DNA of 64,000 nucleotides from Liolophura sinensis (Eukaryota; Mollusca; Polyplacophora; Chitonida; Chitonidae): assembly GCF_032854445.1 (NCBI RefSeq), contig NC_088299.1, positions 6,609,001-6,673,000 of the forward strand, in the 5' to 3' direction. The position numbers were made by a program, and so were the translations under genes. The first letter of the stretch is position 1; every line of letters starts with the position of its first letter. The notes beneath the pieces were generated by a model, which searched no databases, was not told where the DNA came from, and was given only the letters and a program-made list of their open reading frames with translations. Below are positions 1-64,000 of this stretch, one piece after another.

Positions 1-7
1 AAATAGT

Positions 8-91
8 TCTCAGAAGTGGGATTCGAACCCACGCCTGGAGAACCAGACTGCGACCTGAACGCAGCGCCTTAGACCTCTCGGCCATCCTGAC
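8..91 (-). pseudogene. tRNA-Leu(CAG), variant copy
   Basis: Full 84-nt tRNA-Leu with anticodon CAG. The base opposite G1 of the acceptor stem is changed, so G1 faces G72. The A box is altered (plus-strand gacctctcgg where the consensus has gaccgctcgg). The B box and the long variable arm are intact. The broken terminal pair and A-box change make it a probable pseudogene. Confidence 0.8.
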
Positions 92-632
92 TCATGTGTT
101 AGTAAATTACAAATACAGGAGCGTGACTGACGTTTCAAAGGTGAGCAATACAATTTCACCTAATTGAATCAAAAAAATTTGTCTGTATTTTTACAATACT
201 CAAATCTCAGGTGTTTCCGTTAATAAAAATGCATATAATAATAACCGATAAAAGTGTCTCTTCAACGTCGAGTTTTGAGCTTTTTGGCCACCGCTACATC
301 AACCTAGATTCTTGGCCTTTCGTTTATGAGCAACATGGCGTGTACCTGTTGGAAAAGAAAACTGAGCACATTTTTGGTCTTTAATGGATGGATTAAGGCT
401 TTTCCAATGCCATTCCTGCATGCGGAAAAATTCCAGGTTATAACATAACTCAGCGCAACTGAAAAACTTTAGTTATAACAATTTTTTTGAATAGGTTGAC
501 TGAAACGCACGGCAGGTGATGTGACATACAGTCTGAGATGATTAAGCATCTGGGTTAAAGGTGTTTAAAATAGGTCGAAGCGTTCACCGTGTGACGCGCA
601 CACAAAATATTTTTGTACTTCCCAAAAATAGT

Positions 633-716
633 TGTCAGAAGTGGGATTCGAACCCACGCCTGGAAAACCAGACTGAGACCTGAACGCAGCACCTTAGACC
701 GCTCGGCCATCCTGAC
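633..716 (-). tRNA. tRNA-Leu(CAG), variant copy
   Basis: 84 nt with anticodon CAG and intact A and B boxes. A C-to-A change on the plus strand leaves one mismatch in the anticodon stem, and there are two further changes in the variable arm and beside the D stem. An A run just left of the gene (T run on the gene strand) can act as the Pol III terminator. It may be functional or a mild pseudogene. Confidence 0.75.
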
Positions 717-1767
717 TCAGCAGACAACAATTGATAATTGAGGAGCGTGACTGACGCTTTATCATTACGCAAGACAATTTTACCAAATTGGATAAAAAAT
801 TGGTATTATTACAATACTAAAATCTCTGGTGTTTTCATTAAAAAAGGGTATAGAATAATAACCAGTAAAAGTGTCTCATCAAGGTCGAGTCCTGAGATTT
901 TTGCACACCGTTACATTAACCTTGATTCCTGGCCTTTCGTTTATGAGCAACTTGGCGTGTACTAGTTGGAAAAGAAAATCGAGCACATTTGGGTCTAAAA
1001 TGGATGGATTATAGTTTTTAAAATGCCATTCCTGCATGTGGAAAAAAGGCCAGGTTATAACATAATCCTGGGCAACTTAGAAACTTTAGTTATCACAATG
1101 GTTTAAAATAGGTTGACTGCAACACACGGCAGATTGTGTGACATACAGTCTGAAATGATTAAGCATCTGGCTTAAAGGTGTTTAAAATTGTTCGAAGCGT
1201 TCACTGTGTGACCCGCACAAAAATATTTTATGTTAACAAATGATAATTGAGGAGCGTGACTGACGTTTTAAAATTAAAAAATACAATTTTTCCGAATTGC
1301 AGGAAAAAAAATTTTCTGAATTTTTACAATACTGAAATCTCAGGTGTTTACCGTAAAAAAAAACTTCATCAAATAACAATCGGTAAAAGCATCTCATTTG
1401 TGTCGAGTCCAGAGATTTTTTGGCCACCGTTAGATCAGCCTATTTTCTTGGCCTATCGTTTATCAGCTACATGGCTTGTACCAACCGGAAGAGAAAACTC
1501 AGCTCATCGTGGTCTAAAATGGGTGGATTTAAGCTTTTTAAATGTCATTTATGAATGCTGAAAAGACGCCAGGTTTTAACATAATTCCGGGCAGCTGAAA
1601 AACTTTAGTTATAAGAATGGTTTTAAATATATAGACTGCAACAAACGGCAGATTGTGTAACATACAATCTGAAATGATTAAGCATCTGGCTTAAAGGAGT
1701 TTAAAATAGTTCGAAGTGTTCACCGTGTAATACGCACAAAAATAGTTTTATACTTCCTAAAAATAGT

Positions 1768-1851
1768 CATGAGAAGTGGGATTCGAACCCAAGCCTGGAG
1801 AACCAGACTGCGACCTGAAAGCAGCGCCTTAGACCGCTCGGCCATCCTGAC
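1768..1851 (-). pseudogene. tRNA-Leu(CAG), degenerate copy
   Basis: The 3' half of the acceptor stem is scrambled (gtcatgagaag where others read gttgtcagaag). One T-stem pair is lost, and one anticodon-stem base changes beside the loop. The A box is intact. Probably not functional. Confidence 0.8.
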
Positions 1852-2390
1852 TCACATGTTAGCAAATTACAATTCAGGAGCGTGACGGACGTTTCAAAGT
1901 TAAGCAATACAATTTTACCAAACTGAATAAAAAAAATTGTCTGTATTTTTACATTACTGAAATCTCAGGTTTTTCCATTAAAAAAAATGCATATAATAAT
2001 AACCGATAAAAGTGTCTCATCAACGTCGAATCCTGAGCTTTTTGGCCACCGTTACATTGACCTAGATTCTTGGTCTTTCGTTCATTGGCAACATGGCGTG
2101 TACCTGTTGAAAAAGAAAACTAAGCACATTTTGGTCTATAATGGATGGATTAAACCTTTTCAAATGCCATTCCTGCATGTGGAAAAAAGACCAGGTTATA
2201 GCATAACTCTGGGCAACTTAGAAACTTTTGCTATAACAATGGTTTTGAATAGGTTGACTGATACGCACGGCAGATGATGTGACATACAGTCTGAGATGAT
2301 GAAGCATCTGGGTTAAAGGTGTTTAAAGTACTTCGAAGCGTTCACCGTGTGACGCGCACAAAAAATGTTTTTGTAATTCCCAAAAATAGT

Positions 2391-2456
2391 TGTCAGAAGT
2401 GGGATTCGAACCCACTCCTGGAGAACCAGACTGCGACCTGAACGCAACGCCTTAGA
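2391..2456 (-). pseudogene. tRNA-Leu, truncated
   Basis: Matches the tRNA from its 3' end through the anticodon arm, then jumps at 2456/2457 straight into monomer sequence (ggagcgtg). The 5' acceptor strand, D arm and A box are missing, so it cannot be transcribed or folded as a tRNA. The breakpoint is a deletion of the gene's 5' part with its flank. Confidence 0.88.
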
Positions 2457-3481
2457 GGAGCGTGTCTGACGCTTTATCAATAAGCAATACAATTTTACCT
2501 AACTGCATAAAAATATTGGTATTATTACAATACTAAAATCTCTGGTGTTTCCGTTCAAAAAAAATGCATAGAATATTAACCGGTAAAAGTGTCTCATTAA
2601 CGTCAAGTCCCGAGATTTTTGGACACCGTTACATTAACCTAGATTCTTGGCCTTTTGTTTATCGGCAACATGGTGTGTACCAGTTGGAAAAGAAAACCGA
2701 GCACATTTGGATTTAAAGTGGATGGATTACAGTTTTTAAAATTCCATTCCTGCATGTGGGGAAAAGGCCACGTTATAACATAATCCTGGGCAACTTAGAA
2801 ACTTTAGATATAACAATGGTTTTAAATAGGTTAACTGCAATACACAGGAGATTGTGACATACAGTCTGAAATGATTAAGCATCTGGCCTAAAGGTGCTTA
2901 AAATAGTTCGAAGCGTTCACTGTGTGACCCGCACAAAAATATTTTATGTTAACAAATGATAATTGAAGAGCGTGACTGACGTTTCAAAGTTAAAAAATAC
3001 AATTTTTCCAAATTGCATAAAAAAATTTTCTGTATTTTTACAATACTGAAATCTCAGGTGTTTACCGTAAAAAAAAAATTCATAAAATAACAATCGGTAA
3101 AAGCATCTCATTTGTGTCGAGTCCAGAGTTTTTTTGGCCACCGTTAGATCAGCCTATTTTCTTGGCCTATCGTTTATCAGCTACATGGCATGTACCAGCC
3201 GGAAGAGAAAACTCAGCTCATCGTGGTCTAAAATGGGTGGTTTTAAGCTTTTTAATTGTCATTTATGAATGCTGAAAAGACTCCAGGTTATAACATAATT
3301 CCAGGCAGCTGAAAAACTTTAGTTATAAGAATGGTTTTAAATATATAGACTGCAACAAACGGCAGATTGTGTAACATACAATTTAAAATGATTAAGCATC
3401 TGGCTTAAAGGAGTTGAAAATAGTTCGAAGTGTTCACCGTGTAATACGCACAAAAATAGTTTTGTACTTTCTAAAAATAGT

Positions 3482-3565
3482 TGTCAGAAGTGGGATTCGA
3501 ACCCACGCCTGGAGAACCAGACTGCGACCTGAACGCAGCGCCTTAGACCGCTCGGCCATCCTGAC
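3482..3565 (-). tRNA. tRNA-Leu(CAG)
   Basis: Consensus 84-nt nuclear tRNA-Leu decoding CUG. It has a 7-bp acceptor stem (GTCAGGA pairs with TTCTGAC), A box TGGCCGAGCGG, anticodon stem CTGCG/CGCAG around loop TTCAGGT, a long variable arm typical of leucine tRNAs, T arm and B box GGTTCGAATCC, and discriminator A. There is no intron. A run of five T lies six bases past the 3' end on the gene strand, a normal Pol III terminator. This copy is the reference for the array. Confidence 0.95.
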
Positions 3566-3947
3566 TCACATGTTAGCAAATGACAATTCAGGAGCGTGAC
3601 GGACGTTTCAAAGTTAAGCAATACAATTTTACCAAACAGAATAAAAAAAATTGTATGTATTTTTACATTACTGAAATCTCAGGTTTTTCCGTTAAAAAAA
3701 ATGAATATAATAATAACCGATAAAAGTGTCTCATCAACGTCGAGTCCTGAGCTTTTTGGCCACCGTTACATTAACCTAGATTCTTGGCTTTTCGTTTATT
3801 GGCAACATGGCGTGTACCAGTTGGAAAAGAAAATTGAGCACATTTTGGTCTATAATTGATGGATTAAGGCTTTTCAAATGCCATTCCTGCATGTGGAAAA
3901 AAAGGCCAGGTTATAACAGAACTCTGGGCAAGTTATAAAGTTTAGTT

Positions 3948-4718
3948 TGTTACGACCCAAACTGTCTGTATTATAAAGAGATGGCTTGTTCCAAATACAC
4001 GACAGTTTAGTCGCACAAAAAAGTAACCAAAAAAAGCAGATTTTATTTTACAACAATTTATTAGCTTAACAAGAACAGATAATAAGACTTATACAAATAC
4101 TAATGTACTTACGTTTAACAAGAAAGGATAGCAGTATCTATACAAATACTAAAGTACTTACGGTGTCAAGACGAAATGGACGCATATATTCCACAATATA
4201 TATACCACACAGGCATAAATGCTCAGAGGCAAATTCACAGGAGGGAAAATCCACAGTACAACTGAGTGTATGACGAAATATACACAAAATTCCTCAGACA
4301 GGGTCCGTGTACTAATAGGCACTGTGTATACAAGAGCACAAATTAAACATACAAGTTCAGACTGAACAAGTGCTCAGTGGAGATAGGATATAAAAAAGCC
4401 AGAGGCTATACAGACACCACAATTGAGCACAAATGGCCTACTAAAGTAATACACAGCAAAAGCATCCAAGCTCTCAATAATTCTCCTTTCTCCGTTCTCT
4501 ATTCTCTCCCTTTGACCTGCTTTCATAGGTCTTATATAGCCTGGTGGAATTGTCTAGAATAAGAAAATTCCTGAACACTTGATGTAAACAAACAGGCACC
4601 GAACTGAGCGCATTCTGGAATATTCTAAGGTAGAGGCAGACAGCAGGCGCTGAACTCAGCGTATGTAAACAGTGGCAAGCTAAATTTAGAAACTGACGGC
4701 AGTCGTGCACATAACACA
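3948..4718 (-). repeat. 3' LTR of the Gmr1-like element
   Basis: Bounded by TGTTACGACCC at the left and by ACA at the right (minus strand TGTGTTATG...GTAACA), about 770 bp. Immediately outside on the internal side is a purine-rich stretch on the element strand (CTTGAAGGGTGGG) that fits the polypurine tract. The outer edge abuts array sequence (aagtttagtt). There is no second LTR copy in the window, so the boundaries rest on the TG/CA ends and the polypurine tract. The inner end could be 4716. Confidence 0.75.
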
Positions 4719-4847
4719 CCCACCCTTCAAGAAAAAAAAGTTTTCCTAACTTTTTTTTTTACTTACAATATATGTTAAACAATATATGTTAAACAATAAT
4801 ATATACAACATTGTAAAACCACATGTAATTAAACATTTATACACAAA

Positions 4848-6324
4848 TTATACACGAGACAAGCAATCTGCAATAACATTATCTTTTCCCTTTACATGTT
4901 TGATTTCAAGATTGTATTCCTGCAACAATAAACTCCACCGTAACAATCTCTGATTCTTTCCCTTAACTTTCTGTAGAAACACAAGTGGATTGTGATCAGT
5001 ATTTACAATCACAGGTTGTCTCGAAGCTGTTACATAAACTTCAAAATGTTGCAGAGCTAAAATAACAGACAAACATTCTTTTTCAACAGTTGAATAATTT
5101 CTCTGAAACTTGTTAAGTTTACGAGAAATGAAACAAATTGGATGATCAACTGGATGCACCTATAGCAACATCACTTGCATCAACTGCTAACTTAAAAGTT
5201 TTCTCAAAATTAGGTGCTGACAACACAGGCGAGCTTTTAAGCATGGCTTTTATCTCATCAAAAGCAGTCTGGCACTCGTCTGACCAAGTAAACTTGCTGG
5301 ACTTTTTCAACAGATGAGTCAATGGCTCACTAATAGTGGAAAAATTTGGACAGAATTTCCTGTAATATCCAGCCATACCCAAAAAGCGCTTAAGCTGCCT
5401 CTTGTTACAGGGTACAGGAAGTGTAGAAATAGCACTGACCTTAGAGTCAATAGGCTTAACTTGACCTCGGCCGACAATATGACCCAAATATGTGACAGTG
5501 GCACAACAAAATTCACTTTTTACAAGATTGACGGTAAGTTTAGCCTGACTAAGTCTCTTAAACAACTGGCGTATTCTGGAAATGTGCTGTTCCCAAGTGT
5601 CGGTGAAGATAATGACGTCATCTATGTAGACACTACACCCGTCCAAACCGGAAGTGACCTCATTCATCAGGCGTTGATGCGTAGCTGGGCTATTCCTCAT
5701 TCCAAATGGTATTACCTTATACTGAAAGAGTCCATCGGCCGTAGCAAACGCTGAAACTTCACGAGCCCTAGGAGTAAGAGGAACCTGCCAAAACCCTTTT
5801 AACAGATCGAACTTTGATACATGTTTCGCCTGACCAACAGCGTCAATACAGTCATCAATACGAGGTATTGGATAATTGTCTGATTTAGTGACAGCGTTGA
5901 CTTTCCTGTAATCCGTACACATTCTATATGTACCGTCAGGCTTGGGTACCAAAATACATGGTGAACTCCAGTTACTGTGACTAGGCTCGATAAAGTCATT
6001 GTCTAACAGGTACTTAATCTCATTAGAGAGGTACTTAGCCTTCACTGGGTTTAAACTGTAAGGGTGCTGTTTAATAGGTGAGGCATCACCAACATCAACA
6101 TCGTGAAAGATGACATCAGTTCTTGATGGTACATCCGGAAACAAATGTGAAAACTCAAAAACAAGTTCAGACAGTTGCTGTTGCTGAATGGGTTCCAGAT
6201 GTTGCAGTTTAGAATCAAGTTGTTTTAAGACATCTGAATTCTGAAGAATTGAGCTTAGAATCAACCAACTGTTCGCCAATATCATGTGTATTACAGCAAC
6301 TCTGGTCAATGTCAGCAGCAACAA
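4848..6324 (-). pseudogene. pol: Gmr1-like pol: reverse transcriptase and RNase H
   Basis: RT frame 6324-5146, then RNase H in another frame 5159-4848. The RT shows the PKPDGTYRMCTDYRKVN motif, the SKFDLLKGFWQVPL block with its catalytic Asp, and the YIDDVIIF active site. RNase H begins at LAVDASD and carries STVEKE, NTDHNPL and a final DNVIADCLSRV, so all four acidic residues are present. A small deletion just after the VDASDVAIGA segment (around 5155) breaks the frame. The region upstream of RT continues from the integrase C-terminus, consistent with INT-RT order in the living ancestor rather than a later rearrangement. Confidence 0.88.
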
Positions 6325-6389
6325 CTATAACAGAATGTACAGCAGTGTTGTCAGTGTCACTTCTGTTTACATAGGGTTTCAGCATGTTA

Positions 6390-7492
6390 ATATGACATAG
6401 CTGACTTGATTTGCGCCGATCAGGTGTTTTAACAACATAGTTAAGCTCACTCAGCTTTTTGTCAACAACATATGGACCAAAATATCAAAGCATTTACCAG
6501 GTACAGGTAACAATACTAAAACTTTCTGACCAGGTTGAAATGACCGAACAACAGATTTCTCATCATATCTACGTTTCATATTCTTCTGAGTACATTCAAG
6601 ATTGGCTTTAGCTAATTCACATGCTCTGACAAGCTTAGCACGAAAATCAGATACATAATCCAAAATATTTACATTACTTGTGTCATCATTGAGAAACTGT
6701 TCCTTGTAAATTAACAAAGGTCCTCTAACAGTATGTCCAAATACTAAATCAAATGGACTGAAACCCAATGATTCTTGTACTGACTCTCGAACAGCAAACA
6801 TAAGAAATCGAATACCTTCATCCCAGTCTTTCTCTGTATCATAACAATTAGTCTTAATCATGTTCTTTAATGTTTGGTGAAACCTTTCAATTGCACCTTG
6901 GCTTTCTGGGTGGTAGGCAGACGACTTGTATTGTTTAATGCCTAACTGGTACATAACTTGCTGAAAAATACCAGACAAAAAGTTTGAACCTTGATCAGAC
7001 TGTATGGATTTGGGTAAACCAAACAGAGTAAAAAAACCTTGTTAAAGCTTTGACAACAGACTTGGTGTTTATATTCCTTAAAGGAACAGCTTCGGGAAAT
7101 CTGGTTGCTGTACACATAATAGTTAACACATACTGATTCCCAGACTTCGTCTTAGGTAGAGGGCCTACACAATCAATCAATATTTTGCTGAATGGCTCTT
7201 GAAAAGCTGGTACAGGCTCTAATGGTGCCTCAGGAATAGTCTGATTAGGCTTACCCACTACCTGGCATGTATGACATGATTTACAAAACTGGGTTACATC
7301 TCTCTTTAATCCTGGCCAAAAGAAGTGGTTCAGTATCCTGTAGTAGGTCTTGTTAACACCCAAGTGACCAGCTAATGGCATTTCATGTGCCATACGTAAA
7401 ATTTCAGTTCGGTATGCCTTAGGTACAACAATCTGGTGTTTAACAGCCCAGTCATCATCAACAGATACATCAGGTGGTCTCCATTTACGCAT
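6390..7492 (-). pseudogene. Gmr1-like integrase
   Basis: Two frames, 7492-6995 and 6978-6451. The first holds the zinc-binding HHCC domain (HEMPLAGHLG, then CKSCHTCQ) and the first catalytic Asp in LIDCVGPLP. A homopolymer frameshift near 7040 separates it from SDQGSNF (second Asp), which lies at the join of the two frames. The catalytic Glu is in HPESQGAIERFHQ. A second break near 6480 shifts the C-terminal LSELNYVVKTPDRR segment, which continues to about 6390. All catalytic residues are recognisable but no unbroken protein is possible. Confidence 0.87.
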
Positions 7493-7574
7493 AAGTATAT
7501 CAGACTTTTTAGCAGTAACACATAAACCAGTAGGCTTGGAGCCACCCTCCTGTTTTTGCCTTCTCTTTAAAGCA

Positions 7575-8130
7575 TAACAATTTGATATGACATGGCCTGG
7601 CTTCCTACAAAAATTTCATGTAACCCTGCTAAACTGTCTATCAGTAAATGTATGGTCAGACCTTCGTTGAGTAGTGTTCGAAATAACAGGTCTTCTTTGA
7701 TCACCTGATTTGTCAAAATTTTGAGCCTGTTTCGGTGGGCCTGAATTTGAGTCAAATGAACCGCTGGAAAAGGGTTGAGGCTTTCTAAATGTAGACGGCT
7801 TTTTCTGAAATGAGACCTTATGTGTAACCGTGTATGTATCGGCCATAGTGGCTGCTGCTTCTAAGTATCAGCCTGTATGTCCTCAATGAAAGTTCTGACA
7901 TCATCATTAAAACACCTTTTAAAGTCTTCAATCAGAATGATCTGTTTCAACTTTTCATAATCTTTACCTACACTTTTAGCAGAACGCCATCGCTCAAACA
8001 ATTGTTCCTTCTGCCTAGCAAATTCAATGTAAGTCTGATCTCTTTTCTCAAAATTTCTGCCGATAGGCCTCTGGCACAAGCTCATATCTTTTTAAGATAA
8101 CACCTTTCACAAAACCATAATCTGCAGCCT
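7575..8130 (-). pseudogene. Gmr1-like gag fragment
   Basis: Pieces in several frames: a capsid-like helical segment (FARQKEQLFERWRSAK at about 8020) followed by a polar linker (7846-7616) and a CX2CX4HX4C zinc knuckle just below 7616, whose first Cys codon has become a stop through a small indel. The N-terminus of gag is missing at 8130, where array sequence begins. After the knuckle the frame runs within about 100 bp into the integrase, leaving no room for the protease expected there. Confidence 0.75.
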
Positions 8131-9141
8131 GTATCATTAAGCAATACAATTTTACCAAATTGCATAAAAATATTGGTATTATTACAATACTAAAATCTCT
8201 GGTGTTTCCGTTCAAAAAAAATGCATAGAATATTAACCGGTAAAAGTGTCTCATTAACGTCAAGTCCCGAGATTTTTTGACACCGTTACATTAACCTAGA
8301 TTCTTGGCCTTTCGTTTACCGGCAACATGGCGTGTACCAGTTGGAAAAGAAAACCGAGCACATTTGGGTCTAAAATGGATGGATTACAGTTTTTAAAATG
8401 CCATTCCTGCATGTGGAAAAAAAGGCCAGGTTATAACATAATCCTGGGCAACTTAGAAAGTTTAGTTATAAGAATGGTTTAAAATAGGTTGACTGCAACA
8501 CACGGCAGATTGTGTGACATACAGTCTGAAATGATTAAGCATCTGGCTTAAAGGTGTTTAAAATTGTTCGAAGCGTTCACCGTGTGACCCGCACAAAAAT
8601 ATTTTATGTTAACAAATGACAATTGAGGAGCGTGACTGACGTTTTAAAGTTAAAAAATACAATTTTTCCAAATTGCACAAAAAATATTTTCTGTATTTTT
8701 ACAATACTGAAATCTCAGGTGTTTACCGTAAAAAAAACTTCATCAAATAACAGTCGGTAAAAGCATCTCATTTGTGTCGAGTCCAGATTTTTTTTGGCCA
8801 CCGTTAGATCAGCCTATTTTCTGGGCCTATCGTTTATCAGCTACATGGCATGTACCAACCGGAAGAGAAAACTCAGCTCATCGTGGTCTAAAATGGGTGG
8901 ATTTAAGCTTTTAAAATGTCATTTATGAATGTTGAAAAGACGCCAGGTTTTAACATAATTCCGGGCAGCTGAAAAACTTTAGTTATAAGAATGGTTTTAA
9001 ATATATAGACTGTAACAAACGGCAGATTGTGTAACATACAATCTAAAATGATTAAGCATCTGGCTTAAAGCAGTTTAAAATAGTTCGAAGCGTTCACCGT
9101 GTAATAAGCACAAAAATAGTTTTGTACTTCCCAAAAATAGG

Positions 9142-9225
9142 TGTCAGAAGTGGGATTCGAACCCACGCCTGGAGAACCAGACTGCGACCTGAACGCAGCG
9201 CCTTAGACCGCTCGGCCATCCTGAC
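9142..9225 (-). tRNA. tRNA-Leu(CAG)
   Basis: Matches the array consensus over all 84 nt: anticodon CAG, A and B boxes intact, and a T5 terminator on the gene strand in the left flank. Confidence 0.95.
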
Positions 9226-9765
9226 TCACATGTTAGCCAATTACAATTCAGGAGCGTGACTGACGTTTCAAAGTTAAGCAATACAATTTTACCAAACTCA
9301 ATAAAAAAAATTGTCTGTATTTTTACATTACTGAAATCTCAGGTTTTTCCGCTAAAAAAAAATGAATATAATAATAACCGATAAAAGTGGCTTATCAACG
9401 TCGAGTCCTGAGCTTTTTGGCCACCGTTACATTAACCTAGATTCTTGGGCTTTCGTTTATTGGCAACATCGCGTGTACCTGTTGGAAAAGAAAGCTAAGC
9501 ACATTTTGGTCTATAATTGATGGATTAAGGCTTTTCAAATGCCATTCCTGCATGTGGAAAAAAGACCAGGTTATAACAGAACTCTGGGCAACTTAGAAAC
9601 TTTAGTTATAACAATAGTTTTGAATATGTTAACTGCCAAGCACGACAGGTGTTTTGACATACAGTCTGAGATGATGAAGCATCTGGGTTAAAGGTGTTTA
9701 AAGTACTTCGAAGCGTTCACCGTGTGACGCGCACAAAAAATATTTTTGAACTTCCCAAAAATAGT

Positions 9766-9849
9766 TGTCAGAAGTGGGATTCGAACCCACGCCTGAAGAA
9801 ACAAACTGCGACCTGAACGCAGCGCCTTACATCTCGCGGCCATCCTGAC
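9766..9849 (-). pseudogene. tRNA-Leu, degenerate (variant shared with 16772)
   Basis: The anticodon arm still reads CAG, but the variable arm (gaagaaacaaactg) and the D arm/A box (cttacatctcgcggcc) are altered, removing D-stem pairing and the A-box consensus. The same set of changes recurs at 16772-16855, so the two descend from one mutated copy. Confidence 0.85.
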
Positions 9850-10526
9850 TCAGCTGATAGCAAGCGATAACTGAGGAGCGTGACTGACGCTTTATCATTA
9901 CGCAAGACAATTTTACCTAACTGCACAAAAATATTGGTATTATTACAATACTAAAATCTCTGGTGATTCCCTTCATAAAAAAATGCATAGAATATTAACC
10001 GGTAAAAGTGTCACATCAACGTCAAGTCCCGAGATTTTTGGCCACTGTTACATTAACCTAGATTCTTGGCCTTTCGTTTATCGACAACATGGAGTGTACC
10101 AGTTGGAAAAGAAAACCGAGCACATTTGGATCTAAAATGGATGGATTACAGATTTTAAAATTCCATTCCAGCATGTGGAAAAAAGGCCAGGTTATAACAT
10201 AATCCTGGGCAAATTAGAAAGTTTAGTTATAAGAATGGTTTTAAATAGGTTGACTGCAACACACGGCAGATTGTGTGACATACAGTCTGAAATGATTAAG
10301 CATCTGGCTTGAAGGTGTTTAAAATTGTTCGAAGCGTTCACCGTGTATTTTTTTTTTTTTTTTTTTTGAAAATTGTTGAATTTATTCCCAGATTGTCATC
10401 AAATACACAAGATTTCACAATACCCGGCTATCACAAACTTTTGAAATCACAAGGCAGTCTTAATTAAAATAAAATATCACAGAAAAGATGACTGCTTTGT
10501 GAATAGAACAATTGCACATTAGCTGC

Positions 10527-13500
10527 TCATTTCAATAAATACACTAATTTATCATTCTGTAATGTACAAAAGACTTTGTTTATACACCAGATTTTCTCGA
10601 AAGATGGCCTGTCTAGTCGAAAAAAGTCAACATGAATACGGGTTTTAATTATTCCTTTGGCGGCCTTAACAATAGCAACAGAATCCCTGTTTTTTTTCTG
10701 AAATATTATGTCGTTGCGTGCACACCAAATACTAAACTGAAGAACACATATGACATACACCATCACAGCTCTAACTTCCTGGTTAAAGGTGGAATTGAAT
10801 ACCTTGTAAATTAATGTTTCCGAGTCCATATTTGGTAGGTAGTTCGCAAACAAAACAAATATCCGGTTAAAGTCATTAAACACATCCTGAACGATTTTAC
10901 ATTGTACAAACAGATGTTGCCGAGTTTCAGACAGGGAGCAAAAAACACACAAGTCATCGGTGGCTACATTTCTCCTAAGAAGTTTTTCCTTAACGGGCAA
11001 AATGTCATGAACCAACTTGTAACTGAAGTTGACCAAGTTGTGATCTAAGAATTGATGAAAAACAGTTTTCCATATTCTAACCCAGTCCAAATGCGGCATA
11101 GACACCATTGCTCTTGGACAATGTACTATTTTTGTTACAAAATATTCATAAATATACCTGCTTGAACACAATGTTACAGGTTGCTGTACACCTGTGGTAA
11201 ATTCTCTCCAGGCGCTCAAGGCCAGTCTATAAAAAGGTGGAATGTTTTCAGAATGTGGGATATTGGAACGACAGAATTCACGACAAACATGTCTTAGGGG
11301 TAAACCCAACCAATAGATGGCAAAGTATTTCCATTCCGCTGTTGTTCCATGAATTAATTTTAAAACATGCCGAGTAACAAGTGCTTTTATTTTACAATCT
11401 ATATTATGTACGTTTAGACCTCCATTCCCTATTTTATTATGTACGACAACTCTCTTCAAACTTTCGGGCTTGTTATCCCACAAAAATCTGAACACAGTTT
11501 GGGAACATTGATTGACACATTTAGGTGGCAACAGAGTACACTGTGCAGAAAACCATAAAACAGCTAAAGCAACTGTATTAATTAAGACAGACCTCCCCCG
11601 TAGGGTCAAATATCTTCCATTCCATGCTGATACATGTTTCTTTACCTTACTTAAAACACGCTCAGAATTGAGTTCTGTTTGATCTGGTCCAAAAAATACC
11701 CCACAAATCTTTGAATTTGTAGTGATGTTAAGCCCACCACTGTGCACGTTAGTTTCGTCCCAGCTACCAATGGGAAGAACCGTGCTTTTCAACAAGTTGA
11801 GTTTTGCTCCTGAGGCTTTTCCATAACTTTCTGCTAGTTTAATTACATGCGGAACAGAACTCTCTTCAGATAAAATTGCAGTCGTATCATCTGCAAATGC
11901 GGACACTCTTGTTTCCTTATTTGTGCCGGGTAACCGTACACCATTAATTTCGTCATTGTTTCTAATGGCGGCTATAAAGGGCTCTAAGGACAAAACATAC
12001 AGTAATGGTGACAAAGAACAACCCTGTCGGACACCTCGACTCAGTTTAAATTCTTCTGTTATGTGCCCGTTCACAATAACACTACTTGTAATGTCAGTAT
12101 ATAATAATTGCACCCACTTACAAAAGTCGGGTCCGAAGTTAAATTTCTCTAAACATTTGAACAAAAATGACCAGTCTACTCTGTCAAAGGCTTTCTCCTG
12201 GTCTAAGTTAAGAAAGCATCCTTTTAAATCTTTTTGTTCAACATAATCATATGTATTTCGTAATAAGTGAAGGTTGTCAAAAATACTTCGGCCTGGTATT
12301 CCACATGTCTGATTCTGAAGTACAATTGTATCGATCACATTTTTTAACCGATTGCACAAAGCTTTAGAAACAATCTTATAATCTACATTTAGTAAGCTAA
12401 TTGGCCTCCAGTTTTTTATGCTTTCGGCATTGTCGGGCTCCTTACATAATAGTGTGATTAACCCAGAACGCTGTGAATTACTTAATCTACCCAAGTTAAA
12501 ACAGTGATTAACTACATCCGTAAACACACCCGAAAACAGTGGCCAAAATTGTACATAAAACTCTGCTGGCAAACCGTCGCATCCCGGCGAACGGTTTTTA
12601 GACATATTTTTTACTGCAAAAAACAACTCCTGTTCAGTCAAAAGGCCTTCGCAGGCAGTTTTACAATCGTCATTTAACATCGGAAGCGATGACAAGAACT
12701 CATCTTGAATGGAGGAGTCAGTATCTTGTTCAGTATACAATTTCATATAATACGACCTTATACACTTAGCAATGCCTTCCTGAGATTCATGGGATATTGA
12801 AGAATCACTATGACAAGTAATACTTTTGATCATCTTCTTTCTGCCCCTACCAACTTCTCGTCTAATGAAATATTTGGTTGGTTTTTCTCCCTGATCAAAA
12901 TGAACAGCTTTAGCACGGATAACCGCTCCCGCATGATTCGACTTATAAAGGGCATTTAGAGTCTTTTTCACATTGTCAATACGCTCACAGTTAATGATTG
13001 GACTAGATTTCAACGCATTTAATTCTTGTTCAAGTACCAACAAATCACGTTTTTTGTTCATAGATTTTTCCTTACAGTAACTCCGAATCCTATCTTTACA
13101 TTCCCCTTTAAATGTCTCCCATCTGTCTATTAGATCTGCATGACCAGTTGTACAGACAGAGAAAATATCATGGAAGACGGATTTAATATCATCAACAAGC
13201 TCCGTGTCATTTAACACAGAAGTATTACACTTCCAGTAGAACGGCCCCCATGAAATGACATCTTCAAAAGAGATATCAAAAAACAAACACGAATGATCAG
13301 AAAAAGACACATGTACAGCATCACACTGGGTTACATACTTAAACACAGCGTTAGGGATATAAAATCTATCCAATCTACTGGCACACTGGAGCCTAGACCA
13401 CGTGTAACAATTCTTATCCGGATGCAGTTTCCTAAAAATATCACAAATACCAAAATCTCTTTTCAAATTATTAATTTCGTCCACTCCATCATTCCTTACA

Positions 13501-14048
13501 TTAGTGGCACAGCCAGCTCTATCTAATTCAATGCTCTCAACACAATTAAAATCCCCACCCATAATAACCAACTCACTGCCCTGCATCACATTATCTAGAT
13601 TAGAAATAAACTCTTTTCTTTCCTTTGGATTATTAGGGGCATATACACAAACAAGGTTTAAAGCAGTGTTGTTGAGCTCAACCCTAAGGCTTATGTAGCG
13701 ACCGTTAGGGCACCTCTGTATTTTCCGTATAAAGCAGTCTACCGTATACCTAATAATTATTCCCACCCCACAACTTCGATTTGACCCATACGCCCACCTT
13801 GCATCGCCTGGGATTTGCAAATATTTAGTGTCATTATAGTTTTCGAAGTGTGTTTCCTGTAAGAATAGTACATCAATTCCTTTATCGAAAACAAATTGCT
13901 TGACATGTTCTTGTTTAGACGGATCCCGTAAACCATTAATGTTTAAAGTCCCAAAACGAATATTATTTAAGCTCATTATACAAGTAAAGGTAGAGCGTAC
14001 ATACCCATTGTGGTCAAATAAGAGAGTCCTAATTACGCTACAAATCAT
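10527..14048 (-). CDS. LINE ORF2: AP endonuclease-reverse transcriptase
   Basis: 1173 aa with no internal stop. N-terminal APE-type endonuclease (about 28-260) nicks target DNA: N38 in LNINGL, E65 in LQETH, D166 and N168 in GGDFN, D251-H252 in FSDHS. The RT (about 480-760) has GIPGRSI, DQEKAFDRVDW and the FADD active site at 718-721. A CX2CX7HX4C motif lies at 1034-1050. The start ATG overlaps the ORF1 stop in an ATGA at 14045-14048, which suggests termination-reinitiation coupling. An alternative start is the internal Met before SLNNIRFG (residue 25). Length and motifs are complete for the family, so the protein may be active. Confidence 0.93.
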   Translation of the reverse strand: MICSVIRTLLFDHNGYVRSTFTCIMSLNNIRFGTLNINGLRDPSKQEHVKQFVFDKGIDVLFLQETHFENYNDTKYLQIPGDARWAYGSNRSCGVGIIIRYTVDCFIRKIQRCPNGRYISLRVELNNTALNLVCVYAPNNPKERKEFISNLDNVMQGSELVIMGGDFNCVESIELDRAGCATNVRNDGVDEINNLKRDFGICDIFRKLHPDKNCYTWSRLQCASRLDRFYIPNAVFKYVTQCDAVHVSFSDHSCLFFDISFEDVISWGPFYWKCNTSVLNDTELVDDIKSVFHDIFSVCTTGHADLIDRWETFKGECKDRIRSYCKEKSMNKKRDLLVLEQELNALKSSPIINCERIDNVKKTLNALYKSNHAGAVIRAKAVHFDQGEKPTKYFIRREVGRGRKKMIKSITCHSDSSISHESQEGIAKCIRSYYMKLYTEQDTDSSIQDEFLSSLPMLNDDCKTACEGLLTEQELFFAVKNMSKNRSPGCDGLPAEFYVQFWPLFSGVFTDVVNHCFNLGRLSNSQRSGLITLLCKEPDNAESIKNWRPISLLNVDYKIVSKALCNRLKNVIDTIVLQNQTCGIPGRSIFDNLHLLRNTYDYVEQKDLKGCFLNLDQEKAFDRVDWSFLFKCLEKFNFGPDFCKWVQLLYTDITSSVIVNGHITEEFKLSRGVRQGCSLSPLLYVLSLEPFIAAIRNNDEINGVRLPGTNKETRVSAFADDTTAILSEESSVPHVIKLAESYGKASGAKLNLLKSTVLPIGSWDETNVHSGGLNITTNSKICGVFFGPDQTELNSERVLSKVKKHVSAWNGRYLTLRGRSVLINTVALAVLWFSAQCTLLPPKCVNQCSQTVFRFLWDNKPESLKRVVVHNKIGNGGLNVHNIDCKIKALVTRHVLKLIHGTTAEWKYFAIYWLGLPLRHVCREFCRSNIPHSENIPPFYRLALSAWREFTTGVQQPVTLCSSRYIYEYFVTKIVHCPRAMVSMPHLDWVRIWKTVFHQFLDHNLVNFSYKLVHDILPVKEKLLRRNVATDDLCVFCSLSETRQHLFVQCKIVQDVFNDFNRIFVLFANYLPNMDSETLIYKVFNSTFNQEVRAVMVYVICVLQFSIWCARNDIIFQKKNRDSVAIVKAAKGIIKTRIHVDFFRLDRPSFEKIWCINKVFCTLQNDKLVYLLK

Positions 14049-15352
14049 TTGTCTCTTTTCATTCGCTGCCTCGCACGAGAAGCAAGCGATTTTCTTTTCC
14101 TGTATTCCAGAAGCATGGTGTCCCCCTCCTGAGATGGGGTCGGCGTCATACAGTCTGACGACTGATCGGCATCAACACCATCATAATCAGTAGGATGGGA
14201 ACTGGGCGGGATAGATGACGCTGCCTCTTCGGCTGTACTGCCATTGTCCAACTTAGCTCGCTTTTCCTCGACTGGGACTGGTGAACGCACGTCGGGAGCG
14301 TGCACGTCAGCCACGACCACATTCTTCACCCTTGGGACAGCTGATGACGTTTCATTATCACCAACATCCACTTCTTCGGTGTTCTTAGTATTCTCCCGGA
14401 CGTCCATCTCCTTATCAGACTCGCTGTCGTCGCTGACGTCTTCATCGGCGCTGTCGTCACCATTCCCGTCGATTTCGTCTTCGTTCTCCTCGCTGTCTTG
14501 AACCAGTTCCATAGCAGGTGCGTTGAATGGGTCTTCATCGTCGCTGACGTCAACATCAATGTCATCTTGTTTTACGGCGTCTTCCTTATTATACTGGCGC
14601 ATAGTCGGTAGGTTTCCCTTAACTCGCGCCGCGTACGACATTGCTCTCGCACAACAGTCACTGACCGTATGAAGCCCTGAGTCACACATTCGGCATGGAT
14701 TTGTACAGTCCTTCTCTGTATGAGGATTCTCATGGGGGGAGAAACCGTCGCAGTTAGAACACCACAGTGCTCTACACTCTGCCGCCTTGTGTGATTTTTG
14801 GCCACACTTCCGACATTCATAAGTTTGCCCGGGGTAGGTAAACATAACAATGTCACCACCGAAATTAATAAAATTTGGTACATAACGAACTTTGTGACAC
14901 CTAAATCTGTAAATCCGAATACCTGTCCGAACATGTGAGAGCTCCGGGTCTGAAAATCTGGGTTTCGTCACACCCAGGCATTCACCATAGGGTTTCAAAG
15001 CTGCCTCGATAGTGTCATCTGACATTTCATCCGGTGCCCAGTGGGCCGTCAGATTCAGGTAAACTGACGACGCGGGCATAATGGACCACGTCGTTCCATT
15101 TATAACAACATTGGATTTACTCACTAGGGCATTATGCCCAGCCACTGTAGACACGCGGAGATAGAAGTGTTTCTTTAAATAATTCTTCTGAAAACTTATT
15201 AGCTCTGTCTTGATATTTAACACACTTGACAGAAAAGGAATAAAGTCCCTCAGGACAGCCGTAGAAAATGCCGGGCTGCTTCGTGTAGAGATTGACACAG
15301 ACAAAGTTCTGCTTGGCCTGTTTACAGGCGAAAACGACACGGGCTTGGACAT
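14045..15352 (-). CDS. LINE ORF1: zinc-knuckle RNA-binding protein
   Basis: 435 aa from the first ATG (15350-15352); the frame stays open without ATG up to 15409. This is the nucleic-acid chaperone/RNP protein expected of a Tx1-type element. It has three zinc knuckles at about residues 180-233: CRKCGQKSHKAAEC, a longer middle one, and CRMCDSGLHTVSDC. A strongly acidic Asp/Glu/Ser segment follows, then a basic C-terminus (RKRKSLASRARQRMKRDK) that could serve nuclear import or RNA binding. The stop overlaps the ORF2 start. A second frame, 15132-15500, is also open over the N-terminal part but has no ATG. Confidence 0.88.
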   Translation of the reverse strand: MSKPVSFSPVNRPSRTLSVSISTRSSPAFSTAVLRDFIPFLSSVLNIKTELISFQKNYLKKHFYLRVSTVAGHNALVSKSNVVINGTTWSIMPASSVYLNLTAHWAPDEMSDDTIEAALKPYGECLGVTKPRFSDPELSHVRTGIRIYRFRCHKVRYVPNFINFGGDIVMFTYPGQTYECRKCGQKSHKAAECRALWCSNCDGFSPHENPHTEKDCTNPCRMCDSGLHTVSDCCARAMSYAARVKGNLPTMRQYNKEDAVKQDDIDVDVSDDEDPFNAPAMELVQDSEENEDEIDGNGDDSADEDVSDDSESDKEMDVRENTKNTEEVDVGDNETSSAVPRVKNVVVADVHAPDVRSPVPVEEKRAKLDNGSTAEEAASSIPPSSHPTDYDGVDADQSSDCMTPTPSQEGDTMLLEYRKRKSLASRARQRMKRDK

Positions 15353-15583
15353 ACCTGATCCAACGGGGCACACGCCCTTCACCAAACAGTAACCACTGGC
15401 CAAACTCAAGCTCTGTGGGCTCCCAGATCACCAAAAAATCAGTCTCAAAAACAAGCGTTGTTGTTGCACAAATGTGTAAACAGCAGAGAATAACCGACAC
15501 GTCCGTTCACTTCGGCGTCTAGCACACTCTCCTGTTCACCGTGTAATACGCACAAAATTAGTTTTATACTTCCCCAAAATAGT

Positions 15584-15667
15584 TGTCAGAAGTGGGATTC
15601 GAACCTACGACTGGAGAACCAGACTGCGACCTGAACTCAGCGCCTCAGACCGCTCGGCCATCCTGAC
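15584..15667 (-). pseudogene. tRNA-Leu(CAG), variant copy
   Basis: 84 nt with anticodon CAG. The T stem (cctacgactgg on the plus strand) and the anticodon stem (gaactcagcg) carry mismatches. The A box is intact. Probably impaired. Confidence 0.78.
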
Positions 15668-16147
15668 CCACATATTAGCAAATTATAATTCAGGAGCGTG
15701 ACTGACGTTTCAAAGTTAAGCAATACAATTTTACCAAACTGTGACATACAGTCACACAATCGGTAAAAGCATCTCATTTGTGTCGTGTCCAGAGTTTTTT
15801 TGGCCACCGTTAGATCAGCCTATTTTCTTGGCCTATCGTTTATCAGCTACATGGCATGTCCCAACCGGAAGAGAAAACTCAGCTCATCGTGGTCTAAAAT
15901 GGGTGGATTTAAGCTTTTTAAATGTCATTTATGAATGTTGTAAAGACGCCAGGTTTTAACATAATTCCAGGCAGCTGAAAAACTTTAGTTATAAGAATGG
16001 TTTTAAATATATAGACTGTAACAAACGGCAGAATGTGTAACATACAATTTAAAATGATTAAGCATCTGGCTTAAAGGAGTTTAAAATAGTTCGACGCCTT
16101 CACCGTGTAATACGCACAAAAACAGTTTAATACTTCCCCAAAATAGT

Positions 16148-16231
16148 TGTCAGAAGTGGGATTCGAACCCACGCCTGGAGAACCAGACTGCGACCTGAAC
16201 GCAGCGCCTTAGACCGCTCGGCCATCCTGAC
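16148..16231 (-). tRNA. tRNA-Leu(CAG)
   Basis: Identical to the 84-nt array consensus, with anticodon CAG, both internal promoter boxes, and a T4 run on the gene strand as terminator. Confidence 0.95.
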
Positions 16232-16771
16232 TCACATGTTAGCAAATTACAATTCAGGAGCGTGACTGACGTTTCAAAGTTAAGCAATACAATTTTACCA
16301 AACTCAATAAAAAAAATTGTCTGTATTTTTACATTACTGAAATCTCAGGTTTTTCCGTTAAAAAAAAATGAATATAATAATAACCGATAAAAGTGTCTTA
16401 TCAACGTCGAGTCCTGAGCTTTTTGGCCACCGCTACATTAACCTAGATTCTTGGCCTTTCGTTTATTGGCAACATGGCGTGTACCAGTTGGAAAAGAAAA
16501 CTAAGCACATTTTGGTGTATAATGGACATATTAAGGCTTTTCAAATGCCATTCCTGCATGTGGAAAAAAGACCAGGTTATAACAGAACTCTGGGCAACTT
16601 AGAAACTTTAGCTATAACAATGGTTATGAATAGGTTGACTGCCAAGCACGACAGGTGATTTGATATACAGTCTGAGATGATTAAGCATCTGGGTTAAAGG
16701 AGTTTAAAGTACTGCGAAGCGTTCACCGTGTGACGCGCACAAAAAATATTTTTGTAATTCCCACAAATAGT

Positions 16772-16855
16772 TGTCAGAAGTGGGATTCGAACCCACGCCT
16801 GAAGAAACAAACTGCGACCTGAACGCAGCGCCTTACATCTCGCGGCCATCCTGAC
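16772..16855 (-). pseudogene. tRNA-Leu, degenerate (duplicate of 9766)
   Basis: Carries the same variable-arm and D-arm changes as 9766-9849 (gaagaaacaaactg and cttacatctcgcggcc). A-box function and D-arm pairing are lost. Confidence 0.85.
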
Positions 16856-17392
16856 TCAGCTGATAGCAAGCGATAACTGAGGAGCGTGACTGACGCTTTA
16901 TCATTAAGCAATACAATTTTACCTAACTGCATGAAAATATTGGTATTATTACAATACTAAAATCTCTGGTGATTCCCTTCATAAAAAAAATGCATAGAAT
17001 ATTAACCGGTAAAAGTGTCACATCAACGTCAAGTCCCGAGATTTTTGGCCACTGTTACATTAACCTAGATTCTTGGCCTTTCGTTTATCGACAACATGGA
17101 GTGTACCAGTTGGAAAAGAAAACCGAGCACATTTGGATCTAAAATGGATGGATTACAGATTTTAAAATTCCATTCCAGCATGTGGAAAAAAGGCCAGGTT
17201 ATAACATAATCCTGGGCAACTTAGAAAGTTTAGTTATAAGAATGGTTTTAAATAGGTTGACTGCAACACGCGGCAGATTGTGTGACATACAGTCTGAAAT
17301 GATTAAGCATCTGGCTTGAAGGTGTTTAAAATTGTTCGAAGCGTTCACCGTGTAATACGCACAAAATTAGTTTTATACTTCCCCAAAATAGT

Positions 17393-17476
17393 TGTCAGAA
17401 GTGGGATTCGAACCCACGCCTGGAGAACCAGACTGCGACCTGAACGCAGCGCCTCACACCGCTCGGCCATCCTGAC
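17393..17476 (-). tRNA. tRNA-Leu(CAG), variant copy
   Basis: Anticodon CAG, acceptor and T arm as consensus. Two changes in the D loop (gcctcacacc) touch the A-box edge only. May be functional. It stands at a B/C' junction, where other blocks have lost the gene. Confidence 0.8.
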
Positions 17477-17956
17477 TCACATATTAGCAAATTATAATTC
17501 AGGAGCGTGACAGACGTTTCAAAGTTAAGCAATACAATTTTACCAAACTGTGACATACAGTCACACGATCGGTAAAAGCATCTCATTTGTGTCGAGTCCA
17601 GAGTTTTTTTGGCCACCGTTAGATCAGCCTATTTTCTTGGCCTATCGTTTATCAGCTACATGGCATGTCCCAACCGGAAGAGAAAACTCAGCTCATCGTG
17701 GTCTAAAATGGGTGGATTTAAGCTTTTTAAATGTCATTTATGAATGTTGTAAAGACGCCAGGTTTTAACATAATTCCAGGCAGCTGAAAAACTTTAGTTA
17801 TAAGAATGGTTTTAAATATATAGACTGTAACAAACGGCAGATTGTGTAACATACAATTTGAAATGATTAAGCATCTGGCTTAAAGGTGTTTAAAATAGTT
17901 CGACGCCTTCACCGTGTAATACGCACAAAAACAGTTCAATACTTCCCCAAAATAGT

Positions 17957-18040
17957 TGTCAGAAGTGGGATTCGAACCCACGCCTGGAGAACCAGACTGC
18001 GACCTGAACGCAGCGCCTCAGACCGCTCGGCCATCCTGAC
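17957..18040 (-). tRNA. tRNA-Leu(CAG), one D-loop change
   Basis: Consensus except one D-loop base (gcctcagacc). All stems pair, A and B boxes are kept, and a T4 terminator is present. Confidence 0.92.
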
Positions 18041-18491
18041 TCATATGTTAGCAAATTACAATTCAGGAGCGTGACGGACGTTTCAAAGTTAAGCAATACA
18101 ATTTCACCTAATTGAATCAAAAAGTTTGTCTGTATTTTTACCATACTGTAATCCCAGGTTTTTCCGTTAAAAAAATGCATATAATAATAACCGATAAAAG
18201 TGTCTCATCAACGTCGAGTTTTGAGCTTTTTGGCCACCGCTACATTAACCTAGATTCTTAGCCTTTCGTTTATTGGCAACAGGGCGTGTACCTGTTGGAA
18301 AAGAAAACTGAGCACATTTTGGTCTATAATGGATGGATTAAGGCTTTTCAAATGCCATTCCTGCATGTGGAAAAAGGCCAGGTTATAACATAACTCAGCG
18401 CAACTGAAAAACTTTTGTTATAACAATGGTTTTCAATAGGCTGACTGCAACACACGGCACAAAAAACATTTTTGTAATTCTCAAAAATAGT

Positions 18492-18575
18492 TGTCAGAAG
18501 TGGGATTCGAACCCACGTCTGGAGAACCAGACTGCGACCTGAATACAGCGACTTAGATAGCTCGGCCATCCTGAC
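18492..18575 (-). pseudogene. tRNA-Leu(CAG), degenerate copy
   Basis: The anticodon loop is intact, but the anticodon stem (gaatacagcg), the D arm (gacttagatagc) and a T-stem/variable junction base are altered. Confidence 0.8.
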
Positions 18576-19237
18576 TCAGCTGATAGCAAGCGATAATTGA
18601 GGAGCGTGACTGACGCTTTATCATTAAGCAATACAATTTTACCAAATTGCACAAAAATATTGGTATTATTATAATACTAAAATCTCTGATGATTCCGTTC
18701 AAAAAAAAGTGCATAGAATATTAACCGGTAAAAGTGTCTCATTAACGTCAAGTCCCGAGATTTTTGGACACCGTTACATTAACCTAGATTCTTGACCTTT
18801 CGTTTATCGGCAACATGGCGTGTACCAGTTGGAAAAGAAAACCGAGCACATTTGGATCTAAAATGGATGGATTACAGTTTTTAAAATTCCGTTCCAGCAT
18901 GTGGAAAAAAGGCCAGGTTATAACATAATCCTGGGCAACTCAGAAACTTTAGTTATAACAATGGTTTTGAATAGGTTGACTGCCAAGCACGACAGGTGAT
19001 TTGATATACAGTCTGAAATGATTTTTTTTTTTTCCAAGATTGAATTTACTCCCAAGAAACGTTTACGAAAACATACATACACAGGGACATATCAGTAACG
19101 GAATAATATTGAGATTCACAGCGCAGCCCACTTAAAAACAAAACAGATCACAGACAAGTTGGGACTGCTGTGTGACTCTTGTAATCATCAAATCACTTTG
19201 TTAGCGGAGTAGATAAACTAGCTTGTCATTGTCTATC

Positions 19238-22200
19238 CTACAGAAGATTTTTGTTGTGACACCAATACTTTTTAAACAGTGACCGATTTAACCGATAGAA
19301 ATCAACATGAACTCTTGTCTTAATCATACCTTTAGCCACGGCAACGATCGTACTTGCATCTCTTTGCTCATTTTGAAACACCACTTGATTTCTTGCACAC
19401 CAAGTGCAAAATTGTAACACTGTAATTATACATAACACAACAGCCCTCACTTCCGGACTAAGAGGAAAATTAAGCGATTTGTAAATTAGTGTGTCCGTGT
19501 CAAGACTCGGCAAAACGCGACCATAAAGAACAAACACCCGGCTGAATTCCCGGAACACCTGAGAGACAATATGACATTGAACAAACAAATGGTCCTGTGT
19601 TTCCGAACCAGAACAAAATACACAGGAGTCGTCAGTGGCGATATTACGCCTCAGTAGTCTTTCTTTGACGTGCAAAATATCATGAACAAGCTTAAAACAG
19701 AAATTGATCAAGTTATGATCTAAAAACTTGTGAAACACCGTTTTCCAAACAACTTCCCATCTCAACTGCGGAAATGTTAACATCACCCGTGGTGCCTGTA
19801 AGGCTTTCGTGACAAGCTGATCATAAATAACTTTACTAGGGTACATCACAGAAGGTAACGTTTGACCACTATAGAATTCCTTAAAAGCATTTATCGCAAA
19901 CTGGTAGAAGGGTGTGTTACGTTCTGAGTGTGGGACACTGTGCCTGGCAAATTCAGGACAAACACTTCTCAAAGATAAACCTAACCAGTAAATCGCAAAA
20001 TATTTCCAGTCGGCCTCAGTACCATAAACCAATTTGAATACATGTCGTACGGCTAAAGCTTTCGCTTTGCACTCAACATTATGAACATTTAAACCTCCAT
20101 TCTTAAATTTATTGTGCACAACAACCCGCTTTAAACTCTCAGGCTTATTATTCCACAAAAATTTAAATACTATCTGCGTACTTTGAGTGACACATTTAGC
20201 AGGTAACAAAGTACATTGTGCTGTGAACCATAAAACCGCTAGGGCGACAGTGTTAATTAGTACAGCCCTCCCCCTAAGAGTTAAATATCTTCCACACCAA
20301 GAAGTTATATTTTTCTTAACTTTATTTAAGACACGAGTACAGTTGAGTTCCGCCTGGTCTTTTCCAAAAAAAATTCCACAAATTTTGGAATTCTGAACAG
20401 TATTCAAACCTAAATCAGGCACTAACGAACTATCCCAATTTCCAATAGGTAGGACAGTGGTCTTGGACAGATTCAGTTTTGCCCCAGATGCCCTGCCGTA
20501 ATTTTCTGTCAAAGTAACCACTTCTTCCACGGAACTTTCATCTGAGAGAATTGCCGTAGTGTCATCCGCAAAGGCAGAAACCTTAGCCTGCTTAGTTGTT
20601 CCCGGCATGGCAACCCCATTAATCACACTGGACTTCCTACGCTCCGATATAAACGGCTCTAACGATAAAACGTACAACAGTGGAGATAGGGAACACCCCT
20701 GGCGGACTCCTCTATTTAAACTAAATTGTTTACTTATGTGTCCATTTACAATCACACTGCTGGATATATTTGTGTACAGTAATTTAACCCATGCACAAAA
20801 TTCGGGACCAAAATTAAACATCTCTAAACATTTGAAGAAAAAGGACCAATCAACCCTGTCAAAAACCTTCTCCTGATCTAAATTTAAAAAGCATGCCTTC
20901 AAATCTTTCAGTTCCACGTAATCGTAGACATTACGTAAAAGATGTAAATTGTCGAATATACTACGACCTGGTATTCCACAAGTTTGGTTCTGATTAACCA
21001 CGTTGCCAATAACAGATTTTAAACGATTACATAAAGCTTTTGACACAATTTTGTAATCTACGTTCAGTAAACTAATAGGCCTCCAATTCCTTATGTCCGT
21101 TGCATTATTGGGGTCCTTACATAGCAATGTGATAAGACCACTCCGCTGGGACGGACTTAAACTGCCGGAGCGAAAACAACAATTGACAACTTCAGTAAAT
21201 ACATTGCCAATCAGAGGCCAGAACGTTACATAAAACTCGGCCGGTAAGCCATCACAACCAGGCGAATGGTATTTACACATACAATTTACAGCAAACAACA
21301 GCTTTTGTTCCGTCAATGCGCCTTCACAAAGAGCTTTACAATTATCATTTAACTTGGGTAATTCTGATAGAAACGCGTCTTGACACACAAAATCAGTATC
21401 CTGCTTGCTGTACAATTGTTTGTAATATGACCTGATACATTTATCAATTTCATGCTGGGATTTATGGGACTGAGACTCATTCCCATGACACCTAATTTCC
21501 TTTATCATTTTCTTTTTCCCCCTCCCCACTTCCCTTCTAATAAAATACTTCGTAGACTTTTCCCCCTTATCAAAGTGAACAGCCTTAGCCCTAATAACCG
21601 ATCCCGCATGTCTGTCTCTATTTAAACAATTAATAGTCTTCTTTACATTATCAATCTTATCACTATTTACAACAGGGTTTGTCTTACATTCAATTCATCT
21701 TGTAGATCCAACAACTGGCTCTTTTTCCTCAATGAAACTTGGGAACAATAATTACGTATTGCATCTTTACAATCCTTTTTGAAAGCCTCCCACCTGTCCA
21801 CTAAGGTATCATCACAAATGTCACAATCAGAAAAAATTCTTACAAAGACATCATTTATTTGTACAGCAAGTTCATCGTCATTCAAAACAGAAGTGTTACA
21901 TTTCCAATAAAACGGACCCCAAGTAATTACATCCGTAAAATTTAAATCAACAATAGGACAAGAATGATCAGAAAAGGAGACATGTTTAACATCACAAAAG
22001 TTACATAACTCTGAACAGCATTAGGAAGGTAGAATCTATCAAGCCGACTAGCGCATTGGCATCTTGACCAAGTGTAGCACCGTTTGTCCAGATGAAACTT
22101 CCTAAAAATATCTCACAACTCAAAATCATATTTAATACTATTAATCTCATCAATACCAACATTTCTCAGACCCAATTCTATCCACTATAATATTTTCAAA

Positions 22201-22665
22201 GCAGTTAAAATCCCCACCAAGAATGACTAATTCACTCCCACGCATTACACTGTCTAAGTTAGAAATGAATTCTTTCCTATCCTGTGGATTATTAGGAACA
22301 TATATACATATCAGATTAAGAGCCGTGTCATTAATTGTCACTTTAACACTTATGTAACACCCGTTAGGATATCTAACGACATTACGTATTACACAGTCAA
22401 CAGTGTATCTAATCACAATTCCTACCCCACAACTTTTACTTGACCCCTATGCACACCTAGCATCCCCTGGAATTTTAAAATTCCTAGCGTCCTTATAATC
22501 TTGAAAATGTGTTTCTTGTAAGAACAAAATATCAATATTGTTATCAAAAACAAATTGTTGTACCTTTGTAACAGCACGCAGGCCATTAACATTTAAAGTG
22601 CCAAAACGTATGTTAGATACGAGAGACAATAAACAGATAAGAAAAATATGAAGGTACATATCCAT
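19238..22665 (-). pseudogene. TxC ORF2: endonuclease-RT, broken
   Basis: The RT half is open from about 21687 to 19238, with CGIPGRSIFDN, LDQEKVFDRVDW, RGVRQGCSLSPLLYVL, FADD and the C-terminal CVFCSGSETQDHLFVQC zinc motif. The endonuclease half is split: 22665-22447 (NVNGLR, LQETH) ends at a nonsense codon, 22416-22150 holds GGDFN, and 21885-21667 lies just before a one-base frameshift near 21687. The element cannot supply its own ORF2 protein. Confidence 0.88.
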
Positions 22666-22761
22666 TGTTCATGTGGGAGCATATCCATGTCCGTGTTCTA
22701 GTAAAATCTATTCATTGTCTTTACGCGCTCTCGAACGAGAGGCGAAAGATTACCTGCCCAG

Positions 22762-23445
22762 TTACTCCAATAACATTTTATCAGTACCTTGAGAGGGAGT
22801 GGGTGTCATGATTTCAGATATGTCCGAGTCCCCCTGCATTACGCAATCCGACGGTAGAGTGCTCCATAATTCCGATGACGTCCCCTCCGGTTCATTGTCC
22901 AGTCTTGCTCTCTTTCGTTCAACGGGCTCTGGAGATCGCACGCAGTGGACATCCGCCTCGACTTTTATCGCACCAGACAAATCTCTGGTCACACCATCGC
23001 GGTCTTTGGTGACATTAGGTACAACTCGCGTACCTCTGTCACACTCCATGTCACCCACTGAATCATCCTCCGCTCTGGTAGTGTCAATCTCAGTTTCGTC
23101 ATTTGCGCCAATTTCTTCGTTATCATCATCCTCACCATCACCACTATCACCATCATCATCACTACCTACGTCAACATCATCATCATAATCATCATCATCG
23201 TCTCCTTCGGTGTCAGTTGTGTTGTTGTCCTTGTCCAGTTTAACAATTTGCATGGCAGGAGGCGGAAACTCTAAGTCATCGTCGTTGCTACCGCCCCCAA
23301 CAACGTCAACGTCAATTGTGACGTCCTGATCGGGGCCCTGCACACTCACTGTATTCTGCACAGAATTCTTCACTTTGGACGCATACGTTAAAGCCCGAGC
23401 ACAGCAATTACCACTTGTATGCTCCATCGAGCCACATATACGACA
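22762..23445 (-). pseudogene. TxC ORF1, C-terminal fragment
   Basis: Starts within the element's truncated 5' end at a third zinc knuckle (CRICGSMEHTSGNC). It continues with a long Asp/Glu-rich stretch, partly encoded by GAT-type triplets, and a RKRAR basic patch. It ends at a nonsense codon after KMLLE, where TxA continues into its basic tail. There is no start codon of its own. Confidence 0.8.
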
Positions 23446-23518
23446 AAGGTATTAAAATAGTAAAAGCGCATCACCGTGTGAGGTGCACAAGAATATTTTT
23501 GTAATTCCCAAAAATAGT

Positions 23519-23602
23519 TGTCAGAAGTAGGATACGCACCAACGCCTGGAGAACCACACTGTGACCTGAACGTTGCGCCATAGACCGCGCGGCGATCCTG
23601 AA
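23519..23602 (-). pseudogene. tRNA-Leu, strongly degenerate
   Basis: The B box (aggatacgcaccaacg on the plus strand), the anticodon stem (gaacgttgcg) and the D arm/acceptor (ccgcgcggcgatcctgaa) are all mutated. Confidence 0.82.
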
Positions 23603-23992
23603 TCACATGTTAACAAGTTACAATTCAGGAGCGTGACTGACGTTTCTAAGTTTAGCAATTTTACCTAACTGGAAATAAAAATTTGTTTGTATTTTTACAA
23701 TACTGAAATCTCAGGTGTTTACCGCACAAAAAACTTCATAAAATAACAACCGCTAATAGCATCTCATTGGTGTCGAGTCCAGAGTTTTTTTGACCACCGT
23801 TAGATCAGCCTATTTTCTTGGCCTATCGTTTATCAGCTACATGGCATGTACCAACCCGAAGAGAAAACTGAGCACATTGTGGTCTAAAATGGATGGATTT
23901 AAATGTCATTTATGAATGTTGAAAAGACGCCAGGTTATAACATAATTCCGGGCAGCTGAACAACTTTAGTTATAAGAATGGTTTTAAATATA

Positions 23993-25521
23993 CTATCCAA
24001 AAAAAGAAACGCATAACCCGGTTTTTTGCGGAGGTGATGCAGTCTTTTCAATTATGCATAACTAAATAAGAAATGCTATTCTGCAAAAAATTTTTGACAC
24101 AGATTAAGGAAGGGTCCATATCTAGACAACAAGGCCATCAACTTGAGGTAAGACACTCACAATGAGTCTCCCACTTGAGTGGAATGTCAGTATCTGTTGT
24201 GACCACCACGGGCACGAATAACAGTTCTGACACGCCTTGTCATGGACTGGATGAGACGCTGGATAGAGGCCTGGGGAATGTTCTGCCACTCCTCCTGCAA
24301 ACATGCAACTTGCTCTTGAAGCGTTTGGGGTTGAGGTTGACGTTGGCGTAGACGTCGATCAAGTTCATCCCACAGATGCTCAATTGGGTTAAGATCCGGG
24401 GAACGGGACGGCCAGGGTAGCACATTTACATTGTTTTCAGCGAGGAAGTCCCTTGTGACACGTGCCGTGTGCGGTCTGGCGTTGTCCTGCTGGAACAACT
24501 CCCGCTGAACGTCAATGACAGGTAAGAGGTGTGGCTGCAGGATGGTGTCTCGGTAGCGTACGCCCGTAAGATTTCCCTGAACGTGGACAAGATTTGTACG
24601 ACCAGTATACGATATTACTGCCCACATCATCACACTCCCTCCACCAAATCTGTCCACTTGGCGTACGCAGTTAGGGGCATAACGTTCGTGAGCACGTCTG
24701 TAAATCCGGTTTCTACCATCACGTCTCTGCAATAGGAATCTGGACTCATCACTGAACCAAATGCGTCGCCAGTTGCGTAGATTCCATGCAGTCACGTTGT
24801 TACACCATCGGAGGCGATTGGCGCGATGGTGAGGACGCAGCATGATCCCAACATAGGGCCTCCTGGCTCTCAGTCCATGTTCCCTCAGCCTGTTCCGCAC
24901 TGTCTGACCTGATATCCTCATCAGTCCCGGTATGCTGGCTGCTGTGCTTTCAGCTGTAGCACAACGGTCACGCAAATGGAGGACCCTTATGTAGCGATCT
25001 TGGGTTGCTGTAGTGACACGTGGTCGACCTGAACGCCGGCGGTCATTTGTTGTCCCAGTATTGTTGTAGTGGGCAGCAAGCCGTGAAATCGTGCTCTGGC
25101 TGACGTGTAGACGCCTAGAAATGGACGATTGGGACTCTCCAGCTTGAAGTCTTCCAATGGCAATATTTCTTGTGACAGTGTCAAGACGTGGCATGTTGAA
25201 TCAGCTTGAAAACACCACTTGAAAGACGCCGATTTCCAGCCCGAAGTTGCGGTTTTATAGTCACACACTGCATGCTTTCCATGCGTAAGTTCGGCGTGTA
25301 AGACTGCACGTGATGCAGTGTGGTGCTGTATTTTTTACTTCTTCCAAAAACGGCCTCCAAACTCAACATTTTCAACCAAGAAATGTTTTGAGGAATAAAA
25401 TGTGTGCTAACTGTGATTATTAACAACATTAAAACACATTTTGTTCATGAAATGAAGACAAAATGTATTTATTTCATTTTAAAATAAAGCAAAACACCTA
25501 TGCGTTTCTTTTTTTGGATAG
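23993..25521 (-). mobile_element. Tc1-type DNA transposon, apparently complete
   Basis: 1529 bp with perfect 23-bp terminal inverted repeats (23993-24015 and 25499-25521, outer end CTATCC), flanked by TA on both sides (23991-23992, 25522-25523), as expected for Tc1/mariner. It sits in the aatatatag stretch of a C monomer, about 143 bp from the next tRNA. A single uninterrupted transposase lies inside. Confidence 0.95.
24187..25194 (-). CDS. Tc1 transposase (DD34E)
   Basis: 335 aa from an ATG. It binds the element's inverted repeats and cuts and rejoins DNA. An N-terminal paired-like domain has a first helix-turn-helix (about 12-42), a GRPR hinge (about 56-59), and a second helix-turn-helix (about 75-110). 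The catalytic triad is D149 (WFSDESRF), D237 (FQQDNARPH) and E272 (DLNPIEHLW), with 34 residues between the last two. A glycine-rich GGGSVMMW segment lies between. The length and all catalytic residues are normal, so it may be active. Confidence 0.95.
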   Translation of the reverse strand: MPRLDTVTRNIAIGRLQAGESQSSISRRLHVSQSTISRLAAHYNNTGTTNDRRRSGRPRVTTATQDRYIRVLHLRDRCATAESTAASIPGLMRISGQTVRNRLREHGLRARRPYVGIMLRPHHRANRLRWCNNVTAWNLRNWRRIWFSDESRFLLQRRDGRNRIYRRAHERYAPNCVRQVDRFGGGSVMMWAVISYTGRTNLVHVQGNLTGVRYRDTILQPHLLPVIDVQRELFQQDNARPHTARVTRDFLAENNVNVLPWPSRSPDLNPIEHLWDELDRRLRQRQPQPQTLQEQVACLQEEWQNIPQASIQRLIQSMTRRVRTVIRARGGHNRY

Positions 25522-25663
25522 TATATATAGACTGCAACAAACGGCAGATTGTGTAACATACAATCTGAAATGATTAAGCATCTGGCTTAAAGGTGTTTAA
25601 AATAGTTCGAAGCTTTCAAAGTGTAATAAGGACAAAAATAGTTTTGTACTTCCCAAAAATAGT

Positions 25664-25747
25664 TGTCAAAAGTGGGATTCGAACCCACGCCTGGAGAACC
25701 AGACTGCGACTTGAACGCAGCGCCTTAGACCGCTCGGCCATCCTGAC
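25664..25747 (-). tRNA. tRNA-Leu(CAA), anticodon-switched copy
   Basis: The anticodon loop reads TTCAAGT instead of TTCAGGT, giving anticodon CAA, which decodes UUG, also leucine. All other arms match the consensus except one acceptor base that yields a G-T pair (gttgtcaaaag). A and B boxes and a T5 terminator are present. No intron, whereas many eukaryotic tRNA-Leu(CAA) genes have one, so it is best read as a point-mutated CAG gene. Confidence 0.88.
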
Positions 25748-26285
25748 TCACATGTTAGAAAATTACAATACAGGAGCGTGACTGACTTTTCAAAGTTAAG
25801 CAATACAATTTCACCTAATTGCATCAAAAAATTTGTCTGTATTTTTACCATACTGTAATCCCAGGTTTTTCCGTTAAAAAAAATGCATATAATAATAACC
25901 GATAAAAGTGTCTCATCAACGTCGAGTTTTGAGCTTTTTGGCCACCGTTACATTAACCTAGATTCTTCGCCTTTCGTTTATGAGCAACATGGCGTGTACG
26001 AGTTGGAAAAGAAAATTGAGCACATTTTGGTCTATAATGGATGGATTAAGGCTTTTCAAATGCCATTCCTGCATGTGGAAAAAGGCCAGGTTATAACATA
26101 ACTCTGGGCAACTGAAACACTTTAGTTATAACAATGGTTTTCAATAGGTTGACTGCAACGCACGGCAGGTGATGTGACATACAGTCTGAGATGATTAAGC
26201 ATCTGGGTTAAAAGTGTTTAAAATAGTTCGAAGCGTTCATCGTGTGACGCGCACAAAATATATTTTTGTACATCCCCAAAATAGT

Positions 26286-26370
26286 TGTCAGACGTGGGAT
26301 TCGAACCCACGCCTGGAGAACCAGACCTGCGACCTGAACGCAGCGCCTTAGACCGCTCGGCCATCCTGAC
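26286..26370 (-). tRNA. tRNA-Leu(CAG), one-base insertion
   Basis: 85 nt: an extra base beside the variable arm (ccagacctgcgacc) and one acceptor/T-arm boundary change (gtcagacgtggg). Anticodon CAG, A and B boxes intact. Function uncertain. Confidence 0.82.
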
Positions 26371-26908
26371 TCACATGTTTGCAAATTACAATACAGGAGC
26401 GTGACTGACGTTTCAAAGTTAAGCAATACAATTTCACCAAATTCAATCAAAAAATTTGTCTGCATTTTTACCATACTGTAATCCCAGGTTTTTCCGTTAA
26501 AAAAAATGCATATAATAATAACCGATAAAAGTGTCTCTTCAACGTCGAGTTTTGAGCTTTTTGGCCACCGCTACATTAACCTAGATTCTTGGCCTTTCGT
26601 TTATGAGCAACATGGCGTGTACCAGTTGGAAAAGAAAACTGAGCACATTTTGGTCTACAATGGATGGATTAAGGTTTTTCAAATGCCATTCTTGCATGTG
26701 GAAAAAGGCCAGGTTATAACATAACTCAGCGCAACTGAAAAACTTTAGTTATAACAATGGTTTTCAATAGGTTGACTGCAAAACACGGCAGGTGATGTGA
26801 CATACAGTCTGAGATGATAAGGCATCTGGGTTAAAGGTGTTTAAAATAGTTCGAAGCGTTCACCGTGTGACGCGCACACAAAATATTTTTGTACTTCCCC
26901 AAAATAGT

Positions 26909-26992
26909 TGTCAGAAGTGGGATTCGAACCCACGCCTGGAGAACCAAAGTGCGACCTGAACGCAGCGCCTTAGACCGCTCGGCCATCCTGAC
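26909..26992 (-). tRNA. tRNA-Leu(CAG), variable-arm variant
   Basis: Variable arm and the base of the anticodon stem altered (gaaccaaagtgcgacc, one lost pair). The rest is consensus, with a T4 terminator. Confidence 0.82.
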
Positions 26993-28029
26993 TTAGCTGA
27001 TAACAATCGATAATTGAGGAGCGTGACTGACGCTTTATCATTACGCAAGACAATTTTACCAAATTGCATAAAAAATTTGTATTATTACAATACTAAAATC
27101 TTTGGTCGTTTCGTTAAAAAAATGCATAGAATAATAACCGGTAAAAGTGTCTCATCAACGTGAAGTCCTGAGATTTTTGCACACCGTTACATTAACCTAG
27201 ATTCTTAACCTTTCGTTTATGAGCAACATGGCGTGTACCAGTTGGAAAAGAAAATCCAGCACATTTGGGTCTAAAATGGATGGATTATAGTTTTTAAAAT
27301 GCCATTCCTGCATGTGGAAAAAAGGCCAGGTTATAACATAATCCTGGGCAACATAAAAATTTTAGTTATCAGAATGGTTTTAAATAGGTTGACTGCAACA
27401 CACGGCAGATTGTGTGACATACAGTCTGAAATGATTAAGCATCTGGGTTAAAGGTGTTCAAAATAGTTCGAAGCGTTCACTGTGTGACCCGCACAAAAAT
27501 ATTTCATGTTAACAAATGACAATTCAGGAGCGTGACTGACGTTTTAAAGTTAAGAAATAAAATTTTAACAAATTGCATCAAAAAATTTGTTTGTATTTTA
27601 ACAATACTGAAATCTCAGGTTTTTACCGTAAAAAAACTTCATAAAATAACAACCGCTAAAAACATCTCATTGGTTTCGAGTCCGGAGTTTTTTTGGCCAC
27701 CGTTAGATCAGCCTATTTTTTCGGCCTATCGTTTATCAGCTACATGGCATGTTCCAACCGGAAGAGAAAACTGAGCACATTGTGGTCTAAAATGGGTATT
27801 TAAATGTCATTTATTCATGCTGAAAAGACGCCAGGTTATAACATAATTCCGGGCAGCTGAAAAACTTTAGTTATTAGAATGGTTTTAAATATATAGACTG
27901 CAACAAACGGCAGATTGTGTAACATACAATCTGAAATGATTAAGCATCTGGCTTAAAGGTGTTTAAAATAGTTCGAAGCGTTCAAAGTGTGATACGCACA
28001 AAAATAGTTTTGTACTTCCCAAGAATAGT

Positions 28030-28113
28030 TGTCAGAAGTGGGATTCGAACCCACGCCTGGAGAACCAGACTGCGACCTGAACGCAGCGCCTTAGACCGCT
28101 CGGCCATCCTGAC
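28030..28113 (-). tRNA. tRNA-Leu(CAG)
   Basis: Matches the 84-nt consensus with anticodon CAG and intact promoter boxes. The terminator tract on the left is interrupted (cccaagaatagtt), so read-through is possible. Confidence 0.94.
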
Positions 28114-28650
28114 CCACATGTTAGCAAATAACAATACAGGAGCGTGACTGACGTTTCAAAGTTAAGCAATACAATTTCACCTAATTGCATCAAAAAATTT
28201 GTCTGTATTTTTACCATACTGTAATCCCAGGTTTTTCCGTTAAAAAAATGCATATAATAATAACCGATAAAAGTGTCTCATCAACGTCGAGTTTTGAGCT
28301 TTTTGGCCACCGCTACATTAACCTAGATTCTTGGCCTTTCGTTTATGAGCAACATGGCATGTACCAGTTGGAAAAGAAAACTGAGCACATTTTGGTCTAT
28401 AATGGATGGATTAAGGCTTTTCAAATGCCATTCCTGCATGTGGAAAAAGGCCAGGTTATAACATAACTCTGGGCAACTGAAACACTTTAGTTATAACAAT
28501 GGTTTTCAATAGGTTGACTGCAACGCGCGGCAGGTGATGTGACATACAGTCTGAGATGATTAAGCATCTGGGTTAAAAGTGTTTGAAATAGTTCGAAGCA
28601 TTCACCCTGTGACGCGCACAAAATATATTTTTGTACTTCCCCAAAATAGT

Positions 28651-28734
28651 TGTCAGAAGTGGGATTCGAACCCACGCCTGGAGAACCAGACTGCGACCTG
28701 AACGCAGCGCCTTAGACCGCTCGGCCATCCTGAC
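28651..28734 (-). tRNA. tRNA-Leu(CAG)
   Basis: Matches the 84-nt consensus, with anticodon CAG and a T4 terminator on the gene strand. Confidence 0.95.
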
Positions 28735-29770
28735 TTAGCTGATAACAATCGATAATTGAGGAGCGTGACTGACGCTTTATCATTACGCAAGACAATTTTA
28801 CCAAATTGCATAAAAAATTTGTATTATTACAATACTAAAATCTCTGGTCTATTCGTTAAAAAAAATGCAAAGAATATTAACCGGTAAAAGTGTCTCATCA
28901 ACTTCAAGTCCTGAGATTTTTGCACACCGTTACATTAACCTAGATTCTTAACCTTTCGTTTATGAGCAACATGGCGTGTACCAGTTAGAAAAGAAAATCG
29001 AGCACATTTGGGTCTAAAATGGATGGAATATAATTTTTAAAATGCCATTCCTGCATGTGGAAAAAAAGCCAGGTTATAACATAATCCTGGGCAACATAGA
29101 AACTTTAGTTATCACAATGGTTTTAAATAGGTTGACCGCAACACACGGCAGGTGATGTGACATACAGTCTGAAATGATTAAGCATCTGGGTTAAAGGTGT
29201 TTAAAATAGTTCGAAGCGTTCACTGTGTGACCCGCACAAAAATATTTCATGTTAACAAATGACAATTCAGGAGCGTGACTGACGTTTTAAAGTTAAGAAA
29301 TACAATTTAACAAATTGCATCAAAAATTTTGTTTGTATTTTAACAATACTGAAATCTCAGGTGTTTACCGTAAAAAAACTTCATAAAATAACAACCGCTA
29401 AAAACATCTCATTGGTTTCGAGTCCTGAGTTTTTTTGGCCACCGTTAGATCAGCCTATTTTCTCGGAATATCGTTTATCAGCTACATGGCATATACCAAC
29501 CGGAAGAGAAAACTGAGCACATTGTGGTCTAAAATGGGTATTTAAATGTCATTTATTCATGCTGAAAAGACGCCAGGTTATAACATAATTCCGGGCAGCT
29601 GAAAAACTTTAGTTATTAGAATGGTTTAAATATATAGACTGCAACAAACGGCAGATTGTGTAACATACAATCTGAAATGATTAAGCATCTGGCTTAAAGG
29701 TGTTTAAAATAGTTCGAAGCGTTCAAAGTGTAATACGCACAAAAATAGTTTTGTACTTCCCCAAAATAGT

Positions 29771-29854
29771 TGTCAGAAGTGGGATTCGAACCCACGCCTG
29801 GAGAACCAGACTGCGACCTGAACGCAGCGCCTTAGACCGCTCGGCCATCCTGAC
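29771..29854 (-). tRNA. tRNA-Leu(CAG)
   Basis: Matches the 84-nt consensus. It lies at an abnormal C-to-B join, where an A monomer is missing. Confidence 0.95.
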
Positions 29855-30393
29855 TTAGCTGATAACAATCGATAATTGAGGAGCGTGACTGAGGCTTTAT
29901 TATTACGCAAGACAATTTTACCAAATTGCATAAAAAAATTGGTATTATTACAATACTAAAATCTCTGGTCTTTTCGTGAAAAAAAATGCATAGAATAATA
30001 ACCGGTAAAAGTGTCTTATCAACGTCAAGTCCTGAGATTTTTGCACACCGTTACATTAACCTAGATTCTTAACCTTGAAAACTGAGCACATTTTGGTCTA
30101 TAATGGATGGATTAAGGCTTTTCAAATGCCATTCCTGCATGTGGAAAAAGGCCAGGTTATAACATAACTCTGGGCAACTGAAACACTTTAGTTATAACAA
30201 TGGTTTTCAATAGGTTTTTTTTTTTTTTTTTTTTGAAAATTGTTGAATTTATTCCCAGATTGTCATCAAATACACAAGATTTCCCATTACCCGGCTATCA
30301 CACACTTTTGAAATCACAAGGCAGTCTTAATTAAAATAAAATATCACAGAAAAGATGACTGCTTTGTGAATAGAACAATTGCACATTAGCTGC

Positions 30394-33300
30394 TCATTTC
30401 AATAAATACACTAATTTATCATTCCGTAATGTACAGAAGACTTTGTTTATACACCAGATTTTCTCGAAAGATGGCCTGTCTAGTCGAAAAAAGTCAAAAT
30501 GAATACGGGTTTTAATTATTCCTTTGGCGGCCTTAACAATAGCAACAGAATCCCTGTTTTTTTCCTGAAATATTATGTCGTTGCGTGCACACCAAATACT
30601 AAACTGAAGAACACATATGACATACACCATCACAGCTCTAACTTCCTGGTTAAAGGTGGAATTGAATACCTTGTAAATTAATGTTTCCGAGTCCATATTT
30701 GGTAGGTAGTTCGCAAACAAAACAAATATCCGGTTAAAGTCATTAAACACATCCTGAACGATTTTACATTATACAAACAGATGTTGCCGAGTTTCAGACA
30801 GGGAGCAAAAAACACACAAGTCATCGGTGGCTACATTTCTCCTAAGAAGTTTTTCCTTAACGGGCAAAATGTCATGAACCAACTTGTAACTGAAGTTGAC
30901 CAAATTGTGATCTAAGAATTGATGAAAAACAGTTTTCCATATTCTAACCCAGTCCAAATGCGGCATAGACACCATTGCTCTTGGACAATGTACTATTTTT
31001 GTTACAAAATATTCATAAATATACCTGCTTGAACACAATGTTACAGGTTGCTGTACACCTGTGGTAAATTCTCTCCAGGCGCTCAAGGCCAGTCTATAAA
31101 AAGGTGGAATGTTTTCAGAATGTGGGACATTGGAACGACAGAATTCACGACAAACATGCCTTAGGGGTAAACCCAACCAATAGATGGCAAAGTATTTCCA
31201 TTCCGCTGTTGTTCCATGAATTAATTTTAAAACATGCCGAGTAAGAAGTGCTTTTATTTTACATTCTATATTATGTACGTTTAGACCTCCATTCCCTATT
31301 TTATTATGTACGACAACTCTCTTCAAACTTTCGGGCTTGTTATCCCACAAAAATCTGAACACAGTTTGGGAACATTGATTGACACATTTAGGTGGCAACA
31401 GAGTACACTGTGCAGAAAACCATAAGACAGCTAAAGCAACTGTATTAATTAAGACAGACCTCCCCCGTAGGGTCAAATATCTTCCATTCCATGCTGATAC
31501 ATGTTTCTTTACCTTACTTAAAACACGCTCAGAATTGAGTTCTGTTTGATCTGGTCCAAAAAATACCCCACAAATCTTTGAATTTGTAGTGATGTTAAGC
31601 CCACCACTGTGCACGTTAGTTTCGTCCCAGTCACCAATGGGAAGAACCGTGCTTTTCAACAAGTTGAGTTTTGCTCCTGAGGCTTTTCCATAACTTTCTG
31701 CTAGTTTAATTACATGCGGAACAGAACTCTCTTCAGATAAAATTGCAGTCGTATCATCTGCAAATGCCGACACTCTCGTTTCCTTAATTGTGCCGGGTAA
31801 CCGTACACCATTAATTTCGTCATTGTTTCTAATGGCGGCTATAAAGGGCTCTAAGGACAAAACATACAATAATGGTGACAAAGAACAACCCTGTCGGACA
31901 CCTCGACTCAGTTTAAATTCTTCTGTTATGTGCCCGTTCACAATAACACTACTTGTAATGTCAGTATATAATAATTGCACCCACTTACAAAAGTCTGGTC
32001 CGAAGTTAAATTTCTCTAAACATTTGAACAAAAATGACCAGTCTACTCTGTCAAAGGCTTTCTCCTGGTCTAAGTTAAGAAAGCATCCTTTTAAATCTTT
32101 TTGTTCAACATAATCATATGTATTTCGTAATAAGTGAAGGTTGTCAAAAATACTTCGGCCTGGTATTCCACATGTCTGATTCTGAAGTACAATTGTATCG
32201 ATCACATTTTTTAACCGATTGCACAAAGCTTTAGAAACAATTTTATAATCTACATTTAGTAAGCTAATTGGCCTCCAGTTTTTTATGCTTTCGGCATTGT
32301 CGGGGTCCTTGCATAATAGTGTGATTAACCCAGAATGCTGCGAATTACTTAATCTACCCAAGTTAAAACAGTAATTAACTACATCCGTAAACACACCCGA
32401 AAACAGGGGCCAAAATTGTACATAAAACTCTGCTGGCAAACCGTCGCATCCCGGCGAACGGTTTTTAGACATATTTTTTACTGCAAAAAACAACTCCTGT
32501 TCAGTCAAAAGGCCTTCGCAGGCAGTTTTGCAATCGTCATTTAACATCGGAAGCGATGACAAGAACTCATCTTGAATGGAGGAGTCAGTATCTTGTTCAG
32601 TATACAATTTCATATAATAGGACCTTATACACTTAGCAATACCTTCCTGAGATTCATGGGATATTGAAGAATCACTATGACAAGTAATACTTTTGATCAT
32701 CTTCTTTCTGCCCCTACCAACTTCTCGTCTAATGAAATATTTGGTTGGTTTTTCTCCCTGATCAAAATGAACAGCTTTAGCACGGATAACCGCTCCCGCA
32801 TGATTCGACTTATAAAGGGCATTTAGAGTCTTTTTCACATTGTCAATACGCTCACAGTTAATGATTGGACTAGATTTTAACGCATTTAATTCTTGTTCAA
32901 GTTCCAACAAATCACGTTTTTTGTTCATAGATTTCTGCTTACAGTAACTCCGAATCCTGTATTTACATTCCCTTTTAAATGTCTCCCATCTGTCTATTAG
33001 ATCTGCATGACCAGTTGTACAGACAGAGAAAATATCATGGAAGACGGATTTAATATCATCAACAAGCTCCGTGTCATTTAACACAGAAGTATTACACTTC
33101 CAGTAGAACGGCCCCCATGAAATGACATCTTCAAAAGAGATATCAAAAAACAAACACGAATGATCAGAAAAAGACACATGTACAGCATCACACTGGGTTA
33201 CATACTTAAACACAGCGTTAGGGATATAAAATCTATCCAATCTACTGGCACACTGGCGCCTAGACCACGTGTAACAATTCTTATTCGGATGCAGTTTCCT

Positions 33301-33843
33301 AAAAATATCACAAATACCAAAATCTCTTTTCAAATTATTAATTTCGTCCACTCTATCATTCCTTCCATGAGTGGCAAAGCCAGCTCTATCTAATTCAATG
33401 CTCTCAACACAATTAAAATCCCCACCCATAATAACCAAATCACTGCCCTGCATCACATTATCTAGATCAGAAATAAACTCTTTTCTTTCCTTTGGATTAT
33501 TAGGGGCATATACACAAACAAGGTTTAAAGCAGTGTTGTTGAGCTCAACCCTAAGGCTTATGTAGCGACCGTTAGGGCACCTCTGTATTTTCCGTATAAA
33601 GCAGTCTACCGTATACCTAATAATTATTCCCACCCTACAACTTCGATTTGACCCATACGCCCACCTTGCATCGCCTGGGATTTGCAAATATTTAGTGTCA
33701 TTATAGTTTTCGAAGTGTGTTTCCTGTAAGAATAGTACATCAATTCCTTTATCGAAAACAAATTGCTTGACATGTTCTTGTTTAGACGGATCCCGTAAAC
33801 CATTAATGTTTAAAGTCCCAAAACGAATATTATTTAAGCTCAT
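30394..33843 (-). pseudogene. TxB ORF2: endonuclease-RT with one nonsense codon
   Basis: The frame opens at the Met before SLNNIRFG (33841-33843) or slightly upstream (ATG near 33879). It runs with all endonuclease and RT motifs, including FADD, to a TAA at 30769-30771. TxA has a Gln codon there, inside the C-terminal CCHC motif. The frame then continues to 30394. The lost tail is about 125 residues. A 4-bp duplication near 33850 puts the ATG that overlaps the ORF1 stop out of frame with ORF2, so only the internal starts could work in this copy. Confidence 0.9.
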
Positions 33844-33915
33844 TATACAAGTAAGTAAAGGTAGAGCGTACATACCCATTGTGGTCAAATAAGAGAGTCC
33901 TAATTACACTACAAC

Positions 33916-35232
33916 TCATTTGTCTCTTTTCATTCGCTGCCTCGCACGAGAAGCAAGCGATTTTCTTTTCCTGTATTCCAGAAGCATGGTGTCCCCCTCC
34001 TGAGATGGAGTCGGCGTCATACAGTCTGACGACTGATCGGCATCAACACCATCATAATCAGTAGGATGGGAACTGGGCGGGATAGATGACGCTGCCTCTT
34101 CGGCTGTAGGCCTTCTGCCATTGTCCAACTTAGCTCGCTTTTCCTCGACTGGGACTGGTGAACGCACGTCGGGAGCGTGCACGTCAGCCACGACCACATT
34201 CTTCACCCTCGGGATAGCTGATGACGTTTCATTATCACCAACATCCACTTCTTCGGTGTTCTTAGTATTCTCCCGGATGTCCATCTCCTTATCAGACTCG
34301 CTGTCGTCGCTGACGTCTTCATCGGCGCTGTCGTCACCATTCCCGTCGATTTCGTCTTCGTTCTCCTCGCTGTCTTGAACCAGTTCCATAGCAGGTGCGT
34401 TGAATGGGTCTTCATCGTCGCTGACGTCAACATCAATGTCATCTTGTTTTACGGCGTCTTCCTTATTATAATGGCGCATAGTCGGTAGGTTTCCCTTAAC
34501 TCGCGCCGCGTACGACATTGCTCTCGCACAACAGTCACTGACCGTATGAAGCCCTGAGTCACACATTCGGCATGGATTTGTACAGTCCTTCTCAGTATGA
34601 GGATTCTCATGGGGGGGGGAGAAACCGCCGCAGTTAGAACACCACAGTGCCCTACACTCTGCCGCCTTGTGTGATTTTTGGCCACACTTCCGACATTCAT
34701 AGGTATGCCCGGGGTAGGTAAACATAACAATGTCACCACCGAAATTAATAAAATTTGGTACATAACGAACTTTGTGACACCTAAATCTGTAAATTCGAAT
34801 ACCTGTACGAACATGTGAGAGCTCCGGGTCTGAAAATCTGGGTTTCGTCACACCCAGGCATTCACCATAGGGTTGCAAAGCTGCCTCGATAGTGTCATCT
34901 GACATTTCATCCGGTGCCCAGTGGGCCGTCAGATTCAGGTAAACTGACGACGCGGGCATAATGGACAACGTCGTTCCATTTGTAACAACATTGGATTTAC
35001 TCACTAGGGCATTATGCCCAGCCACTGTAGACACGCGGAGATAGATGTGTTTGTTTAAATAATTCTTCTGAAAACTTATTAGCTCTGTCTTGATATTTAA
35101 CACACTTGAAAGAAAGGGAATAAAGTCCCTCTGGACAGCCGTAGAAAATGCCGGGCTGCTTCGTGTAGAGATTGACACGGACAAAGTTCTGCTTGGCCTG
35201 TTTACAGGCGAAAACGACACGGGCTTGGACAT
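33916..35232 (-). CDS. LINE ORF1: zinc-knuckle RNA-binding protein (TxB)
   Basis: 438 aa from the first ATG (35230-35232). Same architecture as the TxA ORF1: three zinc knuckles starting at CRKCGQKSHKAAEC, an acidic middle, and a basic tail ending KRDK. It differs from TxA by scattered substitutions and a three-codon net length difference (an extra Pro before the second knuckle's His and two residues in the C-terminal third). The frame is open and the protein could be made. Confidence 0.87.
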   Translation of the reverse strand: MSKPVSFSPVNRPSRTLSVSISTRSSPAFSTAVQRDFIPFLSSVLNIKTELISFQKNYLNKHIYLRVSTVAGHNALVSKSNVVTNGTTLSIMPASSVYLNLTAHWAPDEMSDDTIEAALQPYGECLGVTKPRFSDPELSHVRTGIRIYRFRCHKVRYVPNFINFGGDIVMFTYPGHTYECRKCGQKSHKAAECRALWCSNCGGFSPPHENPHTEKDCTNPCRMCDSGLHTVSDCCARAMSYAARVKGNLPTMRHYNKEDAVKQDDIDVDVSDDEDPFNAPAMELVQDSEENEDEIDGNGDDSADEDVSDDSESDKEMDIRENTKNTEEVDVGDNETSSAIPRVKNVVVADVHAPDVRSPVPVEEKRAKLDNGRRPTAEEAASSIPPSSHPTDYDGVDADQSSDCMTPTPSQEGDTMLLEYRKRKSLASRARQRMKRDK

Positions 35233-35577
35233 ACCTAATCCAACGGGGCACACGCCCTTCACCAAACAGTAACCACTGGCCAAACTCAAGCTCTGTGGGC
35301 TCCCAGTTCACCAAAAAATCAGTCTCAAAAACAAGCGTTGTTGTTGCACAAATGTGTAAACAGCAGAGAATAACCGACACGTCTGTTCACATCGGCGTCT
35401 AGCACACTCCCTCCCCGTTATAACAATGGTTTTCAATAGGTTGACTGGAACGCACGGCAGGTGATGTGACATACAGTCTGAGATTTTTAAGCATCTGGGT
35501 TAAAAGTGTTTGAAATAGTTCGAAGCGTTCACCGTGTGACGCGCACAAAATATATTTTTGTACTTCCCCAAAATAGT

Positions 35578-35661
35578 TGTCAGAAGTCGGATTCGAACCC
35601 ACGCCTGGAGAACCAGACTGCGACCTGAACGCAGCGCCTTAGACCGCTCGGCCATCCTGAC
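35578..35661 (-). tRNA. tRNA-Leu(CAG), one T-stem mismatch
   Basis: Consensus except gaagtcgg for gaagtggg, which unpairs one T-stem base pair. Anticodon CAG and both boxes are kept. The same change occurs at 37473. Confidence 0.85.
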
Positions 35662-36348
35662 TTAGCTGATAACAATCGATAATTGAGGAGCGTGACTGAC
35701 GCTTTGTCATTACGCAAGACAATTTTACCAAATTGCATAAAAAAATTGGTATTATTACAATACTAAAATCTCTGGTCTTTTCGTTAAAAAAAATGCATAG
35801 AATAATAACCGGTAAAAGTGTCTCATCAACTTCAAGTCCTGAGATTTTTGCACACCGTTACATTAACCTAGATTCTTAACGTTTCGTTTATGAGCAACAT
35901 AGCGTGTACCAGTTGGAAAAGAAAACCGAGCACATTTGGGTCTAAAATGGATGGATTATAGTTTTTAAAATGCCATTCCTGCATGTGGAAAAAAACGCCA
36001 GGTTATAACATAATCCTGGGCAACATAAAAATTGTAGTTATCGGAATGGTTTTAAATAGGTTGACCGCAACACACGGCAGATTGTGTGACATACAGTCTG
36101 AAATGACTAAGCATCTGGGTTAAAGGTGTTTAAAATAGTTCGAAGCGTTCACTGTGTGACCCGCACAAAAATATTTGATGTTAACAAATGACAATTCAGG
36201 AGCGTGACTGACGTTTTAAAGTTAAGAATTACAATTTTAACAAATTGCATCAAAAAATTAAGCATCTGGGTTAAAAGTGTTTAAAATAGTTCGAAGCGTT
36301 CACCGTGTGACGCGCACAAAATATATTTTTGTACTTCCCCAAAATAGT

Positions 36349-36432
36349 TGTCAGAAGTGGGATTCGAACCCACGCCTGGAGAACCAGACTGCGACCTGAA
36401 CGCAGCGCCTTAGACCGCTCGGCCATCCTGAC
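36349..36432 (-). tRNA. tRNA-Leu(CAG)
   Basis: Matches the 84-nt consensus, anticodon CAG, T4 terminator. It follows a chimeric C/A monomer. Confidence 0.95.
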
Positions 36433-37472
36433 TTAGCTGATAACAATCGATAATTGAGGAGCGTGACTGACCCTTTATCATTAAGCAAGACAATTTTACC
36501 AAATTGCATAAAAAAATTGGTATTATTACAATAGTAAAATCTCTGGTCTTTTCGTTAAAAAAATGCATAGAATAATAACCGGTAAAAGTGTCTCATCAAC
36601 GTCAAGTCCTGAGATTTTTGCACACCGTTACATTAACCTAGATTCTTAACCTTTCGTTTATGAGCAACATGGCGTGTACCAGTTGGAAAAGAAAATCCAG
36701 CACATTTGGGTCTAAAATGGATGGATTATAGTTTTTAAAATGCCATTCCTGCATGTGGAAATAAAAGCCAGGTTATATCATAATCTTGAGCAACATAAAA
36801 ATTTTAGTTATCAGAATGGTTTTAAATAGGTTGACCGCAACACACGGCAGGTGATGTGACATACAGTCTGAAATGATTAAGCATCTGGGTTAAAGGTGTT
36901 TAAAATAGTTCGAAGCGTTCACTGTGTGACCCGCACAAAAATATTTCATGTTAACAAATGACAATTCAGGAGCGTGACTGACGTTTTAAAGTTAAGAAAT
37001 ACAATTTTAACAAATTGCATCAAAAAATTTGTTTGTATTTTAACAATACTGAAATCTCAGGTGTTTACCGCACAAAAAACTTCATAAAATAACAACCGCT
37101 AAAAACATCTCATTGGTTTCGAGTCCGGAGTTTTTTTGGCCACCGTTAGATCAGCCTATTTTCTCGGCCTATCGTTTATCAGCTACATGGCATGTACCAA
37201 CCCGAAGAGAAAACTGAGCACATTGTGGTCTAAAATGGGTATTTAAATGTCATTTATTCATGCTGAAAAGACGCCAGGTTATAACATAATTCCGGGCAGC
37301 TGAAAAACTTTAGTTATAACAATGGTTTTAAATATATAGACTGCAACAAACGGCAGATTGTGTAACATACAATCTGAAATGATTAAGCATCTGGCTTAAA
37401 GGTGTTTAAAATAGTTCGAAGCGTTCAAAGTGTGATACGCACAAAAATAGTTTTGTACTTCCCAAAAATAGT

Positions 37473-37556
37473 TGTCAGAAGTCGGATTCGAACCCACGCC
37501 TGGAGAACCAGACTGCGACCTGAACGCAGCGCCTTAGACCGCTCGGCCATCCTGAC
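37473..37556 (-). tRNA. tRNA-Leu(CAG), one T-stem mismatch
   Basis: Same single T-stem change (gaagtcgg) as 35578, otherwise consensus, with a T5 terminator. Confidence 0.85.
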
Positions 37557-38092
37557 CCACATGTTAGCAATTTACAATACAGGAGCGTGACTGACGTTTC
37601 AAAGTTAAGCAATACAATTTCACCTAATTGCATCAAAAAATTTATCTGTATTTTTACCATACTGTAATCCCAGGTTTTTCCGTTAAAAAATGCATATAAT
37701 AATAACCGATAAAAGTGTCTCATCAACGTCGAGTTTTGAGCTTTTTGGCTACCGCTACATTAACCTAGATTCTTGGCCTTTCGTTTATGAGCAACATGGC
37801 GTGTACGAGTTGGAAAAGAAAACTGAGCACATTTTGGTCTATAATGGATGGATTAAGGCTTTTCAAATGCCATTCCTGCATGTGGAAAAAGGCCAGGTTA
37901 TAACATAACTCTGGGCAACTGAAACACTTTAGTTATAACAATGGTTTTCAATAGGTTGACTGCAACGCACGGCAAGTGATATGACATACAGTCTGAGATG
38001 ATTAAGCATCTGGGTTAAAAGTGTTTGAAATAGTTCGAAGCGTTCACCGTGTGACGCGCACAAAATATATTTTTGTACTTCCCCAAAATAGT

Positions 38093-38176
38093 TGTCAGAA
38101 GTGGGATTCGAACCCACGCCTGGAGAACCAGACTGCGACCTGAACGCAGCGCCTTAGACCGCTCGGCCATCCTGAC
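38093..38176 (-). tRNA. tRNA-Leu(CAG)
   Basis: Matches the 84-nt consensus, anticodon CAG, T4 terminator on the gene strand. Confidence 0.95.
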
Positions 38177-39216
38177 TTAGCTGATAACAATCGATAATTG
38201 AGGAGCGTGACTGACGCTTTATCATTACGCAAGACAATTTTACCAAATTGCATAAAAAATTGGTCTTATTACAATACTAAAATCTCTGGTCTTTTCGTTA
38301 AAAAAATGCATAGAATAATAACCGGTAAAAGTGTCTCATCAACGTCAAGTCCTGAGATTTTTGCACACCGTTACATTAACCTAGATTCTTAACCTTTCGT
38401 TTATGAGCAACATGGCGTGTACCAGTTGGAAAAGAAAATCCAGCACATTTGGGTCTAAAATGGATGGATTATAGTTTTTAAAATGCCATTCCTGCATGTG
38501 GAAAAAAAACGCCAGGTTATAACATAATCCTGGGCAACATAAAAATTTTAGTTATCAGAATGGTTTTAAATAGGTTGACCGCAACACACGGCAGGTGATG
38601 TGACATACAGTCTGAAATGATTAAGCATCTGGGTTAAAGGTGTTTAAAATAGTTCGAAGCGTTCACTGTGTGACCCGCACAAAAATATTTGATGTTAACA
38701 AATGACAATTCAGGAGCGTGACTGACGTTTTAAAGTTAAGAAATACAATTTTAACAAATTGCATCAAAAAATTTGTTTGTATTTTAACAATACTGAAATC
38801 TCAGGTGTTTACCGTAAAAAAACTTCATAAAATAACAACCGCTAAAAACATCTCATTGGTTTCGAGTCCTGAGTTTTTTTGGCCACCGTTAGATCAGCCT
38901 ATTTTCTCGGCCTATCGTTTATCAGCTACATGGCATGTACCAACCCGAAGAGAAAACTGAGCACATTGTGGTCTAAAATGGGTATTTAGATGTCATTTAT
39001 CCATGCTGAAAAGACGCCAGGTTATAACATAATTCCGGGCAGCTGAAAAACTTTAATCATTAGAATGGTTTTAAATATATAGACTGCAACAAACGGCAGA
39101 TTGTGTAACATACAATCTGAAAATGATTAAGCATCTGGCTTAAAGGTGTTTAAAATAGTTCGAAGCGTTCAAAGTGTGATACGCACAAAAATAGTTTTGT
39201 ACTTCCCCAAAATAGT

Positions 39217-39300
39217 TGTCAGAAGTGGGATTCGAACCCACGCCTGGAGAACCAGACTGCGACTTGAACGCAGCGCCTTAGACCGCTCGGCCATCCTGAC
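39217..39300 (-). tRNA. tRNA-Leu(CAA), anticodon-switched copy
   Basis: Identical to the consensus except one anticodon base (gcgacttgaacgc), giving loop TTCAAGT and anticodon CAA (decodes UUG). All stems pair and both promoter boxes and a T4 terminator are present, so it should be expressible. Second such copy, with 25664. Confidence 0.93.
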
Positions 39301-39839
39301 TCACATGTTAGCAAATTACAATACAGGAGCGTGACTGACGTTTCAAAGTTAAGCAATACAATTTCACCTAAATTGCATCAAAATATTTGTCTGTATTTTT
39401 TACCATACTGCAATCCCAGGTTTTTCCGTTAAAAAAATGCATATAATAATAACCGATAAAAGTGTCTCATCAACGTCGAGTTTTGAGCTTTTTGGCTACC
39501 GCTACATTAACCTAGATTCTTGGCCATTCGTTTATGAGCAACATGGCGTGTACGAGTTGGAAAAGAAAAACTGAGCACATTTTGGTCTATAATGGATGGA
39601 TTAAGGCTTTTCAAATGCCATTCCTGCATGTGGAAAAAGGCCAGGTTATAACATAACTCTGGGCAACTGAAACACTTTAGTTATAACAATGGTTTCAATA
39701 GGTTGACTGCAACGCACGGCAAGTGATGTGACATACAGTCTGAGATGATTAAGCATCTGGGTTAAGGTGTTTAAAATAGTTCGAAGGCGTTCACTGTGTG
39801 ACGCGCACAAAATGTATTTTTGTACTTCCCCAAAATAGT

Positions 39840-39924
39840 TGTCAGAAGTGGGATTCGAACCCACGCCGGGAGAACCAGACTGCGACCTGAACGCAGCGGC
39901 CTTAGACCGCTCGGCCATCCTGAC
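39840..39924 (-). tRNA. tRNA-Leu(CAG), one-base insertion
   Basis: 85 nt: an extra base between D and anticodon arms (gcagcggcctta) and one variable-arm change (cgccgggag). Anticodon CAG. Function doubtful. Confidence 0.78.
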
Positions 39925-40291
39925 TCACATGTTAGCAAATTACAATACAGAAGCGTGACTGACGTTTCAAAGTTAAGCAATACAATTTCACCTACTTGCA
40001 TCAAAAAATGTGTCTGTGTTTTTACCATACTGTAATCCCAGTTTTTCCGTTAAAAAAATGCATAGAATAATAACCGATAAAAGTGTCCCTTATTAACGTC
40101 GAGTCCAGAGCTTAACTTAGAAACTTTAGTTATAAGAATGGTTTTGAATAGGTTGACTGCCACGCACGGCAGGTGATGTGACATACAGTGTGAGATGATT
40201 AAGCATCTGGGTTAAAGGTGTTTACAATAGTTCGAAGCGTTCATTGTGTGACGCGCACAAAAAAATATTTTTGTACTTCCCAAAAATAGTT

Positions 40292-40373
40292 TGCCAGAAG
40301 GGATTGGAACCCACGCCTGGAGAACCAGACTGTGACCTGAACGCAGCGCCATAGATCGCTCGGCCAGCCTGAC
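40292..40373 (-). pseudogene. tRNA-Leu, degenerate
   Basis: Short by two bases, with B box changed (gggattggaacc) and anticodon stem, D arm and acceptor mutated. It lies in the decayed edge of the array. Confidence 0.8.
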
Positions 40374-40551
40374 TGAGCTGAAAACAATTAGTTATAACAA
40401 TGGTTTTATATAGGTTGACTGCAAACACACGGCAGCTTGTGTGAGACACAGTGTGAAATGATTAAGCATCTGGCTTAAAGGTGTTTAAAATAGTTCGAAG
40501 CGTTCAAAGTGTGAGGTGCACGAAAATATTTTTGTACTTCTCCACAATAGT

Positions 40552-40634
40552 TGTCAAAAGTGGGATTCGTACCCTGCCTAGAGAACCAAACAGCGACCTG
40601 AACGCAGCGCCTTAGACAGCTCGGCCATCCTGAC
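40552..40634 (-). pseudogene. tRNA-Leu, degenerate
   Basis: Damaged T arm (ggattcgtaccctgcctag), altered variable and anticodon arms, and a changed D arm. Non-functional. Confidence 0.8.
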
Positions 40635-41131
40635 TCACAAGTTAACAAGTTACATTCAGGAGCGTGACTGACGTTTCAAAATTAACCAATACAATTTTAC
40701 CAAACTGCATTAATAAAATTTGTCTGTATTTTTACAATACTGAAAACATAGATGTTTACCGTAAAAAACTCCATAAAATAACAACCGGTAAAAAGCATCT
40801 CATTGTTTTCGAGTTTTTTTTGGGCCACCGTTAAATTAGCATATTTTTCTTGGCCTTTTGTTTTTAGCACATAGCATGTACCAACCGAAAGAGAAAACTG
40901 AGCACATTTTGGGCTAAAATGTATGGATTAAAGTTTTTCTAATATCATTCTTACATGTTGAAAAGACGCCAGGTGAGAGCATTATTCTAGGCAACTGAAA
41001 CATTTTAGCTTTAAGAATGGTTTTTAATGTATTGACTGCAACAAACATTCCCGCAATGTTGAAAAGATGCCAGGTTAGAACAGAATCCTGGGCAACTGAA
41101 AAACACCAAACAAAATGTTACATAACTCAGG

Positions 41132-42226
41132 TCACAAGAAACAATAAAAGTCAGCCGTGATCCCGTCATTGCCGGGACTTTTCTTTTTTGCCATACCTTT
41201 CAGTGCCATCCGCAATTGATCTTTTGTCAAGTCCGTGTCAGGGAAAGGTCTATTACCATCATCTAATCGTACTGTGACATTGGCCAATAAGCTTTTAACA
41301 TCATTCAAATCACCTTCATCCTTAGTATACAGGTGTTCATAATAATTATACATCTCATTTAGAATGTCTTTTGTAGAAGTCACAATATCATCGGTAGCAG
41401 TCTTTAATTCACTGACAATTTTTTTCTCCTGATTGCATTTCTCTAAATTGAGAAAAAAAGAGGTATTTCTGTCACCCTCGACAGCCCATTGCGCCTTAGA
41501 CCGTAGAGTAGCGCCATTACATACTTGAGTTCCGATTCAAACTGACAAATTGATGTTCTGTCATATTTGGGTATATTCGCAGCCCTCCTGTATTCATTAA
41601 CCAACTTGCATTGAATGCTGAATATCTGATTACATCTTTCGTCCTTTCTCTTCTTGCCAAATAATAGGGCTTACCTTTTAACATGGTATTTAAGATTATC
41701 CCACCAGACAGTAATTTCTTTTGTATACAGCTCGTTTAGTTTCTCTCTAAGGATGAGTTCCCATACACGATTAAAGAAATCACTCTCTTGCAATAATACA
41801 TTGTAAAAAAATAACTAACCTAGGGCCTCGCTTAACAGTAGAAAGATCAAGTCTGAGGAAAACGGTGCTATGGTCACTAAACGAATTTCTCCTGTAGTAT
41901 ACTGATTGTACTTTAGCCGTTAACGCTCTGCTCACAAACACATGATCAATGTGCCTTTGTTGTAATACATCGTTACCACATCGTCTACAAGAAAAACTAA
42001 TCTTGCCAGGGTGGCAATACCGCCACATATCTCTGACTTCATCTGCATTGACACAGTCAGAAAACACCTGACGTGACCTATCATGTTCTAGGACCTTAGT
42101 TGCCCTATAGCGAGTTGAAAACACCACATTCAAGTCCCCAACCAAAATACAATAAGCCTCTATACGTAAATAGTTTAAAAGAGATTGGAAAAAATCACAT
42201 CTGCCCCGAAACATTGTTAGGGGCAT
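41132..42226 (-). pseudogene. TxD ORF2 fragment: endonuclease and RT start
   Basis: Endonuclease C-terminal half in 42226-41780 (VGDLNVVF, HIDHVFVSRAL, FSDHSTVFLRLD). The stretch from there to 41384 is decayed linker. 41383-41132 covers the region before RT up to KKSPGNDGITADFY, then stops. No RT palm is present. The pattern matches the start of RT in TxA (RSPGCDGLPAEFY). Confidence 0.8.
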
Positions 42227-42720
42227 AACAATTCATAATATCATATTTCACAGCATTTATTTCTACACATACGCAAATAATTCTACCTGATGCGTCACGT
42301 TTCCATTCAGTAACACAATGTTGCAGTTTCAGACTTACTTACTTCAATGCCCCCCCCCCCCACCCAAGGCTCCCGTCAGCATTGCTAAAGTACAATTTGC
42401 CGGGAAATAGATGTTTGAATTGGTCAATAAAGTTATCGTCCCAAAATGTTTCCTGGAGGCATATTATGTTTGACGCTGAAGTAGAGAATAAGGTACTTAC
42501 ATTTTAAAGCTTCTGTACATTGCGCAATCCATTGCAATTAAGTGATCCCAAGAAGACCATTTCTACAGAAAAAATAACAATTAAGATATTGGTCTTGAAC
42601 TTGATTGCTGGTTAGTTTGATACCACAATACACAGGTTATGGTGAGTCCTTGTCAATACTTTTCTTTGTGCATGGCACTGTGCGTTTTCCTTTGGCCAAA
42701 TTTGGCTGAAGCTTGAGTTT

Positions 42721-43742
42721 TCATCTTCTTTTGTTCCGGACCGTGGAGAAACCAGAAGATTGCGTGACCATCGCCTCACTGTCGTCGCTGTCCCTCTCCT
42801 TTGTTTTTTCGTTTTCTTGACTTGCTAATTCTTCGCAACCTTTTCTTTGTATTTCAGCATGGGGTTCAGGAGCCTCAGCTTGCACGGGCATTTCCAAGTC
42901 ACTGGTGACAAACCCTTTGCTGTACGTCCACCTCTTCTTTGTACACGTTTTCGCTGTTTTCTGGATTTTTGTTTTCCTTTTCACGGATCACTACTTCTGT
43001 TGTATGAGAGTGGCACCCAAGCTGAGATACCTCTCCCCACAGTCGCAGATAAATGAACCCGCAAGTGTCACACAATTCATCGCCACTGTTGTTGTTGCAT
43101 CTACATCTCCCGAAAACAAGGTTCGCAGAAACAACTTATTCCCAGCGTAACCGCATTCGTCACAGTGCAACTCTTTACAGGCTAGTACCACGTGACCTTG
43201 TTTCCTACAATTGTAGCATGTAAAGTCCGGGCAGTCTATATACAAATGTTCATCAGACAAACATACTGAGCATACTTTTTTGGGGGTTATCGTGTACAAC
43301 TCGATAATACGCCGTTCCCAATCCACAAGTAAAACGCATTGCATAAGGTAGATATTTGATTCCTGGGGGCACTTTTACCCGCACATACCTCGTCCCGTCT
43401 GCAGCCTGAGTACCTGGGTGAAAACGCCTCCGTATTTCTGACACAGGCTCCACTCCGTACTCCCACAACTTGTCATAAATTTCTTTGTCTTCCAAATAGC
43501 TTGACAACTGCAAGAAGGACACTTGAAGACACTACCGTGCACGAAAATTGTTTGTCCTTTATCTGTATTCCACCCACCAGTAGATCACTTGCTTCAAGGT
43601 CTGACACAGTAATTTCATAACGGTCACTTCCTTTGGGGACACACGCGAAAATTGTGTTCAATCCACATGTTGATTCAACAGCATTAATCACATCTGTTGC
43701 AGATACTTCTGAGGTGCTTCCCACATTCAAACACAAAGACAA
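42721..43742 (-). pseudogene. TxD ORF1 fragments with zinc knuckles
   Basis: Overlapping frames 43742-43473, 43522-43253, 43344-42991 and 42984-42721 together resemble a Tx1-type ORF1. Zinc knuckles CSVCLSDEHLYIDC, CYNCRKQGHVVLAC and a third starting CDECG precede a charged tail with KRKTK. At least two frameshifts (near 43500 and 43300) break it. Confidence 0.75.
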
Positions 43743-43918
43743 GTCTTAAAGGGTCGGTTTGTCATATTTCATTGGCCACCTGAGGCAGCCATGGCACAAA
43801 ATGTGCCAGTACCCAGGCGAGCCCGTTAGTTCCACCGAACAACAAAAACACAATGAAAAGCGCTCTCTTAAGAAACACGTCTAACCAGTTCAACAGTCAC
43901 CACAGGATTGCGCAGCGC

Positions 43919-44169
43919 CTTATAACATAATCATAATATAATCCGGGCCAACCTGACCTTTTTGGCTACCGTTAGAGTTTTTCAAATGTCATTCCTGCAT
44001 GTTTAAAAGCGACCAGCTTACAACATAATCCTGGGCAGCTGAAAAACTTTAGTTATGAGGATGGTTTTAAATATATTGACTGCAACACACGGCAGGTGGT
44101 GTGACATACAATTTGAACCGATTAAGCATCTGGCTTAAAGGTGTTTAGAATAGTTCGAAGCGTTCACTC
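43919..44169 (-). repeat. tRNA-Leu array remnant between two LINEs
   Basis: About 250 bp of a diverged monomer (ttggctaccgttagag, tcctgcatgtttaaaag, gattaagcatctggctt, gttcgaagcgttcact). It has an internal deletion and no tRNA. Confidence 0.8.
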
Positions 44170-45430
44170 TTTTTTTGGAATAAGAAATTTATTATCCATA
44201 AGACATATTTACTGGAATAACAATAAGGTGTACGAGACACGATCTATACATCAATATATCACAGGGACCTAGATTGCTTATTTCTGATGTAAGTGTCAGT
44301 TACCTCAGTAAGTAAATAAGTTTACCGTTTAGAACTTTACAAATTACTTTATTTTTACACCATGTATCTTTGAAACACCTTGAGCCGAGACGAACAAAAT
44401 CAACATGAACCCGTGTTCTTATAATACCCTTTGCAGCAGAGACAATATAACTGGCATCTCTTTGTTTCTCATTAAAGATTATGTCATTTCTGGCGCACCA
44501 TAATGAAAATTGAAGAACACTCAGTATATACAAACAAACTGATTCGTCTGCTTTGTTTACATTTTTGAACACTTTATGGATAAGGTGCTTTTCGTTAAAG
44601 GACGGTACAAAATTGGCATATTTGATAAACACTCCAAGAAATTCATTAATTACATGTCTAGTCATGTGACATTCCACAAATAAATGTACCTGTGTTTCTG
44701 AGCCTTGACAGAACACACACGCGTCGCCAGTGGCTATATTTCGGCGCCGAAGGTAGGATGTTATGAACTAGTTTAAAACAAAAATCAAGTTGTGATCTAG
44801 GAATTTGCTAAATACAGTCTTCCATATAACTGGCCATTCCAACTGCGACCGCTTCACAACAACACTTTTTTAAGAATCTGGATATAAACAGCCTTGCCAG
44901 AACAAATGATAGGCAAAATCTGCCCTGTATAAAATTCCATCCAAGCATCGAGAGCGTAGTTGTAAAACCTAAGCACATACTCTGAAAGAGGAATATTAGA
45001 TCTGTCAAAATCAGGTCTAATATTATAGGGTGATAATCCGATCCAGTAAATGGCAAAGTGTGTCCAATCAGCGGTGGACCCGTGTAACAATTTCAAACTG
45101 TGCCTTATACCAAACATTTCAACCTTGCAATAAATATTTTGAACATTAAGACTGCAAACCGCAAACGAATTGCATACAAGAGTTCTTTTTGAACACTCTG
45201 GTTTGTTATCCTATAAAAATCTATGAACCGTCTGATTACATTGTGTAACGCATTTAGAGGTCAAATAAACGCATTGAGCAGTAAAACCACGAGACGGCTA
45301 AGGCCACTGAATTGATCAACACAGATTTCCCCCCGAGAGTTGGAAACATTCCTGTCCAGGAAGATACATTTCTTTTAACCTTGGTGAGAATACGATCAGA
45401 GTTCAAATCTTCTGCATCACCCTAACCGTT
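44170..45430 (-). mobile_element. 5'-truncated Tx1-type LINE (TxE)
   Basis: Only the 3' quarter of a Tx1-lineage LINE: a short T run at 44170-44176, a 3' UTR, and the C-terminal part of ORF2. The flank at the 3' end is gaagcgttcact, almost the same monomer site as TxA. The 5' end fades near 45430, where unrelated sequence begins. Same strand as the tRNA genes. Confidence 0.82.
44300..45420 (-). pseudogene. TxE ORF2 C-terminal fragment
   Basis: 44716-44300 gives FCQGSETQVHLFVEC (CCHC remnant) through WCARNDIIFNEKQRDAS to LIYLLR, clearly homologous to the TxA C-terminus. 45117-44854 covers SLKLLHGSTADWTHFAIYWIGLS. Further upstream frames to about 45420 show SDRILTKVKRNVSSW. Frameshifts separate the pieces. 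Confidence 0.82.
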
Positions 45431-45549
45431 GTAAAGAAAGAATGGACTTTATCACCAATTTAGACCCATTGCTGTGTGGTAGTGAAGTGCTTGTATTGGG
45501 GGGGGGGACTCTTTCTGCAGATAAAGTATTAAGACAGAGGCCTTGATTT

Positions 45550-47250
45550 AATTAACCTGCCACGCATCTTTAATGAACCTGATGATCGTAGTACTGTGCC
45601 TAATTATTTTAATTTTCAAGAGCCCCCTTGCATATCCTATGAGTATACCTAAAGCCTATCGCTTCCAAAATTTTCAGTTGTGCCTAGGCCATCAAGGAGT
45701 CCGATTTGGGGACGTATACTTCTGGCGGCTATAACTGTGATTGTGAATCCTCAGTTTTTACCTACGACAAAAGTAAACATGCCCTGATTGGTAACCTTAA
45801 TATTATTAAGAATCATGATCTAAGGAACCTCGTTGTGAGATATCCTAAGTATAGAGAAAAAAGAAATGTCAACATTAGATCTAACATAAAAAATATCATC
45901 TCGGGAGAAAGTGGATTCTTCGGTACTTAACGATTGACTTGAGATTGTCAAAAAGAAGAGTTTGGCTATACACCGTATAGATGCTCTAGCTAAAGTTAAC
46001 CAGGTTCTTAGGGATCCCACTGTGCAAGAAACACTCACTGACCTTCATAGTAAAATCTGTCATCAGTGGCTCCTAATAATGTCATCTTTATTTGCAAGAA
46101 TTATTATTATCAAATTCTTGTTTGATAAGAATTTGGAGGAACTATTTAATAAACACAAAACCTTTCTTAACCGTCATACAGAAATACCACAACTTTACTG
46201 GATTCCTAAAATGCACAAGTCCCCATACAAAGCTCGATTTATTGCGGGTTCATAAAGTTGTACCACCAAACTCTTATCAATCCTACTTACAAGAGCGTTA
46301 CAAGAAGTAAAGTCATTTTGGAATAAGTATTGTTGTGCAATAACAAAAAATTCAGGTGTCAACTGCATGTGGATTCATAACAACTCCAAACGTCTTACAG
46401 AAGAACTCGATGCTCATATGCACATACCGTACAAAGACGTATCCATATGGGATTTCTCTACTCTATACTACAATTCCTCACAAAGATCTTATTGAAAGAA
46501 TATCGTCTTTAATTGTCTCGGTAATTACTAAAACAGGTCATGGTTACATTAACGTCAGAAGCAATAAAGCTTTCTTTAGCTCTACTATTTATAAAGGTTA
46601 CCACTCATTGGATGTTACATTATTTATTGAATCACTTGAATTTCTTATTAATAACATCTGTGTGAAATTCGGGGATACAATTTACCAACAGAGCATAGGT
46701 ATTCCAATGTGTACCAATTGTGCGCCTCTTTGGCAGACCTATACCTGTTTTCATACGAGTACGACTATATGCAGGAATTACTTAAAAGGGATCCTTTTCA
46801 TTTACCAAGCGGTTTACTGATGATTTACTGGCGTTAAATAACCCCCATAATGCTGAAGCGTTGAAGGAAATCTATCCGCCTTCATTGGATTTAAAGGAGA
46901 CAACAGATAGTTCTGATGGTACATCTTATTTGGATCTATATCTGTAAAAAGACGAACAAGGTCTCGTTTCAGGCCGCCTTTACGACAAAGGGTATAATTT
47001 CAATTTTGATATTATAAATTATCCTTATTTGGATAGCAATATACCAAAGGGTCCTGCACATGGCGTATACATATCTAGCCTTGTAGCATTTGTCACATCT
47101 TGCGTAAATTGTGATGACTTTAATTTGCGTCACAAGTTGTTAGTTCCAGAAAAAAGTTTGTCAAGAATACTCCACCAAACGCCTTCATACAAAGTTTCTC
47201 AAATTTTACAATGAGTATAACACTCTCGTTGGCAAGTATGGACAGAGCGT
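45550..47250 (+). pseudogene. Decayed reverse transcriptase, probably Penelope-like
   Basis: Plus-strand fragments in shifting frames. Recognisable segments: a region with GNLNIIKNHDLRNL and KYREKRNVNIRSN (45780-45880), YWIPKMHKSPYKARFIAGS (46195-46253, like the PKxHK block of Penelope RTs), FSTLYTTIPHKDLIERI (46450-46500), IGIPMCTNCAPLW (46695-46740), SYLDLYL near 46920 and AHGVYISSLV near 47060. The catalytic DD pair has decayed in the IYWR region. No GIY-YIG domain is visible. Clade assignment is tentative. Sequence on to about 48 kb may be its 3' part. Confidence 0.6.
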
Positions 47251-48150
47251 TCAGAATCTCTGGCAATCTGCATTATGATCAACCACACAGACGGCGGTGT
47301 TATCCTTATGTACATATCTGTCGCGTACATGGTATTTTACAACATAAATGGCGCTGGTTTCCGAGTGTAACTTGTAGACAGCTTTTATACACATCAGCGT
47401 GTAACATCATAGATGGCGCCTGTTGTAGTGTTAGGTCTTTACACATTAACGGGAAAGCCGTAATCGTTCTTTACTTTTTAATCACAATCTGTTCGGTTAA
47501 GATCTGTAACGCTTGTCATTTTTGAATTCTATGTAATACCGCTTAACCTGGCGCGAGGGGCCGTAAAGGCAGCCATGCTCATTACATCTGCATGATGCCT
47601 TTATGAACAGTTGCAATCAAAGCGCGATTGAGATACCTTGTTTAATTGTTATTTGACCAGGAACTCATTCATGGACTACGAATTTGAACTTTGATATGGA
47701 TTTCATGCCTGGAGTATCCACTGTTTGTCCGGCATCACTGAAAACTGATTAGCGCTTCTCTCTTGTGTGTTATCGGCTTTATTTCCTATTTGTATAATTT
47801 CTTACATACCTTTGTCTTTGGGAGCTAGTGTTAAACGTTGTTTTGGAAATGGATCTTGCGATTATCGACTTGGAAGGCCCTTTACGGACTACGAATGACA
47901 TACGAATGTCGGACATGACGCTTATATATGTACTCTTATATACCTAGTACCAATTCATGTTCCGTTATATTAGCGCTCTTTGATCTCTGAGATTACTTCC
48001 AACACAGTTCAACTTTTCCACAGTTTCATCGTCCTTCACATATGCTGGAAAATGCAGAAATGAGATCAGCACAGTGCTCTGCGAAACACCCATGCAAGCA
48101 TGCTTTATACCGTCAGTCTCAAGTCCGTCACTCAGTGGGTCACGTGAAGC
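47250..48150. other. Unassigned stretch beside the Penelope-like remnant
   Basis: No convincing gene. A 104-codon open frame (47211-47525, plus) begins inside the preceding element and shows no recognised domain. The stretch may be the 3' part of that element. Confidence 0.4.
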
Positions 48151-48999
48151 TTTGTCCGACAGTGTTATGGAGTCCGGAGCTTTTTGCCCACCGTTAGATC
48201 ATCTTAGATTCTTGGCCTTTCTTTTATCGGCATTATGGCGGTACCAACCGAAAGGGAAAACTGAGCAAATTTTGATCTGAAATGGATGAACTACAGTTTT
48301 TCATATGCCATTCTTGCATGTTGAAAACAGGTCAGGTGCAGCTGAAAAACTTTAGTGATAAGAAAGGTTTTAAATAAACTGACTGCAACACACGGCAGGT
48401 GGTGTGAGAAACTGATTAAGGATCTGGCTTAAATGTGTTTAAAATAGTTTTAATCGTTCACTGTGTGACACGCACAAAACTATTTTTCTACTTCCCAAAA
48501 AATGTTTTCAGATGTATGATTCGAATCCACGCACGGAGAACCAGAGTACGACCTGAACGCAGCGCTTTTCACCACTCGGCCATCATGACTTACTTGAAAA
48601 CTCCGTGAAAAAATTTGTTTGTATTTTTAAAACGCTGAAGACTCAGGTGTTTCCTCTCAAAAAATGCATCGAATAATCGCCGTTGAAAGTGCCTCATCAA
48701 CGTCGAGTCCGGTGCTTTTTTACCACCGTCATATCAGCCTTGATTCTTGACCTTTCTTTCAATGGCAACATAGCGTGTAGCAACCAGAAGTTAAAATTGA
48801 TCAAATTGTGGTCTGAAATGGATAGATTAGAGTTTTCCAAATGTCAGTCCTGCATGTTGAAACGAGATCAGGTTATAACATACTCCGGGGGAACTGAAAA
48901 ACTTTAGTTATTAGAAAGATTTTAAATAAACGGACTACAGCACACGACAGGTGGTGTGACAAACACTTTGAATTGATTAAGGGTCTGGGTTAAAGGTGC
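48150..48999 (-). repeat. tRNA-Leu array, last diverged monomers
   Basis: Two strongly diverged monomers (marks such as caccgttagatcat, ggcctttcttttatcgg, catcaacgtcgagtccgg) around a broken tRNA locus. They are the rightmost array sequence in the window. Confidence 0.85.
48505..48589 (-). pseudogene. tRNA-Leu, degenerate, outermost copy
   Basis: The acceptor (ttttcagatgtatg), T arm, variable arm (gcacggagaaccagagtacg) and D arm (cgcttttcaccactcgg) are all mutated. The anticodon loop still reads CAG. Confidence 0.8.
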
Positions 49000-51050
49000 T
49001 TTTTTTTCTTTTCTTTTTTTTTTTTTTGAAATTGTAGAATTTATTACTAGATTCTCAGAAAGAACAAGGTTGCATGAACTGACATTTTTCGTGCCATTTC
49101 CACAGTTGTCTGTGCTAAAAAGATTTATCGCAGATTTGGTAAGACTGCTATGGAAGACGGAGAACAATATCTTAGTTTCATTTGATGCACATTTGCAATA
49201 ATATAGTGATCACTTTATATTTAAGGTGAGGAATGCTATTTTAACAAATATACAAGCTCTCCCAATATCTAACAGAATAAATTGCGTTTGCATCACCTTC
49301 TCGCAAATTCTTTTTTTCTGTAAAAATCTACAAAAAAAACTCTTGTCTTTATTGCACCCATTGTAACAACCATAGTACTTGGACATTTTTTTGTTTATTT
49401 TGAAATACTATCGTGCACGCCATACGCTGAATTGCAATACATTGATGACATATAATATTACTTCCTGATCAAAACTGATCTCCCAATGTCCTAAATACTA
49501 AGGTGTTTTCGTCAAACACTGGTGAAAACCAAGCATACCGCATGAGCTGATGGTTGATATGATTGAAAACACTCTGAGTTACACAACAGTCCAGAAAAAG
49601 ATGCTTTTGGGATTCAGACAACCTCCAATGCACACATAAATCGCTATTTTCCACGTTGCGCTTCAGCAATCTAACCTTCACAGTCAAGATATCATGGTCA
49701 AATTTAAAGCTAAAATTTAAATTACAAGGCTGGTAACTCACAGATGGGTTTCACTAACTATGCATAAATACACTTTGTCGAAAACCATTGCACATATAAC
49801 GAGTTTTTTCTTATAAACTTCTTTCCACGTGTTTAAAGCAAACTGATAAATCGGGGGAATAGTTTCGGCGTGAGGAATGTTCGGCCTACAAAATTGAGGA
49901 CACAATTGTCTTAGAGATATTCCAAGCCTGTTGATAGCAAAATATCTCCAGTCGGCCTCTGTTCCATGTATAAATCTTAGAATGTGGCGGATAAGTAAGA
50001 CCTTAGCTTGGCACTCAATGTTTTGAATCTCTAAACCACCGTTTTCAAGAAAGTTATACAGTACAGACCTTTTTATACCTTTAGGTTTATTGTCCCAAAG
50101 GGAACCAGAAATCAGGCTAGTGCCTTGCGTAAAACATTTTGTGAGCAATAAGATACACTGAGCAGTAAACCATAGCACAGACAGAGCAACCGTGTTTATA
50201 AGTACAGATTTCCCCCTTAGAGTTAAGTATCTGCCGTTCCAGGAAGTAACATTTTTCTTCATTTTATTTAAAATCCTATTACTGTTCAGTTCGGAGTGAT
50301 CCTGGCCGAAATGGATACCACATATTTTAGCGTTTTCACTAACTTTAAACCGAATATCAGGAACATCTTCCTCTTTCCATTTACCAATTGAGTGCTTTTT
50401 GCCACATTTAGTTTTGCATCCGATACGCTTCCACAATTTTCAGATGCACGGAGCTCTTATCGAACTGAAGCAGAATTGGTTACAATAGCTGTGAAATCAT
50501 CTACATAAGCTTCGATCTTGGCCTGTTAACTTGTACCTAGTATTGGAACACCTTGAATGATATCATTTGCTTTAACAGCAGAAAAAAAAGGTTCCAAACA
50601 CAATATGTACAATGATGGCGACAGTTCACATCCTTGTCGAACACCTCTACATAATGTAAACTTCTTGATAATGTGGCCGTTAACAGTCACTGAGCTTCGT
50701 ATCTCAGCATGCAGTTACTGCACCCACTTACAAAAATCTGGGCTAAAACTGAAATGTTTCAAATGACATTTGAAAAAAATGACCAGTCAACACGATCGAA
50801 GGCCTTTTCTCGGTCCAGATTCATGAAACATGCACCTAAACATGTATCCAAAACTTCCCATAAAATTCTGCAGGAAAACCGTATTTATTCATTTTTTTAC
50901 GGCATGGAATAATTCTTCTTCACCATCCATTTTAACCCGCTTTTGTTCTACTTGTCTCCTTGGGAAGCGTTACACGTCCACATTCTCCGCGTTATCACCA
51001 CGTCTTTCTCTTACTAGAGGTTTCAGTTGACTTGACACCTGAGTACAAAC
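49000..51050 (-). mobile_element. 5'-truncated, decayed Tx1-type LINE (TxF)
   Basis: A T-rich tail (49000-49027) follows monomer sequence ttaaaggtg. Then a 3' UTR starting gaaattgtagaatttatt resembles that of TxA (gaaaattgttgaatttatt). ORF2 remnants extend to about 51050. Same strand as the tRNA genes. It forms the right end of the array. Confidence 0.82.
49469..51030 (-). pseudogene. TxF ORF2 fragment: RT and C-terminus
   Basis: 50436-49738 covers the post-RT region (KICGIHFGQDHSELNSNRI, WNGRYLTLRGKSVLINTVAL, DWRYFAINRLGISLR). 49741-49469 covers KFDHDILTVKVRLLKRNV and a damaged CCHC (CVHWRLSESQKHLFLDC). At higher coordinates, broken frames show NLDREKAFDRVDWSF and an EAYVDDF active-site variant. 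An internal deletion joins the AEFY and NLDREKAF blocks near 50850. Confidence 0.82.
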
Positions 51051-51340
51051 TGCCTTGAGTAAGTTCAAACGTTTACTAGCTACATTTGCTTACAATATGA
51101 ATATTTTTTAGACTTTACAATCTATTTAAATATGCCGAATAGTAAGATATTATCGCGTTTTATTTGTAAAGAAGAATGTCCTGTTTTCTGTACTTTGCAT
51201 GACACATCCTCAAATTGGGATACACTTGCCTTTGAATGTTAAGAACAATAATATAATAGCTTAGGTCACATTTTATTTACCTCAGAAAAACGTTTTACAT
51301 ATCCACAACTGTAATTCAAGGGAGGTAATTTTTGTCTGTC
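51051..51340. other. Unassigned AT-rich spacer
   Basis: Between the last LINE and the fold-back element. No open frame or repeat recognised. Confidence 0.4.
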
Positions 51341-51352
51341 AAAGGTGTTCTT

Positions 51353-51975
51353 CCATTGCACAAGCTGATGAAATGGAGTTTTAAAGGAGAAAAATATAAA
51401 AATGATGCCCAAATCAGATGAAAGAGAGTCAAAACTTATTTGTAAATATGATCTTTAATTTTTTTTTGTATTTTTTTTTTCAAAAGAAAAGGGTATTTGA
51501 AAATATTTTTGTATGGTGGGTATTTGGGACCAACTTTTGGTATTTGTCGTTGTTGCATAATAATGTTCTAAAAAGGATGTGATGCTTATCTAATAAGTTT
51601 ATTTGAATGTAAATTTGTTGTTTATATCGAAACATATGCATATAACGTAAATTATAATAATATTTATCAACAAATTAAAAATATGAATATGATCCAAATT
51701 GAGGCTTATTACATTTGTTAGCTGAAAAGAACAAATTCTAATTCAAAAATATTGATTAAACCTGTGCTACATCCTTATTTATGACATTATTAAACAAAGA
51801 CAATAAATACCAAAAGGTGGTCCCAAATACCCACCATACAAAAATTATTTTCATGAGTCTTTTTCTTCTCCATGAAAAATCGGAAAAAATATTGAAGACC
51901 ATATTTAGGAATAACTCTTTCATCTGAACTTCATGTCAGTTTTATGTTTTCTCCACCTTTAGTGGAATTGTGCGA
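51353..51975. mobile_element. Fold-back / MITE-like element with long inverted arms
   Basis: Two imperfect inverted arms of about 210-240 bp (roughly 51353-51590 and 51765-51975) around a core of about 170 bp. A 27-bp perfect inverted match lies at 51506-51532 and 51818-51844 (left arm has gtatggtgggtatttggg). Both arms also share cagatgaaagag. No coding sequence. The outer ends are not sharp, so the family is unknown. Confidence 0.72.
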
Positions 51976-52299
51976 CAAATACTCAGCCAGAGACTAATAC
52001 TTGACCTATTTGTTGACATTATGCCTTATTGAATAGTTTAATAAGGTAATACTCACCGCATTTTGACGGGAAAATAATAATACCATGAACTTATTCCATT
52101 TCACTAGATATAGTTTGGAAACACAAATAAGAAATGTATCTCTGAAATGATTTTGTTTGAATGAAGCTGATTGTTTGTATTGATTAATAAATAAATAACT
52201 GGTTCTTAGTCTAACTGAATCAGAGAATTGGTGTTCAATGCAGTATGAACTTAAGATTAATGCAACGGGTTGGAGGTCGTAGTTAGGGTGTTAATATTG
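51976..52299. other. Unassigned AT-rich spacer
   Basis: No open frame, RNA gene or known repeat recognised. Confidence 0.4.
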
Positions 52300-52475
52300 A
52301 TGTGACTCTGTGGCCTTTAGTCGTTAGCATGCTAGCGCAGCAGAATGACCTAGTACCCTTTTACCAGAAGTTATGTCGAGATTATGTCGTACGCAGGAAG
52401 GTCTATCAGGAACCTGCGGATGACCCTGATTCCTAACACTATAATGCTGGCTGCCGCCATATAAGAAAAAATCAA
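52300..52475 (+). mobile_element. tRNA-derived SINE (family 1)
   Basis: A tRNA-like head with gtcgttagcatgctagcgca (A-box region) followed by a body with cctgcggatgaccctg and ataatgctggctgccgccat. This body matches, in opposite orientation, the elements at 54175 and 56440. It runs directly into the following LINE remnant. Confidence 0.75.
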
Positions 52476-52479
52476 ACGT

Positions 52480-54500
52480 ACCAAAAGAGAGGAAGACAAA
52501 TTCCGCTTTTATATTGCTAGACGTGAAGCTAATACTGCTAAACGAAATGCAATACTCTGACAGTTTAAATTATCCGAGCCCCAACTAGATAAAAAAAACG
52601 TACTGGTCATTGATGAAATGTTTATTAGGCCCCGTTACTCGCGACTTCATTGCATACAAACCTGTGAAAAGGTGGTAACTTATTTACTTAAAAACCTAAG
52701 TACAAGAAAAGCGTCTCGTCGTGATGGTATAAGTTATCCCTGCATTTAAGAAACAGGATAGACATGATATCTCAAACTGTAGACCAGTTTCTCTCTACAA
52801 CCTCCTCTTTCTAAAGTATTGAAGAAAGTTGTATATAAACACCTGTATGAATATTGTATCAATAACGGGGACTCTACAATATATCAAATAATGAAGATAG
52901 TTCATAAAATATACTAAAATCTTGACAACGGAACAGTATGGTATTGGAGATGCATTACTTTCCTGGCTGAATGACAATCTGACTGGTAGAAAAATCAAAA
53001 TCTGTATTAATGGCACTGAACCAATTGCCAAACCTATTTCGTGTGGGTTGCCTCAGGATTCTGTACTAGGTCCATTACTTTACTTAATATTTGTAAATGA
53101 CATTATTAAAAACATAGAACGTGATTTTAACATTTTTGCTGACCACACGCTCTTGTTGGAAGAGATCAATAATTTGAGTATCTCAGAGGCTAAACTAAAT
53201 CGAGATCTTGACCGTTTGTCAAAATGGGCTAGTCAGTGGGTTGTTAACTGCAACGTTCTTAAAGCTGTATATTTATTTATATCCTTAAAATGTAACCCTT
53301 ACCGCCCTAATTTGTATCTAGACAGTGTTAATGTAAAGAGTGTTCGGTCTCACGAACACCTCGGTATTATTCTGCAACATGATGGTAAATGGGACGAACA
53401 TTAGAGCTGTAGTGAAGGGATCAAACAGGACATTAAGTACTCCTTACAGAGCAAAAAAAACCCTCACTAGAAAATGTCTTGTCGCTCTCTTCCAAAGTCT
53501 AGTAAGGTCGTCAGTCTAGTATGGCAATGTTCTGTAGCCCTATATTGCCAAACTCTCTTCAAGCTGTCCAAAGACGTGAGGCATTACTCTGTAGAGGAGG
53601 ACTATGGCTAACGTCAAACAACAGTTTATTAAATGAACTCAAATGGGAGCCTTTCCACAACCGACATAGATGCCACCGAATTCTACTTTTCCAGAAAATT
53701 AAAGTAAATGAACTTTCTCTGTCTTATCTAAAAAGGATACTAGGCGATAGGAAATGTCGATGATACAAACACACATACTTTGCCAAACGGGGAAATGTTC
53801 AACTTTTTAAAACTCGCATTTAGTTGTTTTCCTCTTCCTTCTACCCTAAAACTGTCAAGGATTGAAATATTTTACCGTCTCGTGTCCGCAATGTCTCAGT
53901 TGGAATAAGAAAGCAATTTCTGTTTTTCAAGAAAAATAAAGAACTAAGTCCTCTATTCAACATGTTCGATTCCTACGACTCTGACACTCAATGCAGAATA
54001 AGAATGGGACGATCTTTTAAAGTACAATTTAAGCGATGTTCGCTCTTGCCCAAAACGTAAAAATTTATGTGAAAATGTACTACATTATTTCTTTAATGTC
54101 CCGTATATGCCACTCAGAGAAAGCATACGCTCGAACAAATTACAACAACCATATTACTTGGTTCTGATGAATTTATTTATTTATTTATTTATTTGATTAG
54201 TGTTTTACGCCGTACTCAAGAATATTTCACTCATACGACGGCGGCCAGCATTATGGTGGGTGGAAACCGGGCACAGCCCGTGGGGAAACCCACGACCATC
54301 CGCAGGGTGCTGGCAGACCTTCCCACATACGTCCGGAGAGGAAGCCAGCATGAGCTGGATTCTGATGAATTAAAACCTGATGAAAACAAAATAATCGTTA
54401 AAACCGTACCTGAATTTATTGCAGACTCAATCGGTGCGTCTAGTTCGAACTCTTTTCTTGTTAAAGGTAGAACCTGCATTACGTGAGAAGTGTTAGACAT
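52480..54500 (+). pseudogene. Decayed jockey/CR1-like LINE ORF2, split by a SINE
   Basis: Plus-strand RT remnants: STRKASRRDGIS (52705-52740), then after a deletion FKKQDRHDISNCRPVSL (52750), a 160-codon frame (52922-53404) with GLPQDSVLGPLLYLIFVNDI, FADHTLLL where FADD is expected, and EHLGIILQHDGKWDEH. Then LQAVQRREALL (53560) and a C-terminal CENVLHYFFN segment (54070). Several stops and frameshifts. The frame after the SINE (IIVKTVPEFIADS) looks like the element's C-terminus. The exact clade in the jockey/CR1 group is unresolved. Confidence 0.78.
54175..54359 (-). mobile_element. SINE (family 1), truncated, inserted in a LINE
   Basis: Flanked by a perfect 12-bp duplication ttctgatgaatt (54163-54174 and 54360-54371). 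The tail is a TTTA tetranucleotide run at the left, and the body has acgccgtactcaagaatatt and tacgacggcggccagcat. The tRNA head is missing at the right end, so it is a 5'-truncated copy. The body is one I recognise from molluscan and other invertebrate genomes. Confidence 0.85.
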
Positions 54501-56439
54501 ACATCCTTTCTTTTATTGTGTACCAGAGGCACATGTGACATTTTTCACCTTTGGGTACGTTAGATTTCTCCATAGTTTGTCTGACGTACATGTTCTGGTA
54601 AATGTCCTAAATAATAATTGCCTCACATTTTTGATAGGTCACATGATACAGTAGGACTTTTTACACGTTTGGCCACAATAGAGTTTCGAACTGGAAACTC
54701 CCCTGTACCCCTCAGTTATCATCTCATACCAGGTAAATCTTCGGATTTAATTTTTGATGACTCTTCCAGCATAAAGGATAAATAGTGTTATTCATAGTAA
54801 ATTCTTTCGAACAATGGCGTTAGCTCTATTCCTTGGAATTTCTTTTAAATTGTAGAGGAAAAATCTTGTATGTGTTTTCAATACTTACCTTCAATACTTT
54901 CAATGATACCTTCTCTTCGCGTATACATATGAAGGTACATATGAGTGCGACATCAACCACTCACTTTAATATTTAACTTGCCTAGCGAAGCTTGTTAATG
55001 ACTGAACAAGCCGGAATTATCTCCCCTGAACTTGAACTTGATCTTATAACATTTTCCTGGATTATTTTCCGGTATATTTTGTATATGAGATTCTAAATTC
55101 TGATACAGAATGAAAGCTCTGTAAAAGATTCCCAGATGATGAATATTTATTATGACGAGGAAGAAACCAGAAGTTGATACAAGTACCAATCACCTGAGTG
55201 TCGTGTTGGACCGAGTCTAAATTAGACACAGTGTGTGGAACAGAAAGTCTCAGAAAGTCTCATGGGACTCTCGTCTCAAGTTATGATGGTAAAGTTTAGT
55301 TTATAAAATCTGGTATATAGTCTTCATTGTCTATTTTTTATATCCCACATAGTTTCCCCTTGCACGAGACTGGAGCAGGACTGGGGAGTCCCAGAAATTT
55401 GGGACCGGGAATAGTTCCCAGATTTCTGACATTGAATTCCTGGTTTCCTTTGACGGGTTCCCACCAAGTGTCAACGATCTCAGAGTTCTTAACCTGGATC
55501 ACACTTTAGTGGTCTAGTCAATGGGACTGTTTCCCACTTCACCGAACAAGAACATTCCCACTCTTAATCAAATATCTCCTTACAAGGATACATACGAAAA
55601 GAGTTTGATATTCACTCCTGACAGATGCCAAGACCATCTGCAGACGCTCAAAATTCAGCCCATTTATAGATTTTCATATGGTGAGGGCGGAGACAAATCA
55701 CCAAATACAAGGCTCTGGCTGGTCAGCAGGACAATTTTTGATAGTTTGTAAACCCAAATGACATGATGCCGTCATTGCGATTGTACCCAAGAACTCCAAA
55801 ATAATAGCTTCTCTTTGAGGCCAAAATCTAAATGCTGATGTTTCATCCATATCACCCCAAAAACATAACCAATTTCCACATATTAAATAGGTATTAAATG
55901 ATAAATTCCTTTTCAAACGTTGGTGGGAAAATCCTGCTCCGATTTCTGACAACTGACAACTCCCCCATGTCAAATGTATTTCTCAAATCCTGCTTATTTC
56001 TCAAATCCCACTTCAATATTATTTTAACATTTTTATCTTGTTTCTCTTGGAACTGTAGTAGCACTTCAAGGAATGGAGTTTTACGGGGACGCCCCACACC
56101 TCTCACCCCCAGGGTATGTTCGCTGGCGCATGAGTAAAATCAGTATCCAAATCGTGTTCCATGTTGAAGTTCTCGTTCCAAGCTAGTATATAAGTTGTCG
56201 ATAATAACTAGATACCATGTCATATTAAGAACCAGACATGCTTGTCAAACCTTAAACAATGGGTTACAGTAATCATCATACTGAACCGAGCTCTCTCCCG
56301 AACTCATCAGTCGTTCCCGGCGCAGTAGGTCCCAAGGCGAGACAGCTGCTGACAAACATTGGCAGACACGCTCCTCTCCTCCATCAACGTTCTCAATATC
56401 ACTTAACCAGATTTGCCCTCTACTTCAAGCGACAGCCAG
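54501..56439. other. Unassigned, no gene recognised
   Basis: Only short open frames of no recognisable family. A small perfect hairpin (gtcccagaaatttgggac, 55388-55405) is present. Confidence 0.4.
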
Positions 56440-56675
56440 CTTTTTACGCCGTACTCAAGAATATTTCACTTATACGACGGCGGCCAGCATTAAGCCGGGC
56501 ACTGGGTGGTGGGGGGGGGGGGGGGGGGAACCCATGACCATCCGCAATTTGCTGAAAGACCTTCCCAAGTACGGTCGGAGAGGAAGCCGGCCTGAGCTGG
56601 ACTTGAACCCACAGCGATCGCATTGGTGAGAGGCTCCTGGGTCATTACGCTGCTCTAGCCGAATGACTCATCCTT
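56440..56675 (-). mobile_element. SINE (family 1) with tRNA-like head
   Basis: Same body as 54175 (acgccgtactcaagaatatt, acgacggcggccagcatt), interrupted by a run of about 19 G. The right end is the tRNA-like head, which on the minus strand has a B-box-like GGGTTCAAGTCC and an A-box region. Diverged, no clear target duplication. Confidence 0.8.
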
Positions 56676-57590
56676 AATCCACAAATGACTCATTCTTCGT
56701 CCATTAAGTTGTATCATGTTCATGTTTTCTTACCCTGTAACACACAATAGAGATTGAAGATGAAACAGCTTGTTTTATTCGCGACTGATATATTAACTGG
56801 CAAATAGTCTACGCTACAAACGGAAAACGGTAACGATCCTACACCAAATCAAGACAAACGCAATTAACGTCGTCTGCAGCGACATCTGTCCATGTCAAGG
56901 GCCATAACTCGGACCAGGTTTATGTGGCGTCATCTTTGGTCTCCATTGAAGAAACGTATGTATTTATTAAAACAAAATCCCTTAAACATTTGTCCTCCGC
57001 ATTGGTTTGCGTGTCGTCTAGACAGGTTGTATACGGTAGTATTTCAAATCCACGAGTGGAATTTAAGTGGAGGAGACAGTGTAGGTAAATGTTTATACAC
57101 ACGTTGAAAGGTATGGACGAGACGTTAAGTAGAGCCAGTGTTACTGATCACGTCGCCTATGCGTGTATACAAGAATGACCCTCTTGTTCTTGGGTGTTCC
57201 GTGTTGACAGTGCCAGCGACATGGTTATTATGAAACGAGCGTTAGTCTTGTATTGTAAATAAACCAAACTATTCAACTACATCCAGATGCTGGTCCTTTG
57301 CCGTCCAGACAGCGCAGTGACAACATATAAGCCTATATACACCCTAATACTACATGTATGTACTATCCGTACCGCCATTATACGACTACTTTTTACATGG
57401 ATAAGCGGTGTAAGAGACGGCTGTTTTTAACATTGTAAATATTGCTAAATATTGTTTACTATACTTCTCAAGTGTTACTCGCCCATGGGGATTATTGCCT
57501 GTCTTTGGCAGCTGCAGAGGTTCCATGCTGTTTCTCCAGGATACTTCGTGGTCGTCTGGTTGTTATCGAGCTTTAGTATTGTAGAATTGA
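56676..57590. other. Unassigned, no gene recognised
   Basis: No open frame with a recognisable domain and no structured RNA seen. Confidence 0.4.
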
Positions 57591-57960
57591 CCGAGGTGTG
57601 GGTGAGTGAGGGAGTGAGTGAGTGTTTGGGGTTTAACGTTTAACCATTTTTCAGTCATATGACGACGAAGGAATCCTTAGAGTGCATGTAATTTGCCTCC
57701 TTGTTGCAGGACGGATTTCCGCCTCTCTTTTATCTGGTGCTGCTTCACTGAGACGCCTTACCGAAGGCAAGTAAACCACCACGCCCGAGCCATTATACTA
57801 ATATGGGTCAACCAGTCGTTGCAATATCCCCTTCATGCTGAACGCAAAGTGAGGAAGTTACAACTTCCTCTTTTAAGGTCTTAGGTGTTACTCGACCCAG
57901 GATTGACCCTGGGAGACCGCTCCCGAAAGAGGTCTGGGTAGCCTTAAATCAGATCACTGC
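57591..57960 (-). mobile_element. tRNA-related SINE (family 2)
   Basis: Contains gtcatatgacgacgaaggaa, tgcctccttgttgcaggacg, cactgagacgccttaccga and cacgcccgagccattatac, blocks I recognise from a repeat common in gastropod genomes. The right end has a B-box-like sequence on the minus strand (GGGTCAATCCTGGGTCGAG). The left end is a short gagtgagt repeat tail. The open frame 57693-57884 lies inside it and is not a gene. Confidence 0.75.
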
Positions 57961-59574
57961 ACATGCGCACCTTGACAAATGATGAGGTTTCATGTTTTCA
58001 CTTGTGAAATTTTAGCATATCAGCCTGTTCCGTTCGGAATGGTTTCACTCTAGCACCGAAGGTCATTTTTTTCCTATTTAAACAAATGTTTTTCTTAAGA
58101 AATGACATATGAGTATCTCATTGCTGGCGATTCCAAATGTTTCCTCGTAGTTAAGACTCTTTCGTTTATTGAAGGTCATTTTTTTTGATAGGGCTTGTGT
58201 GTCATGGCATACGTCACTTCTGTCCATGTCAAATATTTCTTCCGTATAAGGCTGCCGCCACTGAAGTATCATGCCGGACATCAAACATGACACTCCACCC
58301 AATCACACTGTACTCGCATCGGGCCAACTAGTGTTGTTTCCTTGCTCTATCTTCTCAGTGGTGAGTGCTAAAGAAGGCGTTAACAAGTACCAACTTCCAA
58401 CCGGTTAGTCGGGGTTGACATTCTGTGACACCGTCTAACCACAAACCAACGCCTTCAACCACGCCCGTCTCATAACCACATTTATCTTGGCGACATGGTT
58501 AATTTCAAAGTATTTTTAAAACATGTTTTCCTTTCATTCATTACTTTCCAGTTTCTATTTCAGTAACCTCAGTAACCCGGTCTTGGAATGGGACTTAAAA
58601 CTTGTTAATTTGTTAAAAATTCTGACGTATTACATCTGAAGTTCTCATTTCATTATAATAGCGACAGCCTACAGTTGAAGATTGTTAAGATTTTCTTTAC
58701 TTGTGAAAAGAAGTTCAGAAACATCTTAAATGCGCACATAAATTTTTAGTTTAAGTTAAGGCGGTTAGTCTCCCCCTTGATGTCCAGGGTCAGAGAGTTG
58801 ACTTTTGTTGGCACATGTCAAAAACAAATCCCTCAGAAATAGCAAGACAGGCGTCTCTAGGTCTGTCCCGGAATTTGTAGGAAACAGTTTCCATGACAGG
58901 AATGCATTATATACCATTCTTTGAATTCCTTTCGGCAACACGTAAGCATGGTCTGTACACTAATTCCTGAACATAGTCTATGTGAATCCACTAGTGATTA
59001 ACTAACTGAAAAGGTTTCAATAAAATTCAAGCGATTTGTAATCCGAAATTTAACATGAAAAATGTACCATTTAGAGAAGAGTGTAGATTTTTACTCTCCA
59101 TGCTGTACGTTTATAATTATATGTATTCACGCATAAATCAGGATTCTGCTCGTGGACTAAGCATCCTGGGGGATGGTCCCCGTGCATGTTGTTATTGTAT
59201 GTTAAATGTCATGGCAACACAGCATTTTGAGTATTTCTACACTAGTGACGTATAGTAATTAACATCACTGCATTTGCTTACCCAATTCTGCTTAAGCCAT
59301 GGTGCTAGAGGCATTTAATTTGCTAGTATTTAAGCATTTACATGAAAAGTTAAAATACAACCCTAACTGAGGTAAATTCACAAAAGGTCGTTTTTCACCA
59401 GTTGTGACAATTTGCCAGCTGTCACTCTATGGTCGCAGCTCTGATTTTACTATCTATGCTGTACGTCTTTTATTATATTAAACGTTTAGTTTTAACGCCG
59501 GATATTAATAATCTAGCATCAGTCTATAGTACTGGCCTTAACATAATTACGACAACTGTTGAACCCATAACAGT
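57961..59574. other. Unassigned, no gene recognised
   Basis: Short frames only (for example 59055-59255, plus, and 58078-58302, minus), without domains or homologues that I recognise. Confidence 0.4.
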
Positions 59575-59720
59575 ACACGTGGAAGGTTTGTCAGCAACCT
59601 GTGGATAGTCCTGGGTTTCCCCCGGACTCCTAGTCCAATAATGCTGGCCCTCTTAGTATAAGTGAAATATTCTCCAGTGCAGCGTGAAACACGAACAGAA
59701 TGAATAAATAAATAAATAAA
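59575..59720 (+). mobile_element. SINE (family 1-related) fragment
   Basis: Body in forward orientation (cagcaacctgtggatagtcc, ccaataatgctggccctc, tataagtgaaatattctcc) ending in an AATA tetranucleotide tail (59699-59719). The tRNA-like head is missing. Confidence 0.75.
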
Positions 59721-62700
59721 CGTAAAATTGCAATGAAAGAAAATTGCAATGTCAAAACAAGTTAGCTATAGTGAAAACACCATCGAAAAAGTACAAACTA
59801 ATTTTGTGCTGCATTAAATGTTTGGATTCTAAGGGGAGTTTTATGAAAGCACTGAAAATGTTGCATCGGTGTCATTGATGTGAAACGGAATCTGTGCCTT
59901 TTTAATACAGCCGTTGGATGGAATTCTGATAATGTCCCCACATGAACACAAGAGAGTAATACTCTATAACTCTATAATTATGGACTGAAGAGTAGGTAAG
60001 TATACACTCATAAAGATAGCGCCTGCAAAATATCAAACTGTATGGAGTCCTAGCATTGGCTAGATAGGCTCTCAGTTGCACATAGATCGTCCTGTACATG
60101 CAACCTTTAAAAAACGCAACCATTTTACAGCGGGAAGTCTATGTAAGCCATCAACATCTAGTTTCGACTGGCAAAGCCAGGCTTCTGTAACACATTACGA
60201 CAGCAATCATTAATCCTGGTTTATTTCGATCCTTCTGAATAGAAGGCATAGCTGACCTTTTGGCAAGATAACATCTCGGTGCCACGAGGTTTTGACTGAG
60301 TCAAAGGGGAGCAGGGGAATGTCGGAAAAAAGAGCAACGCCATGACAAGTGTTTGTGGGCACGAGAGGCGGTAACAAGACCAGATGAGGTGGAAAGGTGG
60401 GATCGTTATCTCTTACGTGATCTCCTGTTGATTCGCGGATACCTGAGACGTCTTGAAAGGCACGTTTGCCATGATATACCGAAACAGCCGGCTACTCGTC
60501 AATTATTTCTTCCTCATTCAGCAAATCATCGCTAATCGAACTGACATGTGATCTGCGCATGTCTTGCATACATGTCAACCAAGGTGTGTGTGCGTGTATT
60601 ATTTTTTCTGTACCCGTTTTTTATTTTTGTTTGTTTGTTTGTTTGTTTTTTACTTTTCTTTCGCAAGGAACCCTCTTGACTACAGTCTTGACTACAGTCT
60701 TGACTACAATCGACTAGAGGTAACTAGACTGAATATTGCTAATAAAGTTGCTCAACTTACAATATATCTACGAAATATGACAGGTATATGCCGAAGGTGT
60801 TTTGAAGCACAATTGAACCAAATTCTTCCGTTTTACAGCACGTGTATGTAAAGAAACCATTCCTATTATCTCTATTCTGGAGAGTTGCTTAACCGTTTGA
60901 TAATAGGGATGGAATTTTTTTTTTACATTGGTTTTAAAGAAAAGACAACAAATAATGTATGGGCCGGTTAATTGTTTCTGAGCAGAGCTCTTGTAGCCGG
61001 TTTCCTTCTGAAGGTAAAGTTTGGGAGATCGCTGATTACAAGCACCATAAGAACCCGCCAGAACAGTTGTCTTATTGCGCTTATACTGCAGGATATACCT
61101 TTGAAAGAGCGTATTTAGTATTCTTCGAACAACCAATAATAAAGTCAGAATTATTTATTTTTAATAATAGATCTATGTATAAAAGATAACTGTATTCTCG
61201 TATCTCAGTTGACGTCTTCCCAATCATATTGCCTCACTTTTCAATCTTATGGACGAGTCTGCTGTTTTTCGTTTTGAGTATATGAACCCAACCCACCTGA
61301 TTTACCTGGAAGGTAAGACAGCTCAGGTCCATCGGTGATATCCCAGGTTTTCAAAGACACACAGTTCTATAGTGTTTATCTCACTGGCGATATAGCCTTT
61401 ATTATTTGTTTCTTTTCCTTTAGCGTGTGAAAAGATTACAGCTGACCGAAATGTTTGGCAGTGAATACCGTAGGAATAAACGAATGGCATAAAGCTGTCG
61501 GAGAAAAGGCATGAGGGCGTGTAACTGTTTAGACGATCGCTAGAAAAGCGGAGGGCGAAGCGATTATTTTAAATCTATATGCTGACCCATCTTCAAAATG
61601 CACCAACATGAATCCGCGAAAATATCATGATAGTTTGATAATAACAACCGAAATACCCGTGGTTAGAGTTAAGGAAGCTCCAAAGCTCTTGTCAGGTTTG
61701 ATAGCCTTCAGGTGAGTCGTCACCAAAACGCAACAGGGAATAGGACTGAAAAACCCTTCTTACCCCTGAAAAGCGCAGATACCGTGCGCCGGCAACTTCG
61801 GACCTGATGGTTTACGTGCCGCGTCGTGCAAACAGGGGTGGTCCTACCCGGTACCGACTTTGTCTTTGGACCTCTTGTGTGATTAATTTTCTCTATATTA
61901 AAAATTTTGTACCTTCCAGTGACACTTGTCATTACTAATGTGTAACTGACTTATCTGAGTGTGAATGTAATACACAACCAAAACCAAATAAAATTTCATT
62001 TGGTGTCAGTTCCACTTTTTATCTCTGGTACGGTTTTAATGCGTTTTGGTTTATTATTACTGTTTTATGCCTCCCCCCCCCCCACCCCCCACCCCCCACC
62101 CTCCCACAGCGAAGAAACGTTGTTTCGTCTAGAGTGATCACAGCGGGAATCAAAGACGTGACAAGTTTGGAGATAGTGGCCATATTACCTATGAAACAAT
62201 ATACTCCTTTACATTACCGCAATCTCTTAATATAAAAAAATACAGAACAAAAAACAGTTTTACTGATAAATACAGGTTACAGGTCCGCGCAAGAACATTA
62301 GTAGTTAGGCTTAGCCTAAGCAAGCCTACCCGCCTCGCGCAGGCTCCAAAGGCTCAGCTTATCTAGTGGTGGCATTGATGTAAAGCGAGTGTAGAGAGTG
62401 ACACATGCTCTGTAAGGAGAATGGGCAAATCAGCCAAAACCCGTCTGCCTCTGTTACAACCCCGTCCTAACCATCTGTCCACACTTTGTCTTTATATAGA
62501 CCAGACGCGTGAAAGCTGTTGCGCAAGTCTTCAGAGCAAATCTTATTTCTTCATTTTTTTTTTCTAGTTGCTTACCGACTTTGAAGAGTTCCAGCAAAGA
62601 AGTTTGACTGCTACACTGTATGATGTGTTGCTGATTTGTGGCATTTTTCATGACGATAATTAATTGTGACGTCGACTGCTTGTGGCCCGTGCGTTTTACT

Positions 62701-64000
62701 GATCTGTAACAGTAAAAACATACACTAAATCTCTTAAAAAAGAAAACAAAATAAAACAAAAAAAGCAAAAAAAACGCAATAACATTGTCAACGTTGAGAC
62801 CTCTTTCCGATGGAAGTAAGATAAACATTGCTCATTGACACCCCCCCCCCCCAACAAAAAAAGACTTCAGAAGTAAAAACAGCATTAACAGTTAACGTTT
62901 GTATTTAGTGTGTTTAATAAAGCGGCTACGTGGTTAATGTTCACATATGAACATTTACGGTACACCATAAGAATTTCATTACACATATACACCTGTGACT
63001 GTGTATAGAATTCCCATCTACCACTAAACGTTTTTTCCATCTAGGTTTTAAGATTATAAACATGTACAGTGATAAAATGAAGGTATTTAATCTAGTATAA
63101 CCTCATATCAAAATGCAGTTTTCTCTCATAAAATGATAAGCAAAAGACCGTTATGTCAAAAATGTGTTTCGCATATTGTCAATATAAAGGTGTTTGTTAC
63201 ATGTATATACAAATTCCCCTACTACAGCGCGACTGGTCTCGAACGCATGAATGTGCAATTCCAACCAAGGGACGATACTCTGTTAAACATTGTTACAAGT
63301 CAAAAGTGAAATATGCATTTGTATGCTATTTGACAATGGTTAGATTCGCCATTGTTCAAGGTTGAGATAAAATTAACACAATGGAGCAATTGAGAGACAC
63401 GCATGACCAGCCCTTCAGGCTGTCCACGTATTAACGCACCGTATTTAAATGATCAAAATTATCTACAGATCATCAATAAAAAAAATTACAGCAGAAACTC
63501 ATGAAAAAAAAAAAAACACACGAAAACTCAACAAATAAAGCAAAAGAAAAAAAATGGGAAAAAATGATCGATGTTTGGGCTTAAGGGGCGGCGCATGCGC
63601 ATTTCACAAATGCACCCCACGATCATGAATCTCGCGTGAACATGTTGGAATGTCATAGATAGTCATCGATTGAGGATATACCACAGCAACAGTGTAAGTC
63701 TCGCCTCGGAATGTTGTTTGGCACACGCACGACCATTTTGAGCTCCGACATACCGAGGATGACATCTCGCCATAAAAACGCAATCCCGAGTTCTGGGTTA
63801 GTCAGAAAACGGGAGCCTGTATACCTACAGGTGTTATTTGATGATTCCCGTCCTCTCGCCAGGTTTCTGTGCCCTTTCATCCCCCATCCTGCCATGTGGG
63901 CAACTTGCTATACAGTTACACATTCTGGCATACTTGCACTCACTGGTATAGCGACACAGCTGGCGACACTGACACAAGGGTATTTTTTTTTGGCTAAATG
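59721..64000. other. Unassigned flank with simple repeats
   Basis: No gene recognised. Simple sequence: TTTG repeat (about 60626-60650), three copies of tcttgactacag (60674-60709), C-rich run (62072-62100), C run near 62842, several A runs at 63500-63560. A stem of 14-bp arms with one mismatch lies at 60857-60912. The 80-codon frame 63653-63895 (minus) has no recognisable domain. Confidence 0.4.

Follow-up and report, generated by a model that had tools for sequence, protein, structure and literature searches.

The 64-kb window analysed here, i.e. the whole stretch of DNA, holds a tandem array of tRNA-Leu genes and several LINEs inserted a short distance behind such genes. This raises the question of whether a LINE can choose its site by its position relative to a Pol III gene, and not by a fixed sequence. 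The best-known elements whose insertion at Pol III genes is guided by position are retrotransposons in the compact genomes of yeast and amoeba.

LINEs in the tRNA-Leu array

The array (8..40634, minus strand), delimited by ARAGORN and by BLAST with the monomer, comprises 26 genes for tRNA-Leu, every one of them on the minus strand and most with the anticodon CAG (two are CAA), with a repeat unit of about 620 bp. It is the target of minus-strand LINEs, whose poly(A) tails run directly into monomer sequence. TxA (10348..15533, minus strand) is a full-length element with a poly(A) tail, and a 12-bp target-site duplication is recognised by eye at its ends (5' copy at 15534..15545, minus strand; 3' copy at 10336-10347). 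TxB (30215..35416, minus strand; defined by its junction, Pfam and mapping) is also full-length and of the TxA family, with a 24-bp target-site duplication seen by eye (5' copy at 35417-35440). TxC (19022..23470, minus strand) represents a related, 5'-truncated family; TxE (44170..48169, with an approximate 5' limit) and TxF (49000..51050, with a 5' limit taken over from the sequence-only reading), both on the minus strand, are copies of older LINE families.

We realigned the 3' flanks of TxA, TxB, TxC, TxE and TxF—TxD was left out of this mapping—to six intact monomers, counting the distances from the tRNA 3' end and adding to them the LINE or A letters that lead three of the five aligned stretches. 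The 3' junctions lie past the tRNA, or for TxE and TxF past the homologous tRNA end, by 39 bp (TxA), about 43–45 bp (TxE), 68–69 bp (TxF), about 91 bp (TxC) and about 137 bp (TxB). The sequence-only reading had placed them at 39, about 45, about 70, about 92 and 138 bp, which the realignment reproduces (39, about 44, 69, 91 and 137 bp), and all five junctions are on the tRNA strand, as it had claimed.

The ORF2 frame of TxA (10527..14171, minus strand) encodes, according to Pfam, an APE-type endonuclease, a reverse transcriptase (RT) and a zf-RVT domain, and its best PDB matches are L1 ORF2 chains (E 4e-87). By these predicted domains, an APE endonuclease and an L1-type RT, TxA is a member of the L1 group. 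It may further belong to the Tx1 clade, of which a gag-like ORF1 with CCHC zinc knuckles is a feature: besides the L1-like ORF2 domains, we recognised, by eye alone, motifs like CCHC-type zinc knuckles in the ORF1 frame (14045..15427, minus strand; 460 aa with an acidic tail), for which the Pfam search gave no match and the predicted structure (mean pLDDT 33) was too poor to use.

TxA copies in the host genome

The 609-Mb host genome was searched with both ends of TxA, the best-preserved LINE. Metazoa_SRP (RF00017) has 26 matches in this genome, the best at 258 bits, which indicates a metazoan host. At least 45 distinct TxA copies are present among the matches listed, and the upstream flank could be examined in 42 (L011 was left out of the flank judgement). 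A Pol III gene on the same strand stands directly upstream in 37 of these 42, some of the tRNAs being degraded. The gene ends 34–232 bp before the LINE 5' junction in 34 of the 37, and three fit by their 3' junction, 70–168 bp past the gene; target duplications of 297, 396 and about 1230 bp occur in three copies, for which the gene distance fits by the 3' junction only. Two further copies lie behind a truncated or edge-cut tRNA, and three of the 42 were left unjudged. Flanks were paired by hand for L005, L006, L010, TxA and TxB and by a wider alignment for L019; a relaxed local ARAGORN yielded many doubtful tRNAs, which we kept out of the counts.

The genes upstream are tRNAs of 14 amino-acid types, 5S rRNA (L040, L052) and 7SL RNA (L072), so that most targets are tRNAs other than tRNA-Leu, or 5S or 7SL. 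Nearly all are tandem arrays; at L070 a single tRNA is visible in a 321-bp view. Four copies in an Asn array rest on a borderline tRNA match (29.3 bits vs a cut-off of 29), identical to a nearby intact Asn gene at 67 of 74 positions. In an Ile/Ser array three copies (L001, L018, L062) sit between convergent genes, so that the strand cannot tell which gene was used there. Some copies are array duplicates—four examined at the Asn site, two each at the His, Leu-AAG and Met sites—and once these are collapsed about 35 distinct sites are left, many with their own target duplication. Proximity to Pol III genes is thus borne out for the copies among the matches listed, nearly all of them at arrays, and the earlier suggestion that insertion is positional and not sequence-specific is supported, since the copies follow 14 tRNA types, 5S and 7SL on the strand of the gene.

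Position and sequence of the insertion sites

Both flanks were available at 17 sites, those of TxA and TxB among them; there the first-strand nick lies 26–219 bp past the gene (median 80): between 40 and 150 bp in 11, nearer in three and farther in three. Were the nicks spread uniformly over the inter-gene intervals, all 17 would fall within 219 bp with a p of about 6e-8. In 17/17 the LINE and its nearest upstream gene share a strand, and no nick at these sites falls in the 160 bp upstream of a same-strand gene. Apart from a short A-run, the sites have no sequence in common: at least two A's stand at the nick in 11 of the 17 sites read, for about 10% expected by chance at each (p about 1e-7). 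A T-run of at least four separates gene and LINE at all 31 loci tested.

Relatives of TxA and arrays without copies

LINEs with another type of endonuclease, which are common in other parts of the genome, are scarce around TxA copies (0/120 within 20 kb, 1/120 within 50 kb). Of 14 TxC copies, 12 have a TxA copy within 50 kb (9 of 11 when the home contig is excluded), and TxE and TxF co-cluster in part (5/9, including one cross-match to a TxA copy, and 4/6). Of the listed places with an RT identity of at least 58%—a cut set after seeing the data—77 of 94 have one of the Pol III genes seen in this analysis within 50 kb, and of those with 43–57% identity 2 of 53. The other 17 of the 94 close matches lie at places, a minority of them read, where we saw no Pol III gene; one of these, C12:1.83 Mb, was read over 301 bp, which contain neither the 5' end of the LINE nor any Pol III gene. 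None of the 45 listed TxA copies is found in the Pol II-transcribed U1 array, in a dense 5S array (C4:7.98-8.08 Mb) or in a U6-5S array (C238). As the latter two arrays show, Pol III genes are not targeted alike.

Proposed mechanism and its alternatives

Insertion of these LINEs is position-specific and apparently Pol III-guided, and we infer that Pol III factors provide the guidance. They would integrate by target-primed reverse transcription, the Pol III transcription unit instead of a fixed sequence determining the place, very probably through a tether to the Pol III machinery. Most likely TFIIIB, TFIIIC or Pol III itself would hold the LINE ribonucleoprotein, whose L1-like endonuclease would then nick the template strand of the gene past the T-run terminator, 26–219 bp from the gene end, with a preference for spots at which the poly(A) tail finds a few T's to pair with on this strand. 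A nick on that strand and past the terminator would both fix the orientation of the element and spare the gene.

Several copies do occupy tRNA-Leu arrays, as would a sequence-specific LINE with an endonuclease directed to one fixed site in the spacer of tRNA-Leu genes, in the manner described for zebrafish Dewa. Yet the sites by 14 tRNA types, 5S and 7SL have only the short A-run in common, and four related families use five positions in one monomer; the unrelated target sequences rule out a fixed site as the sole mechanism, and we regard any such recognition as very unlikely. Random insertion, after which selection spared only the copies in multicopy RNA arrays or array turnover multiplied them there, could draw on the array duplicates at the Asn, His, Leu-AAG and Met sites. 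It is hardly more credible, as collapsing these duplicates leaves the many sites counted above, LINEs of the other type are common in other parts of the genome, and neither a preferred distance nor a preferred strand would be predicted.

Pol III genes are nucleosome-poor, and A-runs at the nick and T-run terminators are both present, so that open chromatin combined with T-rich template-strand DNA downstream of the terminators might suffice with no specific tether. In that case the upstream flanks should be open too, whereas the 17 sites show no nick in the 160 bp upstream and never a nearest upstream gene on the opposite strand; besides, the Pol II U1 array lacks all 45 listed copies, and the clusters are avoided by other LINEs. 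We find this explanation improbable, if somewhat less so than the two preceding ones.

Tethering to the Pol III machinery might take a particular form: the LINE would read the Pol III unit at its 3' end, for instance a terminating or read-through polymerase, and nick the transcribed strand behind it. We advance this only tentatively. The 7SL copy, a single one, is a pointer in this direction, since it follows the end of a gene of about 300 nt at a distance of up to 135 bp, which fits the 3' end of the gene and not its start. If true, Pol III or a termination factor, in place of TFIIIB upstream, would act as the tether, and much of the animal Pol III transcriptome (tRNA, 5S, 7SL) would serve the lineage as a safe harbour.

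Comparison with known systems

The closest behaviour is that of TRE3, non-LTR retrotransposons of the L1 clade in Dictyostelium, described with the same two ORFs, APE endonuclease, RT, zinc-finger region and poly(A) tail (PMC5006619). This likeness is one of behaviour and architecture by description. TRE3 elements insert about 40–150 bp downstream of tRNA genes, in the same orientation and whatever the tRNA; the median of 80 bp, the strand (17/17 sites, 37 of 42 copies examined) and the 14 amino-acid types found here agree with this. Unlike TRE3, the present LINEs live in an animal with a 609-Mb genome, insert over a range of 26–219 bp (11/17 sites within 40–150 bp) and also target 5S and 7SL genes, and the external B box invoked for TRE3 was not found downstream here (0/21 with at most one mismatch).

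Dewa, a zebrafish LINE in the tRNA-Leu spacer (PMC3706591, citing Kojima and Fujiwara 2004), is likewise an animal element in such spacers; compared by description, it differs from TxA, which has no fixed site and targets beyond tRNA-Leu. TRE5-A of Dictyostelium, which inserts also at 5S (PMC5391098), and yeast Ty1 and Ty3 share an insertion distance set by Pol III genes, but they insert upstream of the gene, and Ty1 and Ty3 are LTR elements; TRE5 ORF1 is described as contacting TFIIIB (PMC5911963). The planarian LIN15_SM and LIN25_SM, NeSL-1_TV and the Dada DNA transposons target tRNA genes as well (PMC4640811, PMC3706591); each family has one tRNA type as a sequence target, and these elements are NeSL-related, of the restriction-type endonuclease group, or use a DDE transposase, unlike TxA.

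LINE insertion of this position-specific, apparently Pol III-guided kind is known from Dictyostelium TRE3, and the literature searched holds no animal case. Following Pol III would, as our data suggest, lead the element to harmless landing sites, and an animal LINE doing so in a 609-Mb genome would show that this strategy arose in animals too. Such a LINE would make it possible to test how a protein landmark can direct LINE machinery, and it serves as a natural model for DNA insertion near tRNA genes without damage. As relatives with and without the habit are present in one genome, the switch between them is traceable.

The tRNA-Leu array and its LINEs

The initial 40 kb of the window, in a host genome of 609 Mb, is a tandem tRNA-Leu array on the minus strand (26 genes detected, monomer of about 620 bp), broken up by LINEs lying on the same strand as the genes. 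After the LINE poly(A) tails the monomer resumes at 39, about 43–45, 68–69, about 91 and about 137 bp beyond the tRNA 3' end; the five junction distances proposed by the sequence-only reading are recovered by this remapping. ORF2 displays APE-type endonuclease, reverse transcriptase (RT) and zf-RVT domains, and among solved structures it is matched best by L1 ORF2 proteins. ORF1 has no match in Pfam; CCHC knuckle-like motifs are seen in it by eye. The remaining ORF1 portion of TxC is 45% identical to ORF1 of TxA, the best-preserved full-length LINE (10348..15533), and on sequence grounds TxC is a separate family. The array also harbors a Tc1/mariner-type transposon (window 23990–25530, open transposase frame of 337 aa), and LTR retrotransposon remnants with RT, RNase H and an integrase zinc-binding domain lie at window 5149–7615.

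TxA copies and their upstream genes

Genome-wide searches scored the best 40 of 97 candidates for the TxA 3' end and the best 40 of 51 for the 5' end. After pairing, these best-scoring copies amount to 45, 40 with a 3' end and five known by the 5' end alone (one of which, C11:22237986, was hand-counted). Since a corresponding 5' end exists for 35 of the 40 3' ends, the majority of copies are not 5'-truncated, though a few are internally deleted or interrupted. The TxA family is young, as the aligned parts of the 20 first-fetched copies are 98–99.7% identical to TxA and at least 4 of these 20 keep both ORFs open over the compared length.

Upstream flanks were studied for 42 of the 45 copies (C11:22241742, C9:19626431 and C9:13902709 being omitted). 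A Pol III gene on the same strand stands directly upstream of 34 of the 42, ending 34–232 bp before the first base of the LINE. For L009, L019 and L066 the 5' junction is 465–1302 bp from the gene; their 3' flank is host DNA 168, 80 and about 70 bp beyond it, so that the first nick is in keeping with the other copies and the target duplications are very long (297, 396 and about 1,230 bp). Two copies have a damaged or cut gene ahead of them: a truncated tRNA-Ile precedes L001, and a tRNA 3' half, recognized by eye at the read edge, precedes L071, where a repeat stands between this gene and the LINE. Three were left unjudged: L011, which has the 3' junction of L005 and a foreign 5' flank, with the nearest gene 381 bp off on the opposite strand; the C7:8820 copy, read by its 5' flank alone, at the same site as L019; and L025. 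Once duplicates are merged (four Asn copies into one, two His copies into one) about 35 distinct sites remain.

At these loci Rfam lists, at gathering threshold, only tRNA, 5S and 7SL families. The tRNAs are of the Leu, Ile, Gly, Glu, Ala, His, Asp, Asn, Pro, Met, Thr, Arg, Phe and Ser types; a 5S rRNA gene precedes L040 and L052, and a 7SL RNA gene precedes L072, lying at the margin of a same-strand tandem 7SL array. A 7SL tandem array occupies C6:48.644–48.675 Mb, with a period of about 890 bp. The intron-bearing tRNA of L020 was found by Rfam and missed by ARAGORN; the tRNA-Pro of L070 is an ARAGORN call without Rfam support, and the nearest gene of L009 an ARAGORN call only. Some upstream tRNA genes are degraded copies, among them that of the Asn array (29.3 bits, barely above cut-off, 67/74 identical to an intact nearby Asn gene) and the Ala gene of L006 (64/73 identical to its neighbour). 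L040 lies inside a tRNA-Leu gene body, yet 119 bp beyond another Pol III gene, and the C6:20497518 copy (L037) is, by eye, placed likewise, up to 163 bp beyond another Pol III gene; both distances are in the usual range. Three copies of the Ile/Ser array, L001, L018 and L062, are flanked by convergent genes, and their assignment to Ile follows the strand.

Position and strand of the first nick

Where both flanks are available (17 sites), the first nick falls 26–219 bp beyond the gene (median 80; positions are ambiguous by a few bases owing to the poly(A)). On average it takes up the first 18% of the stretch between that gene and the following Pol III gene. Under uniform placement, the probability that all 17 nicks lie within 219 bp is 6e-8. 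The strand of the LINE is that of the nearest upstream gene at all 17. The insertion downstream of tRNA genes and on their strand, noticed by the sequence-only reading in the window, recurs among the copies examined across the genome, both for the upstream flanks and for the nick.

At least two A's stand ahead of the aligned 3' flank at 11 of 17 readable sites, a set slightly different from the previous 17 (p about 1e-7 against a chance expectation of about 10%, fairer than our initial 4%, which leaves out A's absorbed into the tail). T's of the nicked strand would thus seem to base-pair with the poly(A) tail. At all 31 loci tested, at least four consecutive T's occur between gene and LINE. 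No B box with at most one mismatch was found in 21 spacers; with at most two mismatches there were 2, against 2.6 in shuffles.

Other LINEs and other arrays

LINEs with a PF14529 endonuclease are common: there were 1175 candidates, of which 150 places were scored. With 30 rows of one tandem array excluded, a TxA copy lies within 20, 50 and 100 kb of 0, 1 and 6 of the 120 control places; the genome fraction within 50 kb of TxA copies is 0.47%. TxC is found within this distance in 12 of 14 cases (9 of 11 when the home contig is left out); TxE co-clusters with TxA in 5 of 9, where one of the five is a TxA copy picked up by cross-matching, and TxF does so in 4 of 6. Among 147 RT places, in identity bins set after inspection of the data, 77 of the 94 with at least 58% identity to TxA are within 50 kb of an observed Pol III gene, versus 2 of the 53 with 43–57%; the habit therefore seems to belong to one branch.

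The 17 close RT matches at places without an observed Pol III gene tend to group (C12:1.83–1.98, C9:24.5–24.7 and C6:11.24–11.28 Mb), and a 301-bp view of one of them (C12:1.83 Mb) revealed neither such a gene nor the 5' end of the LINE. None of the 45 TxA copies is in the dense 5S array at C4:7.98–8.08 Mb, nor in the linked U6-5S tandem array on C238 (period about 1,402 bp), so Pol III genes are hit unevenly; single, dispersed tRNAs are scarcely represented among the targets. As a control, a large U1 array, whose genes are transcribed by Pol II (C10:30.034–30.140 Mb, period about 1,976 bp), contains none of the 45.

PF14529-type LINEs are clustered beside this U1 array (C10:30.105–30.211 Mb), at which a LINE may possibly be aimed, and in nests at C11:21.75–22.32 Mb; on contig C16 they are arranged in tandem, with a repeat unit near 16 kb. 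RT relatives of 44–45% identity, whose long open frames reach 1,308 aa, recur on one strand about every 6 kb at C1:91.028–91.047, C2:9.948–9.966, C5:0.298–0.310 and C6:8.404–8.416 Mb, as if a sister lineage inserted into, or was amplified in, another array.

Known systems and a possible mechanism

Searches of an open-access library listed no LINE of an animal that inserts at positions set by Pol III genes. Within the comparison literature (PMC3706591, PMC8869645, PMC10294476, PMC3747384, PMC5633606, PMC5006619, PMC5911963, PMC11203168, PMC4640811, PMC5391098), the nearest known system is TRE3 of Dictyostelium in behaviour, and zebrafish Dewa in host and target.

The simplest account would be that the LINE particle is tethered to some component of the Pol III machinery that tRNA, 5S and 7SL genes share, and that the transcribed strand would then be nicked beyond the terminator. 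A single copy, L072, lies up to 135 bp beyond a 7SL gene of about 300 nt, which suggests that the insertion distance is measured from the gene's 3' end.
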